A DNA stretch of 64,000 bases. Origin: Bryoerythrophyllum caledonicum. Its lineage: Eukaryota > Streptophyta > Bryopsida > Pottiales > Pottiaceae. Numbering within the stretch: the first letter of the stretch is position 1; every line of letters starts with the position of its first letter. Position numbers and translations under genes: made by a program. Under the pieces are notes generated by a model. That model was not told the origin of the DNA. It saw only the letters and a program-made list of their open reading frames with translations, and did no database searches. The stretch is taken from NCBI GenBank assembly GCA_963971425.1, contig OZ020521.1, positions 2,482,501 through 2,546,500 on the forward strand, read 5' to 3'. Below, piece after piece: positions 1 to 64,000 of the stretch.

Positions 1-19
1 TACTTGCAAGAGTCTTCCA

Positions 20-254
20 ATATGCTACACCTCTTCTACATCCCTAAATATTGGTGTACAAGAAACTAATATCATTTTTGACATAATGGTAATGAACCTA
101 GACCCTAGGTAACGCAAACTTTTGTAACCGAGTAAATTGAAAATCCAATATTCGACTCAATCTAAGAAAAAAATAAACCAATGTTGTCTACTATAAAAAC
201 TATAAATTTTCAATCCGTGCATTCAAATTTTAGGAAACTTTGTGAGTATGTTAC
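20..254 (+). repeat. Partial TTAA-type MITE (family F1), cut by the window edge
   Basis: This stretch matches the last third of the F1 family whose full copy lies at 62160-63095. Shared blocks are ggtgtacaag, the gtaatgaacctagacc block, and the run caatccgtgc to gtatgttacttaa. The match stops at an internal TTAA where a second small element has inserted. It is noncoding; assignment rests on eye alignment only. Confidence 0.6.
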
Positions 255-258
255 TTAA

Positions 259-542
259 CCCCTAAAAGCCCGTGATAAATTCGCACGAAAAACACTTCAA
301 AATTGTTGATTCTAGTGCAATGGGTAAGGAAGGAAATAAAACCTTATATTTATCCTTTTGACCGTAGGATCTCCATCAACACTTACTATGTAACATACTC
401 AAAAAAAATATGATAGGATCTTCTTCTATACTTATGTGAGATGACGTGGTAAATTTTTTGTGAATTTTGACCGTACAGTGTGAAAGATAATTGCTCAAAT
501 TGAGTTTTTTGTTCTCCGAAGGGACACTTGGTCCTTTAGGGG
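259..542 (+). mobile_element. Short TTAA-flanked MITE nested in an F1 relic
   Basis: The element starts CCCCTAAAAG and ends CCTTTAGGGG. It is flanked on both sides by a perfect TTAA (255-258 and 543-546), as expected for piggyBac-type target duplication. The left flank is F1 sequence ending at its internal TTAA, so this is a MITE-in-MITE insertion. At 284 bp it is an internally deleted F1 derivative with no coding capacity. Confidence 0.75.
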
Positions 543-546
543 TTAA

Positions 547-1500
547 CTTTGATGGAAATATAATGCCTACTTTTAGTATTCAATCAATCCATGACCAAAA
601 TCTTGGAGAAAATTTGCATCCAATCGTTAATTGTAAAGATTATATTGTTTAAAGTTGTCATATATTGGTAGTAAAAATTGTGGATTCCAGAGGGGTGCAC
701 TACTTTATCAATTGATAGATTCTTCCTAGAAAATTCATACTTTAAATGATAGAGGATTAGAAGTGCACTAGGTGATAGCTTCACATCGACACGTAAATTA
801 AAAAATCCATTCACGTTTGAACGTTTAAGTACCTTAAGCTTCAATGTGTCCATTTACACTTAAACGTGTCAATGTGTGATTTTCACACTTTATGCATGAT
901 TTTTGATGTTTTTTGTCTACTTCAATGTATGCGGAAACGTTCCAAAACCCATACAAAGAAAATGGAAGTTTTCCATGTGATGAGAGCAATCAACAATCAC
1001 AAAACAATGAAGAGTCTCTTAGAGACAAATTTCAATCAAAGGTTAAGACCAAAATCAAATTGGTGGTATATGAAATACAAATATTATGTGGCATTGTATC
1101 TGTAGATACCATGTGGAAGAGCCAGTTTTGGCACCTCTTTGCCAAATCATTTATTTTTCCAAATCACGATGGTTCATACATAATGTATATCACCTAGGTA
1201 TTACATGGGTATCACCTAGACATTGCACATGTATCACATTGGCGAATTGTGGGTATCACCTAGACAAATCTCTTGAATTTTCCAAATTTTTTGGACATTC
1301 TTCATACAATGAATACCCTACGCGGTGAAGATTCATTGTATTTGAGTGAATTTGATGTATTTGGCAATGTATTCCTAAGTATTCCAAGAGCTTTATAATT
1401 CCAATTGTGATATGATTTTTGGAGAGTGTGCCTATAATGTGTGAGCAAATGTCAACTTCAAATTTCTCACCGATTTCATGAAAAGCAAGATTTTAACACA
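547..1500 (+). repeat. Degenerate F2-family relic
   Basis: Sequence collinear with 53860-54550 and with the reverse complement of 60845-61655. Shared blocks include the region around gtgcactaggt and the block caatcacaaaacaatgaaga. The short ORFs here are conserved only because the repeat is; they show no recognisable domain. A minisatellite-bearing segment at about 1110-1325 interrupts the match. Confidence 0.55.
1185..1290 (+). repeat. Short tandem repeat, unit about 22-27 bp
   Basis: Four to five degenerate units built on TATCACCTAG plus a CATTACATGG-like block follow each other. A related array occurs at about 33740-33890, with the same downstream block tctcttgaattttcca, so the two are copies of one repeat. 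No coding signal. Confidence 0.6.
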
Positions 1501-1704
1501 TCTTGCTACCTCCCATTTCAACACCAATTGGGGTTGTTATGAGGTTTTGTGTAGTAGGAAGGGTGACGGGTGACTTAGGTTAGTGAGTTCCTTTAGAGGT
1601 CCTGTCATGTCCGTCGTGTGGCCAACTCTAGAGTGTAGTTCTTGTTTCTGGTTTCGTTTGGTTAGTGCCAAAATAAATAAATAAATATTCAACACATCTA
1701 GACA

Positions 1705-2050
1705 AGGCTTTTTTTGGGCAATTTGGAGCCGAATGGCAAAAAAATTCCCCAAAAAGAGAATATTCCCCGAAGTGGGAAATTTGTGATTTTAAATTGCCAA
1801 AATTTCATTGATGGCCGATGCCATGACGTCATATTGTTACTAATGAACAGCAAGGACTCCAACCTATCGCCATAAAGGATGTACAAATTTATGTTTATGG
1901 AGATGGATTCTCCAAAAAGATATTTGTGGAGAAAATTTGGTTTTGTACCATTGCAGTAGAAACTTTGTGTCGACAAATGTGTGGTCTCCAAAAAATTTGT
2001 GTCGCCACTCTGACTAAAACCATGAAACCAAAAAAAAGCCCTGCATGCAG
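1705..2050 (+). mobile_element. F3 MITE copy
   Basis: About 345 bp alignable with the better-preserved copy at 30582-30938. Shared blocks include cattgatggccg, the segment ggactccaac to tatcgcca, and gagaaaatttggttttgta. The ends are inverted (aaggcttttttt and aaaaaaaagcc). I could not find a clean target duplication for this copy. Confidence 0.6.
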
Positions 2051-2931
2051 AGACCACATTTGTCTCCTGGGCACTACAGGATTAACAGGCCAACAGTGGG
2101 ATGCTCTAAAGCTTCTGCCCTTTTCCTGGCAAGGTCCTTTTGTCGCTCATCGGTCCTCCCAATATGCCCTCCCTTTCCAGAGCTTCCGCAACAAGGGAGG
2201 AACTTTTGCAACAACATCCGCACCAAAGACCAGGTTTACATGTAAGAGTCTGCATGGGCAACAAGGGAGGAGCTGCTGCTTGTGCTGCTCATGTGTCATG
2301 AATTGGTCAAGATCAGCCTCTCTTCTGTCTTTTGTCAGAGGTTGATTTGCGTGTCCGCCAACAGACTCAGCCTTGTGACTGTGCACCTGCATCACGAGTC
2401 CACCACCTTTGGAAGGGAGTGGGAGCAAAAGTGAGACTGTCTATCTGGATATTCCACTCGGCATCTCCTGGAATGGCAGTTGATGCAGAGTCGGAAAAGG
2501 TGTCAACCTGGACATTAGAGGGATGTGGTAACAATTACATAAGGAGCGTGTGATCTCTGCATTTGAAAATGATAATTACAGTGTGTTAGCACTCAGATGT
2601 TTAGATCTTCACTTTGGTCGGTGGGAGGGTCTCTGGAAAGTGCATTTGAATTTTCACTTTGGTCGGTGGGAGGGTGTTTGGAAATGAGTTTTCACCCCGG
2701 AAATGGTGATAGTTTCTGGTGGTAAATGTAGAAATGCCCGGCCAATGATGTGTTGGATGAAATTATGAGCTCGACAATGGAGGTAGACCAGAGGTGAGGC
2801 GGTGGTTTGAGTTTGGAAGAGGGGATAGTTATAGTCCAATTATTTTAAAACTAAACATTTTGTGCAACAAAATGTATGAACCACCACAAGTAAATGAGAG
2901 GTATCTATTTGAGCCTTGAAGGAGGACTCAA
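2051..2931. other. Unassigned stretch with one 43-bp tandem duplication
   Basis: No gene or known element recognised. A block containing tttggtcggtgggagggt is duplicated in tandem at about 2608-2690. The ORFs in this stretch overlap on both strands and show no domain, so I do not call a gene. Confidence 0.5.
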
Positions 2932-3208
2932 CCCTTTAACGCCTAAATGGACCACGAGGTCCTAGGAGAATCTATGAGAGTAATAGATTAAGCAAAACAC
3001 AACTACACAAAGGGTACATTTCATTGTGGCCCACTTCACATAAATCACTCTAGTTCGCCAAAGCTTGCATTGATTGGAGGTCATGGAGATGTGCTCGAAA
3101 GCTCTCGTGGAGCTCAAATGCATTATGAAGACCGCGACAAATGTGGAAAAAGTTAAAACACCCAAAGCACCAAATTGACCCTCCCAGGGCCTCGTAGGTT
3201 ATAAAGGG
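2932..3208 (+). mobile_element. Short F2-type MITE (TTAA-like target)
   Basis: Starts CCCTTTAACGCC and ends with the inverted complement of CCCTTTATAACC. The flanks are TCAA (2928-2931) and TTAA (3209-3212). The length is 277 bp and it is noncoding. It shares the CCCTTTA terminus with the 811-bp copy at 60845-61655. Confidence 0.6.
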
Positions 3209-3212
3209 TTAA

Positions 3213-4205
3213 GCTATTTGTCAAGAAAACAAAATTTACGGGTGTATTGTGGCATTAGAGCCTTTCAAGGTGTCAGCCTGCAAGTCCCGCAAGGGGGGTC
3301 GTAGCAGGCCTTTTTTTTTCATTTTCAACTAATAGCCACAGTGGCTGCCACGCTTAGGCAATTGCAGCAAGTTTGGCTATATAGGGTGTAAAGTATTAAA
3401 AAAAATTTGGCCCCAAATGTAGGAGAGTAGAAGCAAATTGGCTTTTCTATACAAAAATGGAATTGAATAGAGTGGCAAATTTTTTTTCATTCGTGAACAT
3501 CATACTGGCTATGGAATGTTGCGGTAAGGTGCAATTTGGCTACAACAATGTTTTTGTGAACTTTGAAGAGGCAAATGGCTGTTAAAAAGAACCAGTAAAT
3601 GGCTATCAACATCAAACTGAAATTGGAGTGAAGAATAACAAACAATCAAACACATAAGCGTTCTCAAGAGGATTCAAGCAGTTGAAGTCAAAACTCCCCC
3701 CACTCAACAAAAACACCCTCACATGCATCTTCATATAATGAGATGTAGGTCTAGTAGGTGCAACATACTGCCTTCTGACAACAACTTTACCAAATCCTAC
3801 CCTTAGACATAAATCACTTAGGCATGTAGAAATCAAACACCTTCCACATCTCAAAAAAAATGCACAACCCCTACCAGCTATAGTAGGGATCACTAAAAGC
3901 AACATCAACCCATCTTTCCTTGCACCTCTAGTCAAATTTTTAAACTGGAGCTCTCTCTATGCAGCTGAAACCGTGGGGTATTCTTGAATGCCCAGGTGAA
4001 TATCAACCTTCCTAAACCATGAACAACCTCTTCAGCTGAACCAACAACTATAAAGCACAGAAAACACCTACAAGTTCAAATCACACATTAGAATTCACTA
4101 AATATACACAATGCAACATGAAAGTTCAAAGCAGAACATAGAATGGATGACATAAAAGTAAAAGCAACTAACAATCAAGTCAAACAAGTCAAGGAGAGTA
4201 TGGAC
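3213..4205. other. No gene recognised; probable 3' region of the hAT element
   Basis: Nothing identifiable beyond AT-rich sequence. By position this should hold the 3' flank and terminal repeat of the hAT element whose coding sequence ends at 4206. I looked for a hAT-like terminus and 8-bp duplication and could not define one. The ORF at 3612-3935 has no recognisable domain. Confidence 0.4.
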
Positions 4206-5001
4206 CTAGTCGTCGCAGCCATAACGGCTCCTCTCCGGAGTTTGGTACCACTTATTGAACGCGGCGTTATAAGGAAAACTCTGAACGTCAAACAATTTTT
4301 GAGAAAACATTCCCACTACGACATCGAGGTGTGCATCCAACGAACTCCTCACTCTAGACTTCAAGAAAGAGAGGGAGCTGAAGACACGTTCGTCTTCCAC
4401 AGAACCCAACACCATCACCACCGCAACTTCCGCTAACTTGATGTAAGTGGGAAAACGGCCCGCAAGAGGCCCATTGGCTTGGGCAACCTGCCATATCCGC
4501 GTGAGCGGGTTTAGGTCAAAAGGCGCCTCACACGCACGCCTAAAATTGCTGCTCATAAACAGCTTGAAAAGACTTTGCTCGGCATCAAGGTCATATCCAG
4601 TTAGCAAAGCCGGCACCACGATCTTCTGACTTGGTCCTTCACCCTTGATTTCCTTGGGCTCTCAGAAGAAACGCTTGAGGACCGCTAGATGCAAGGGAAA
4701 AGTGTCAAGGCAGTCATCCGATGCCCAATATTGTGGATATACAATGCCCATGGCATTGAGAGTATCCACTGAAGGGAAGCGGCGATGCAACTCTGCATTC
4801 AGGTGCAATGCTGCCTCTGAGCAGATCACAACACACGAGCATGTGAGTTCAACATTGATCAAGAAAAGCATTAAGAGAAGTGAAAACTATAAGCACTACA
4901 AGATCATACCTTTGCATTCAGCTTTGATGGAAGCCCCTATTGCTGAAAATGTGGCTCTGTCAATAGGGTTACCCTTGTGGAGAGTAGGCACCTCGGTACG
5001 G
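4206..5001 (-). pseudogene. hAT transposase, C-terminal part (dimerisation domain), split off by element A
   Basis: Two exons on the minus strand, 4910-5001 and 4206-4816, separated by a 93-bp GT-AG intron (4817-4909). The last exon carries the hAT C-terminal dimerisation signature, read as SVEDERVFSSLSFLKSRVRS, and ends RYGCDD followed by a stop. An in-frame TGA at 4662-4664 (context LKRFF stop EPKE) breaks it; CGA to TGA is a likely cause. Upstream the frame reads LSRTEVPTLHKGNPIDRATF and then meets the end of element A. The same frame resumes on the far side of that element at 19399, so this is the 3' part of the gene at 19400-24370. The family inserts DNA by cut-and-paste in the nucleus and needs the C-terminal domain for dimer formation. 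This copy cannot be expressed intact. Confidence 0.85.
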
Positions 5002-5011
5002 CTCAATCAAC
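5002..5011 (+). repeat. Target-site duplication of element A, left copy
   Basis: Reads CTCAATCAAC; the right copy at 19390-19399 reads CTCAATCTCC (8 of 10 identical). Removing element A with one copy of this 10-mer joins the hAT frame without a shift, which supports the assignment. The reach of the duplication is slightly ambiguous because the element's end resembles it. Confidence 0.7.
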
Positions 5012-5075
5012 GACAAGACCGTGTGAGCGGTCGGAGAGCGTTCGCCGTGAGCGGTGAGCGGTGAGCGAAGATTAG
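5012..5075 (+). repeat. Element A left terminal inverted repeat
   Basis: Contains GTGAGCGGTCGG, a spacer with gttcgcc, then three tandem GTGAGCG units. The same order occurs inverted at 19326-19389. Similar heptamer runs mark the ends of elements B and C. Confidence 0.8.
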
Positions 5076-5183
5076 ATACCTAAAATTAGGATTTTTCAAA
5101 ATTTGCACAATTTTTTTAAAAAATTTGGATACTGAATTAAGTTTTGGGATTTATGGATGTCGAAATTTGGAATATTATATGGA

Positions 5184-5302
5184 CCTATTACCGTGGAGTA
5201 TTTTGTAGCCGCCCTCTTATGAAGGTTATAGGTGATTTCAACTCATCGTAATCTTAAAGATAAACCAATAAAATCCAGGAAGTTGGGGTCCTATTACCGT
5301 GG
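5184..5302 (-). promoter_or_regulatory. Two subterminal CCACGGTAATAGG motifs, element A left end
   Basis: On the minus strand CCACGGTAATAGG occurs perfectly at 5184-5196 and 5290-5302. Variants lie inverted near the right end at 19059-19071, 19143-19155 and 19209-19221. Repeated subterminal motifs are typical transposase binding sites; binding here is inferred. Confidence 0.65.
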
Positions 5303-5604
5303 AACTAGTGCCAAAATTTTGTTTTTGACAATTGTAAATATTAGCCTATGTAGATCCTAAATTACTCTCTTGGGTTAAAGAAACCAGGGATTGGTCTGAA
5401 ATTTGGAACAAATAAAGGAACTGTGCGATTTGCATCATCACATTTGTGGAGTGGAATGAACACTGAATATGTAGCTTCATAATCCAAAAAACATACAAAC
5501 AGAAATAGAAATTAGAATTAGAGAACAATAGAAGAATATTACCTAGGCTTATAATACGTAGGTCTATAGAAACATAATGAGTAACTTATTATCTACCTTA
5601 AGTT

Positions 5605-8600
5605 TTAAACACGCTTGTAGGAAAGAATCGCTCGTACTACGGGCATGAGTTCGTTGAAGCTAAGTGTTGGAGCATGGACAAATAAGTCCTCCATCTCGTC
5701 AAGCTTGCATACGACTGCATAAACAAAGTAGAGATGCTTGCAATTCACCCAAGACCGACCAGATCGGTTGGCCTTTGCTTGCATTGTAACAAAGTCCAAG
5801 CATGTGCAAGCCGGAAATGAACTGAGCGTAAGAATGTAGTGCTCCAGGGCATGGGTAGTTGAGGAGTCAACTTCCAAATCGACAATGCAGCCAAATCCTG
5901 GAAAGGGTACCATTGTGCGCTTCTGAATTTTTGCCTTGAGAGTGAGGGCAGACCCCCATCGCTGAAGCTGTGCAGCGACTGGACTGCCGGAACGACGCTT
6001 CACCACTTTAGTAAAGCGGGACGTAGGATGTTTGTTAGCGTCCTCTGGGGTTGGGTACGCAGCAAGGTCAATACCATCAATTATGGTTGCGTGAAAGTGA
6101 CGGCGGGGAGACGCTTCTTGTTTCTGTGGAAGTTGGAAACCTGCGCGCTCGAGGGCAATGATCTCCGACCGCTTCAGGTTGGTGCCCCTTTTAACAGGCC
6201 AGATTTGGGGAACACTATCCGGGCGAGTAAGAACCCACTTTTTTGAAGTGCCCAGTACACAACGCTGAATGTCGTCTTGGCAAAAATAAAACTCTTGTCT
6301 TTGATTTTTACCTGTGTGGTAATTCGTCCAAATCCCCGTATAAGTGGGACAGGCAGTGGCCTTTTTCTTCTGTATGATCTTCCTTGTGCACTGCTTCCTC
6401 GAGATAGCTTGGAGAGCCCAACAAGCTACACCGGTGCGATGTTTTGGTACTCGGGTGATATGCCATTCTGTTACAACGCAATCAGATTCCTCCACCCCGG
6501 TAACATGTGTAGGTCGAGTCTCGCGGACATGAAGGTTGTCCATAAGAGAATCTTCGTGTCCTATTCCAAGGTCAATGCCGACGTCGACGTCTTCATCTTC
6601 AACAACCTCTTCAAGGACTTTAGAAGTCTTCTGGGCCTTAGCTGACCTAGTCTCTACTCGAGGACGGGAGAAATTGATCTTCTCCGGGCGATGCGAGTCA
6701 AACTCCGATCCTGGGGGTAGATTGAGCTTGCGTTTAGTTGATCCAAAAATTTCCTCACCTGAAAAATGTGGAGGGCGTGTCAAGATGTCCGCTGAATTCT
6801 GGAATTTCTCCATCGCTGCCTTGATTTTCCTGGGATCTCTAGTGTCTTGGGCTCTTCTCAATCGCAATTCGTTCTTACTAGGACCAGTACCTCTACGTTC
6901 ACCCTTCAGGAACGAAATATAATGTGTAACCTACATGAACGCCCTGACATAATCATCCAAAGTAGCTTCAAAGAGGTCGTTCCCCTTGTTTCCAGAAGCT
7001 TGAAGCCATTTGTTGTGCATTGTCTCAGCGAGGTTGCACCTTGGCATGCTTGCCCGCTCATCGTCCGTTAAATCCTGCAAATATTAATCAATTACACGAA
7101 CATCCAATATAGAAAAGTTTTAACTGAAAGGGTACATCAAGCGAATTAGACAATCAGAATTAGTGACTTGCTCACCAAGGTCATAGCTCCACCCCACTGA
7201 AGGTAGCGAAAATGCCAAAACGCTAGCCACTCGTCTAGCTTCATAATGTCTGTATCGCTGGTTACAGCCTTTGCTGAGATCCACCACTCCCTTATAGCAC
7301 GATAACGAACTTCTGCATCGGCGATGGTAGTGGAGTCCTTGTACTGCCTGCAGAGTACTCGGTGTTGCTCACGGAGTTCAGACTTGATATGTCTGTCAGT
7401 GTGCTCGGACATTGACTTAGTCCAATGAAATAGACAAGTTCGTTCTTGGCCGACCATCTTGTCTTTCTCGCTTCCGGATCCGTATATGATGCGGACAGCG
7501 TTCCAATTCGCCTGAGCACTGTCTGCCATAAAGCCTTTAAATACTGGCTTTGAGTGTCCGGCCTCAATGACGACGCCATTCAGACCGTGCCAAAGGAGAG
7601 ATTGCGCTTCAGTGTCCTCCGACTGCATGTCACAGACTGCGATAGTCATGACCTTGGAGTATACCGGATCGTAAACATGGCATGCCATGGTCGTCCAATT
7701 CTTCACACGCTTGACATGGTCAAACATCATCCAAGCGTCTTGTAAATCGCCACCAGGTTGCATTCGGATTACTAAATCAAGGCCAGAACCAGGACCAACC
7801 TCCGACATCTTGAATACAAAAACTTTTCCTTTGCCCTGGCCTGGGAACTTGTTCTCTCGGACGTACGCCCAGTTACTTAGACCAGCCAGATTTGTGATTC
7901 CCTCGATTGGGCCCAGACGGGGGAGTGCTTTCAAACCTGACACAGTATGTCGTAGTTTGGGCGACGTAAACGATTTAAATTTGTCCGCAACTTTGTATAA
8001 CTCATCCACAGTAAGCGGTTGCATCGTCTCTCCGTCTTTCCTAAGAAGAAATTCACCTAAGAACTCCTTACTAGCCTCTAAAACAATCTTAGAATGGGTA
8101 GCACTTGGCATCCTAGACACCTGGTCACTACAAAGAGACTTTACCTTGAGGAGAGATTCACGACATTCACCAACCTTCACGGGATGGTTGTGCATTCCGA
8201 CATGAATGCATGCACGAGTCATATCGCCGGGTCCGCTAGCATAGTAAAAAAGAGCCTCGCACGTACTTATGCATATTGGAGGCGTTCGACATATTCCACA
8301 GACCAAAGTTGACTTCCTTGGTGGGCTTGCACCCACTCCGAAGGGATTCTCGGTACATCCGTCCCACTCTATCTCATTAACCTCGTACAACCGGTGCTCC
8401 CGGTGAAGATAATCACAATCCGGATTAGTGCAGCGAAGGTGCCCCGCGCATGTTGAGTAGCGGAAGGTGAGACCCATATCGTTCTGGATATTCGTAGTCT
8501 TCGTTCGGCACCATGCATGGCCGTCAAACCGCTTGTCCATACCATCCAACATACCCGTTTGCTTTCTCTCGAGTCCCGTCGGCTCAAACTCAAAAATGAC

Positions 8601-9254
8601 ATCGCCATTGTAAAGGGGGGGTAGAAAATTTACCTGATGGACAGGAACTGAATTAAAATCAAGGCGTTTCAGAACATTTCGCCCACCAGGTCTTGTGATG
8701 AGTCTTCGCAAGGAGTCTACAATGCTCCCAAGACGTGATAGAGTTGGAAAGCGAGGTGGTTTCGAAGCGGAATTGGGGTGGCGGGTATCAAAAGCTCGTG
8801 CTTCGAGGTTGACTGTAGCTTGAGAAGGAGCGCGAGGTTGCGACAAAGCGGAATGGTCCACTGAAGGAGGCTCCTCGTCCTCGCTCAACAATATGACAGT
8901 CTCTGTTCCAGGTTCAACCTTCATAGTAACAATCGGATTAACAGTGGATGTTGTCGACAATCCTGGCGTGACAAGTTCAGTGCTTGGTGCCATCTGTGCT
9001 ACTGTAAGACCATTAACTTTGTAGCTACCAGGCAAGAGCCTCCAGAATCGGTTGCCGCCTTCGACAATATCAGGCATTAAGATGTACTGGACTATAACCC
9101 CTGCATCATCTAGGACCTCTTGCTCGATATGAATTGTTCTAACATCTAGGCCATAACGAACACGAAGTATTGATGCCAAGATAGTGCATGACCCGTCAAC
9201 TGCTGGAGGGATAATTAGTGGAACACCAACACCATGGAATCGAAGAGATGCCAT
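5605..9254 (-). pseudogene. SWIM-zinc-finger MULE-type transposase (element A), one nonsense codon
   Basis: Exon 1 is 7176-9254 and exon 2 is 5605-7074, with a 101-bp GT-AG intron at 7075-7175 in phase 0. The start is taken as the ATG at 9254 (MASL), because the copy in element B starts with the same residues. The first 240 residues are poorly conserved. Then comes a Cys/His-rich block (for example GHLRCTNPDCDYLHREH) and a transposase core with FDHVKRVKNW, AVCDMQSED, GFMADSAQANWNAV and ERTCLFHW. I take the Asp residues of these blocks as the likely DDE catalytic set, tentatively. Near the C-terminus CTCLDF followed by NCKH forms a CxCx(n)CxH SWIM finger, used by MULE transposases for DNA binding. 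An in-frame TAG at 6931-6933 (context RAFM stop VTHY) replaces a Gln that element B still has, consistent with CAG to TAG. Otherwise the frame is open, so this is the best-preserved copy. Confidence 0.85.
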
Positions 9255-10357
9255 TAGAAAAACTGAAACGCGAAAGAGAAACAATACCTACCAATGTTCT
9301 TGCAACATTCTCAACTTGCATATATGGTGTTGTTTATAAGGATGGATAACGTGCTGGACTGGTTTAGGTATCCCATGGCGGCGTATACAACCAATATAAT
9401 TATGGTACAAAATAATATAATTAGGTAGAATTAGAACTGAACGACGTAATCGTGAGAAATGAACGACACCAGCAAAAAATATTCCTACATTATTGCCTAG
9501 TTATATTTTGAATTACATCATGGAGAGGTCCGCCGGTACCGGCGCCCAGCGGTCAGTTCAAAGTATTATCAAAAGTAACTTCCATGTTCAGGAGATTGTC
9601 AAATCTGATTCTAAATGGTATAGAATATATAATAGAAAATATCTAATTTAGCATAATAGTGATTATGAACTAGTAACTCGAGCGAAACTGCGGATCGACA
9701 TTAGCATCCACGGTAATAGATGATTGGCGAGAACTATAGGCTGTAAATTATTAATTCGAAGGGGTGTTATATTAACAGCTCTACAAAGTGGTCATAATAG
9801 TTAGTCACATTTCAAGTTAAAGGTAACGAATCTTGGTATTTGAAAGTTGCATAGATATATATTTTAAACCAAATTAATACCTAAACAAACGGGAATTCTC
9901 ATATTGAATAACCATATAGTACTTTTACGGAAAATGCAAGCATCTATAGAAACGATCATGTGCATGATGGACATGATGTTCGCATCTTTGGATTTTGAGG
10001 TTAATCATAGAGAAGTTGACAATTCATAACTGCTATGTTTGAATTCCCTCTTAGTGGTCATTCAATTCGGCGGTGTATGACAATATCCAATCTAAGCTTA
10101 ACAAATGCACGGCGTCTAATATCCCATTATGATTGTTAAGGCATGTTTTGACAATTGTGCTTATATGGGTTTCAAGTTATTGTCTTCCATAAATTTATTC
10201 AGTAGTTGGTGCATATGTCCTGGGTAGAAAGAGAACAGTACTGAATGGATGCCATCAATTGGAGTTCCGTTAGTCTAAGTTGAAGGGATACCTGTGCAGT
10301 TGATGAATTATATCAATGTACTGCCATGTGATATTCTCACTGAGTAGATAAGATATA
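9255..10357. promoter_or_regulatory. Spacer between the divergent transposase and cargo genes of element A
   Basis: AT-rich spacer that must hold the promoters of both divergent genes. It contains one perfect palindrome GCCGGTACCGGC (9532-9543), related to the array in the cargo gene's intron, and one CCACGGTAATAGA motif at 9708-9720. I see no open reading frame worth calling and no single convincing TATA box. Confidence 0.45.
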
Positions 10358-10363
10358 TTGCAG

Positions 10364-10663
10364 ATGCTCGTAAAAGTTGTCGCCGTAACACCTGCCCATT
10401 TAGTTGAGGGAAAGAAGAAGAGGAGGAAACGCGGACTCCTCTTCTCAAGTAGTAAGCAGTTAAGGAAGGCAAGGATGGGAAAACGTAAGGCCCAGATTGT
10501 TGAGGAAGACTTAGGAGATACTCCACGTGTCTTATCATTCGAGAGCGGTCCAAGTGTAAGTTTGACAAGTATGGATGAGGTTGCTGGATTGCGAACAGAA
10601 CATCTGGATGTCAACATTTCAGACAAGGAGAAGGACGAGGGCAATCATCACTTTGAACATTTG
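10364..10663 (+). CDS. Possible 5' exon of the element A cargo gene
   Basis: The open frame begins after a plausible acceptor (ttgcag) with ATG at 10364 and ends at a donor-like site (ttg|gtacgtg at 10663/10664). The peptide has basic stretches (EGKKKRRKRG and KARMGKRKAQ) that could serve as a nuclear localisation signal, followed by an acidic tail. Element B has a comparable charged, low-complexity exon at 42100-42411 in the same relative position, but I see no convincing residue-level similarity. The next acceptor that would join it to 11623 is unclear, so membership in the gene is a guess. Confidence 0.35.
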
Positions 10664-10859
10664 GTACGTGTTCTCATTGATACTTCAAATACCATTTTAT
10701 AGGATAGTTTAGTTTTTTGTGAAGTAACAATCGTTCCATTAGATTCATCTATTTTGTGTTATCGAACTCATTGAATTTAGCATTGAACAATCTTTTAGGA
10801 CCTAAGTGAATGTTGATGTGCTTTCAAACTAATCTTCTTTTCCATACAGTCTGTCACTG

Positions 10860-11300
10860 TAATTTATAATTTTAATTTTATTTTACCCTCCCTCACATAT
10901 TTTTTATTTTTATTTTTATTTTTACTTTACTCTCCCTCAGTTTTTATTTTTTTAAATTTTTTTCAAAAATTTTACTCTCCCTCTCCCTCTGAATTTTTAT
11001 TTATTTATTTGGATTATTCTTGATTTCAATAATAGTATACTATTAATTATGAGTTGTCCATTGCTCCATCCCTCCCTCCCCCCATTTATCATGTTTGAAT
11101 AAAATATTCATGATTGTCCCTCTCCCCCTCCAAACCTTCCTGGAGATTGTAGATTACCCATTGTAGATTTTAATCTAGATTTTTTATTTCAGGATTGTCC
11201 CTCACTTCCTTCTTCTCCCTCTAATTAATGATTTTTTGTTTTGTTTTTGGATTGTCCCTCTCCCCTTTGAATTTTGTTTAAATTGAAGCAAATATGAGTT
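10860..11300 (+). repeat. Pyrimidine-rich low-complexity tract
   Basis: Repeated T runs alternate with CTCCCTC blocks, for example near 10885, 10930, 10978, 11070, 11120 and 11255. The tract lies upstream of the first confident cargo exon and may be intron or promoter sequence. No ORF. Confidence 0.6.
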
Positions 11301-11889
11301 TAATAATTCATGGTTCCACCTGTGACTTCCCGAAAGGAAACAGTACTGCCCAGCTGAACTTAGGTTGGAGCAGTATCACTCCGGTCTAAAGGAGCTTGAC
11401 TTGGATGTCGTTCAACTCCGGTCTAAAGGAGCTTGACTTGGATGTCGTTCATCCATCAGTGCGAACTAAAATTCGTGGCGTCCAGCGTAATCCACGTCCC
11501 ACTAATCGTCCACGCCTCGTTTTCTGTGTGAACTGAAACCCTCTAACGTATATTGGATCTGGAGTTCAGCTTACGAACCCTTCCACAAACCCATTTGCTA
11601 CCTCTAACTTCAGTAGATTGTGATGCAGGCCGATCAGCCTTCAATTGAGTCTAGTGAAGACGCTATCAACGACGGAGATTGGGACGCCATGAACTTGAGC
11701 GCGGTGAATGAGGACGAGGATGGCGGCCCTGTTGAACTTGACAATAACACTCAAGCTGCCGACTCGGTAGCAGGTAAGTATGACGTGAACTCTCCATTTT
11801 TCTGTTTCTAAACTTTGTGAAGTAGAGCTCTATCTCCAAATCTCGCATGATCGGGAAGAGAGTTCGATACTTCGAACTGGCTTACAATG

Positions 11890-13060
11890 GGTCGGCTGGT
11901 GCCGGCGAGGGTCTTATCCTCTTTCAGGGTAACCCGGAACTTGTTGTTGTGGGGTTCAACGGTGCCGGCGGGGTCACGAACCACTACAATTTTGGTTTAA
12001 AGTGACGTCCATTTGATCACCGAATTCTGAAGTTAACTTATCGCCGGTCCCGGCGGGGGTCGAGGAGGGCCTCTAACGCTTCCACCTGATCACGTCGAGA
12101 CTGGGGTCGCCAGTGCCAACATTAGTTAATATTCTTCCCTGAAGCACGTCAAATCCTGAAGTTAGGGTATCGCCGGTGCCGGCGGGGGTCTCTGGTAGCC
12201 TCGAACGCCTTCACCTGATCACTGGCTCAAGGGATCGCACGTGCACGATTTGGTCTAGATTCTGCCCTAATGCTCGTCAGATCCTGATGCTCTGGTATCG
12301 CCGGTGCCGGCGGGGGTCGAGGAAGGCCTTCAACTCTTCTTATCAATCACTCTCAGAGTGGGGTGATTTGTTCTGGCTGAAGTATGTTTTCTACTCTAAT
12401 GCACGTCGAATCCTCAAGTTTAGGTATCGCCGGTGCCGGCAGGGGTCGTGGTTAGCCTCGAATGCAACCTCCTGTTCACTAGCTCACCGCTCGGTACTGC
12501 AGGCTTGGGTCTATATTCTGCCCTGAAGCTCGTCGAACCCTGATGTTGTGGTATCGCCGGTGCCGGCTTCCAGCCTTTCTTCTCGATTACTGAGACTGGG
12601 ATCAACAGTGCCGGCTTGAGTATGTATTCTACTCTTATGCTTGCCGACTCCTGAAGTTAGGGTCTCTTATTGGTGCCGCCGAATCTTGAATTTAATGTGT
12701 CGCCGGTGCCGGCTGGGGTACCGCCGGTGCGCATGGGGTATCGCTGAAGCGCGCATCATGTGCATGGAGTCTGCGTGGCACGGGGTGCATGTGTCCATCA
12801 CTTAAGTAGAAGAGAGCTACAACTAGCTGCTGCTGCCGTGAGTGCCCTGTCTGAACCTACGTACGAAGGACCGGTCCAGATCAGTGGTGCCAACAGACTT
12901 AACGGTACATCCTCCGAACCTGCAGGTATTATGCAACATGAGTGTGAGGAAGGAATCAACATCCACGGCTGGGGTGTCGCCGGTGCCGGCTGGGGTGTCG
13001 CCGGTGCCGGCTGGGGTACCGCCGGTGCCGGCTGGGGTATCGCCTGTGCCGGCTGGGGGT
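11890..13060 (+). repeat. GCCGGTGCCGGC tandem array, main block
   Basis: The exact 12-mer occurs at 12172, 12300, 12429, 12556, 12702, 12979, 13000 and 13021, with variants near 11895, 11960, 12043 and 13042. The first four copies are 127-129 bp apart, so they belong to a longer tandem unit. The copies from 12979 onward are 21 bp apart. The core differs from a perfect palindrome at one central base pair and carries two CpG sites. Confidence 0.9.
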
Positions 13061-13270
13061 GTCGCTGAAGCGCGCACCATGTGCATGGCATCTGCCTGGC
13101 ACTAGGTGCATGTGTCCGTCAATTCAGTGATAGAGAGCTCCAGCTAGCTGCTGCTGCCGTGAGTGCCTTGTCTGACAACCTATGTACGTAGGACCGGCCC
13201 ACATGAGCCCTGTAGGTACATGTACACTTGCCAGTACATCCTCCGAACCTGCAGGTGTTATTCAACTGGG
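12732..13270 (+). repeat. Direct duplication of about 200-330 bp
   Basis: The segments beginning near 12735 and 13063 share tcgctgaagcgcgca, gtgcatggcatctgc-like text, agctgctgctgccgtgagtg and catcctccgaacctgcaggt in the same order. The 21-bp palindrome array sits between them. This looks like one duplication within the intron. Confidence 0.8.
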
Positions 13271-14363
13271 TACAATGCTGTATGGAACAACACCGCGCAA
13301 GGGGACTCATTCATTCTCCACGTTTTTTCCACAGCAAGGGATTAGTCTGGAACTGCTACAGGAAGCGATGAAGGAACGTTCAATTCTCGCATTCTTGAAG
13401 AACTGTTCAGTTTCTGCCAAGCAATTAAGTGTGTCTTGCATAGGGAGCCTAGATACAAGGTCACTGGATTCCTTGTGGTGTTGATCGCAACTTCTAAATC
13501 ATTGGTACGTTCAAGTTTTCATGACTGCATTTCCTTCAACTATCTTTGTAGATTCCTCAATGAGCTTGTCATGTTCAAATACGACATCATACATGTAGAA
13601 TACGGTGGCACCGCTGGCACCATTTGACATCTATGGGAAAAATAGCTCTGGATACAAGTTTGACTAAACTCTTGGAACAGTTTGAGTTTTTGGAGACCAC
13701 TTCGGATCAAGCTCTGATGTGTAGAGGCAACAAGACATGTTGGATATAGATCACGATTTCTTGAAAGTAGAAAGTTTTAAATGTGAAAGCGTCAACCAAT
13801 ATCGAGCATAGGCTTGTGTCCTAAGCGCACACAAACGTGAAGCTGAACCTTGACATGCATAATATTACGTACCCGCATCGTGGCACATTTGCATTTATCG
13901 AACAACGAGCACTAATGGCCAAGCTGGACACGTCCAGGAAGACGGGTAGTCGTTGTGCAGCCGCGAATCCAGAATCGAGTCCAGACCGAGCTTGTTCAGC
14001 CTCAGCTTCGCCTGAGATACGAGGAAAATTTTACATGAATCCGTCATGAAACTGGTGTGTACAAGTTCATGGTATACAGCCCGGTGGATTTAAAATAAAT
14101 TAGTGCCCTTACGCACTGAACGAGGTTGGCTTCCTTGCACTTAATCTCATTCTGCTCATAATCTCAATCTGCTCATAATCTCAATCTGCTCATAAGTTCT
14201 CTCTATGAATACCATTAGGGCGTGCACATGATGGACAATGCTGCATACATGTACATCATGTTGAAGTGAGTGGTTGAGTATAATTTTGATAAACAATGTT
14301 ATTCCGTGCAGGATCTCACGACCTGCACAGATCGGATGGACAGAATTTGGTGTGGAAGGGGTC

Positions 14364-14917
14364 GCCGGTGCCGGCGGGAGTCGATAGATGGTCTCGAAGC
14401 TTCCCAGACTGACAAAGAGAAGGGCTCGCCGGTGCCGGCGACGGTCACGAATTGGAGATCTCAACTTCGCAGAGAGTGGTCCAGTTCGATTTTGCAGTGG
14501 AGCACAGCCGATAATTTGGAGCTCCTGGATTGGGCACCATCTACGAGGGCTCGGTCTACATAGTCAGGACATTTTGAAGATCATATCCATCTTCCATCTT
14601 CAACTGCGTGGACGTGTCATCCTTCCTTTTTTGCTCAGGAATGCATGCAACTTCAGCCCTGAATAGTTCCCATTAATTCGGGCAGGGGAACGATTTTCGG
14701 GCAGATCATGAGATGTGGTTTAGATGCAACCATGACATGATTGACATGGACGGCACGTTGCACGTCGCTTAGAAGATTTTCAACTAAACCAGGAAAACGG
14801 GCAGTCAGTAATTATTAAAGGATATCTCCATCATGTCCAAAACAAGACGCTTGTGGACCAAACCAGCATAGATCTGAATTAGTGCATCTCGAAGTAGAAG
14901 GGGTCGCCGGTGCCGGC
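14364..14917 (+). repeat. Three further GCCGGTGCCGGC copies
   Basis: Exact 12-mers at 14364-14375, 14428-14439 and 14906-14917, each preceded by tcg or ctc and followed by GC-rich sequence, in AT-rich surroundings. The last lies 62 bp before the acceptor of the second confident exon. Confidence 0.85.
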
Positions 14918-17900
14918 GAAGGTCGTGATTTTGATATCATGAATTATTATTGACTATTTTTGTATTGTTGGATTGCAGATGATGATCCCATGGATAGTCA
15001 TCCTCTTGACGAGGACACTATCTCAATGGAGGACTTGAATAAGGAGATGAAGGCTTTGATCTCAAAGGAATCAGTCAATATTGCTTCATGCTTGGATAAC
15101 TTGAGGTTTCAGCCAAGGACAAAGTCTAAGTTACAAATTCCGCTTTGTCGTATGATATCATTACCGATTGTCAGACCCTATTTGAAAAACGACGTCATGA
15201 ATTTGGCCTCCCATTTTCTGAGTAACGGATATATGGAAGGCAATGGGGTTTTTTATGTTGCTTTGGAGAATCATGAAGGTAAGGTCCTCCCTGTGACCAC
15301 AGATGTGACCGATATGTGGAGCCCTCACTGGGAAGTAGCCAATGCAACTTTTGAGAAACACCTTCTTGAAGACGAGGATTTAAAGTGTTTCTCCAACAAA
15401 ATGTTCCACGTGTGGGACGGGAACCATCGCCTTCAAGCCTGGATTCTAATTATTAATGAAGATCATTCTGAGGACCCGGCTTGGCATTATGCCGTGGAAT
15501 CAATTATCTTGGATGTTAATGGAGCAGTTGGTCCTCTTCTGAGTGCACTTCATCAAGTCAATTGGTACGATTTCCTTACCGTCAATTTGTATTTTTCGAT
15601 GTATTTATCTCATATTCGGTGCAATTAATAGTTACATGTTAATGATAATTTCAGGAGGAATCAGAAATCTCATGTGACCACCAATCTGGTTCACAAACTC
15701 TACAGAATTAATAGTATTGGAGCACAACCCCTTTCTTTCTTCCAAGGTGAAGTGACTCAAAATGAAATTGCACTTGCTGAATCAAAGCAAAAATCAAAAC
15801 AGCGAACTTGGTACACTCTTACTTTGGATGGACTTAATAAAGTCTTGAACCAGGTATGAACTTCCTTCATTATTTCCTTGGTATGACCAAGTTTTCCAAT
15901 CTTAATTTTGAATTTGTATATTGTAAAGTTAGTTAACTTTGGGTTGAGTTATTTAATTGTGCAGCAAGAGTTGGGCGAGGCAGCAGCTAATGCACAGATC
16001 AGATTCCACGAAAAGTATCCAGACCCTTCTGATTGGACTTCTGAGAAGGCTGCTGACTTCATATCGAACGCTGTGAACAAAGTCAAGAAACAATGTTTCA
16101 TTGAGTTGAAGAAACAAGTGCCAACCGCCGACCCCAAGCATGGACCTGATTTTCTACATCAAATCAAGCTACATTATGAAAATAATGAGGTGCCTGAAAT
16201 GACTCAGGAGAAATTATGGATGTTTTCTACCTCGGTGATGGAGTCTCATATCAAAACCAAATGGCTTGAAAGATGGAACTCACCGCCTTCACTTCGTATT
16301 CAATTGAAATTTCCAAAACCACGTTTTGGAGATGCTGAATTTCCAGAGTGGCTGCGAAGGGCTACGTGGTGGAGTCAGGTTAGTTCCAATTTTTTGTGCT
16401 TATTATGATTGATTGGTCTAGTGTCTTGTTTTCCATTTTCTGGTATGACTTCTAATCATAATTTCTTATTTGTTTTCTTTCAGTTGGCAGTGGAATCTGA
16501 GCGACTTTTTGATACCACCGTTGCGGATTTAGGAGTCACAATTGACTATCACCCACATGGAGAGGACCCCATTCCATCCATCTCCGAATATGTCGAGCAA
16601 ATGCGTATCCAACTATGGGATGCTGCATTCTTCCATGAGTTCAAAGTTGAAAAAGGAATTCACAAGAACTTTTTGATTGATCAGCAGGTGGGATTTATGC
16701 CTGCTATGCAGCGTGTGCTCTATCGGTATTTTAAATATATCCTTTATCCTACCAGGGCAATATCCAAGTCTCCAGCATTTTTTGCCACTTGGCTAGATGT
16801 GGACAGTGACGATTGCATGATATCTCATAATATCCAGAAATCCTAGAATTCCTCTCACTGGGAGAGATGCGGCTGGTACCTAGATTGTCCCATTTCAAAG
16901 CCTCCACGCTTTGATATTGCAATTAGAGATCTCATTGAACCATCTTTGGTTGGGATTCAGAAGGTCACAGCCGTAGCAGTAGTTCCACCTAATGTTTCGA
17001 AAACGAAGGGGACAAAAAGGAATTCGTCTCGGTCTGCAAAGAATGCCAAAGACACTTCCGTCTTGGAGGCTCTTGTGCCTGTGGAACAATTAGAAGACAT
17101 CAATGAGGTTATGCCTTCGTCTTCTAATGTTAGTTATCCTCAACCTTCTCGGGCAACTACTGTTGTTCAAAGCCAATTTCCTCCTTCAAAATTGACCTCG
17201 CAACATGTGAGGGCAAAGAAGACATCCCGAATTTTGAAACCTCCATCCTCCACTTTCCTTCATCCATCGTCGATAGTTTTGTTGGAGCAGACTTCTATCT
17301 CGGAGATTCTAGATACGGGGCCCTCTCATTCGGTGCTTTCAAAAATGCATGCATTAGTAATTGAGGTATACAACTTTCATTGCATTCATAATGTGTTGAT
17401 ATAATTCAAAATTTATGTTCGTTATAAGTCATCAGGATAACTAACTCTTCTCTATTTTGTAGGGGAAGGGTGATGCCGCAGGCCCTGCACGATCAGGAGC
17501 TTGTCCCCACAGTGGTGTGGACTTTATACTCTTCGATGTTCCTGAAGGCCTTCCGATTCCAGGTCTTTCTGATTCATCTATAGACATTCCATCTTGGAAT
17601 GTTTATAAAAAGTCGGATGTTGAGGCGTTTTTTGAGTTTGCCGATGCGTTTCTCCACAAAGATGGAGGTCTTTTGGTTTTCCTCCCATAATCTCCATCAA
17701 TTCGGTTGGATGTGAGAACTTATGCTGCATCATACGAGTTCAAGATTCTAAAGGATTGGTGGGGTGTAAATGAGCTTCGGCTAACTTCTCCAGTTAGTTC
17801 TGATAATACTGTAAGTGAGAGATATTCTAATTCTTGTCATATATGTTTTGCATTCCATGTTTATTAAATTGTTGATTAAATTTTGAATGTATCATTTCAG

Positions 17901-18733
17901 ACCCGCCGGTTTCGTGTTTTTCTTTTCATCCGTGAGGAAAAGGCAGCAAGTTCCTTCTCGATTCATGTTGATGCTGAACTAGCCAAGGTTGGTATTAATC
18001 TAAAAGAAGACGACGTTCTATTCAACTACACATCCTCTGAGTCTCAAGCTATGAATGGTCCAATACCATGGAGAGGAGCTCGTGAAAAGGATGAAGGGTT
18101 TTTGCAGATGTTTGTTGAAGCCTTCACAACTCCAGGCTCAGTAATTTTGGATGCCACTGCTGCTACAGGTGCAATACTCATAACTTGATGTGATTGATAT
18201 TTTTCTAAACTCATTAGAATTTCAACTATTCTGAATCTTGCTATGTTTTTGACCGGGTTCAGGCGCTTCTATTCGAGTAGGAAGTAGGCTACATCGGCAT
18301 GTGATAGGCTTTGAATCTGATCCACTTATCTTTGAAGCCCTTCTTAGTCCACTTCGACAAGCGCCACCAAGTTCATCAATTCCACCTACAGCAATTGATG
18401 CTTTTGATGACGATGAAGTTCCGATTCGCCGTGTGGCCAAAAAGAACCGTTTAAGTAAGTAAGTTCATTGTTTCAGTGTTTTCGCCGTCTTGATATTTCA
18501 ATTCTTTCATAAAGTATAATTACTTAATTATATTGTTGTTTGGCAGATTGATGGACTCCGCCTATTCTCCGCCAAAGTCATTTATGCTTCCATCATATGT
18601 AGAGACTATTGCTCACGCCTATGCTTCATTGCATTCTCCGCCGTTAGTTCAAAGACATCGTGGTATCAACCCCGACGTTCATCAATTTCTAGATGTTGAG
18701 GCACGCGAGGGTAGTGAAAGTTCTTCTACATAG

Positions 18734-19325
18734 ATTTTCTATTGTTGTTGTCATTTATATGGCTTTAGTTTGCTAGTACTGTTCTACTATGTTATTCATA
18801 TATTTCATACTTTGTTCCTTGGCATCAGACACGGTATTGTGATTCTTTAGCCACTATTGCCGTCTAAATATGATACAATTCACACGTTTAACTTTCATAT
18901 TATCTTGTTTGGGGGCAATGTTTTAAAATTCTGTTTTGTATGTGATACCACATATGGGAGATGGAGTTATAAGAAGAAATTAAATGCAACATATGGTTAA
19001 ATTGAATACAGGCATTCCTAACAATGGACTTCCTCACCATCTTACAAGTTTGATTTTTCCACGGTAATGGGCATCTCTTATCAATTTCATTGCTGTACTT
19101 GACTATTTTCGGCTTTTCAATTGCATTTGAACAAGATTAATTCCACGGCAATAGGATATATACTTCACCTAACAATATCTAATTTTCCTTTATCATGTAA
19201 ATATCCTACCACGGTTATAGGATCACGAGACAAAAACTAGTTATTGTACTTGAAAAAGACCCACAACTCTCGACCCTCAAAGATAACAAAATCGGAAAAA
19301 ATCCAAAAAACAAATCCAACTTTTC
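18734..19325. promoter_or_regulatory. 3' flank of the cargo gene and right subterminal region of element A
   Basis: No ORF. Holds three copies of the subterminal motif: 19059-19071, 19143-19155 (CCACGGCAATAGG) and 19209-19221 (CCACGGTTATAGG). A polyadenylation signal is not obvious. Confidence 0.55.
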
Positions 19326-19389
19326 TGCTCACCGCTCACCGCTCACGCCGACTGCTCACCGACCGCTCACATGGTCAAGTTCTTGACTG
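19326..19389 (-). repeat. Element A right terminal inverted repeat
   Basis: The reverse complement reads CAGTCAAGAACTTGACCATG, then TGAGCGGTCGG, then tandem GTGAGCG units, mirroring 5012-5075. Confidence 0.8.
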
Positions 19390-19399
19390 CTCAATCTCC
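19390..19399 (+). repeat. Target-site duplication of element A, right copy
   Basis: CTCAATCTCC, matching 5002-5011 at 8 of 10 bases. In the hAT reading direction it encodes the end of HLMWRLS, which continues as LSRTEVP on the other side. Confidence 0.7.
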
Positions 19400-22229
19400 A
19401 CATCAAATGCTCCGTGTTAGTGTTGAGATCAACATCCCATCTGAGAAGATGTTGTAGTGCGACAATTCCATCAAGGCCCTGAAATTTGAAAATTCATCCC
19501 CGGCAAACGCAGTGGCAGAGTCAATGTAGAATTCAAACAACTGAGCTTCGCAGGCTCCAAGGGCTGCAACAAAATCACAAATAAACACATTCCGCTTCTG
19601 AGCAAATGAAATCAAAACATCTATGCTTTCAATCATAGGAATCATCGCAAGCATTCCTAGTAGGATGCTTGGGTCCACCATATCCACAAAGCATGCCTGA
19701 AAAGTAGACACCACAAAAAGAAAGATACATCAGTACACTAACATATTCAGCCCATGAACTATTTCGCAGCAACATTACATATACATAATAAAATTAAAAA
19801 AAACAGATGCAAAAAGAGAACATTCGGCCCAAGTAGAAAGTTCCTAGGGACATTGCATAAACATAAAGAAGTAAAGAGCATAATAAGGCACCTGGGCGGT
19901 TGCTTCAGAGTCCTTGGAGTTGTACATTTTCGCAAGAACCAGCCGGTATTGCGACACCAATCGCCGCAAGAGATCAAGCAAACTGATCCATCTTGTTTGG
20001 ACATTTCTTAACAACTTCAATCCCCGACAATCCAACTCAATCGCCAAATTTTTGAATTCCTGAACTCGTTTTGGGCTTTTGTTGAAGTAGTGATAAGTTG
20101 AGGATAGAAGTCGCTCGATGCCTTCCATTACCTTCAGTTGACTAAGGCTTTTGAAAGCCAAATTGCACCTATGTGCAAACGGCGCATACACTCCTCGAAT
20201 CTGGGTGGAGACTCCCGTAACCTTGCCTTACATCACTACTGCCCCATCAGCTCCAAAATCGACCAAATGGCGCTGAATCTCCAAATTGTTGAGATCACCT
20301 CGCTCCTTCATTGCCCCAATCAGCACCGCCACCAAATCATGAGCCTTGGTCCCCTCCACGACTTTGTGAATCTTCAGTAGCAACGGTATATGTTGCCAAT
20401 CTTGCATTACATACGCATGGATTGAGATCCAAGATGTTGTATCGATGGCAGTAACTTCATCGCAGCTTAAGGCTACAAAGTTAGAGGACTTCACTTTCTC
20501 CTTCATGTGCTCTTTCAACTGCACACCATAACCACAATATCAGCTGATTGAGGTAGAGATAAACTTCCACTAATTTATGGTTCCTAAATAAACAATTATT
20601 GCATTTAGTCCAACCAATGAAAACCCCTCCTGTGTCAAAACATTGTTTGTATACATTTACAAAGCCCCCACATGCAATTCTAGTATTCTGCATCCCTACT
20701 AGTATAAACATACAGGGAACAAGTAGAGTAGTTTAGCAATATGACATAAAGTAATTTTACAACAGCATATGAAAAAGATGGAGCTTCAGTAAACTCACCA
20801 CATCATACATAGACTCCGCAATGCACCATCCCGAGGAGTCAGACCAGTGCATCCTTGGAATGTCGGGGAACTGAAGATAGTTATATAGTGTCTGCCGCTG
20901 CTCATACTCTACCATTGGCCTCCCATTCTCCAAAACTTGGAAGATGGTTGCAAATTGCACTCTCTTCTTTCGACGTGTAGAACCATTCATGAGATTCATC
21001 TGTTGTAGGATTGTTGAAGGTGGCCGCTTTGCAAAAAGAGCAGCATTCTTTTGATGCTTGCAATTTTTGGCAAGAAAGGATTGGCCCTTATTCACCCCCT
21101 TCACTGCCCCATCCTTGAGTGCCTGTGGAAAACAAGAACAACATGAGAATTGTCAAACATACAAAAATAAATGGAAGGCATTAAAATAGAGAAATGTACC
21201 TTGCGGTGGCCCTCATGCTTAATGAGGGTGTCCGTCTTTGCTGCAAGGAGCTTTGGCTTGCCCTCAATTGTGGAGCAAATTATGCACTTCACAAAGTATA
21301 CGCCCCCCTCATCCATCCCCTCAGCCCATGGGAAACGCGTCGACCACTCACAATGATATCGACGGTTCTTATCATACTGGCGTGTTTGACGCTTGGGCGC
21401 TGAAGGAATGCATTCCGCATCGCTTTCACTAGAATTGTTATCTTCTTTCTCAAAAAGAACCTACAATTGAGGATAATTTAAGTATTCAGAGATTCACATT
21501 CCTATTTTAGAGTTGATTGCGTTACACAATGCAACAAATACAAACAACATTTCAATCAGCGAGCCCCACACCTCCCTGAATCCCATGTAATCAGACATTT
21601 ACATCAATACTTACACAAGAAGCATTCAATTCATGCAATCAGACATATATTGTAATCAATCTACTCATTAGCCTTGCCCCATTTACAGTTAATACTATTC
21701 ATAATTTAAATTACCAAGGATTAAGTTTAAATTATTGAAGGATCAAGTTTATGTTATTCAAGGGTCAAGTTAGCTTATCTAAGTGTAAGTATAATTTTAC
21801 TGTAGAGAAAGTGCAAGTTACATTTGATAAACAAATGATTAATTTAAGCTTAACTTAATCTACTTAAATAAGTCAAATTCACTGAGATTAAAGAATGATT
21901 TCTCCATGGTTAAAAATTTCAGTTGCTTCTTGTCAAAGTTTTAGATTTATCTTAGGTTAAGTTTAAGGTTATTTTAGGTTTATCTTAGATTTATCTCATT
22001 TCTAGAAATATTTTCTTTACTGCTCGGGTAAATTGAGTTCAATTTTATTTTAACTACACTTTGGTTTGATCTTCACGGTTTTGCTACCTTTTATTTTGGC
22101 TTTCCTTTTATTTTGACATTACTTTTACGTTACTGTATTTTACTTTATTTTATACATTTCTATTACATAAAAAATAAAATCAACAATAAACTTTAAATAA
22201 CAAATTGAGCCTAATAATTTAGCATTATC

Positions 22230-22920
22230 AAATTCAAAAACCATCAACAAGCATCTCTAACGACAACTTTAAGTAGCAAAATCAAAAAATTCAGTGATTG
22301 AAACACAACAAATGGGTGAAAACTGGTGGCAATTGTGACATTTAGCGTATAGACATGTAAACAACATGCCATCAATGTTGAATTACAAATGTTGTCATAG
22401 ACAAAGAAAGTCCAAAAAATGCTGAAAAGTTCCTTCCCTATTTCAAAATCAGCAATTACAATTTCAAGAATAAAATTCAGCAATAAAATTCTTGAGTAAC
22501 AAATTCAGCTAAGGTGAAATTCAGCAATAGCAAATTCAGAAACCATCAACTAGCATCTTTAAAAACTAGTTGCATTAAAAATAAACCATTGAACTACATG
22601 ACATAGGGTTGAAAAGTAGTGGCAAAATGCGAGATTTTGCATGTAAACAAAAACAGGTGACTATGTCACCAACATTGAATTACAAATGCAATGATACACA
22701 ATGAAAGTTCAAATAATGCAAAGGAATCCCTTCTATATTATAAAATCAGCACTTCAGCAATAAAATTCAACAATCAAATATGTTCTTCTAACAAATTTAG
22801 GTGAGGTGAAATTGAGCAATGACAAGTAGGGCTGAAAATTTGTGGCAAGGAGGACACTGTTGTGCTAATTAAGGTGACACATAGCAAGAAAAACAGACAA
22901 CATAGACAACAAACTCTAGA
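22230..22920 (-). repeat. Imperfect tandem repeat, unit about 300 bp, in hAT intron 1
   Basis: Blocks aaccatcaac, tgaattacaaatg and aaaatcagca recur in order at about 22237, 22370, 22540 and 22670, with a third partial unit after 22800. The whole 1.6-kb intron (21461-23035) is AT-rich and noncoding. Confidence 0.65.
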
Positions 22921-23489
22921 AAAGAATGACACTTGCACCATACATTCATTCAAAGTACTAGAGCATAAATACTACCATCAGAAACCATTCATTAGAAGGG
23001 CCTTAACAACACTTTAAGCAAAGGAGTTTTCATACATGAATAGGAGGCACTGCCGCCGACGTTGATGCCAGAACTTTCTTCCGCTTTGCCCGGAGAGGTG
23101 TTGGGATCAGGGGCTGCTTTCCCTTCCCATCGCTTTCGACTTGGAGAAGACATACTGCAGGATTACTTCGTGGAGGGGTCACAAAAACCACCACAGTGTC
23201 TTCAACTGAAGCAGCTGCTACGGTTGAAATTGAGGTCTTCTCAACGGCGCTCCAATTAAGTGAAGCTGTGCTCAAAGTGTTCCTTGATGACTGAAAATAC
23301 TTGTTCAGAGTTCCACCTCCTTTTGCCACCTTCACTGGAGCTTGGTCGTTTAAAAACTTCTCGAGCCGCCTGGTCTTAGCTGCCACCTTCTTCAGCAACC
23401 CTTGATGGATTTGCAGCAGTGGCCTATGAACAAAAGCGGCTTGCTGCACGTGCACTGGACAAGTGACGCTCCTGCCTTCCAAATCGAGT

Positions 23490-24345
23490 TCCGCTTCAGG
23501 TGGGTTCTGCAGATCGGGTGCACTTCGTCCCGATCCAGCCGTTTCAACGCCTCCAACTGCTCCTTGATCTCCAACAGAGCCTCCAGCGCCAACTGGTGGG
23601 ATGATTGCTACTCGACCTTCGACAACGACTCCAACGGCAATTGGTCCGACGAGAGCTGAACAACATGCAACAACGCCTCCAGCGTCAACATCTCCGACGA
23701 CTGCTCCTCAACGTGCGACAACGCCTCCACCTCTGACTCGTCCGGCGAGTGATCCTTGACTTGGAACTTGAAGTACGGATCCGACTCCGATTGGGAGTAC
23801 TACCGACGCAGTCGGAGGACTTGTGGAAGGACCTCCGACTTGAAGTGGGACTCCGACTCCAACTCCTTCCGTAGGTCCAACGACTGCATTCCAATTCGAT
23901 CCGCCTCGACTTGCGACTTGAAGTGCAACTCCGACACGACCGACTACATCCCGATCCGATCCGCCTCGACCTGCACATTGAACTGCGACTCCGACTCGGA
24001 GTCCTTCCACAAGTCCTCCGACTGCATCTCGATCGAATCCGGTGTCGACACCTTGTTCTGATTCGGCGCCGCCACCGTCTCTAAATCCGCCACTGTCTCT
24101 AAATCCGCCACCATCTCCCAATCCGCCACCGTCTCTCAATCTGGCGTCATTACCTTCTACCGATCTGACGCCACCAACTTCTCCCAATCCGGCGCCGCGA
24201 CCTTCTTCCCATCCGACACCGCCATCTCCTTCCCAATCGGCGCCGCGACCTCCTTCCGATTCGGTACCGCCACCTCCTCCCGATGCATTTTCTCCATCAC
24301 TCTCAACACAGTCAGTGTCACCTTCTCCGACACCAACAATTGGCT
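23490..24345 (-). repeat. Coding VNTR-like region within hAT exon 1
   Basis: The region is built from diverged 15-72 bp repeats (tccgcctcgacttgcgactt-like and cgccaccgtctc-like units). Because units are near multiples of three, several frames on both strands stay open. I read the minus frame as real because it joins the BED and hAT exons. The Pro-rich plus-strand ORF 24042-24428 is probably a mirror. Confidence 0.6.
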
Positions 24346-24370
24346 CGGATTTAGAGATGAATACCGCAGA

Positions 24371-26029
24371 CTGCAGTCAACTAAACTCTAATCCTCAAAT
24401 CAATTTCACAGAAACACGGCAAAAATGAGCAACTCACACCAAACCCAAAACGATTATCAACGTGAAAAAGGTAGTATGGACAACACCAAATAGCATTATT
24501 AGTGTAGCGAACACTGCAACCGCGGCCGGTGACTGGAGGTGCAGGAACGCGCTCACGCGCTGTAAACGAAACAGGAATGGCATCAGCAGCGGTGGGAATG
24601 CAAGTCCACCACCTCCCACTCACCCAGCCCCACGAGAATGGAGAGAAACCCTAAGCAGTGTGCACGGTTGTCGCTATGGACGTTGCTATGATCATCTTCA
24701 CAGGGAAGAAGAGATGTAAACACAAACATGAGTGCCAATCCACAAGTTCATGGAGCGATGGTGTACTCACAGGGTTTCGTAAGAGACGATCCTCACGTGA
24801 AATTGCAAGACTAGAACAGATGAAACTGCAAGGCTAATCTAGAGATGAGGAGATGAGCGCACCATAGCTAGGAGACGTTGCTGGACATGCGGAACCAGGC
24901 CAACATGTTTCCCGACAAACATCAAAAGAAACATCTCCAAACAGAAAATTCAATTACAATTCAGATCTAGAAAGGGGAGTTCGAATCTGCAATTACCTCT
25001 TCGGTGTCTACGCGCACATTTCCACGTCCAGGATTCCACAAGAAGATGTCGAACATGATGTAATTCATATCCACAGACTTCCAAGCTCACACTCGGAATT
25101 TGGAGCTGCAACAAATGCGAAGGATATAAGATTCAAGGCACTAGGAAGAGAGGCCATGCGTTTTCCGGCGCAATGAAAACCAAAGCAACAAACATGAAGC
25201 ACTAGAGGCGAAAGGTTGTCAGGATGCTGTCACAGAGCGCAGAGGGGAGGAGAGGCGAAGACAGAGAGAAGGCCAGTTCACTCTGGCACTAGCTCTACGC
25301 CAACGGCACGAACTTCAGATAATTGCCTCAGATCCGCGCATGAACAGGCGAAACCCCATATTAAGAAGCGGGCCACCGGGCTACTGTCAAGTTGCCAATG
25401 GCGCTCTTTGGCGCAACTCATTAAATTCCTCATTAAGAAACGGCCAATAGGCGATGCACTGGCATAATGTGGTACTCTCAGCACAGAATTTTAGGCTGCC
25501 CTCAAAACCTAGCCATCGCCGTCAGGCACTGACCCCACCTCCTAGAAGTTACATTTGGCTTTCACTTTATAATTTCACGTTTTATTAAAGAAAGGCCGTT
25601 CGCCACCTCAAAAAAAAATTCGCTTTTTGGCCTCAGTTCGCCAAAAAAAAAACCCTTGGGTTGCAGCCTTGAGTTGAAGTTGGAAACACCACCATCTTCA
25701 CAACGTTATTGGGGAAGCACAACATGAAAAAAACACCCCCAAAAAAACAAAAAAAACATTTATTAGTAGGTGCATATTGTGAGCAGCGTACCCCTTCTCA
25801 CACACAACAACCACATCTGCCCCTATTCGTCAAGCTTTGCAATCTGCATCTATAAAGTCTACAAAACTGGTTGAGCTGTAGAGCGGTGTCGTGATGTAAA
25901 TAACTACAGTATGTAAAAAAATAATGTAGATACAAAAAGTGTGGTCGTAGAGTGACCTACAGTTTAATTCAATGTGGGAACAATTGGAGCTTGTTAGCCT
26001 AGCTTGGATGTACTGCATCTCTTGTCTCT
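24371..26029. other. 5' flank of the hAT element; no gene called
   Basis: Probably includes the upstream exon(s) and promoter of the minus-strand hAT gene, since the exon at 24370 begins at an acceptor (gactgcag). Short ORFs are present on both strands without domains. Poly-A/T runs at 25605-25660 and 25725-25760 are noted. I could not define the hAT terminal repeat. Confidence 0.4.
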
Positions 26030-26044
26030 AGCTCAGGGGTAGGT

Positions 26045-26215
26045 AGATGGCCAGTTGGCTGCTTATTTTCCTGCTCTCACTAGCAAGTGCCAAGCCGCAG
26101 CCGCCCGAACAGTTCAACGAGTTCAATGAGACTCGAACTCGGAATCAGTCGGCGGATAACAAACGGGCTCTAACAGCCAACCAAGTCTGCAACTTGGCGA
26201 TTATCATCGAGCCCG
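26045..26215 (-). repeat. tRNA-like (SINE-type) segment of R2 copy 1
   Basis: On the minus strand the sequence contains gagttcgagtctc, close to the pol III B box, about 55 bp downstream of an A-box-like ttgcagacttggttgg. The paralogous segment at 39695-39865 also has a B-box-like ggttcgaaacc and shares cgccaag and gtgccaagcc. The copies differ strongly inside, so this is a decayed tRNA-like head. Confidence 0.45.
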
Positions 26216-26487
26216 CAATAGTCTTATACTGCTACAGATAAGTCGTTTGTTTCTTAATCTGACTTTACTGTAGACCATCTTTTAGATGGAAAGGCATCTA
26301 TGGCTACTTAAATTTGCTTAGCCGTTTCCAATTAAAGAAATGTCATTGAATTAATGTTAGGGAAGGCAAGCTTCTTGATGAAGTTATCGAAAAACATATA
26401 AAGGGCAGATGGTTGCCGTGCCTTATGCATTACTTCAGGTCATTATTAGTTTGGATTGTTTCTTCTTAGTTTCTATAGGTTGATAGT

Positions 26488-26919
26488 ATGGCTTCTCAAG
26501 ACCCCGATGATTGGGAATTCCCTTTAGCTCACTCACCGGATGATCTAATTCAACTTTCTCAACCATCGACATCAAGGCGGCGTGAGCGAGAGGAAGCAGG
26601 GCCTTCTGAGCGTCGTGTTCAACCACGTACCGCTTTTGATCCTCAACAAGTTCCTTTGACAAGTTTAAGAAGTTTACAACCGGAGGCAAGAACTTTAGTA
26701 ATCGTCTTGGAGGTTGGAGATGTGCTTATCGAAGGCCATCAAGTGGTGTTTGAAGGGTGTTTTCAAAACACTAACGAAGGTCAAATGGTAACCCGCTTGT
26801 CCAATGACCTTGGTCACCGTCTTTGGCTTCAAGGCCCGCTCAGACACTTGGGTAGTGAAAGGCGATCAAGTTTCATTGCTGCTGTTCTTCGTGAGATTCT
26901 TGACTTTTTACATGTTTAA
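26488..26919 (+). CDS. Small unknown protein (143 aa), R2 family member 1
   Basis: ATG at 26488 (MASQDPDDWEF) follows an acceptor-like tttctatag. The first 60 residues are charged and low-complexity, with REEAGPSERR. The C-terminal 85 residues look globular: RTLVIVLEVGDVLIEGHQVV, then FEGCFQNT, RLWLQGPL and FIAAVLREILDFL. The protein at 40066-40524 has the same plan and conserves EEAGPS, ALVI-L-VG, F-G-F and the hydrophobic last helix, even though the DNA around it has diverged. Both ORFs are uninterrupted, which suggests constraint on the protein. I do not recognise the family and see no catalytic motif, signal peptide or membrane segment. Confidence 0.6.
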   Translation: MASQDPDDWEFPLAHSPDDLIQLSQPSTSRRREREEAGPSERRVQPRTAFDPQQVPLTSLRSLQPEARTLVIVLEVGDVLIEGHQVVFEGCFQNTNEGQMVTRLSNDLGHRLWLQGPLRHLGSERRSSFIAAVLREILDFLHV

Positions 26920-28335
26920 TCCATCTAGGGGCTGAAGTTGAGACCATTTGTTGTTATTTTTCTTAATATATTTGTAGTTAATTGTTGTTGTTGAAGAAAC
27001 CCGGTCTTTAGATTGATGACCAGGTAGTTAGTGTTTAAAAATACAAAGAATAGAAGGGATAGAGGGATGATAAGAGTTGATAAGGGGGAGAATTTGAGCA
27101 ACCAATGGGGTTTAAGATGCCCATGTGGCCTTTGAATGGGCTGAGGTTAGTTGTGATTGGCTCCTTTCCCCGTTTTGGGGGTTGGGTTCTTCCTTACCAA
27201 GGAGGGGCTGGACTGCGGGGGCTCTCTCTGATTGTTTTTGTTTTAGTTTGCGTTGGATTTTGAATATGTTGTAGCCCTTGTTGTTAGCTCTCTATGAAGC
27301 TATCACTCGGTCTTAGAGCTAAAAGTATGAGTGAACGGCGCCTTGTCGAACACAAGGGGGTCTGCTGCCCCATGTTTTCATGAGCAGTAGGTTTGAAGCC
27401 TTGTAGCGAGTTGTACAAAGTATATCTAAATGACATCTTTGGTGAGTGTTTGTATACTGCAAATAGCTTTCCAAAGAGCTATTTTATGCTCTATTTCGAG
27501 CTTTTGTGAAGTCATAGCACTAGTTTGAAAGAAGAGGGGTCAGCTGATTTGAGTTTTTGTAAGAAGTAACTTTGATTGCACATAGCGGCTGGCCAGATGG
27601 GTTTTTGGAGGTGAAATTTGGTGTGTGTGTGGTGTATTTTAGTGGCTTTTCAAGTAGCTATAGCACGACTCATTCCGAGTTTGTATGAAACCGTAGTGGT
27701 ATTTTGAATTAGAAGGTTAATCAAGAGTTTAAAAGAGAGTTTGAGTTCGGTTTGTACTTAATGAGAGGTTAGAGAAATGATTTCAAAGGGAGTAAGGGTA
27801 TATAGGAGAAGGGTATGAAGTGGTTAGGGTATGTAAGGGTAAGGGTATGTGGGATTGTGGTTAATTAGGGAATTAATTATCTTAATCAAGGTTAATTGTG
27901 TTAAGTAAGATTAACTAGTCTAATTGTAATTAATTAGCTTAACTAAGATTAAGTGGATTAATTAAGGTTAATCATATTATTTAAATATAATTATCTTAAC
28001 TATTAATTAATTATTATTAAGCAAAATTAGTTAATTTAATCAGAGTTTAATTAAGGCTTGATTTAGATTAAGGATAATTAATGTTTCGAGTTAAGTTTTT
28101 GGGAGACAAGTTCTACAAGACATCTGCATCATGTCTTAGTATATGTACATCGAGTTTTATTATACAAGTTGAAGATTGAAGGCCTTTCTCGTATGCTAAA
28201 TGAGGACTTATGAGTTTATATGGGCTTGAATACAAAATTATATGTTCCATATTCTCCCTTTCCCTCTCTAAACTAAGTGCAGCCAAGAACCCTGCGTTTT
28301 CCTGAAGCAAAGACTCTCTACACGACAGCGGCGAG

Positions 28336-29375
28336 TTGGTTATGGGACATAACCCTCTTCTTCAAACTAAATTCAGATCATCCAATCGTGAGATCTACGG
28401 CTCTCGGTACATGATAGTGACGAGAGAGGATTATGACTCTTGAACTTTCATTGTTATGCCACGCATTGTCCACTTTCCTTGTGCCACGTGGTGTTGACAA
28501 TGACATGAGAGGGTTATGATCTACAAAGTAGGGGAGAAGGAGAAGATGTGGAAGGCGTGGTTGGACGTGACCTTGAGACAAAGATGTTGGGGCCTCAATC
28601 TCATCAAACTGCCCGCCCTATCCTGAAATTCAAATCCAATACTTCACATGCCGTGCCGGATCTTAGTAGATCGAAATAGGTAATGAGCAATAACAGATGG
28701 TTGTGATGCGAAAGCACTCATTTGTGATACACCTTCCAACAACGGATGGAAATCACTAACCTCTACTCTTGGTTATCCAATGTGAATAGGTCTACGAGTT
28801 TTGTGATAGTAGACACTCAAATGCGCATGTACATGTATCTAAGTGCGGATTCATCCTTAGTGTCATATAGCATGTAGTGTCATGATATGTGAAAGTATTC
28901 ATCTACATTTGTGATAGTAGTTAGCTAAAATATAGAGAACTATCCTTGGATTTCAAATCCAAACAATGAATAACATTCATTATGCCTTCTTTAGTTGAGA
29001 GGAAAGAAATTTTCAAAATATCAAAATCCTTATTTTCTACACGTTTTAAAAGTTAAAACAATGAGGGTTGTCAAAGAACTCTCCTTTGATATTTCCCGCC
29101 TCCAAAAATTGCACTATTCGGCTTTACACTAGTACTATTTAGCTCTATAGTATCCTACCCACCCTACCCCCCTCCCCCGTCCCTAACAAACTACTTTGGG
29201 CAGCATAAACTTTTCATCAAATGTAGTATTTAACACCATATTCATGAAAAGTGCACATAGATAGGTGCACTTTGTTTTATATCACAACTACAATCACAAA
29301 TAATTAGTAGATTTCTACATATAAGTTCATAATTGCATTGCTAGTAAATTTGGGACACTGTCAGTTCAATAAGAT
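28336..29375. other. No gene or recognisable element
   Basis: AT-rich sequence with no ORF of interest and no clear repeat boundary on either strand. Confidence 0.5.
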
Positions 29376-29379
29376 CATT

Positions 29380-30360
29380 ACAAGTTCTACACCTCAAAGT
29401 TGTAAGGTTAGAAGTGAAGGGGGTCCGGCTTAAGCCCGACCTCCTCCCTTTTTCAAAATTGCACTCTTTAACTTCTTAACACGAATCTTCTAAGTTCATA
29501 ACAAATTCAACAACTAAAAGTTGAAAGGTAAGAAGTGGAGGGGGTCCGGCTTAAGCCCAACCTCCCCCTTTTCAAAATTGCACTCTCTACTCTTGAACTC
29601 CAATTTTATAAGTTCATAGCAAATTCTACATATCAAAGTTTGAAGGTTAGAAGTGGAGGAGACCCGGCTTAAGCCCGACTTCTTCATTTCAAAGTTGGAT
29701 TCTTTAACTTTTTGAAACAAATATTTAGGTCTAGTAGTGAAAGAGGGTTAGAACAAAGCTCCAATGGACCTCCTTTCTTTTAATTGATATGTTGGTCTAT
29801 TAGATCATATTTTAACCATGATCTCAGGAAAGGGTTTAACAACCTAAAATGGTAAATTTCAAGTTCTCAAATCCTCAAAAGTTGACAAAACCCTTTAAAA
29901 TTTCTAATGGATTATACAACAAAATTTTCTTTTAAGCACAGTAGATCTCAACCCTCAATAATTAGTAGGAGTTAAGGAGTTAGAGAGTGCAATTTTGAAT
30001 TAGGTAAATTATTTTGAAATTGTCAAGTTTTGTAATGGTGAATAAAAAAGTGCAATTTTCAAGGGTGGGGTTTGGCCTAAGCCTAACCCACTCTACACAC
30101 CTCTAATTTTTATATGTTGAGTTGGAGAATCTGTTGTGGAATTGTCCAACTTTATGTTGTATAGTTAGAGAGGGCAATTTTGAAGGGGGTTGGACTTATG
30201 CATAACCCTCCTTTACATCCATACATTTTATATTTTGAATCAGACAATAGAATATGAAATTGTCAAATTTTGGGTAGGTGAATTAGAAAGTACATTTTTG
30301 AAGGGGTGTTGGGCTTAAGTCAACTTCCCACTTTTAAACTTTATATTTTGACGTAGACAA
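29380..30360 (+). repeat. Tandem and inverted array around GGCTTAAGCC
   Basis: Three direct units of about 120 bp (near 29400, 29525, 29645) contain gaagtggaggggtccggctt-like text, aagcccgacctcc and caaaattgcactct. Three to four more diverged units in the opposite orientation lie at 29985-30350 (gcaattttgaaggggg, then cttatgcataacc-type cores). The core GGCTTAAGCC is a palindrome. The ORF at 29514-29720 comes from the repeat. Confidence 0.7.
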
Positions 30361-30581
30361 TTTATTGTAATATTTTCATCATTTGTATTGTATACAACCA
30401 AAATCTTATATTGTGATCCATTTTCAAACATCCAAATTTTTCACAATGTGCACTTTTTATGTTCCATGTGCACTTTTTATTAATATACTGTTATTTAAGA
30501 AAAAAATTGTACTTCCACTAAGTTGTTGTTAAAGTATATCTACAATAAAAAAAAAATTAAAAAATATTATAGATTGAGACC

Positions 30582-30938
30582 AAGCCTCTTGATTTTGGGG
30601 ACCTGAGGCCAAAAAGCGAAATTTTATTTCCAAAAATAGAATATTTCCGAAAAATTGGGGAATTTTAAGATATTGTATCGGCCAAACTTCATTGATGGCC
30701 GTTGGCATATCGCCATATTGCTACTAATGAACAATGGGGACTCCAACTTATCGCCAAAAAGGATGTACAAATCTATGTTTATAGAGATGAATTCTCCAAA
30801 ATGGATATTTACGGAGAAAATTTGGTTTTGTATGGTTTCAAGAGAAATTTTGTGTCGCCAAACTTGGGGTCGTCAAAAAGTTTGTGTCTCCACTATGGCC
30901 AAATCTAGCTAAAACTCTGAAACCAAATTAAAAGGCCT
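30582..30938 (+). mobile_element. F3 MITE with 10-bp target duplication
   Basis: Left end AAGCCTCTTGATTTTGG, inverted right end AGGCCTTTTAATTTGG. It is flanked by the perfect 10-mer GATTGAGACC at 30572-30581 and 30939-30948. Size 357 bp, noncoding. A 9-11 bp duplication suggests mobilisation by a Mutator-type transposase. The copy at 1705-2050 is related. Confidence 0.8.
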
Positions 30939-31167
30939 GATTGAGACCATAGGAACGTGCCCAAACCTTCAAATGTCCTCTAAGGGGACTTTTGGGAATT
31001 TAAGAATTCAATATGTGTCATTAAGTGCCTCCTTGGACCAATCAATATGTTATTAGCATTTAGTGTTGATGACACTAGTACTAGAGTTGACAATTATAAT
31101 TGAACAAGACAATTAGAATTTATGACCTTCTTTATCATTTTTAGTGTGCTAGAAAAATTATATGAAT

Positions 31168-31287
31168 CACTACTAGAAAGATGGTATGAGATGACCAACT
31201 GAGTATACCATATAGTAATTTTCTCTTCTATAGCTTGGTATTACTTGGAATATTTGATGGTCATCTTACATCATCTTTCTAGTAGTG
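31168..31287 (+). mobile_element. CACTA-type MITE (120 bp)
   Basis: Starts CACTACTAGAAAGATGG and ends with its inverted complement CATCTTTCTAGTAGTG. The inverted match continues inward over gatgacca/tggtcatc. CACTA plus AGAAA is the classic En/Spm terminus. Flanking triplets are aat and aaa, so the short duplication is imperfect. No coding capacity. Confidence 0.75.
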
Positions 31288-31378
31288 AAATGACCCTTGA
31301 GTATACCATATAATGACAATCTATATATTAAGCTAGTCATTTTTTGGTCTACTTGTTGGTCGTCTCATACCACGTTTC

Positions 31379-31578
31379 NNNNNNNNNNNNNNNNNNNNNN
31401 NNNNNNNNNNNNNNNNNNNNNNNNNNNNNNNNNNNNNNNNNNNNNNNNNNNNNNNNNNNNNNNNNNNNNNNNNNNNNNNNNNNNNNNNNNNNNNNNNNNN
31501 NNNNNNNNNNNNNNNNNNNNNNNNNNNNNNNNNNNNNNNNNNNNNNNNNNNNNNNNNNNNNNNNNNNNNNNNNNNNNN
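31379..31578. other. Assembly gap (200 N)
   Basis: Exactly 200 N directly before a long GAA repeat, so the gap is probably a failed assembly of the microsatellite and its neighbour. Its true length is unknown. Sequence just left of it repeats the gtataccatat words of the preceding MITE region. Confidence 0.99.
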
Positions 31579-31725
31579 GAAGAAGAAGAAGAAGAAGAAG
31601 AAGAAGAAGAAGAAGAAGAAGAAGAAGAAGAAGAAGAAGAAGAAGAAGAAGAAAGAAGAAGAAGAGAAAAGAAGAAGAAGAGAAGAAGAAGAAGAAGAAG
31701 AGAAGAAGAAAAGAAGAAGAAGAAG
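31579..31725 (+). repeat. (GAA)n microsatellite
   Basis: About 147 bp of GAA units with a few GAAA and GAGA interruptions toward the right end. Translated ORFs are poly-Glu/Arg artefacts. The sequence just after it resembles the retroposed fragment at 53171-53238, so it may be an expanded tail of a minus-oriented SINE-like insertion. Confidence 0.95.
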
Positions 31726-33461
31726 ACTTTGGTCTCTATTGGAGGCCGTGAACATAGTCTCTAATAGTACCACCACTAAGTTGATGTCTGCTAGACTAAG
31801 AATTAGTAGCATGAAACTACTTTCCCCTCTTGAGAATAGACACTATAAAATAGGGGACACAATGAACAAAGTTGACTATAGGTGGACCACATTTGGTACA
31901 AAGGACTAAACTAGGTGGCAAGAGTGTTTATGTTGATGGACGTATTTTCTGGAATAGGGATTGATTTTATGGAGGGTCATGTGGGTCACGTAGAGATTGG
32001 TTATTTTCTAATCTTTTCTTATGGAGGAGGATAGACATGGCATGTTGGATGACATTGGTGTTAATGTATTTGAAGATGTTTCAAATAGAAGCAATTGGGG
32101 ATATTGAAATGATAAGTTTGCATCTCCAAGAATTACTTTGTATTTTGTGTGCAATTTAGATTTTTTATTTATCAAATGGATGATTTATTTCCATTCAAAG
32201 ATAATAGAGAATTACAACAGTAGAATTAGTTATCAAGCAAAGATACCAAGCTTTGACTTCATTTGGTATTTTAAAGATAAAAACAAAAACAAAAAAACTA
32301 ATAAAGCAATTATTATCACCCTTAGATAGCTTTGAGGTTAGTAATCAATTAAAAAAAGAAATGTTGAGGCTAAGATTTATGGTGCAACATGTCTTCTCAT
32401 CTTCAATTTCAAAGGTAGCTAAAACTACACTTGACGCTTTAGTGCCTAAGACAAATGCCCACAATATCAAAATTTGAACTATTTTTTTAGTTGCATTTGA
32501 TGAAATTAGAATGTCTAATTTTGATATCCAGTTTCACAAAGTTGAAATTAACTTAGGACCTGAACTTTGGAGGAAATTTGTACAACATCTAAGAATTAAT
32601 AGAAAATATTAATTGTCTAAAGTCACAATTCATAGGTAGTGAAAAGCATAGATTTTGGAGTTGATAATACTTTTACGATCAATAAAATCTTGCATGAAAA
32701 TTCACACTTTGAATGTAAGAGGTTTCAGACATGCAATATGTTGTTACCATCACTTTAATATTCAATACATGAAGTAAACGTTTGTGATGACAATTCATCT
32801 TCTTTCTATTTCATTTTATAAGAAGATGATCCAATTTTCATACAAATAAGAACAAGATTTCTGTATGTGAAATGAATAATCAACAACAATATTGTTTCTT
32901 AGGGAAATATTCCTATCAAAGTTTTACACATCTCGAACACACACAAATTGCACATTGCTTGGCTATCCTTGGCAGGTCTAAAGCCAGGTTTGAGGGGGAG
33001 TATGATTCTTTCCGGCCTTTAGGAGACAATCATATTTCAAATGTTATGGCTTTTGAGAATGCTTTGGGAGCAGATGCATCACACATCTTGGCTATGTCTG
33101 CTGTACAATCTGGGCACTAAACACCGTGTATTGTACATCACCCAAAATATTGTTTGACAAACTCAGCTCAAGTCCTTCACAAACATGCTCGGGGGAGAGT
33201 GGGGAATGTCAGTGAGACATAGGTAGGTACAACTCCACTTTTTGTCGTATTTTTAGTGGCTTCTGATAGTGTAATAGTTGATCACAGGAAAATTGATGCG
33301 ACTTGCCGTAACATCCACTAGAATTTGTATCTAGGTCCAAAACATGGTCCTGTACATAGTGGTCACTTTTGGCATCTACAGTACATGCCAAAGTGATTAT
33401 ATTTCCAAAGGGCAATGTTTTTTTGGGCATCAGAATTGTGGAGGGAATAAAGAGTACTGGA
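31726..33461. other. Decayed repeats, no confident gene
   Basis: The part at about 32510-32790 resembles the F2 family (tctaattttgatatcca, acttaggacctgaactttg). The ORF at 32872-33120 (82 codons, starting MNNQQQYCFLG) has no domain I recognise and no paralogue in the window; a protein fragment of an older element is possible. Confidence 0.4.
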
Positions 33462-33666
33462 CTAAGGTAGAGGCACCCAATTCCGATCACACAAGGGAGT
33501 TCAGGACTCAAATGACATTGTATGTCAAAAACATTTATGTACAAAGATGCAGAACTAAGAATGAAACTCAACAAATATTTTTTCAAATTTAATCACAAAG
33601 ATTTGCCATTTTCATGCACCATGCCATGCATACTCTACTGATCGGAATTGGGTGCCTCTACCTTAG
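33462..33666 (+). repeat. Perfect 28-bp inverted repeat around a 149-bp loop
   Basis: Positions 33462-33489 (CTAAGGTAGAGGCACCCAAT to CCGATCA) are the exact reverse complement of 33639-33666. The loop has no obvious gene. It may be a small MITE, but I see no target duplication next to the arms. Confidence 0.85.
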
Positions 33667-33734
33667 ACGTGGAGGGAGCAAGTCTAGTTGGTTTAGACCA
33701 AGTAGAAAAAAAACAAAAACACCAATGGTTTAAA

Positions 33735-33900
33735 TACGATGGATATCATCTATGTATTACATGTGCATCAACCAGGTATTATGCAGGCATCACCTTGGCA
33801 TGACAAGGGTATCACCTTGGCATTACACCAGTGTTACCTTGATATTTCATGGGAATCACCTTGAAATTTTATAAGTATCACCTAGAAAAATCTCTTGAAT
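33735..33900 (+). repeat. Short tandem repeat, relative of 1185-1290
   Basis: Six or so degenerate 20-25 bp units with TATCACCTTGGCATTACA-like sequence, ending in tctcttgaattttcca as in the first copy. Confidence 0.6.
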
Positions 33901-34358
33901 TTTCCAATTTTTTTTTACAATCTCCATGGACAGAAATGATGCGCACATAGGGTTGTGGGGGAACAAACTACAAAAGGGAGAAATAAGACAAGGGCCCTAC
34001 TAAGAGTAATAAGTATTGGACTTCATCAAAATGCTTTTTTTGTGTCCAACTTTAACTAAAGATGACCTACAGTAGAAATAGAATCATGGGAACCACTCAA
34101 TTATGTCCCAAATTTGCCATCATCACAAAGAGAAGGTTTATCTACCTATTTTGCTACAATAGAGTAAAACAACCAATAAACACCATTGATACATGTTTTC
34201 AAGCAATTCATTTAGATTGTGTAATTTTCCCTTCCAAGTTATTATGCATACATTGCACGTTGCATTTTTCATGGTCAAATATATAATTCAAAAAAATTAC
34301 AGACCAAGTGTTTCCCTTCAAAGTGGAGGTGCCCAAAGTACACCCTATTGCATATTAA

Positions 34359-34525
34359 CCCCTAAAGGCCCATGACATTTTAGCACCCAAACTCACTGAA
34401 AATTGCCAGTTTCAATGCGTCCAACACAAAATGCAAATAAACACAAGTTTTACACATCTAACCATAGGATCTTGTATTAGGATTGTACAAGTGTGTGTTA
34501 AATTTTTTGTTCAATTTGACCACAC
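34359..34525 (+). mobile_element. F1 MITE copy c, left part, cut by element B
   Basis: Starts CCCCTAAAGGCCCATGACAT after a TTAA at 34355-34358. It runs as F1 up to cacac, where the 10-bp target GGATTGAAAG of element B begins. It resumes after 52938. Confidence 0.75.
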
Positions 34526-34535
34526 GGATTGAAAG
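34526..34535 (+). repeat. Target-site duplication of element B, left copy
   Basis: GGATTGAAAG, identical to 52929-52938. In uninterrupted F1 relatives the same text occurs once (cacacggattgaaagatt at about 57331), as expected for a target. Confidence 0.95.
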
Positions 34536-34578
34536 CAGCGATGCTATCTTGTGAGCGGTGAGCGGTGAGCAGTGAGCA
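34536..34578 (+). repeat. Element B left terminal inverted repeat
   Basis: CAGCGATGCTATCTT followed by GTGAGCG GTGAGCG GTGAGCA GTGAGCA. The right counterpart is at 52886-52928. Confidence 0.9.
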
Positions 34579-35209
34579 GAAAATAGTTTGAGAACACCAA
34601 AAAATCGTTGTTTTCAGAAAGAAAAAAAAAGGGGATTTTTGGGGAAATTAGTGGTACAATTGTGAAGTTTGGCCTTAAATGTTGCAAATTTTTCTAAATT
34701 AAGAAAGTACCTTGTAGCCGTGGATACATTGACAATTGAATGTTTTTTTCCATGTTTTATGCATGTCAAGGAATTTTAATCTTTGAGTTTTTTTTTTCGA
34801 GGATTACATTTGTGATTTTATTTAGGATGACAATTTATAAAACAAAAGCTTTTGATGAAGTGCTAGAGTATTAGATGTGGAGTAAGATAATTTATTTCTT
34901 GAAGCAATAACATAAGATGCTTCTATAGAAATACCAACGGTCTGTGAAAACCTTGAACCACCGAGGTGAAGGTAAGAGTTATCCGACTTCTCCAAATGGA
35001 AAGGTTTAGGGTTCAAATCACCGTTGTGGAATGCTGCTTCTATCTAGGGGAACTGTCAGAAGTTGCTAATAGAACACTTCCGTTGTAAGTTAGGGAAAAA
35101 AACAAAAATAATTAACTAATACCTATAGTCACGTAGTTGGAATATGGACACCACATCAGCAATCTAGACCTCGTCTAGAGTATTAAAAGTTCAGCCGCGA
35201 CGCACATCA

Positions 35210-38200
35210 TCATGCGAGTTCTGCAATATTAGCAAGCTCTAGTATGCGTATAACTTCATTGAAGTTGTAGCTTGGAGCATGCATGAAGAAGTCCTTTTTG
35301 TAGTCCAATTTACACAAGTAACATAAGATGTAATACACATGCTTACAATATTTCCATTGCCCCTTCTTTCCCAACGCCTCTGTTGACATCTTCAAGAAAT
35401 CAGGGCACGTACATGCGGGGTAGTCCGTGATGGTCACGCAACACGACTTCTCCTTCTCCGTTTCAAGAGTGATAACGCATCCAAATCCCGGATAAGGTAT
35501 TGCAGTGACATTTGAAACGTAGCACTGATTCATGAGAGCAACGCTTGACCACTTGTTTTTATCCTGAACGGAAGGCTCGTCATTGGTCCTGCGAATCTTT
35601 AAGCCGTTCCGAAAGGTATGATAAGAATCAGGATTCTTTGGAATAGGGAAGTAGGAACGCGGAAGAGGCATGCTCAAAGACACTTGAAATTGTCTTCGAG
35701 GCGATAGTGATCCACATTGCTCCAACTGAAAACTTGCTTCCTCCAGCCATAAAACCTCTTGCATTGTCAAATTAGTGGCCAGCTTCACCGGCCACATCAT
35801 TGGAATCACTAGCCAATCAACCACATTATATTTCTTTGACCCCTTCACACACCGACCAAGATCATCAGCGCAAAACCAAAATTCAACAGTGATACTTCGT
35901 GGTGATCTGAATTCCTTTCTCCTACCGATATACGTTGGGGCTGGAGTTCCATGGATCCCACGCCCTACTTTAGCGCCACACTTCTCAGCAGTCCCGCCTG
36001 CAATGCCTGGCATTATCTTTTAGAGTTCTTCGGAAGGCGGACAATGCCACTTTGACAGATCATACTCTGCTTCTAACACTGATGTTGTGTGTCGAACTCC
36101 GGAATCTTATCCACTTAATGCCTCCTCGATCCGCGCACGAGTCACCCTTGTGCCATCCCGTGGAATAGAGTAGTTTACGTTATCAGACCGGTGAGAGTTG
36201 TTAATGGATCCAGGTGGCATATCAAGCTTACGCTTAGTAGATCCAAAGATCTCAGCTCCTTCAAGTCTGCCGGTTCCTGTCAACAAGTCTTCCGCCCCTG
36301 GAAAACTCTTGACAACTTCTGCTATCATCTATGAGTCTAGGATCACCAGAACGTTTTGCAGATCGCAATCGAAGCGTAACTTTGTCTGGTCCGTTACCTG
36401 ATGTGCCTCCCTTTAACCATGCTCGATAAGTAGTGATTTGCATAAAAGCGCGGATGAGGTCATCCACTGTAGCCGCATATAAACAGGTCATCGTGTTCCC
36501 GGATTGTTGGAGCCAACGATTGTCGACAGTCTCCGCAAGGTTGCAGGATGGCATGTCAGCTCTTTCGTCAAGCGTGAGGTCCTACAAAGGCAAACCGAAA
36601 TGCAATTTAGGAGATTAATCTTAGATATGCTAATTAATAAGATAATCCAAAAGGTGAAAAAAAGGACTTACAAGCTGCACAGCGCCACCCTACTGTCTAT
36701 AACGGAAGTGCCAAAACGCCATCCAATCTTCAAGGGCACGACGCCCGCTGTCAATAGTGGCGCTAGATGAAATCCACCACCCTCGAATCACGTTATATTG
36801 AGCTTCAGCCCCTTCCTCTGATTTTGCATTCTTCCATATCTTGCACAGTACAATGTGTTGATATTGGAAGGCAGGGAGAATACTCTTGGTGGTGGCTCGG
36901 TGAAGGCACTTTGTCCAATGAAATAAACAAGTCCGCTCTTTGTTTTCCATTGTGACGTCTTTGTCGCCATTGCCATACACCCTCTGTAGAGCATGCCAAT
37001 TTGCGCCTACACTATCAGCCATGAACCCTTTGAAGTTCGTGTCTTCTACTTTGTGCTTCTTCATTGTATCGTTCACGTTCTCCCAGAAAAGCTGTTGTGC
37101 TTCGGCATCCTCCGATTACATATCACACATGGCTATTGTCATGACTCTACAATATTTGTTGTCGTACACGTGACATGCCATTGTTGTCTAGTCTTTGACC
37201 CGCTTGACATGATCAAACATCAACCAACAATTTTGGAGGTCTCTACCAGGTTGCATCCGTCTGACAAGGTCAACACCACTACTAGGCCGGCCGACAAACA
37301 TTTTAAAAACAAATACCTTACCTTTAAATTGGCCGAGGAACTTGTTTTCGCGGATGAAGACAAACTTTGACGACTCTTTCAAATCCATGATGTTGTCCAT
37401 GACTCCCTTCCCTCCACTATAGAAGCGTTTGCATGACGATACTAGATTCCGGATGTTTGGAGATGATAGTGTCTCGAACTGGTCAAGGACAACATCCATA
37501 GATGCTCCTTCAAGGTTTGATGATCCGGATCCGGGACGGATCAAGTAATCGGAGAGGTAACTCTTACTTGCAGCCATGATGATTGCGGAATTAGTAGCCT
37601 TTGGTGTGCGCTGTACTTCCTTTGCGACACAATCATGCATCAAGTCCATCGCAGTTTGGTCAACACCCATTGAGATCGGATGATGGTGATGTCCAAGATA
37701 AATGGCAAGTCGGGTGCGCTCCGAGTCGAGAGAGGTCACATAATAAATACGTGCATCACAAAGCGCCAAACAAATAGGAGGGGTCTGGCATACTTTACAA
37801 GTTAAAGTAGATTTTCCGGATGGTGCGCCATTCACAGGGAACGGAGAGATGGCAAGTCCCGCCCACTCAGTTTGATTCGTGCGGCCCTCGTTCCTGCATC
37901 TATAGTCACAACCAATGTTGGGGCATTGAAGATGTCTAGTACATGTTGATTTTAGGTAAATGAGTCTGAAGTCGTTCATGATGTTGGTCGTCATTGTCCT
38001 ACACCACATATGACCATCGTACTGTTTGCTCATTCCGTCGAGACCCCCCCCGAATTGAGTTGGGATACCTTCTGGAAGAGGTGGTAGTTCAAATATCATG
38101 TCTCCGTTGTACTATGGAGGTAGATACTTCACACGAGATTTCTCAAAACTATCAAAATCAGCGCGTGACAACTCAGAGCGAGACCCCTTCCTAGAACAAG

Positions 38201-38771
38201 TCTGGCGGACGTATGGAATGATACTTCTGATATCCTTGGACATAGGATGGATAGGAGGCTTCCCAGAAGAAACACAAGGGGACATATGGGATTTACTTGC
38301 AATTGGAATTAACACAGGCTGATGATCCGTGTCTTGTGACTTGGAGGGAAACGATGACTCTCCCAAGTTTACATTAGAGTCATCGTCATCGTCAATGTCA
38401 CTAAGGAATTGTACGCTTGGGTTAGATTGTCTGCTCAAACCAGGCAAGAGTACTGTATCACCTGATTGAGACGAAGGAGTCGTGACAGGACACGAGGCAT
38501 GCGTAGACATTTGAGCTTCTGACACACCATACACTTTGAATGAACCACGACTTAGATTCCACGCAAATCCATTATCATCGCGGAATTTCACATGGTATAT
38601 GGAATGCTGAAGTCTACCCGAACTATCAAATATCTCCTGTTCGACATGAACTGTTCCAATCCTAAGACCAAAGCGATTACAAAGCACTGCCTTAGGGACA
38701 TTAACAGTTCCATCATCACCTAGGGACATGACAAGCGGAACCCCGCTGTAGTGAGACGTGAGGGACGCCAT
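35210..38771 (-). pseudogene. SWIM-zinc-finger MULE-type transposase (element B), heavily mutated
   Basis: Paralogue of the gene in element A over its whole length, including the MASL start (38771) and one phase-0 intron at the same place (36582-36671, 90 bp). Core blocks are kept: FDHVKRVKD, TTMACHVYD, GFMADSVGANWHAL, ERTCLFHW, and a C-terminal SWIM finger (CTCPDF, then KYCKH). In-frame stops: 38112-38114 (TAG), 37188-37190 (TAG where A has Trp), 37116-37118 (TAA where A has Gln), 36690-36692 (TAG where A has Trp), 36107-36109 (TAA) and 36020-36022 (TAA). A one-base shift near 36328 is also present. The protein ends at 35210 (LANIAELA). It cannot be autonomous, and would need a helper such as a functional A-type copy. 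Confidence 0.88.
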
Positions 38772-39679
38772 AAACACAAACTCACAGCAACAACAAAGTT
38801 AGATCGACTATGAAAGATGAAAGATGTATAATTGAAAGGAGTTAAATACTTTGTCCAATTGACAAAATGGAGAGCACAGAGTTACTTTACTGTAACGGAA
38901 TAATACATTCTTAGTCTGCCAGAACGAATTGCCTACAATCTGACACGTCATAATTGAACAAGACAAAGTAGAAACCAATCTAGAGGTCATAATTAGAGTC
39001 ATCAATAATCATTGTGATATTACTAGCTGTATCCCCTAAGACACGAAGTTAGTGTGGTGTAATTTATTCCCCGGTGTTGTTGTTATTCACCTAAGATGAA
39101 AGATAAATCCAGTTAAGTGTATTGCATGTAGCTGCAGAAGCAATTAATAGAGATGCTATAGCCTCAATTAACTTCGAGATTGAAATTCAAATTAAGGCTG
39201 ACAACGATTGATAAATTAGTTAGAGATCATGGACTATCCTGTTGGCAACTGCTTGAAATAGTAAAATAGTTCCAAGTAGGGGTAGTATGGGTTCAACCAT
39301 GTCTTGCCATATCATAGCAGCCATAATCTTGTAAACATGTTCATTGTGACGAAACCAGCACGACTTGCTGAGGATGACAAGCAAAGGTGCCCGTAAGAGA
39401 AGAACAACACACAACTCAAATCCTAAGCCCAAGAGGTCCTCAGCACAACGACAACAACAGAAGGCCTTGATTATTTAGGAGAGTCGTTGTCGTGTAAGGA
39501 AATGGTTTAATATGTAAATACAGTGTGAAATGGATTGAGAGTAGTGTTCAGAGCAAATAGAAATAAAACTAAGAAAAATAAAAGTATAGACAAAAGGGAG
39601 GGGGGGAGATCAGAGGAATGAAAGGGGAAGAGAAAGGACCGTGGTTTTAACCACGAAACTTGGAGTCTCTGCATCTTCT
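38772..39679. promoter_or_regulatory. Spacer upstream of the element B transposase
   Basis: AT-rich, without a gene I can support. It should contain the transposase promoter. The ORF at 39220-39432 (minus) has no domain. Confidence 0.35.
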
Positions 39680-39694
39680 CACATGCTCAGGGGG

Positions 39695-39865
39695 GGTAGG
39701 TGGCGCCAACTGGTAGTTTCCTGCCTAGTTTTCACTAGTAGTGCCAAGCCACGTGGCCATTCGCATGCTCATATGGGTCCAAAGGGTTTCGAACCCGGAC
39801 CAATGCTATGGCGCTTGAAGCACTTTACCAGTTGGACTTCCGCGGCTTGGCGATTATCAGAGCAT
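39695..39865 (-). repeat. tRNA-like (SINE-type) segment of R2 copy 2
   Basis: On the minus strand, gtccaactggtaaagtg looks like an A box and gggttcgaaaccc like a B box, about 45 bp apart. This copy is the clearer of the two and resembles a tRNA gene with a CCAAC/GTTGG-type context. No evidence that it is a working tRNA. Confidence 0.5.
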
Positions 39866-40065
39866 GCTGAAGGGATTTATATCCCTATCCATTGTTTTAT
39901 ATTTTTATTTTATATTTTATTTGAGTGGATTTGATTGGAGAAAAAGAGATCACATCTTTGGGAAAGCTTCAAGGTGACGCCTTCTACAAAGTATTTGTGT
40001 TATAAGAAGAAGGTTCATTTAGAGCTTCATCAGTTTTATGTAGCTGTTTTGAATTTTTTTTGGAC

Positions 40066-40524
40066 ATGTCGAATTGGAGAGTTTTTTCTGAGTCTCAGGA
40101 TGAAGAGCTTCAACCAGAGCTTGAGTTGGATTTTTCTTTATCTCAACTGCCGGTTTGTACTCTTCTGCCGTTTAGTCCTGCACCACTGCTTGAGCGTCCA
40201 CAAGAAGAAGCTGGGCCTTCTCGGCCGCCAAAGCAACCTCGTGTGGAACAGCGGTGGCACGGCAATCTTCAACAAGATGCTCGTGCCCTGGTGATTCTAT
40301 TGCAGGTTGGGTGTGTTGAACCTGGTACTCGAGATGTGACGTTTGGAGGGATTTTTGAAGGCCTAAATGACAATCAATACTCTTGTTGTCTTAGGCCTGT
40401 CAAAGGGAGTCGCGGTCATCAACGTTGGCTTGAAGGTCCAGTTAATCCATTGACCAAGGCTGCTCGTGCTGACTTTGTTGCTTTTATCCTTCAACGCATC
40501 CTCAAGTTCTTGCAGATGGAGTGA
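40066..40524 (+). CDS. Small unknown protein (152 aa), R2 family member 2
   Basis: ATG at 40066 (MSNWRVFSESQDEE); the upstream TTG is ignored. The N-terminal half is acidic and Pro-rich with QEEAGPSRPP. The C-terminal half has ARALVILLQVGCVEPGTRDV, then FGGIFEGLND, RWLEGPVN and FVAFILQRILKFLQ. It pairs with the protein at 26488-26919 along its full length, with clearly better agreement in the C-terminal half. The frame is intact although the host element B is full of stop codons, which fits a younger insertion or selection. Function unknown. Confidence 0.6.
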   Translation: MSNWRVFSESQDEELQPELELDFSLSQLPVCTLLPFSPAPLLERPQEEAGPSRPPKQPRVEQRWHGNLQQDARALVILLQVGCVEPGTRDVTFGGIFEGLNDNQYSCCLRPVKGSRGHQRWLEGPVNPLTKAARADFVAFILQRILKFLQME

Positions 40525-41569
40525 AGTTCATCTTGAAATTCTTTTCAAGCTCTTTTAGACATATATTTGATTTTATTTGTTTAGTTTTTAATGTTTCCAA
40601 ACTTCACCTTGCATGTTAGAAGTTTGGTAGATGAAAGGTAGAAATAGTTTACCATTTGGTAGACTTTTGATGCCTTATGGCTAAGATAAGGGATAGATAA
40701 GGCTGAAGTAAGCTTAAGGGAGTTAGCCAATGACTAGTTGAGGCCCATGAGGCGTAGGTATGGGCTGGTGTTGACTTTGGGGGGAGGCAAAGGGGTCAGG
40801 TTCCCCTCTCTCCTCCACGAGAGTTGAGTTTTTTGGTGGGCAATTTTTGGAGAGCAAGAGCTCAGTGTGTACTACGAGTTTTACTATGAGATTTTGGGAG
40901 CTTGTACATCTTGTTGTTGTGGTTTCATAATGATATAGCACGCTCTATTTGAGCTTTGTGTGTATTTTCTATAAGTGTTTGAGTGGGACAGTGTCTGTTG
41001 TAAAGAAATTTAGAAGACCGAGACTTCAAAAGCTTGTAGAAATTTGTTTATAGTGTTTTTGTTTATGAAATTTGAGCAAGTCAAGTGTTATTGTGTTAGT
41101 TTTCTATAGAGCTTTGTAACTTTTTATTTAGATTGTTTGAGACAAAGTTATGGCTTTGAAAGTGAGAGGGTGTTGAGCTGCCGACTAAATTCAAGAGTGG
41201 AAGTAGGCACCAACTTCAACTAAGCATAGAAAACATTTGGTATAGATTTTGAAGACGAATTTTGTAGAGAGCTTAGGTGGTATTATCAACTTTCTAGGAA
41301 GCTATCACTCGGCTTTGGCAAAGCTTGTATGAAGTCAGAGTGCTCTGTGAAGCAAAGAGAGGTGTAGCTGATGCTGGTTTTGGGAGTACGACCTTTGACG
41401 AGCTATGGACTCTTGACAGTACCTTGTAGAGCTTTAATCTTTCTTTCCCTCTGTTAAGCACTTTGATAGCTTTCCAAAAAGCTAATGCACTCCTGATTTG
41501 AAGTGTTTATGCTAATTTGGTGGTTATTTGAAGTTTGGCTATTATTTTAGAGGGAGATTCGGGATTTTG

Positions 41570-41820
41570 AAGGTATGTACAAAACTTATACGGTTTTGTA
41601 TACGGTAGATCGTATTTACACTTTGTACATGTATGTATAAAAGTATTATACTTGTACGTATAAATCATGTATTTGTATAGTATGTTCTACTATATTTATA
41701 CATGACAAATACAAGTATTAAAGTACTCTACATGTACGTATAAAAATACTCTACGTATACGTACAAAAAGGGTATAGGTACAAGTATGTATACATGATGT
41801 GTTCAAGGATTAATACTTCT
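41570..41820 (+). repeat. Low-complexity gtacgtata-rich segment
   Basis: Words such as gtatac, tgtacgtata and atacatg recur many times on both strands, forming overlapping short palindromes. It occupies the place of the ttaatta-rich tract in R2 copy 1. No gene. Confidence 0.6.
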
Positions 41821-43284
41821 TATATTATCCTTGTCTTTCATGCCTTAAGCCAAAACTAACTGCAGCAAGAAATCCAGTATTTTCCCAAGGCAAAGACTTC
41901 TCTACCCGACATCGTGAGGAGCTGTCATCAGAGAGGCCCGTGCGATTCACTGATTTGTCAACAATACTGCAAGCAGAAGAGGCGCCTCACTCTACTGACA
42001 GAGTAAGTGTTTCATATTCACTTGATCAGTTGATTTTCTTTAATGCATTCCAGTAGTGGTCATAGTTTCATTCGTAATGTGTAGTCGACCAGCTATTTTA
42101 TGCAACTTCGTAGAGAAAGGGGGGAAGAGGAGTCTATTCAAGTTATCATGACAAGTGATTTCACGGGACCTAATGCGTCCGTAAGCTCGATGCATGGGGG
42201 TGAGGCTGCAAACGTTGTTGTTGACGACGATGACTGTCAAAGCATGGACTCAAATATGGACCCTAGGAGCCGAGTAATTGCATCAAGATCCACAAGGAAT
42301 AGGAATAGGTCCTCGTCTAGGGCAACGAGCAGTCGACCTAGGATCGATCGAGGAAGCGTGGGGGAGAGTAGGCCGATACTGTTGAGTGCGGAGCGGGCCC
42401 ATATGACACAGGTACGATATCTTCAGCTTAAACTTCAATATGATTCGTAGTGAAGATATCATACATATCTCAATGTAAATCCAATTAGATTGTGCATTAT
42501 GTTTACTAGAGAAATAGGTATTCAAATCCTAATATTTTATAATTAAATGATAACACATAATATTTTATAATCGTGTGATAACACCTTTTTTATTTCTTAT
42601 ATGTGCACGAGCCCTGGCTAATGTATAGGGTCACTTTACATTACTAAGCCAACCATAGAGTTTGAAAATACCAGTTCGTGTATGCTTGCGAGTGGCCGCT
42701 GAAGTTCACTTGAGGTGAAAAAGTATTTTTAAGCTTTTTGTTCAACCATTGCATCTCTGTGAAGAGTGGTCCTTGGACTCTAGGTTAGATACTTGAGATG
42801 AGTTCCATTAGTTGATTTTTATAATATGCCATCGCTTGCACTTGTAGGCGGCAGGTGGTCAGAACGAAGAAGGGAGTGGACAGACACACGACTACAAGGA
42901 GCTCTCGACAAAAGCTAGACGGGTAAATTTGCGACTTACTTACCAGACTCGGGCCACTTCGAAAACGCGAATGTATAGTCTGTGTCTCCTCTTGTAGTAC
43001 AATACAAATTTTTCAAAGTCTAAACTCTAGTACTTAGCAGGTAACCCAACACCCATGTCGTAATCACAACGTGGCCGAACCCTAATTCAGTGACCCGTAG
43101 TACTTCATATTAGGTGAACCCTAAACGCATCTGTCTGCATCAGGTCTGCGCTTTGAAGAGTCGTGCCGAAGTTGGGATCATGAACTCCGGAGTTGACGAA
43201 GTCGAGGCCGACAACAACTGGACTGAGGGTCCCGAGCGACTGATGCAGGTTAGATATCTGGTTTTTTTTTAGTGTATTTCTGTG

Positions 43285-44690
43285 TGATGGTCAAGGCACA
43301 CCAATGGACATCGCTCATGCATGAAGTTTTATCTGGCTGAGAGTATTTGTAGCCGAGGATGATAGCAGATTCAGGGAGAGCCGCGGTACCTCGGATCCGA
43401 GGGACTGTTCCAGACCTAGGTCCAGGTTTTGGTTTTTTCTGTGCACGTGCATTAGTGCTCGCTGAAATATGCCATTCGTGAATTTTTTATTTGAATTTAT
43501 ACCCAGTGCGATGGTCAAGGCTTGCTTGTGTTCGCCGTTCAAGCATGAAATGTAATCGTGGTTAGAGTTTAATTGCCGAGGATGATAGCAGATTTTCGGA
43601 GAGTCGGGGTTCCTCGGATCCGAGGGACGTGTCCAATCTTGAATTTTTGTTTTGATTTTCTCTGTCCACTTGCATTCGTGCTTGTTGACTTATGCAAGAC
43701 ATGGTTTTTTTTTGGTATTCTCCTGTGAGATGGTCAAGGCTTGCATGTGTACGTCGCTCATGATTAAAATGGAATCCAGGTTAGAGTTCTGTAGCCGAAG
43801 ATGATAGCAGATTTTGGGAGAGCAAGGGTACCTCAGATCCCAGGGACGTGTCCAGTCTTCCATTTTTGGTTTTTTTTTGTCTTCGTGGAATTGATGAGGT
43901 CATCGTATGCAAGTCGTGGTTTTTTTTTGTATTCTCATGTGCGATGGTCAAGGCTTGCTGGTGTTTGTCGTTCATGCACGAAAGGTAATCCAGGTTAGAA
44001 TTCTATAGCCGAGGGTGATAGCAGATTTTGGGAGAGCCGGGGTACCTCGGATCCGAGGGACGTGTCCAGTCTTGAATTTTTGGTTTTTTTTTGTCTTCGT
44101 GGAATCGATGAGGTCAACGTATGCAAGTCGTGGTTTTTTTTTTGTATTCTCATGTGCGATGGTCAAGGCTTGCTTGTGTTCGTCGTTCATGCATGAAATG
44201 TATTCCAGGTTAGAGTTCTGTGGCCTAGGATGATAGCAGATTTTGGGGAGAGCCGGGGTACCTCGGATCCGAGGGACGTGTCCAGTCTTGAATTTTTGTT
44301 TTGTTTTTTTTGTCTTCGTGGAATCAATGAAGTCAACGTATGCAAGTCATGGTTTTTTTTTTTCTAATCTCCTGTGAGATGGTCAAGGCATGCATGTGTA
44401 CGTCGCTCATGAATGAAATGGAATCCATGATAGAGTTTTATAGCCAAGGATGATAGCAGATTTTGGGAGAGCAAGGGTACCTCGGATCCGAGGGACGTGT
44501 CCAGTCTTCCATTTTTGGTTTTCTTTTTTTCTGTCTTTGTGGAGTCGATGAGATCAACGTATGCAAGTCTTGGTTTTTTTTTTGAATTGTTATCCAGTGC
44601 GATGGTCAAGGTTGGCTTGTGTTCGTCAATCATGCATGGAACTCAATCCAGGTTAGAGTTTTGTAGCCGAGGAATGTATATAGTATGAAC
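43285..44690 (+). repeat. Tandem array of about 217-bp units with CCTCGGATCCGAGG palindrome
   Basis: Seven starts of gatggtcaaggc (about 43287, 43510, 43730, 43943, 44158, 44379, 44600) mark the period. Each complete unit carries the 14-bp perfect palindrome CCTCGGATCCGAGG: 43389, 43612, 44045, 44261, 44480, with a mutated copy at 43831. A T run and tcttcgtggaatcgatgagg recur after it. The array fills the intron 43249-44772 of the cargo gene, matching the position of the array in element A. Repeat-derived ORFs here are artefacts. Confidence 0.92.
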
Positions 44691-45540
44691 TTGTATGAAC
44701 TTGTTCCCGTGTCCAGCTCTTGTGTCATGCTCTTGTATGATATTGATATAGCTTTACAATTGATGTGATTAGATGGGAGAACCGCATGGAGACAAGGTCA
44801 TGCCTCCTCTGGACTTAGAGATGACCAGTGTCGACACGACTACGGCTTTAGAGGCTCTGGGCTCTCCGCACGCGGATTCGAATTTAGTCCTTCAAGTAGT
44901 ACCAGCAATGGGGATAGATCCCGGTTTGGACACGACAGAGCTTTCATTGAGGAAGTCCATTCGTGGGACTTCCTACGATGTGCTCCAGAAGTCTCATTAT
45001 CCATCTATCGGGGAGTTGCACATCCCACTCTGCCGAATGTTGCCAATGACGGAGGTGCGTATTCCAGTCAAGCCGGATATTGAGAAGGTGAAGAGCGAGT
45101 TTGTCAAAGGCTACCGTCTAGGATCTGCATGTTTCTATGTTGCATTGAAGAACTTTTCCATGGTAGAACGGGAAGTTCTTCCTCAGGAGCGTGCGGGGTG
45201 GCCAGATCTTTGGAAGGCGGAGGACCAAAAGTTCGAAGCCTTGATTGCGAGTAGGCCAGAGTTACAATGCCTTTCCGATCGTTATTTTTTGAGTGGAATG
45301 GCAACCACCGCCACCTTGCATGGATGGATGTCATATCCACCATGCATCGAAACGACTTTGCATTTCATATTCCAGTTCAGGCAGTTCTATTAGAGCCCAC
45401 GTTGGGAAACCGCCGTATACTACTAATTGCCATGACAGACTGGAACAAGTGGGTTCATTTATTGATTTCTTTTGTTTGTTTGTTTCCATTCCATTTGTTT
45501 GTTTTTTCATGGTAATTTTGTATTGTCTATGACATTAATG

Positions 45541-47458
45541 TACGGTACCATGTAACAAGTGTTGCAACACACTCTGTTTTTTCACTTAAAACATATCCCA
45601 TGGCCTGATTTAGTATGATGGTGTTGGCATGATAATCATCACATCTCCATGAGATTTTTTGCATCATGGAAGGTGTTCCAGTTACCTTCATACACCATGC
45701 ATTTTCTAAATATAAAGAGGCATCCATTGCCATGTATCTACCAAAATTGCCATCATGCTTAAAAATCTTGGAAAAGGGTACCCTTCTTAATGTAATCACT
45801 TCTTCTCTGGGATATCAGATTTTGAGTATATTTGAGCTTGGGAGGGTCCAGAGATACACATACATGTTTGCAAGTCATCTTGATGGTACACATTTCTTAG
45901 AAAAATTGTGTGCAACAAGTCCTGTTTGTCAAACATATTGTTTCTGTGTTGTTGTTAGGACCTTCTTGATCAAACTTTTTGTGGATGTAAGTGTTGTTTG
46001 AGGATTATGCACCACGACAAGGAGTTATGTATCAAATGATATACGACACATGATAGTTGGTATGCAGAAAGCTGGCATGTCAGTGAGTGAAATTGGAAAC
46101 ATTGTAGGAAGGCCAAAATCGACTATTTCAAGGATTCTCAAGCGATTTAGAATTAGTGGCTCTGTATTGCCAGCAAGTAGGTCCGGTAGGCCGCGAAATA
46201 TGAGTGATCGAGATAGGAGAAAGTTCCATAGAGATCTTAGTAGTAATCGTTGTGCTCCTCTTGCAGAATTGTGCAGCAATGTGACATCTTCCGTGGGCAT
46301 GTCAACTTTACGTAAAGAGCTTCATGAGCTTGGTGTTAACAGTTGCATTGCAGTGAAGAAACCATTCTTGAGTGACATATACAAGGCAAAGAGGTTGGCT
46401 TTTGCAAAGGAGCACTTGCATTGGACGATTGACGATTGGAGTAATGTGATTTGGACCGATGAGTCATCCTTTGAAGTTGGAAAACCATCATGCCAAATTC
46501 GTGTCTGGCGAAAAGCACATGAACGCTACAACTACAATTGCTTAGCACCTACATTCAAATCCGGAAGGATTTCAATTATGGTATGGGGTGCTATCACTGG
46601 CTCTTCTAAGTCTTATTTGGTGTTAATTCCTCCTAATAGACGCACTGCCAAAGACTTTGTAGAGATAGTATCTCAAGGAGCATTAGAGCATTATTATTGG
46701 CACCATGACCACTATGAGCACCTCATTTTAATGGAGGATGGTGCTCCAGTACATGGTAGTAATATACAAAAAGATTGGAGAGAGCAACTTGGATTGAAAA
46801 AGCTTGAATGGCCACCAAATTCTCCTGACCTTAATCCAATAGAGAATGTCTGGAAGCAAGTTAAAGATCAAGTGCAACAGAGAAATAGACCACGAAACAA
46901 AGACGAAATGTGGACATCAGTCAATCTGGCTTGGGAGGATATACCTCAAGAAAGCATCAAGAAGTTGATTTCAACAATGCCAACCCGGATGAAAGCTGTA
47001 ATAGCAGCTCAAGGTGGTAGCACTCGATGGTAGTAGGTGTTCCATTTTACTGTAGAATATTTGTTAGTGAGTAAGACATATTGTAAACTTCATATCATAT
47101 TAGGCTTCTATACTACTATAGCTTTGTAATGATACCTTATTTGACTTTATTTGATCAAATTTTGATTTAATATATGAGTTTGATTTCCTTAGCCTAGAAT
47201 ATGAATGAATGGAAACTATGAAAATACTTTAGAGCCACATAGAGGAGAATTTTACCTACATAGTGTGCATCTTTGTAATACCAAGAATGTGAACAATGAT
47301 ATATCCTATAAATTGGTGCAATCAAATTTTTAAAAATCATCATATATATTTCTCAGTTAAATTTTTTTGAAATTAAGTGAATAAGATAAAATAATTCACC
47401 AAAAATAGAGATTTCATTTTTTGACATTGACATTTTATGAACACGTGAAGGGTCCGTA
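45541..47458 (+). mobile_element. Tc1/mariner-type element inserted in the element B cargo gene
   Basis: Contains a full transposase ORF (46050-47033). A candidate left end TACGGTACCATGTAACAAGT and inverted right end TACGGACCCTTCACGTGTTC share TACGG-ACC and GTGTT and would put TA dinucleotides at both borders. The ends match only moderately, so the borders are provisional. It lies in the intron after the exon that ends near 45449. Confidence 0.6.
46050..47033 (+). CDS. Tc1-like transposase, DD34E (327 aa, intact)
   Basis: ATG at 46050 is the first after an in-frame stop. Residues about 1-45 form a helix-turn-helix (GMSVSEIGNIVGRPKSTISR) that binds the element's ends. The catalytic triad is visible: VIWTDESSFEVG (first Asp), LILMEDGAPVH (second Asp) and PDLNPIENVW (Glu), with 34 residues between the last two, the DD34E spacing of the Tc1 family. 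IRVWRKAHERYNYNC and SGRISIMVWGAI are typical of the family. Length is close to the usual 340 aa and no stop or shift is present. It catalyses cut-and-paste at TA sites in the nucleus. Plant mariners are usually DD39D, so a DD34E copy in this setting is noteworthy. Confidence 0.93.
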   Translation: MIVGMQKAGMSVSEIGNIVGRPKSTISRILKRFRISGSVLPASRSGRPRNMSDRDRRKFHRDLSSNRCAPLAELCSNVTSSVGMSTLRKELHELGVNSCIAVKKPFLSDIYKAKRLAFAKEHLHWTIDDWSNVIWTDESSFEVGKPSCQIRVWRKAHERYNYNCLAPTFKSGRISIMVWGAITGSSKSYLVLIPPNRRTAKDFVEIVSQGALEHYYWHHDHYEHLILMEDGAPVHGSNIQKDWREQLGLKKLEWPPNSPDLNPIENVWKQVKDQVQQRNRPRNKDEMWTSVNLAWEDIPQESIKKLISTMPTRMKAVIAAQGGSTRW

Positions 47459-48024
47459 ACACAAAAGATTTAATAGGATAAATTTGATAAAATCCTCCCA
47501 TATTGAAAATGAATGAGAGAATTTCAAGAGTTCACAAAATGGTTGCAAGACATGTTGGAGGGTACTGTACGTTGTCTTGGAGGCAGAAAGACTCCGACCA
47601 TGTGACACAACAACTGTCACATGATGTGAAGAGAGTGCAACATTTTGGGTTGTTGGACTTTGATCAGCTCAAGGGTCTGATTAGTGACGACGATCACGAT
47701 GCTAGTGTGGCGGAGTGGGCAAGGAAAGGGACCAAAAAGTGGTACCATATGACCTTCAATTCATTCTTGAAGTTATTCTATGAGGTATGATAGGATAAAA
47801 TGTTTCCAAGATTGAGTACTATATGATTTTATGTGTCGCCCTGAATATGTATATGATATGTTATTGTATGTTTATTTGGCAATTATACTGAAACTCTTAA
47901 ATGATTTTTTCGTGTAGCAGGAGCTTATATAGCACCTCAAGAAGATTGTATTCGAACTTACCGTGACACACTTGTGACCGGTGTTGGGGCTGATCGTGTT
48001 GGGGGCTCGGCGGATGTAGAGCCA

Positions 48025-49310
48025 ATATATGAAAAAGGGCTTTTTTCTTTAAAAAAATAGCTTAAAGGGTTTGAAATAGTTCAAAAAGTAGATAGTTAGT
48101 GATAAAAGTTAAGAGAAACTTTAAAAGTAAGTGAAAAACTTAAAATAGCTTAAAGGAAATAGTGCTAGTATGAAAGGACTTAAAGAAGAGACTTAAAAGA
48201 ATAGTCGCACCTTTTAATTAGTTGAAAGGATTTAAGCAAAACTTGAAGGGGTGGAAGAAAAAGGAATAAACCTTTTAAGAAATAGTGTCTCTTCATAGTT
48301 TTAGCTTAAGTGGAGTAGGAATTCATTTTGAATTCACCACATTTGAAGAAGCAATTGTGAGTCCTAGCTTGGAGCTAGCAAATTCTTGCGATGGTTGTAA
48401 GAGTTTTTAAGTTAATACATATTGTGTTGTGTAAATTTGTATTGATTCTAATTGATTAAGTAACTTTGCACATGTGACTTGTGAAAGTGAGTCTTAATAA
48501 TTAAGAAGTCAAACTTTAATTGATTGTAATATCTTAAATGGATAAATAGTTTAAGAAGATTTAAATATTGCACTTATTGAATAAGTGACATTGAAAGAAA
48601 ATAAAACATATTCAAAAAACTAAAAATATTTATGACTAAGAATTCTTATAATAATAATTGAATTACAAGATAAGAGTTCTTATAATTGAAGTGCATTAAT
48701 TAATCTTAATAAATTAATTGCGTCAAAGAGAGTAATGTTATTTTAGAAGAATGCAATTACTTTAAGTTTAAGAGTAATGTATAGTGGATTAAATCAAAGG
48801 AATTAAATTTGATTGAAAGTGTATGTGTTAGAGTATTGATCTCAAAAATGATCATTCCTAAACTTCTAACAAGTGTGATTGTTGAAGTTAATGTGTTTTG
48901 ATGTGGAATCCACTTGGAGCTTAAGAGATTAGCCGTGGACGTACGTGATTAAAGATGGAGCGAATTGCATGAAGTAAGCTTTTCAATTATAAAGAAGAAT
49001 TAATAAACGAACAAAGCAATGAGTTAAGGAATGGATAAATTCCATTCGCCTAGCAAGGCATAGTTAGAGGTTTGGGCACACACACAAGAAAGACAAGAGC
49101 AAGGCTCTTGTCGCAATCACTCTTTTTCTTGGGGTAACATAAAAATTCTCAATCCTTTAAGAGTGTAGATTGTTTAACCCATAAACCTTTAAAATGATGC
49201 ATTATAGTTTTAAGTTTATTATAGAAAACATTTTTATGTGATAATTAGACCAAAATTACTTAAACATTAGACGCCAGACCATCCCGGGAAGAATTTAGAA
49301 TCATATGGAA
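48025..49310 (+). other. AT-rich block interrupting a cargo exon; no gene
   Basis: Repeated words such as cttaaag, taatta and aagagtaatg fill about 1.28 kb without an ORF. In element A the flanking coding parts are contiguous in one exon (15965-16378), so this is probably an insertion. I found no terminal repeats or target duplication to define it. Confidence 0.5.
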
Positions 49311-52163
49311 ACTTGTGTGAGTCTTGGGTGTTTTGCGTGAGTGTAAATTTACGGTTTACAGCGGACTTGGTCACTCTTTGCTCTGAAGCGCTACAAAAGA
49401 AGAAGACACAATGTGGCACTTTACTCACCCGACTTCTTGCCATTGCTGACCCTCGTAATGGTGAAGAGTTTTTTAAAGAAGTAATCGTTTGTGCAATTCA
49501 GGGTACTCGTTCTTTCATCATCATTTAATTCATTTTATAGTATTTATTGACCACTTATTTGTTATTCTTTGATTCAGGTTCTTCATCAATATGATGTTTA
49601 TCAGAACAAGCCAGAAATTACATCAGAGAAGTTGCAACTTCTTTGCACTTCCAAGGTTTCATCGAGGTTCAAAGGTAGATGGATGCGTTGGTGGAATTTG
49701 TCCAAAGAGGGCAGGGATGAATACAATTTCCCAAAAGCACCATGTTCGGAGATCAGTCTTAAACCCTGGCTTGACGTGGTTACATTTTGGGCAGGGGTAA
49801 GTCCAATTTTCTAAAACCATTTTATTGTTTATTTTTCCATCAGTTGTAAGTTATATTTTGTAACATTTTGTTTTCATTGTATAGCTTGAGGTGGAGGCAG
49901 AGAAGTTATTTGCGAAGGTCGTGAAGGAGGAAAATATCACCATTAGAATGGAAGGTCTCATGAACCCGGTGCTGGACATTGGCTAGTGGATTGAGGCCAG
50001 CTCTCTCACATTCTGGAAGAAGGCGTTTAAGAACTATTTTAGTGGGCCAAAGCCGTTTGTGAAGTCTGATGAGTTTCTCAAGCAGCCCAATACACCTCAA
50101 AGTGTCAAGAGAGTGGTGCTCCGATATTTTTGGCGAGAGCTCGTTGCTAACGGAGCATTGCAGCCTCGGGAGTTGTCAATCTGGCTGAGGAAGTGGTGTG
50201 ATACCACTGTCAGCGCTGAGTGTATCTTCACAGAGTCTCAGTTGCGCCGTTTTACTCGACATCACTTGGCTCAGTGTCTTTGGTACTTAGAGCTTTGGCA
50301 TTCAGCTCCAACTCCATGTGACGAAGTGGAACTCCGGGAGTCATGTGATGCCTTGGCAACACATTCTGGAGCGGGTCCAGCTTTGCAAGCTTCAGCTCCA
50401 TTCCAGATTGAGCCTGAGCTTGAGCTCTCTGAAAAGGCCAAGGAGAGAGCAATACAGAAGGCAGCCAGGATCGCAGCTAGAGGAGCAGAGCGAGAAGCGG
50501 CTCGGTTGGAGAAGGAGACTGCAAGGAAGGAGAGGAAAGAGACTCGGATAAGGAACAAGAAATTGGCACCTCTGGTGGCGAAGGAGGGGCCCGAGAAATT
50601 GTTGTCTATCGTGGGTCTTAAATCGTTCTCACAACCGGCACCCGTATTGACAACATTTGGCGCTTCTCCATCTGCCAACAGCCGTCCAGGACCATTCGTT
50701 GCAAAACCAGCGCAGACCACCTATTCGATTCATGTAGTGGAGCAAACAGAGTCCACTGTAGCTGTTGACATTATCAATACCAGCGCTTACTCTATCTTTA
50801 CTGAGTATGATTCAGTTACAGCTGAGGATGACGTTCCGCCAGTTTGGAGGGATATAGCACAGTGGATGATGGCCCATGGCGGATCCAAGACGCGGTACAT
50901 GAAGGGGAAGTTGACTGAGGATGGTTTGGCGGATATGTTCATATTTGACATCCCGGAGGACTTGCCAGTTCCAGGCATTCAGGGTGGTACTATGATTCCA
51001 TCATGGAACACACTACCTACAGTGTCGACCCCCAAGGATCAAAGAGAACCATTGTGGATTCGGTTTAACTTCGAGTTGGCAGAGTCATTTCTTTGTGATG
51101 GAGGAGCTATCATCGTGTTCTATCCTGATTCCAGGTTCATTTCAAATGAACTCGTTTCTTGGGCTTAGTGGTCGGGCTTCGACGAAGAAACGAAGTGATT
51201 TGCCATCAATGGACTTCCTCTCTTCTCTGATGGTCGCCCCGGCCGCGTACACAAGACTTTCATAGTCAAGTGCTTCGTTCGGAAGAAGGATCCTCCAATT
51301 CCATTTGTCTTCAATGACAGAGTGGAGCTTTTGGCGGATGGGATTGAGCTTTCTTCAGACGGTCATCTGACCAACTACATCACCCAGGAGTCACTGACGG
51401 TGAGGGCCTCCACCGCGATGCCATGGCGAGGAGCCAGAGAGAAGTCGTAGAATCTGATAGATCTTTGCACCAAAGAAGATGAGATCGTCATGGACCTCAC
51501 CGCTTCCACTGGTATATTCAATTCATTTCTACATTTGTTTTTTGATTATCCAACCATGATTCTAATTTATTACTGTTTGTATTCCATACCTTTTCCAGAT
51601 GCATCTATCAAGGCTTGCAAAGCCCTTAAGAGTCATATTCTTGCCTTGGAGGCAGACAAGGACTTGGTAGACGAGGTGCTTCGACCCATGATTCCACAGA
51701 CGGTGGAGGTCGATTCTGCAATTGTTGAGCCCATGGAGCAGACTTCTCTCAAGCGCCCTTTGGAGCTTGGTGATGACGAACCAAAGATTAAGATTGCGCG
51801 TAAGAGAACTTATAAGTAAGTTCTCTTCATTCATTTCTTGTTTTCGTTATCTTATTCTATCATTCTTTTTTTCTAATGTAAATCAGTTGCAGACGGTTCT
51901 CGACGTCGTTGATGGCTTCTCTGTCAACACCTCTCATTGGAGTGTTGGCTCGTTTGGCAGGGAAGGTTGTCAGCTTGAAGCAGCCGCATATTTTGCCTGA
52001 GTATGCTGAAGCTGATGCCATTGCATCCGTAGTGCAGCCGTTGCCTCCACGACATCCACCAGCTGCTCGATCCGGCTCCGGAGCGAGCGTTTTTTAGGAT
52101 GACGAGGCTGAGGAGGCTAGTACTGATTCTGATAGTGGTTCTGATAGCAGTATGTCTAGTTAG

Positions 52164-52885
52164 ATAATCTAATAGCTATTGTATTATCATTCACGGATTG
52201 ATACTTAATCAATTTTTATGATGTGTCTTTGAATTTAGAACTATACAATTATCAAATCATGAATAGTATACAATGTTTTGAATATTTTTAGATGGTCCAT
52301 CACTGTCATTCTCTCCATTAACCACCCTAAACCTTCGTATATAAATTACCTTTAACCTAAACACTCATTAGAATAGTACTACATATTTGACTTAATTAGA
52401 ATAGTAATACACATTCAAGAGAATCCTCTACTACAAGTCGCAGAGGTATTCAAGCAAAGCTTATCCATGGTCTTAAGATATTTTCAGTAAAAGAATTTTG
52501 ATCGTTGAATAGATGTAGTTCATCTCCATATTTTTAATTCTATTGTATAAGAAAATAAGGGGATTATAGATGTACTTCTCCCCCATTAATCATATATGAA
52601 ATCGTTATTATTTGGAACCGAAGTTTGCATTGTAATATATATTTCATTATATCTTATCTGTTTACTTTTGGATGTAAATTTTCCCCAAAACTCTAAAAAT
52701 ATTGCCACGGCTATAGGTGCCTCTATTGAATAAACAATAAATTAAAGTGATTGCAAGTCAAGAATTTCTCTTATGTTAATGTTTTTATTTTTATTTTTTG
52801 AAGCACAATCCACCTACACTCACGGCAATAGGTGTTCTTTTTAATTTCACAACAAAAACAATGGTAAAAATTGTCATGAATTCAT
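52164..52885. promoter_or_regulatory. 3' flank of the cargo gene and right subterminal region of element B
   Basis: AT-rich with two subterminal motif copies: CCACGGCTATAGG at 52705-52717 and TCACGGCAATAGG at 52820-52832. No ORF. Confidence 0.55.
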
Positions 52886-52928
52886 TGCTTGCCACTCACC
52901 GCTCACTGCTCACAAGATAGCATTCCTG
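52886..52928 (-). repeat. Element B right terminal inverted repeat
   Basis: Reverse complement CAGGAATGCTATCTTGTGAG followed by CAGTGAGCGGTGAGTGG; matches the left end at 18 of the first 20 bases. Confidence 0.9.
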
Positions 52929-52938
52929 GGATTGAAAG

Positions 52939-53647
52939 ATACGAGGCTTTGAACTGAGACATAAACTCTTCTTAGGGTCATACTAACACCCTCAACAAAC
53001 TTTGACCACCTTCTATTGCAACTTTTTGCACTATAGTATGTGATTTTCTAATTTAAACCTTAAAAAGATCATGTTACTAAGCTCATGTGCACCAAATTTT
53101 TGAAGTAGAAGAGGGGTAGAAGATGTCCTTAAAAATACTACAATGCAACTATGTGTTGAGAATTAACAATAAGAAGAAGAAGAAGAACACCAGACCCCTA
53201 TGGGTTGGCGTGAATATAGTGTCCGTTCGACCTACCCTGAGAATTAACAATACACTTTAAGTTTTGCATATATCATATCCTTCTCATATTTTTGAAACTC
53301 AAATATCCGTGCGGTAGATGCAAAGATTTCCATTTTCTTCCCAAGAGGATTTTTTTAATTTAAAAAATGGACAGAAAGTCGGAGTCCATTAAATTTAGAA
53401 TTAATTAAATTTTTGCTACCCTGTTTGTAATGTCACACTAAGCCACTACACTGTTTGTATGTGTTACTCAATTTGTTTTGGTAACTTTTGAACCGTAAGT
53501 TGGATTTCTTCAAAAATTATGTCAATGGAAATCTATTAAAAACTTTTTCACTCAATAAAGAAATCTCACAAAATCATGCCTAAATTTGAGATTGTGGGAC
53601 CTTACCCAAAACCAAGATGTTCTCGAAGGGGACATTGGGCTTTAGAG
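52939..53647 (+). mobile_element. F1 MITE copy c, right part
   Basis: Continues the F1 copy interrupted at 34535. Shared F1 features include gtagaagaggggtagaaga and the end gaaggggacattgggctttagag followed by TTGA (53648-53651). More diverged than the other copies and interrupted by a short retroposed fragment. Confidence 0.55.
53171..53238 (-). mobile_element. Short retroposed fragment with AAG-type tail
   Basis: About 68 bp starting (on the plus strand) with aagaagaagaagaag and continuing caccagacccctatgggttg. It is flanked by the direct repeat TGAGAATTAACAAT at 53157-53170 and 53238-53251 (13-14 bp), the mark of LINE-driven insertion. A similar sequence follows the GAA repeat at 31726. 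Confidence 0.75.
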
Positions 53648-53859
53648 TTGAGTACTTTAGGTAGCATAAGTTTTTCATCAAATATCTAGTGCACATACAA
53701 AGAAATTATTCTCACAAAGCTCTTTCATTTCCCTTTCTTTAGTAAAAATATCAAAAAATATTGGCATCAAAAGAACCTGCCCAAATTCTTAAATGTGTAG
53801 GTCATGTTTCTCCAAAACCAAGATATATGTTGATTTTTTTCTTTGAACTAACTTTGATG

Positions 53860-54550
53860 GATACAAAATGTCTAATTCTAGTATCCAACCTTAAAAACTT
53901 GAACTCAATCCATGACCTAAACTTTGCCAAAAATTTACACAACATCCAATGGTTGATGGAATAGATTATATTAGTGTTTAAAGTTGCCATATATTGGAGG
54001 ATAAACTATTTATCCATCAATAGATTTTTGCAAGAATTTTTGTATTTTTAATGAAAGAGGTTCAGATGTGCACTAGGTCAATAGCTTTGCATTGACATAT
54101 CATACGTGAAGCAAACATTTATACATGCTTATTGATGATTTTTTTACTTTTGTCTACCTGATTGTATACGAAAATGTTCCAAACTTATATGAATTAAAAA
54201 AAAAGTTTTGTATGCGATGAGAGTTATCAACAATCACAAAACAATGAAGAATCTCTTGAAGACAAATTCCAATCAAAATTAAAGACCAAAATAATTTTGC
54301 ATGTGTATGGAACACAACATAGTATGTGGCATGGTATTCATTGTATTTGATGTATTTTGTGATGTGTTCCTAGCCTTTCCATGAGTTCTATAACTCCAAA
54401 TCATGATCTAATTTTTGCAGAGGATTCAAGTAATGTGCGCTCAAATCTAAACTTCAAATTTTACAACCTAATTCCTCATGGATTTCATGCAAATTGAGTT
54501 TTAACACCTCCATAGTCCCATTTTGGATCTCGTGGGCACTAAAAGGTTAA
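53860..54550 (+). repeat. F2-family relic
   Basis: Collinear with 547-1500 and with the reverse complement of 60845-61655: tttgatgga, ccatgacctaaactttgcc, ttaaagttgccatatattgg, caatcacaaaacaatgaaga, and the end ggcactaaaaggttaa. No coding evidence beyond the repeat. Confidence 0.65.
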
Positions 54551-55179
54551 AAATCATGTTTATGACGCTTTGTTGACCTCATTTGTTGTGTTGGATCTAA
54601 AATTTTGGGAATAATCAACTTTTGAATAACTCAACCCCTAAATTACCAAGAGTCCCCTTGAGGAACTCTTGAAGGTTTGGGCACATTCCTACTATGTCAA
54701 TTGTAACATTCTTTTTTTGAAAATTTTACTGTAGATGGACATTATTAAAACCTTTTTGTGAGTCCAATTATTTTCTTAAATCCAACATTTAATGAAAAAA
54801 TTATATGGTTTTGAAGTTCCAGGAATGCTAGAATGTGAGCAGTGAGCAGTGAGCAATGAGAAATGAGCGGTGAGCAGTGAGTAGTAAGCAATCTATTTTT
54901 TCAGTTGGGCACCCTATAACCACAGATTTATGGTGATTTACAAGAAACAATTTTACATTGTGACCTATTTTTGTGGTATGAAAAAAGTTCAAAATGGGAG
55001 AAAGTTGGATTAAAAAACCCGGAAATAAACTGTTTGGAGGATATTTGGATGAATGTAGACATATGGATGAATGTAGATAGATGAATGTAGATGAATGATT
55101 GTTCAACTTATAGTAAAAAAAATATAGCAACTTCTAAATTATTAGTGTAAAAAAGAAAAAAGAAAAAAGAAAAAAAACC

Positions 55180-55320
55180 AGTCGTAGGGTTCCTCAGTAC
55201 CGAGGAGTGCCTTGAGGGCGAAACCAAAAAAAACAAAAAAAACAAAAAAACTAGCCGAGGGGCTCCTCAGTACCAAGGAGTGCCCTGAGGGCGAAACCAA
55301 GGGAAACAAAAAAAAAACAA
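55180..55320 (+). repeat. Two tandem units with a CCTCAGTACC-AGG near-palindrome
   Basis: Units of about 73 bp share aggagtgcc-tgagggcgaaacc. Each has a near-palindrome: CCTCAGTACCGAGG at 55192-55205 and CCTCAGTACCAAGG at 55265-55278. Undoing CpG decay would give CCTCGGTACCGAGG, close to the palindrome of element B. Separated by A-rich runs. Confidence 0.75.
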
Positions 55321-55404
55321 AAATTCAAAAAAATTAAAATTAAAAAAGAAATTATTAAGAAATTATCGCCCATTAAGAAAAATTCTCCTTAAACGGTTAT
55401 CCAA

Positions 55405-55715
55405 ATTGCCCATTTGGCACTCTAAACTTCTTCGTATATTTGAATACAAAAATTCTTGCTTCCACTACAATTTTACATAATTTTACAATTCTTGCGTCCA
55501 CTACAATTTGAGTGAGGGGAAAAATGCACCTTGGTACCAAAGTGCCCATTTGGCACTCCAAACTTTTATATAATTTTGGAATAAAATTCTTGCTTCCACT
55601 ATAACTTTACAGAATTTGAGTGAGGGGAAAAATGGCACCTCCGTACCAAAGTGCCCATTTGGCACTCCAAAATTTTATGTAATTTTGAACACTAAAATTC
55701 TTGCTTCCACTATAT
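55405..55715 (+). repeat. Three tandem units of about 110-135 bp in element C
   Basis: gcccatttggcact recurs at about 55408, 55544 and 55653, each followed by attcttgc-tccacta; the second and third are preceded by tgaggggaaaaatg. Located just before the transposase remnant. Confidence 0.8.
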
Positions 55716-55886
55716 CCTCATTGCAGTGGAGCATTAGGCAAACGCAAAGCGTGGGTGAACTGCAAACACTTGTATTATGTATAAAGATTCTTGTGCAAGG
55801 CAAAACTGGAGGACGACAAGTATATACATGCACCAAGTCTTAGTTTCAATGAAGTACAACTCCTACTCCGCAATAGTAATCTCTAA
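55698..55886 (+). pseudogene. SWIM transposase C-terminal remnant in element C
   Basis: In the frame with TGG at 55752 the sequence reads HCSGALGKRKAWVNCKHLYY, then a TAA (55782-55784), then FLCKAKLEDD and IHAPSLSFNEVQLLLR and a final stop at 55884-55886. ALGK, NCKH-YY, CK-L, HAPS and FNEV match the A and B transposases. It includes the last Cys and His of the SWIM finger but not the first CxC. Its 3' end points to the right terminus, so C is inverted relative to A and B. Confidence 0.85.
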
Positions 55887-57164
55887 GTTTTTTTTGTTTT
55901 GGTCATAATAGTTATGGCAAATTATTGCCTCTTTTATAGTTTAACTTTGAAACTACACAAAACTTTGGATGGCCAAAATGGCTCCTTGGTACCCTTTTGG
56001 GCTTCACAAAAAACTTGTGAAGTTCAATGATTTTCACTTGTAGAAATAGTAGAATTTGTTGAGGAAACAAATTTAGAAACATGTTTTACCCATTGTTGGG
56101 AACGGGAAAAAAAATCAAAAAATTAGACAAAAAAATAAATGGGCCTACTAGGCTCTTTGGTATAGAAGAACCCCTTTTGACTTCTTAAAAATCTTGTAGT
56201 TCAGTGATTCATCTTCACTCTTGAAAGGTATATTTTTTTGTGGCATGAATTATGAAGCACTGTAAACTAACATAGTTTTTGTTTCCCATTAAATTTAATG
56301 TCGCTCATAGAGAAATTTTCGTAAAACTAGATGAGATTTTGAATGAATACCCTAAATTTCATTCATCTATAAACTCTGTCCATCCATGAAATATATCATC
56401 CAAAATTATTCATCCATTTAATGGCGAGAAATAGTCAACTCCATATTAAAGTTTGGTTAGGTTTGTCCCTAAAATTCAACATTTATTTTCATGTGAAGCA
56501 ATTTCATAGCCCATTTGTAGGTGAAAAATCACAGAAGACATTTGTAAACCACGGTAATAGGTTGCGAAAAACTATTTTTTAAAAGAAAATTCCAAATATA
56601 ATTTATAGGAAATTTCTATAATTAGGATATTCCTGTCCCTTTTTATCCTCCCTCCTCACTGCTCATTGCTCACCGCTCACCGCTCACTGCTCACATTCTA
56701 GCGTCGTTGTTTGAAGTTCATATGGGGAGAGCGGGCACATAGAGCAACTCCAAATTTTTTTGTTAGGACACTCTTTTGAATGTGAGATTTTTGATACAAG
56801 AAAATATTATTATTTCCTTTGATATCATAAAAAAATTCTCTTGTCTTTAGTGAGAAATAGCACATTAACCCAAATCAAACATTTTCACACATTGTCGGGC
56901 GAGGTACCAAAAAAATTCCTCTTATTCACAAAAAACTTATAGTTTTTCATTTTTTTTAACATTTTATTTTTTCTACTTCAAGATGTGGTGTAAACCTTCT
57001 TATTGACCACTTGGATTCTCATTCTAAAACAAATGAGGTTCACAAATAAACATAACGTGAATTGACAATCTTTGAGCCTCCACTCCTAACACATTTTTTT
57101 GAATCGGCTACACTCTTTTTTTACCTCTAAAAATTGGTGTACAAGGAACTAATATCATGCGTAA

Positions 57165-58118
57165 CCCCTAAAGGCCCAAGGCGTTTTCACACCAAAAACA
57201 CTTCAAAACTGCTCGTTCTAGTGCAATGAGTTATGAGGTAATCAAAAACTTTTATTTCTACATATATCCATAGGATCTAAAATAAGACTTATTAATTAAC
57301 GTCCTCACAAAATTTCATAAACTTTGGCCACACGGATTGAAAGATTATAGTGTTTGACGTACAGAAAACCGTTATTTTCCTTCCTTACTTTGAGTGGATA
57401 AGCAGGCTTTGACTTCACTTGGTATCGAATTTTTGCACTACACAACGTCTAAAAACATTACCATCATGTTAACCATGATGTTATTTCCTTGTACACCAAT
57501 TTCTAGAGGTACAGGAGGGGTGTAGCAGATTCAAAACAAATGTGCAAGGAGTGGAGGTATAAAATTTGCCAATTCACGTTTTATTTTTTTGTGAACTAAG
57601 TATGTTTTAGAATGATAATCCACATTTTGTAGTATGTTTTAGAATGATAATCCATGTTTACATCACATCTTGTAGTAGAAAAAATAAAGAGTAAAAAATA
57701 TGAAGATCTCTAAGTTTTATGTGGAAAAGAAGAAGTTTCTTTTGGTACTTCGCCTGACAAAGTGTGAAAATGTTTGACTTAGATTATCGTGCTATTTTTC
57801 AATGAAGACAAGATATTTTTTTAGACAATATGAAAGGAAACAATTCTATTTACTAGTATTGAAAATCTCACATTCAGTAGATTGTCCTAGTAAAAGTTTT
57901 TGGAGTCGCCCGACGTGCCCAATCTCCCCATTTGAAATTCAAAACCCTATGACTTTTTCAATAAAATGTTGAATTTAGGAAAAAATTGGACTCACACAAA
58001 GCTTTTAGCAATGTCCATCTATAGTAGAAATTTCAAAAGGGAATGTTATAAGTCGACACCATAGGAACCTGCCCAAACTTTCAAGAGTCCCCCAAGGGGA
58101 TTCTTGGGCCTTTAGGAG
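57165..58118 (-). mobile_element. F1 MITE copy b, inserted in copy a at an internal TTAA
   Basis: Starts CCCCTAAAGGCCCAAGG after GTAA (57161-57164) and ends GGGCCTTTAGGAG before TTAG (58119-58122). At both sites the uninterrupted relative reads catgcTTAA, so both copies of the target have since changed one base. It is 954 bp and oriented opposite to copy a, which makes a large potential hairpin with it. No coding capacity. Confidence 0.85.
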
Positions 58119-58439
58119 TTAGTATGATGGTAATGAATTTAGACCTTGTGTAGTGCAAAAACTGGACACCAAGTGAAGTCAAAGTGTGCTGATCCAACAA
58201 ACGTAGGGAAGAAAATGAACCGTTTTCATACTTTAAACATAATAATCTTTCAATCCGTGCGGTCAAAGTTTGTGAACTTTTGCGAGTATGTTACTTAATA
58301 AGTCTAAATTGAGATCCTACGCTTTAAACTAGAAATATAAGTTTTGTTTTTCTTCCTTGCTCATTGCACTAAAACAAACAGTTTCGAAGTGTTTTTGGTG
58401 TGAAATTGTCATAGTAATTTGGGGGTTAATGTAATCCAG

Positions 58440-58556
58440 GATTGGTGAAGGTTTTTTTTTTTGGGCACAAGTAAAGCAAACGTTACTTGCAAAAGAGGTG
58501 AAGGTTTTTTTTTTGGGCACAAGAAAAGCAAACGTTACTTGCAAAAGAGGTGAAGG
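58440..58556 (+). repeat. Two tandem copies of a 54-bp unit
   Basis: The unit gtgaaggtttttttt-ttgggcacaag-aaagcaaacgttacttgcaaaaga occurs twice in a row, the copies differing by one or two bases and T-run length. Contains the palindromic gcaaacgttacttgc-like core. Confidence 0.9.
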
Positions 58557-58559
58557 TTC

Positions 58560-59037
58560 TTTCAGCTGTGGTACTCATCTGTTTGAGCATTGATGTATTC
58601 TACGCATCCAATAGGAATTGGTCTGCTTTAGGTAGAAAATGAAGCAAACTCCAAGGGATTAATACTAAAGGCACTTTATGGCACGAGAAGTCTATCATTG
58701 TCCATGTTTCTAGACCTTCGTTTCACGAACTCCAATAGTGGGGCCGTGTTCCAAGTCCCAAGAACACCACTTGTAGGTTTTTGGGTTTCTGCATTTAGAA
58801 AGATAGATTGACCCGCATATATGTCAAGTCACATGGTCCAATCTGCATTCCTGCATTGAGGGACATAACATGGGAAACAACTTCGGTTCTTTACAAGCAT
58901 CTCGGTCAAATGGGGAGGTCTGTAAATTAGTGGCACAACTGTTTTCAAAGGTGGTGTGGACGAAACCTGCCCCCTTCTGTTTTTGGGGTGGGTGGGCCCC
59001 TAATTTTTTTTTAAAAGACAAAACCTTCCATTGGTGT
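58560..59037. other. No gene or repeat recognised
   Basis: ORFs on both strands (58824-59058) overlap and have no domain. Nothing further supported. Confidence 0.5.
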
Positions 59038-59041
59038 TTAA

Positions 59042-60011
59042 CCCGTAAATTTCCTTAACAATATCACATCAAAAACACTTCTAAACTGTTAATTCTAGTG
59101 CATTGAGAAAGGAAGGAATCATAAAATTGTATTATGAGTTTTGGCCGTAGGATCTCATTAGAAACTCTATAAATAACATACTCACTAAATTTAATTAAAT
59201 TTGACCGCACAGACTGAAAGATTGTAGTGTTTGAAGTAGAAAACATGGTTTGTTTTCATCATTGTGTTGAGTGGATAAGCATAATTTGACTTCACTTGGT
59301 GTCAAAGTTTTGTACTACATAAAGTCTAAATTAGATACCATCATAGTGATCATAATATTCACTCCTTGTACACCAATTTTTAGAGGTAGAGGAGGGGTGT
59401 AACATATTCAAAAAATTGTGCAAGTAGTGGAGGTTTAAATAGTGCCAATTCATGTTTTAATTTTTTTGGAAAAAAATGTGTTTTTGAATCATAATCCAAA
59501 TAGTCGATAAGCTAGGTTTACACTATGTCTTATAATAGGAAAAACAATTTTCCTATTATAAGTTTTTTCACTAAAGTGGAAAATACAAAGATCTCAAAGT
59601 CTTATGTGGAAAAGAAGAAGTTTTTTGGTTCCTTGCTCGACAATGTGTGGCAGTGTGTGAAAATCTTTCACTTGGGATAAAATGAGTTTTTTCACTAAAG
59701 ACAAAAAAAAAATTCTAACACTTTCCGTTAAACATTAGAAAAAGTAAATAATATTATTTGCTAATATTTACGAGAATTTCCTAGAAAAAGTTTTTGGAGT
59801 TGCCCGATGTTCCTACACTCGACAATTTTTTCTTTAAGATGGCACAACTATTTTTTGATATGTCCGATGAGGATAAAAATTATACTCCCACATACCTCTT
59901 GTCTCCTTGCATCTTTGTACAAAATTTTAAGAATTGTAAAAACAAATTGCAACCATGGGAACATGCCCAAGATTTGCAAAAGCCCGCCTCATAACTTTTT
60001 TCATTCAGGGG
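59042..60011 (-). mobile_element. F1 MITE copy d
   Basis: Flanked by TTAA at 59038-59041 and 60012-60015. Starts CCCGTAAATTTC and ends attcagggg. Internal blocks ttctagtgcattgag, ccgtaggatctca, gaccgcacagactgaaag and ttgtacaccaatttttagaggtagag match the other copies. 970 bp. Confidence 0.8.
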
Positions 60012-60181
60012 TTAAATTATGGCAATGAGGTTTGTGAAATTTACTCGGGGGCCACATGCTCCAAAATTGGTATACAAGTTTATAAGAAAAAAAACCATCC
60101 AAACTTTTTAAAATGAAAGAGCTAGGAAAATGAGACGCCTAAGAGCCCCTTTGCCGTTAAACCAAGGGTCACCTCCAAAAA

Positions 60182-60407
60182 TGCTACACTAAAGATCACA
60201 TTTAGTGTAATGCTCAGTAAATGACTTGTAAAGGCGATAAGTTTTTACTTTAAGTGAATATTTTTACCAACTATGTTATAATGATCCTCTTATTTGAATA
60301 CTATAGAGAGTTGTGCTCTTGGTAAAAATTGGCATCAAGAGTAAAAACTTATCGCATTTTCAAGTTATTTACTGAGCACTACACTAAATGTGATCTTTAG
60401 TGTAGTG
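60182..60407 (+). mobile_element. CACTA-like MITE with palindromic ends
   Basis: Long inverted repeat: CACTACACTAAAGATCACAT at the right end (inverted) pairs with tgctacactaaagatcacat at the left, and the match runs inward through ctcagtaaatgac and gcgataagtttttact. Each end is itself a small palindrome (CACTACACTAAA...TTTAGTGTAGTG). Related palindrome at 63391-63421. Confidence 0.8.
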
Positions 60408-60844
60408 GGAGGAAGGTTATTGAGTACATGTACTCAGACAACTAAATATATATATTTTCAAAAACACTATGTATACTATACTAATACACATTATACTCCA
60501 GTTGTTGCTGACGGTGCATTTATTGCTGACCCTCTCCTTTGCGGCTTCTGTGTGCCTCACTCAACCATATACCTGGGCGTATGATGAATACATCGAGTAC
60601 AACTAAATACATGTGTTCATATTTGGAGTACAAATACATGTACTTTGTACTCGATAACCTTGAGTAGACCAGAATACGGTTGTCAGTCAAATGGGTCCCT
60701 TTTGTCAGCCAGCTGAAAAAAGCACCTCAAATTGCCCACTGTTGAAGCTCACATGCAAGCTTGTCCTCCAAACAAACATTGACACAACCAATTGGCAATA
60801 ACGTAAGTCACACCTTGTAACATGGGAATGGGAAGCTCAATCAA
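60408..60844. other. No gene recognised
   Basis: Short stretch with repeated gtactc/acatgtac words near 60420 and 60630. Nothing else supported. Confidence 0.5.
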
Positions 60845-61655
60845 CCCTTTAGCGCTCAGGAAGCCCGAAATGGGACTCCGGAGGTGCTAAAACTCAAATT
60901 GCATGAAATCCATGAGGAACTAGGTTTTGAGATACGAGGTTCAGATTTGCGCACTCATTACACAAACACTCTCCAACAACCAGATCATGATTTGGATTTA
61001 TAGAACACTTGGAAAAGCTAGGAATACAACACAAAATACACCAAATACACTCAAATACAGTGAATATAGTGAATACAGTGAATACCATGCCACATACTAT
61101 GTTGTATTTCACACACATGCACATTGATTTTGGTCTGAAATTTTGATTGAACTTTGTCTTTGAGACATTCTTCATTGATTTGTGATTGTTGATCTCTCTC
61201 TTCACATACGAAACTACCGGTTTGATTCGTATAAGGTTGGAACATTTTTGTATACAATCAAGTAGGGAAAAGCAAAAAATCACCAATAATTGTGTAAAAA
61301 TATTTTCCTCGCATATGATGTGTCAATGCAAAGCTATCAACCTAGTGCACATGTGAACTGCTCTAATTCAAAGTAAAAAAATTCTTGCAAGAATCAATTG
61401 ATGGTTAAAGTAGTGCACCCTCCAAAATCCACAGTTTTCACTACCAATATACGGTAACTTTAAACACTATAATCTATTCCATCAACCGTTGGATGTTGTG
61501 CAAAATTTCCCCAAAGTTGAGGACATGGGTTAAGTTCAATTTTGTAAGGTTAGATATCGATATTAAGCATTGTATTTCCATCAAATCCGGTGCAAAAAAA
61601 AAAAAAAAGGGCATAAATCTTAGTTTTCCCAGAAACATCCCTGGGCGGTAAAGGG
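60845..61655 (-). mobile_element. F2 MITE, best-preserved copy (811 bp)
   Basis: Starts CCCTTTAGCGCTC after TCAA (60841-60844) and ends ggcggtaaaggg before TTAA (61656-61659). The TTAA-type target links it to F1, but the internal sequence differs. ORFs on the minus strand around 60894-61286 are also partly open in the other copies, yet show no domain. Confidence 0.7.
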
Positions 61656-61659
61656 TTAA

Positions 61660-62155
61660 CAGACCATCATCATCATCATCGCTTCACAAGTTGCTGGATT
61701 GCCCGCCATAGACTTGCGAAGAATGTCATTGACCTTCTCCAACAAGCTTATCCCAGCTTCTTGTTATTTTGATACAATACAATGTCCATCGATTAGGTGT
61801 TGATTAATTCCACTTGAGTGCTCGGAATCTGCTTGAAAATTACGTGATTACCAAGACACATAAAGGTGCGGGTGTCAGACTATGTCTTCTTCATTGTTTT
61901 CATCACACAGGCTCTGCATTTGTTTGCACATGTGCCTGATATGATGAAAACTTTACCTAACACCATGTGATCTCACCTCATTTGGATCTGTGATTGAAAT
62001 AGGAATTTTTGTTTACAATTGCATTTCATCCACATTTCAAATTCTTAGTGAGCATGCAAAGATGATTGTAGAATATTATTCGCTTTATATTCTGTATGGT
62101 TCAGAATTTCTTTTGGAAAAATTTAGTGTCCATTCTTAATATCCCTTGAAAGTCC
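61660..62155. other. No gene recognised
   Basis: A short (CAT)n run at 61665-61680; otherwise nothing I can assign. Confidence 0.5.
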
Positions 62156-62159
62156 TTAA

Positions 62160-63095
62160 CCCCTAAAGGAACAAGTGTCAAAAATGGGCTTTTTGAAAGT
62201 TTGGTCAGGTTCCTATGGTGTCAATTTCCAACATTCAACTTTGAAATTTTCACTGTAGAAGAACATTACTAAGACCTCAGTGGGAGAACAATTTTTTCCT
62301 AAATCCGACATATAATGAAAAAGTTATAGGGTTTTGAATTTCAAATGGAGAGAGGGGGTACCTCGGGCACCTCCAAAAACTTTTGCTAGGACACTCTATT
62401 GAATGTGAGATTTTCAGTGTTTCCAAGTAATATTGTTTCCCTTCATATTGTCAAAAAAAAGTTCTTGTCTTTAGTGAAAAATAGCATACCAACCCAAGTC
62501 AAACATTTTCACACATTGTCACTCATTGTCGGGCAAGGTACCAAATAACTTCTTCTTTTTCTCATAAAACCTAGATATCTTTCTATTTTTTATTTTTTCC
62601 ACAACAATATGTGGTGTAAACCTTCTTATTGACCATTCAGATTATCAATCTAAAACATATTAAGTTCACAAAAAATTAAAGTGTGAATTAACAAATTTTG
62701 AACCTCCACTCCTTGCACAGTTGTTGTGAATATGTTACACTTGTCCTCTACCTCTAAAATTGGTGTACAAGGAACTAACATCATGCTTAACAAGATGGTA
62801 ATGGATTTAGACCTTGTGTAGTGCAAAAGTTTGACACCAAGTGAAGTCAAAGTCTGCTGATCTACTACACGCAAGGAAGAAAATGAAGCATATGCTTGAC
62901 TTCAAACATTATAATCTTTCAATCCGTGCGGTCAAAGTTTATGAAATTTTGTGAGTATATTACTGAATAAGTCTTAATTGTAAACCTATGGTCAGAACTA
63001 GAAATCAAAGTTTTTGTTTCCTTCTTTGTTCATTGCACTAGAATCCAACAATTTTGAAGGAATTTTGGTGTAAAATTGTCACGGTACCTTAGGGG
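62160..63095 (+). mobile_element. F1 MITE copy e, uninterrupted reference copy (936 bp)
   Basis: Perfect TTAA at 62156-62159 and 63096-63099, ends CCCCTAAAGG and CCTTAGGGG. This copy has no insertion and serves to read the others. It contains caatccgtgcggtcaaagtt, the target region hit by element B in copy c, and agggttttgaatttcaaatg, the region hit by element C in copy a. No ORF of note. Confidence 0.85.
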
Positions 63096-63390
63096 TTAAC
63101 TAATTTTGTCTAAAATTGTTCTATTTTTGGACAGAAAGGGACAAAGAGAATGACATATTTGATTTCCATGTTTGATCATAGGATTTTAACCCGTAAATGT
63201 CAGTCGGGAACCATATCTTCAGGCAGGTATTTTACTCTGTAGAATACAAAAAGTGTATTATAGTTTAGCAAGACTTCCACCTTTGGATTGAGAATTCTTA
63301 AATTAACATCTTTCTTTTGGAGGTCATTTCAATATCTGAACTTTATTATGTTCAAATACAACAAACAGTATACATGTAGAATATTGTGGC

Positions 63391-63474
63391 CACTACACTA
63401 AAGATGGCTTTTAGTGCAGTGGACACAAAATACAAACCCATAGACTAATTGTAAAGTTTATAACTAGTGTAGTG
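63391..63474 (+). repeat. Palindrome and inverted CACTACAC motif
   Basis: CACTACACTAAAGATGGCTT pairs with its own right half (ttagtgcagtgg) at 63391-63421; another inverted actagtgtagtg ends at 63474. Likely a small relative of the MITE at 60182-60407. Confidence 0.6.
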
Positions 63475-63837
63475 ACAAAAATATACACTAAATGTCAACT
63501 ACTACATTAAATGACAATTCTAGTAAACACTGGATCATAAGGTTTTTTACTTGTGGACATTTAGTGTATGAAACCTAGAAAATGATAATGTGTACATTTT
63601 GAGCATCAAAGTAAAGAAGATTTTGAGTGCATGTAGAAAAACAAGAATTGGCAAGAGAAATATTTAAAAAAATAGAATGTAGATATATGGTCAAATAGAA
63701 AATCCCCAAAATTGGACAAAGAAGAATGTACTATACATATGGAGGGAAAATGAAACTACAAGTACAAGATTGGAAAAATAAGAACTTTGATTTAGAAGGA
63801 AACTGAGAATAGAAAGGAATATTGGAAAACAAAAAAA

Positions 63838-64000
63838 ACATAAATATACAATAAATATATAAATATATATTAAATACTCATTAGATATTCATTAAATATG
63901 CATTAAATATGCATCAAACATTCATTAAAATTTCATTAAATATTCAAATTCACATTAAATATACATTAGAAATTTATTAGCTATTCATTAAGTATTCATT
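63838..64000 (+). repeat. AT-rich tandem repeat, cattaaatat-type units
   Basis: Units such as tattcattaaatatgcattaa repeat with a 10-13 bp step to the window end. No gene. Confidence 0.75.

What the first reader, a model, noticed from the sequence alone, without database searches (positions are those of the whole stretch)
5012..56709. A family of giant cargo-carrying Mutator-like elements, three members in one window
A (14.4 kb), B (18.4 kb) and C (1.9 kb) share CAG/CAA ends followed by GTGAGCR heptamers, a subterminal CCACGGTAATAGG motif, 10-bp target duplications and the same SWIM transposase. A and B also share a divergent second gene. Two-gene Mutator-like elements are known (MuDR), but I know of none with this second gene.
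Basis: partly seen in the sequence, partly recalled or inferred. Interest (0 to 1): 0.93.

Follow-up and report, generated by a model that had tools for sequence, protein, structure and literature searches.

The report
Giant plant transposons with methylase-like gene
Three jumping-gene copies in this stretch of a green-plant genome belong to a large family of unusually big DNA transposons that carry, besides the gene for jumping, a second long-conserved gene resembling a bacterial DNA methylase, a kind of partner gene already reported on algal transposons.

Summary
A (5008-19385), B (34536-52928) and C (54820-56709) are transposon copies with inverted ends, GTGAGCR heptamers, a subterminal CCACGGNNATAGG motif and 10-bp target duplications (exact in B and C, one mismatch in A). 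Elsewhere, 20 of 20 end pairs I chose carry 9-10-bp duplications; uninterrupted sites exist for A and a related copy. The second gene is not casual cargo: it lies divergent to the transposase at 97 of the 127 best-scored transposase loci, is intact in an element on another contig and is under purifying selection (dN/dS 0.11; 47). Its C-terminus is an N4/N6 DNA methyltransferase domain (26, 28, 60, 85, 118) whose motif-IV aromatic residue is Asp/Glu in 13 of 13 sequences covering it; its N-terminus has a DGNHR-like motif that I read as ParB-like (not confirmed). A ParB-like/methyltransferase gene opposite the transposase is in print for a brown-algal Sola1 transposon, with similar proteins said to occur on green and red algal ones. 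So: a new variant of a known, barely described kind. 'Mutator-like' fits but is not proven. A and B are decayed; C keeps only a transposase remnant.

The parts
4998..5007 (.). left 10-bp target duplication of A (ACGGCTCAAT)
5008..19385 (.). element A, 14,378 bp, inserted in a repeat (hAT-like fragments on both sides)
   Evidence: ends and TSD; six uninterrupted paralogous sites
5008..5066 (+). left terminal inverted repeat of A with GTGAGCG heptamers
   Evidence: 84.7% over 59 bp to the right end
19327..19385 (-). right terminal inverted repeat of A with heptamers
5184..5302 (-). two left subterminal motifs CCACGGTAATAGG (5184-5196, 5290-5302)
19059..19221 (+). three right subterminal motifs (19059, 19143, 19209), each one mismatch from CCACGGTAATAGG
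5605..9287 (-). transposase gene of A: exon 1 7146-9287 (713-aa open frame), later exon(s) about 7080-5608 with one in-frame stop; CxC...CxH SWIM-like finger near the C-terminus (by eye)
15020..18456 (+). second gene of A: matches to the intact gene at 15020-15562, 15656-15853, 15965-16378, 16484-17365, 17463-17795, 17901-18164, 18268-18456; two in-frame stops
15404..15442 (+). FHVWDGNHRLQAW motif (ParB-like by resemblance only)
17532..17549 (+). motif IV region of the methyltransferase domain of A (FDVPEG)
18141..18170 (+). motif I region of the methyltransferase domain of A (VILDATAATG)
19386..19395 (.). right 10-bp duplication of A (ACTGCTCAAT)
34526..34535 (.). left duplication of B (GGATTGAAAG)
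34536..52928 (.). element B, 18,393 bp
35234..38774 (-). transposase gene of B, several stops
   Evidence: 41% to A exon 1
44923..51819 (+). second gene of B, broken; methyltransferase part about 50932-51690; a nested Tc1/mariner-type ORF lies at 46002-47033
52705..52832 (+). right subterminal motifs of B (52705-52717, 52820-52832)
52929..52938 (.). right duplication of B (GGATTGAAAG)
54810..54819 (.). left duplication of C (TTTGAAGTTC)
54820..56709 (.). element C, 1,890 bp, non-autonomous deletion derivative
55713..55871 (+). remnant of the transposase C-terminus inside C
56549..56561 (+). right subterminal motif of C
56710..56719 (.). right duplication of C (TTTGAAGTTC)

Best explanation
A, B and C are copies of a large family of two-gene cut-and-paste DNA transposons. 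Shown: inverted ends with heptamer arrays and subterminal motifs, 10-bp target duplications, a SWIM-type transposase, and a divergently transcribed second gene that accompanies the transposase in three transposase clades (one copy examined in the third) and is kept by purifying selection. Shown: that gene encodes a protein of at least 1,027 aa whose C-terminus is an N4/N6 DNA methyltransferase domain (beta class by motif order) with an altered motif IV. Inferred: the transposase binds the heptamers and cuts at the ends; the second protein binds element DNA, plausibly the conserved CCACGGNNATAGG motifs, and through its methyltransferase fold marks or shields the element (self-marking or anti-silencing), so that copies stay expressed and mobile. 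A and B are decayed copies that would need proteins from intact copies; C is a deletion derivative.
For: TSDs: 18 exact 10-bp, 1 with one mismatch and 1 exact 9-bp of 20 chosen end pairs, which are 19 independent insertions. Empty sites: 300/300 bases at 100% across the C4 insertion point; six places at 94-97% across A's. Pairing: 97 of 127 transposase loci (the best-scored of 2,584 candidates) have a divergent second gene within 20 kb (2 other orientation, 28 none listed) against 0.66% for random positions; A clade 22 of 27; one copy of a third clade has it too. Intact gene with GT-AG introns in the C4 element. dN/dS 0.113 over 852 codons. Recent movement: C4 and C8 copies 99.8% identical over 3,852 bp. 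Methyltransferase: Pfam N6_N4_Mtase 1.1e-4, NCBIfam DNA methyltransferase 7.6e-6 (28), PHROG 1.3e-7 (85), DpnA 7e-4 and CcrM 0.0045 over most of the domain (60), phage methylases 95.9% probability over 64 columns, score 66 against at most 34.8 in 40 shuffles (118).
Against: No biochemical or expression data. All 13 sequences that cover motif IV have Asp/Glu where CcrM and three phage methylases have Tyr or Phe, so base methylation may be lost. Pfam and NCBIfam scores stay under the curated cut-offs. Which protein binds the subterminal motif is untested. For the N-terminal region no ParB match was found in Pfam, PDB, PHROGs, phages or plasmids, and two of nine copies have Trp for the Arg of DGNHR. 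Pfam MULE models do not match the transposase. 36 transposases of the third clade had no listed partner; only one was examined.
Confidence: 0.55

Rival explanations
1. The second protein is a transposition cofactor (synapsis, end recognition or integration), comparable in role to maize mudrB; the methyltransferase fold is a catalytically dead DNA- or SAM-binding scaffold.
For: Motif IV aromatic residue replaced by Asp/Glu in 13 of 13 sequences covering it; co-occurrence with the transposase; purifying selection on the domain all the same. The passage seen says mudrB is apparently required for integration in maize.
Against: The SAM-binding motif I and motif X regions are kept. The passage on the comparable algal genes proposes that they bind and epigenetically modify their own transposon, itself untested.
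Confidence: 0.3
2. The second gene is an active base methyltransferase that acts genome-wide, for example to resist nucleases or alter host gene expression, rather than on the element itself.
For: The domain class acts on DNA in bacteria and phages (names of the matches).
Against: Altered motif IV. Nothing in the sequence points to genome-wide action.
Confidence: 0.1
3. The second gene is a captured host gene of no use to the element (Pack-MULE-like cargo).
For: MULEs often capture gene fragments (stated in PMC6446971, passage seen).
Against: Full-length, in the same divergent place in copies of clades whose second genes are 39-66% alike, purifying selection, about 1,780 first-look candidates in the genome of which the 150 scored in each search all matched, pairing.
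Confidence: 0.02
4. A, B and C are chance arrangements of nested repeats or assembly artefacts.
For: The window is repeat-rich and B holds a nested Tc1/mariner ORF.
Against: Matched ends, target duplications that differ from copy to copy, and empty sites.
Confidence: 0.01

Closest known systems
Sola1-1_Ec32 of Ectocarpus (brown alga), PMC12477816
   Different: Sola1 transposase there (its 4-bp target duplications are recalled); here a SWIM-type, MULE-like transposase with 10-bp duplications in a green plant. ParB-likeness is unconfirmed here; motif IV is altered here and not discussed in the passages seen. The two proteins were not aligned
Mutator-like elements (MULEs), incl. MuDR and MULE-Mucorales
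   Same: 8-11-bp target duplications, inverted ends, SWIM finger, sometimes a second ORF (PMC6446971, passages)
   Different: no Pfam MULE match; the extra ORFs or motifs named in the passages seen are mudrB, MutB, vanB/vanC, SET, OTU, FAR1, PMD and others; the word methyltransferase has 0 occurrences in that text. Size: a review passage says no Pack-MULE of the founding report exceeded 7 kb (PMC6431247)
VANDAL21/VANC of Arabidopsis
   Same: extra gene of a MULE acting against silencing through short repeated motifs in the element (PMC5735166, passages)
   Different: VANC is not described as a methyltransferase in the passages seen; sequence homology with VANC was not tested
Retrotransposons carrying DNA methyltransferases (DIRS with Dam-like N6A methylase; dinoflagellate and charophyte elements with DNMTs)
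   Same: a mobile element carrying its own DNA methyltransferase (PMC5890265, passages)
   Different: retrotransposons, with other methyltransferase types
Fungal DNA transposons with TET/JBP dioxygenase
   Same: DNA transposons with a DNA-base-modifying partner gene (PMC12730594, passages)
   Different: dioxygenase, not methyltransferase; hAT and IS3EU are among the transposases named there
Bacterial ParB-methylase (Bce_0392)
   Same: possible ancestor architecture: ParB domain fused to an adenine methylase (PMC5512222, passage)
   Different: bacterial; not fetched and not aligned here

Membership tests
Mutator-like element (MULE) | target duplication of 8-11 bp | tested here: met
   20 of 20 chosen pairs 9-10 bp; A, B, C and the C4 element; the C12 copy
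Mutator-like element (MULE) | terminal inverted repeats | tested here: met
   A 84.7% over 59, B 83.7% over 43, C 87.3% over 55, C4 element 76.5% over 102; imperfect, carried by heptamer arrays
Mutator-like element (MULE) | transposase matches the MULE/Mutator Pfam domains (PF10551, PF00872) | tested here: not met
   0 of 69 (window plus 68 relatives) at E 0.1; one B exon PF00872 E 0.15; 138 places of the genome do match PF10551 (of 150 scored, 384 candidates), none of them inside the window
Mutator-like element (MULE) | DDE catalytic core alignable with MULE | tested here: inconclusive
Mutator-like element (MULE) | SWIM zinc finger (common, not universal) | tested here: met
   PF04434 over cut-off in relative P0087, the only one of 69 to match (most of the 69 are first-exon products that end before the finger); CxC..CxH pattern seen by eye in A, B and the C4 element
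KDZ transposon | KDZ transposase domain (that Pfam holds such a model is recalled) | tested here: not met
   no KDZ model among the Pfam matches of 69 transposases
ParB-like/methyltransferase accessory genes of algal DNA transposons | gene on the strand opposite the transposase, product about 1,000 aa | tested here: met
   divergent at 97 of 127 loci; at least 1,027 aa, first exon predicted by me
ParB-like/methyltransferase accessory genes of algal DNA transposons | N4/N6 DNA methyltransferase domain | tested here: met
   Pfam scores of 20.5 and 22.7 stay under the curated cut-off of 26.7
ParB-like/methyltransferase accessory genes of algal DNA transposons | ParB-like domain | tested here: inconclusive
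   motif DGNHR in 6 of 9 copies seen, DGNHW in 2 (L056, L058), NGNHR in B; no match in Pfam, PDB, PHROGs, phages, plasmids
active beta-class DNA methyltransferase | motif IV [DNS]-x-P-[YFW] (definition recalled) | tested here: not met
   D-[IV]-P-[DE] in 12 and D-V-H-E in 1 of 13 sequences covering it; three phage relatives have DLPY, DLPY and DLPF, CcrM DPPY
VANDAL/VANC anti-silencing system | VANC homologue | not tested
   no VANC sequence was on hand

The most novel reading that the evidence does not exclude
A mobile 'ParB-like plus methyltransferase-like' module has been taken up by unrelated transposase lineages (Sola1, others in red and green algae, and here a MULE-like lineage) as a self-recognition and anti-silencing device. 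In this lineage its methyltransferase has changed its catalytic motif (D-[IV]-P-[DE]) under selection and now works on another substrate or as a SAM-dependent reader that binds the CCACGGNNATAGG motifs.
Probability: 0.25. Interest if true: 0.82.

Novelty: new variant of a known kind. Interest (0 to 1): 0.62.

Why it matters
How large DNA transposons survive epigenetic silencing is poorly understood. Here is a family with recent copies, an intact second gene, conserved cis motifs and non-autonomous derivatives, so the question whether a transposon-borne methylase-like protein marks its own DNA becomes testable by long-read modification calling and binding assays. It also suggests that the ParB-like/methyltransferase partner gene reported on algal transposons sits on a further, MULE-like transposase lineage in a green plant, with an altered active site.

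Tried and rejected
Whole-protein search of the spliced second gene in the 5.8-billion-protein set gave no hit; an alignment of its methyltransferase part found 23. Viral contigs: alignment A2 had no usable stretch, A1 and the transposase gave no relative. PHROGs on single exons gave one hit at E 0.11 of unknown function. Rfam gave nothing. tblastn of the methyltransferase part in phages gave 392 records at E up to 10, the best listed 0.007; the three regions I fetched and used had E 0.02 to 7 at 20-22% identity, and none showed a ParB fusion by length (254-260 aa). A first hhalign test against this genome's MULEs used a template in which minus-strand loci were not turned, so it is discarded; the corrected one is. 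Three of 20 right-hand flanks were cut 20 bp off; their TSDs were read again. I suspected at first that the C12 copy shared A's two stops; one search shows it does not. ParB: phage P1 ParB was fetched and not used; tblastn of the N-terminal region in phages and plasmids gave 4 and 9 records, all at E 1 or worse. Species: the rbcL genes show a green plant, by recall of rbcL types; no closer name was obtained. Literature: 10 searches were accepted. Of nine papers I saw passages only; PMC12695648 and PMC13182070 added nothing used. The gene pair is described in the passages of one, PMC12477816; of the two works it cites for green and red algae, one look-up failed and the other was not looked up, so I read neither.
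Full report
1. What is in the window. The genome is a eukaryote of 437 Mb with rbcL genes of green-plant type (type recalled); the species was not established. Element A spans 5008-19385 (14,378 bp), B 34536-52928 (18,393 bp), C 54820-56709 (1,890 bp). Each has inverted ends built on GTGAGCR heptamers (23 of the window's 32 heptamers lie in these six ends; 9.1 expected in the whole window) and is flanked by a 10-bp duplication, exact in B and C and with one mismatch in A. The motif [CT]CA[CT]GGNNATAGG occurs 7 times in the window, all within 300 bp of an end; of the 9 looser matches, one (9708) is interior.

2. The family in the genome. The exact motif CCACGGTAATAGG occurs 260+282 times against 1+2 for the reversed control. 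The A-type end pattern with up to two mismatches occurs 130+110 times against 4+3. From the 100 listed of these 240 places I chose 20 convergent pairs 5.9-18.8 kb apart and read their flanks (two further listed pairs, at C1:11607838 and C1:37123505, were not read; A and the C12 copy were read apart). 18 have an exact 10-bp duplication, one a 10-bp duplication with one mismatch, one an exact 9-bp duplication. Two of them (C1:418627 and C1:1415968) have reverse-complementary duplications and look like one insertion in a duplicated segment, so the independent number is 19. A full copy on C12 (15.3 kb) has CCACTTCCAC on both sides. A related element on C4 (12.3 kb, different outer ends) has GGCGGTCGAG twice.

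3. Empty sites. Joining the flanks of the C4 element with one copy of the 10 bp and searching the genome gave seven places: one identical over all 300 bases, 6.7 kb upstream on the same strand, as the other LTR of the same retroelement would lie (inference); four at 76-78% that span the junction; and the element's own two flanks. For A there were 32 places: six at 94-97% running through the junction over all 300 bases, A's own two flanks, and 24 weaker ones at 66-77%. So insertion adds the element and a second copy of 10 bp.

4. Two genes. The transposase lies on one strand; the second gene runs the other way. In the C4 element the second gene is intact over seven exons with GT-AG introns and no stop, plus a first exon that I predict; 1,027 aa without the last exon. 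I listed 127 transposase places (the scored ones of 2,584 candidates) and 253 second-gene places (union, each the 150 scored of about 1,776 candidates). 97 of 127 transposases have a divergent second gene within 20 kb (median 4.9 kb), 2 another orientation, 28 none listed; random positions give 0.66%. In the A clade it is 22 of 27. For a third clade (about 50-52% to A) 0 of 36 had a listed partner; I examined one and found the second gene 4.4 kb away, divergent, at 39% identity, so the zero reflects the capped list at least there; the other 35, and the ends of this clade, were not examined.

5. Selection and age. The intact gene against a roughly 75-90%-alike copy (L059, which has one stop) gives dN/dS 0.113 over 852 codons (dS 1.08, dN 0.12); against L061 0.21 over 1,001 codons; against the near-identical L060 0.43, from very few changes; for more distant copies dS is saturated while pN stays at 0.265-0.325. 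Copies on C4 and C8 are 99.8% identical over 3,852 bp, and 14 transposase places round to 100% identity over 311 aa: the family moved recently. A's transposase has one in-frame stop and A's second gene two. At the place of the first of these two, of 31 loci looked at 23 read an open codon, two have a stop (A itself and L017) and six gave no usable match; the second place was readable only in the C12 copy, which is open there. Both genes of B are broken.

6. What the second protein is. Its C-terminal 270 residues match DNA N4/N6 methyltransferases: Pfam N6_N4_Mtase E 5.1e-4 for the whole protein and 1.1e-4 for the part (scores below Pfam's cut-off), NCBIfam DNA methyltransferase 7.6e-6 (far below that model's cut-off), PHROG DNA methyltransferase 1.3e-7, DpnA 7e-4 and CcrM 0.0045, the latter over positions 14-230 of 272, phage methylases at 95.9% probability over 64 columns against shuffles reaching 46%. 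The order of motifs (IV before X and I) is that of the beta class (class naming recalled). Motif IV reads D-[IV]-P-[DE] in 12 of the 13 sequences that cover it and D-V-H-E in the other (28 sequences looked at, 15 do not reach this part; several of the 13 are close relatives of each other). The CcrM alignment sets it against DPPY; the three phage methylases read DLPY, DLPY and DLPF by eye. That the aromatic residue stacks on the flipped base is recalled. Because the change is shared by relatives 26-31% alike and the exon that holds it has dN/dS 0.20 (E5), it is not simple decay.

7. The N-terminal part. A 200-residue conserved region holds DGNHR in 6 of 9 copies seen, DGNHW in two and NGNHR in B. 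It resembles ParB/sulfiredoxin domains from memory; a passage in PMC5512222 says a conserved Arg in the active-site pocket is typical of that superfamily. No search confirmed it. The parallel with the Ectocarpus gene makes it likely but not shown.

8. The transposase. 91 relatives were found in the protein set, at 35-60% identity, none with a functional name. One contig length (362,076) recurs for a transposase relative (P0070) and a methyltransferase relative (P0102), which suggests that both genes share a contig elsewhere (inference). No MULE, Mutator or KDZ Pfam model matches any of 69; SWIM matches one. Profile comparison with this genome's own MULEs is in the right register but hardly above shuffles (22.0 against 21.5).

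9. Mechanism. Most likely a cut-and-paste element whose transposase uses the heptamer ends, with a second protein that binds element DNA and marks or shields it. Steps shown: structure, insertion, pairing, selection, domain class. Steps inferred: which protein binds which motif, any methylation, any anti-silencing effect. The altered motif IV is the strongest argument for the rival that the domain no longer methylates bases.

10. Comparison and novelty. The passages seen in PMC12477816 describe the same kind of gene pair on a brown-algal Sola1 element and say similar proteins are reported on green and red algal transposons. The present family differs in transposase, in 10-bp duplications, in a green-plant host and in the altered motif. 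I rate it a new variant of a known kind. I saw no MULE-like element with such a gene in print, but this rests on the ten searches named in Tried and rejected, in an open-licence library only.

Noticed in passing
46002-47033: Tc1/mariner-type transposase ORF (Pfam DDE_3 7.4e-19) nested inside the second gene of B, between matches to exons 1 and 2.
   Followed up: partly
4206-4661 and 19403-20227: Coding fragments that look hAT-like on both sides of A (only a sub-threshold Pfam hAT match, E 0.11); A sits inside a repeat with six near-identical uninterrupted copies elsewhere.
   Followed up: partly
43340-44673: Array of about six 219-bp tandem repeats inside B, upstream of its second gene; similar in position to the GCCGGTGCCGGC-rich repeats of A at about 11870-14940.
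   Followed up: no
G000 C1:6209520-6216547, C1:20691659-20698553, C2:194526-201494, C2:5553175-5560409, C11:19406545-19413358, C12:22285974-22293074, C14:208102-215094: Seven elements of 6.8-7.2 kb with A-type ends and target duplications but no transposase or second-gene match in the capped lists: probably non-autonomous derivatives; contents unread.
   Followed up: no
G000 C1:418627-430764 and C1:1415968-1428102: Two 12.1-kb copies with reverse-complementary target duplications, 1 Mb apart: a duplicated inverted segment or an assembly duplicate.
   Followed up: no
G000 C821, C590: Two clearly different rbcL genes in one assembly: perhaps a second plastid genome from another alga or plant in the sample.
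   Followed up: no
G000, 138 places: The genome also carries ordinary MULEs that match PF10551; none of the listed places lies in this window.
   Followed up: partly
31579-31726: GAA tandem repeat of about 50 units.
   Followed up: no
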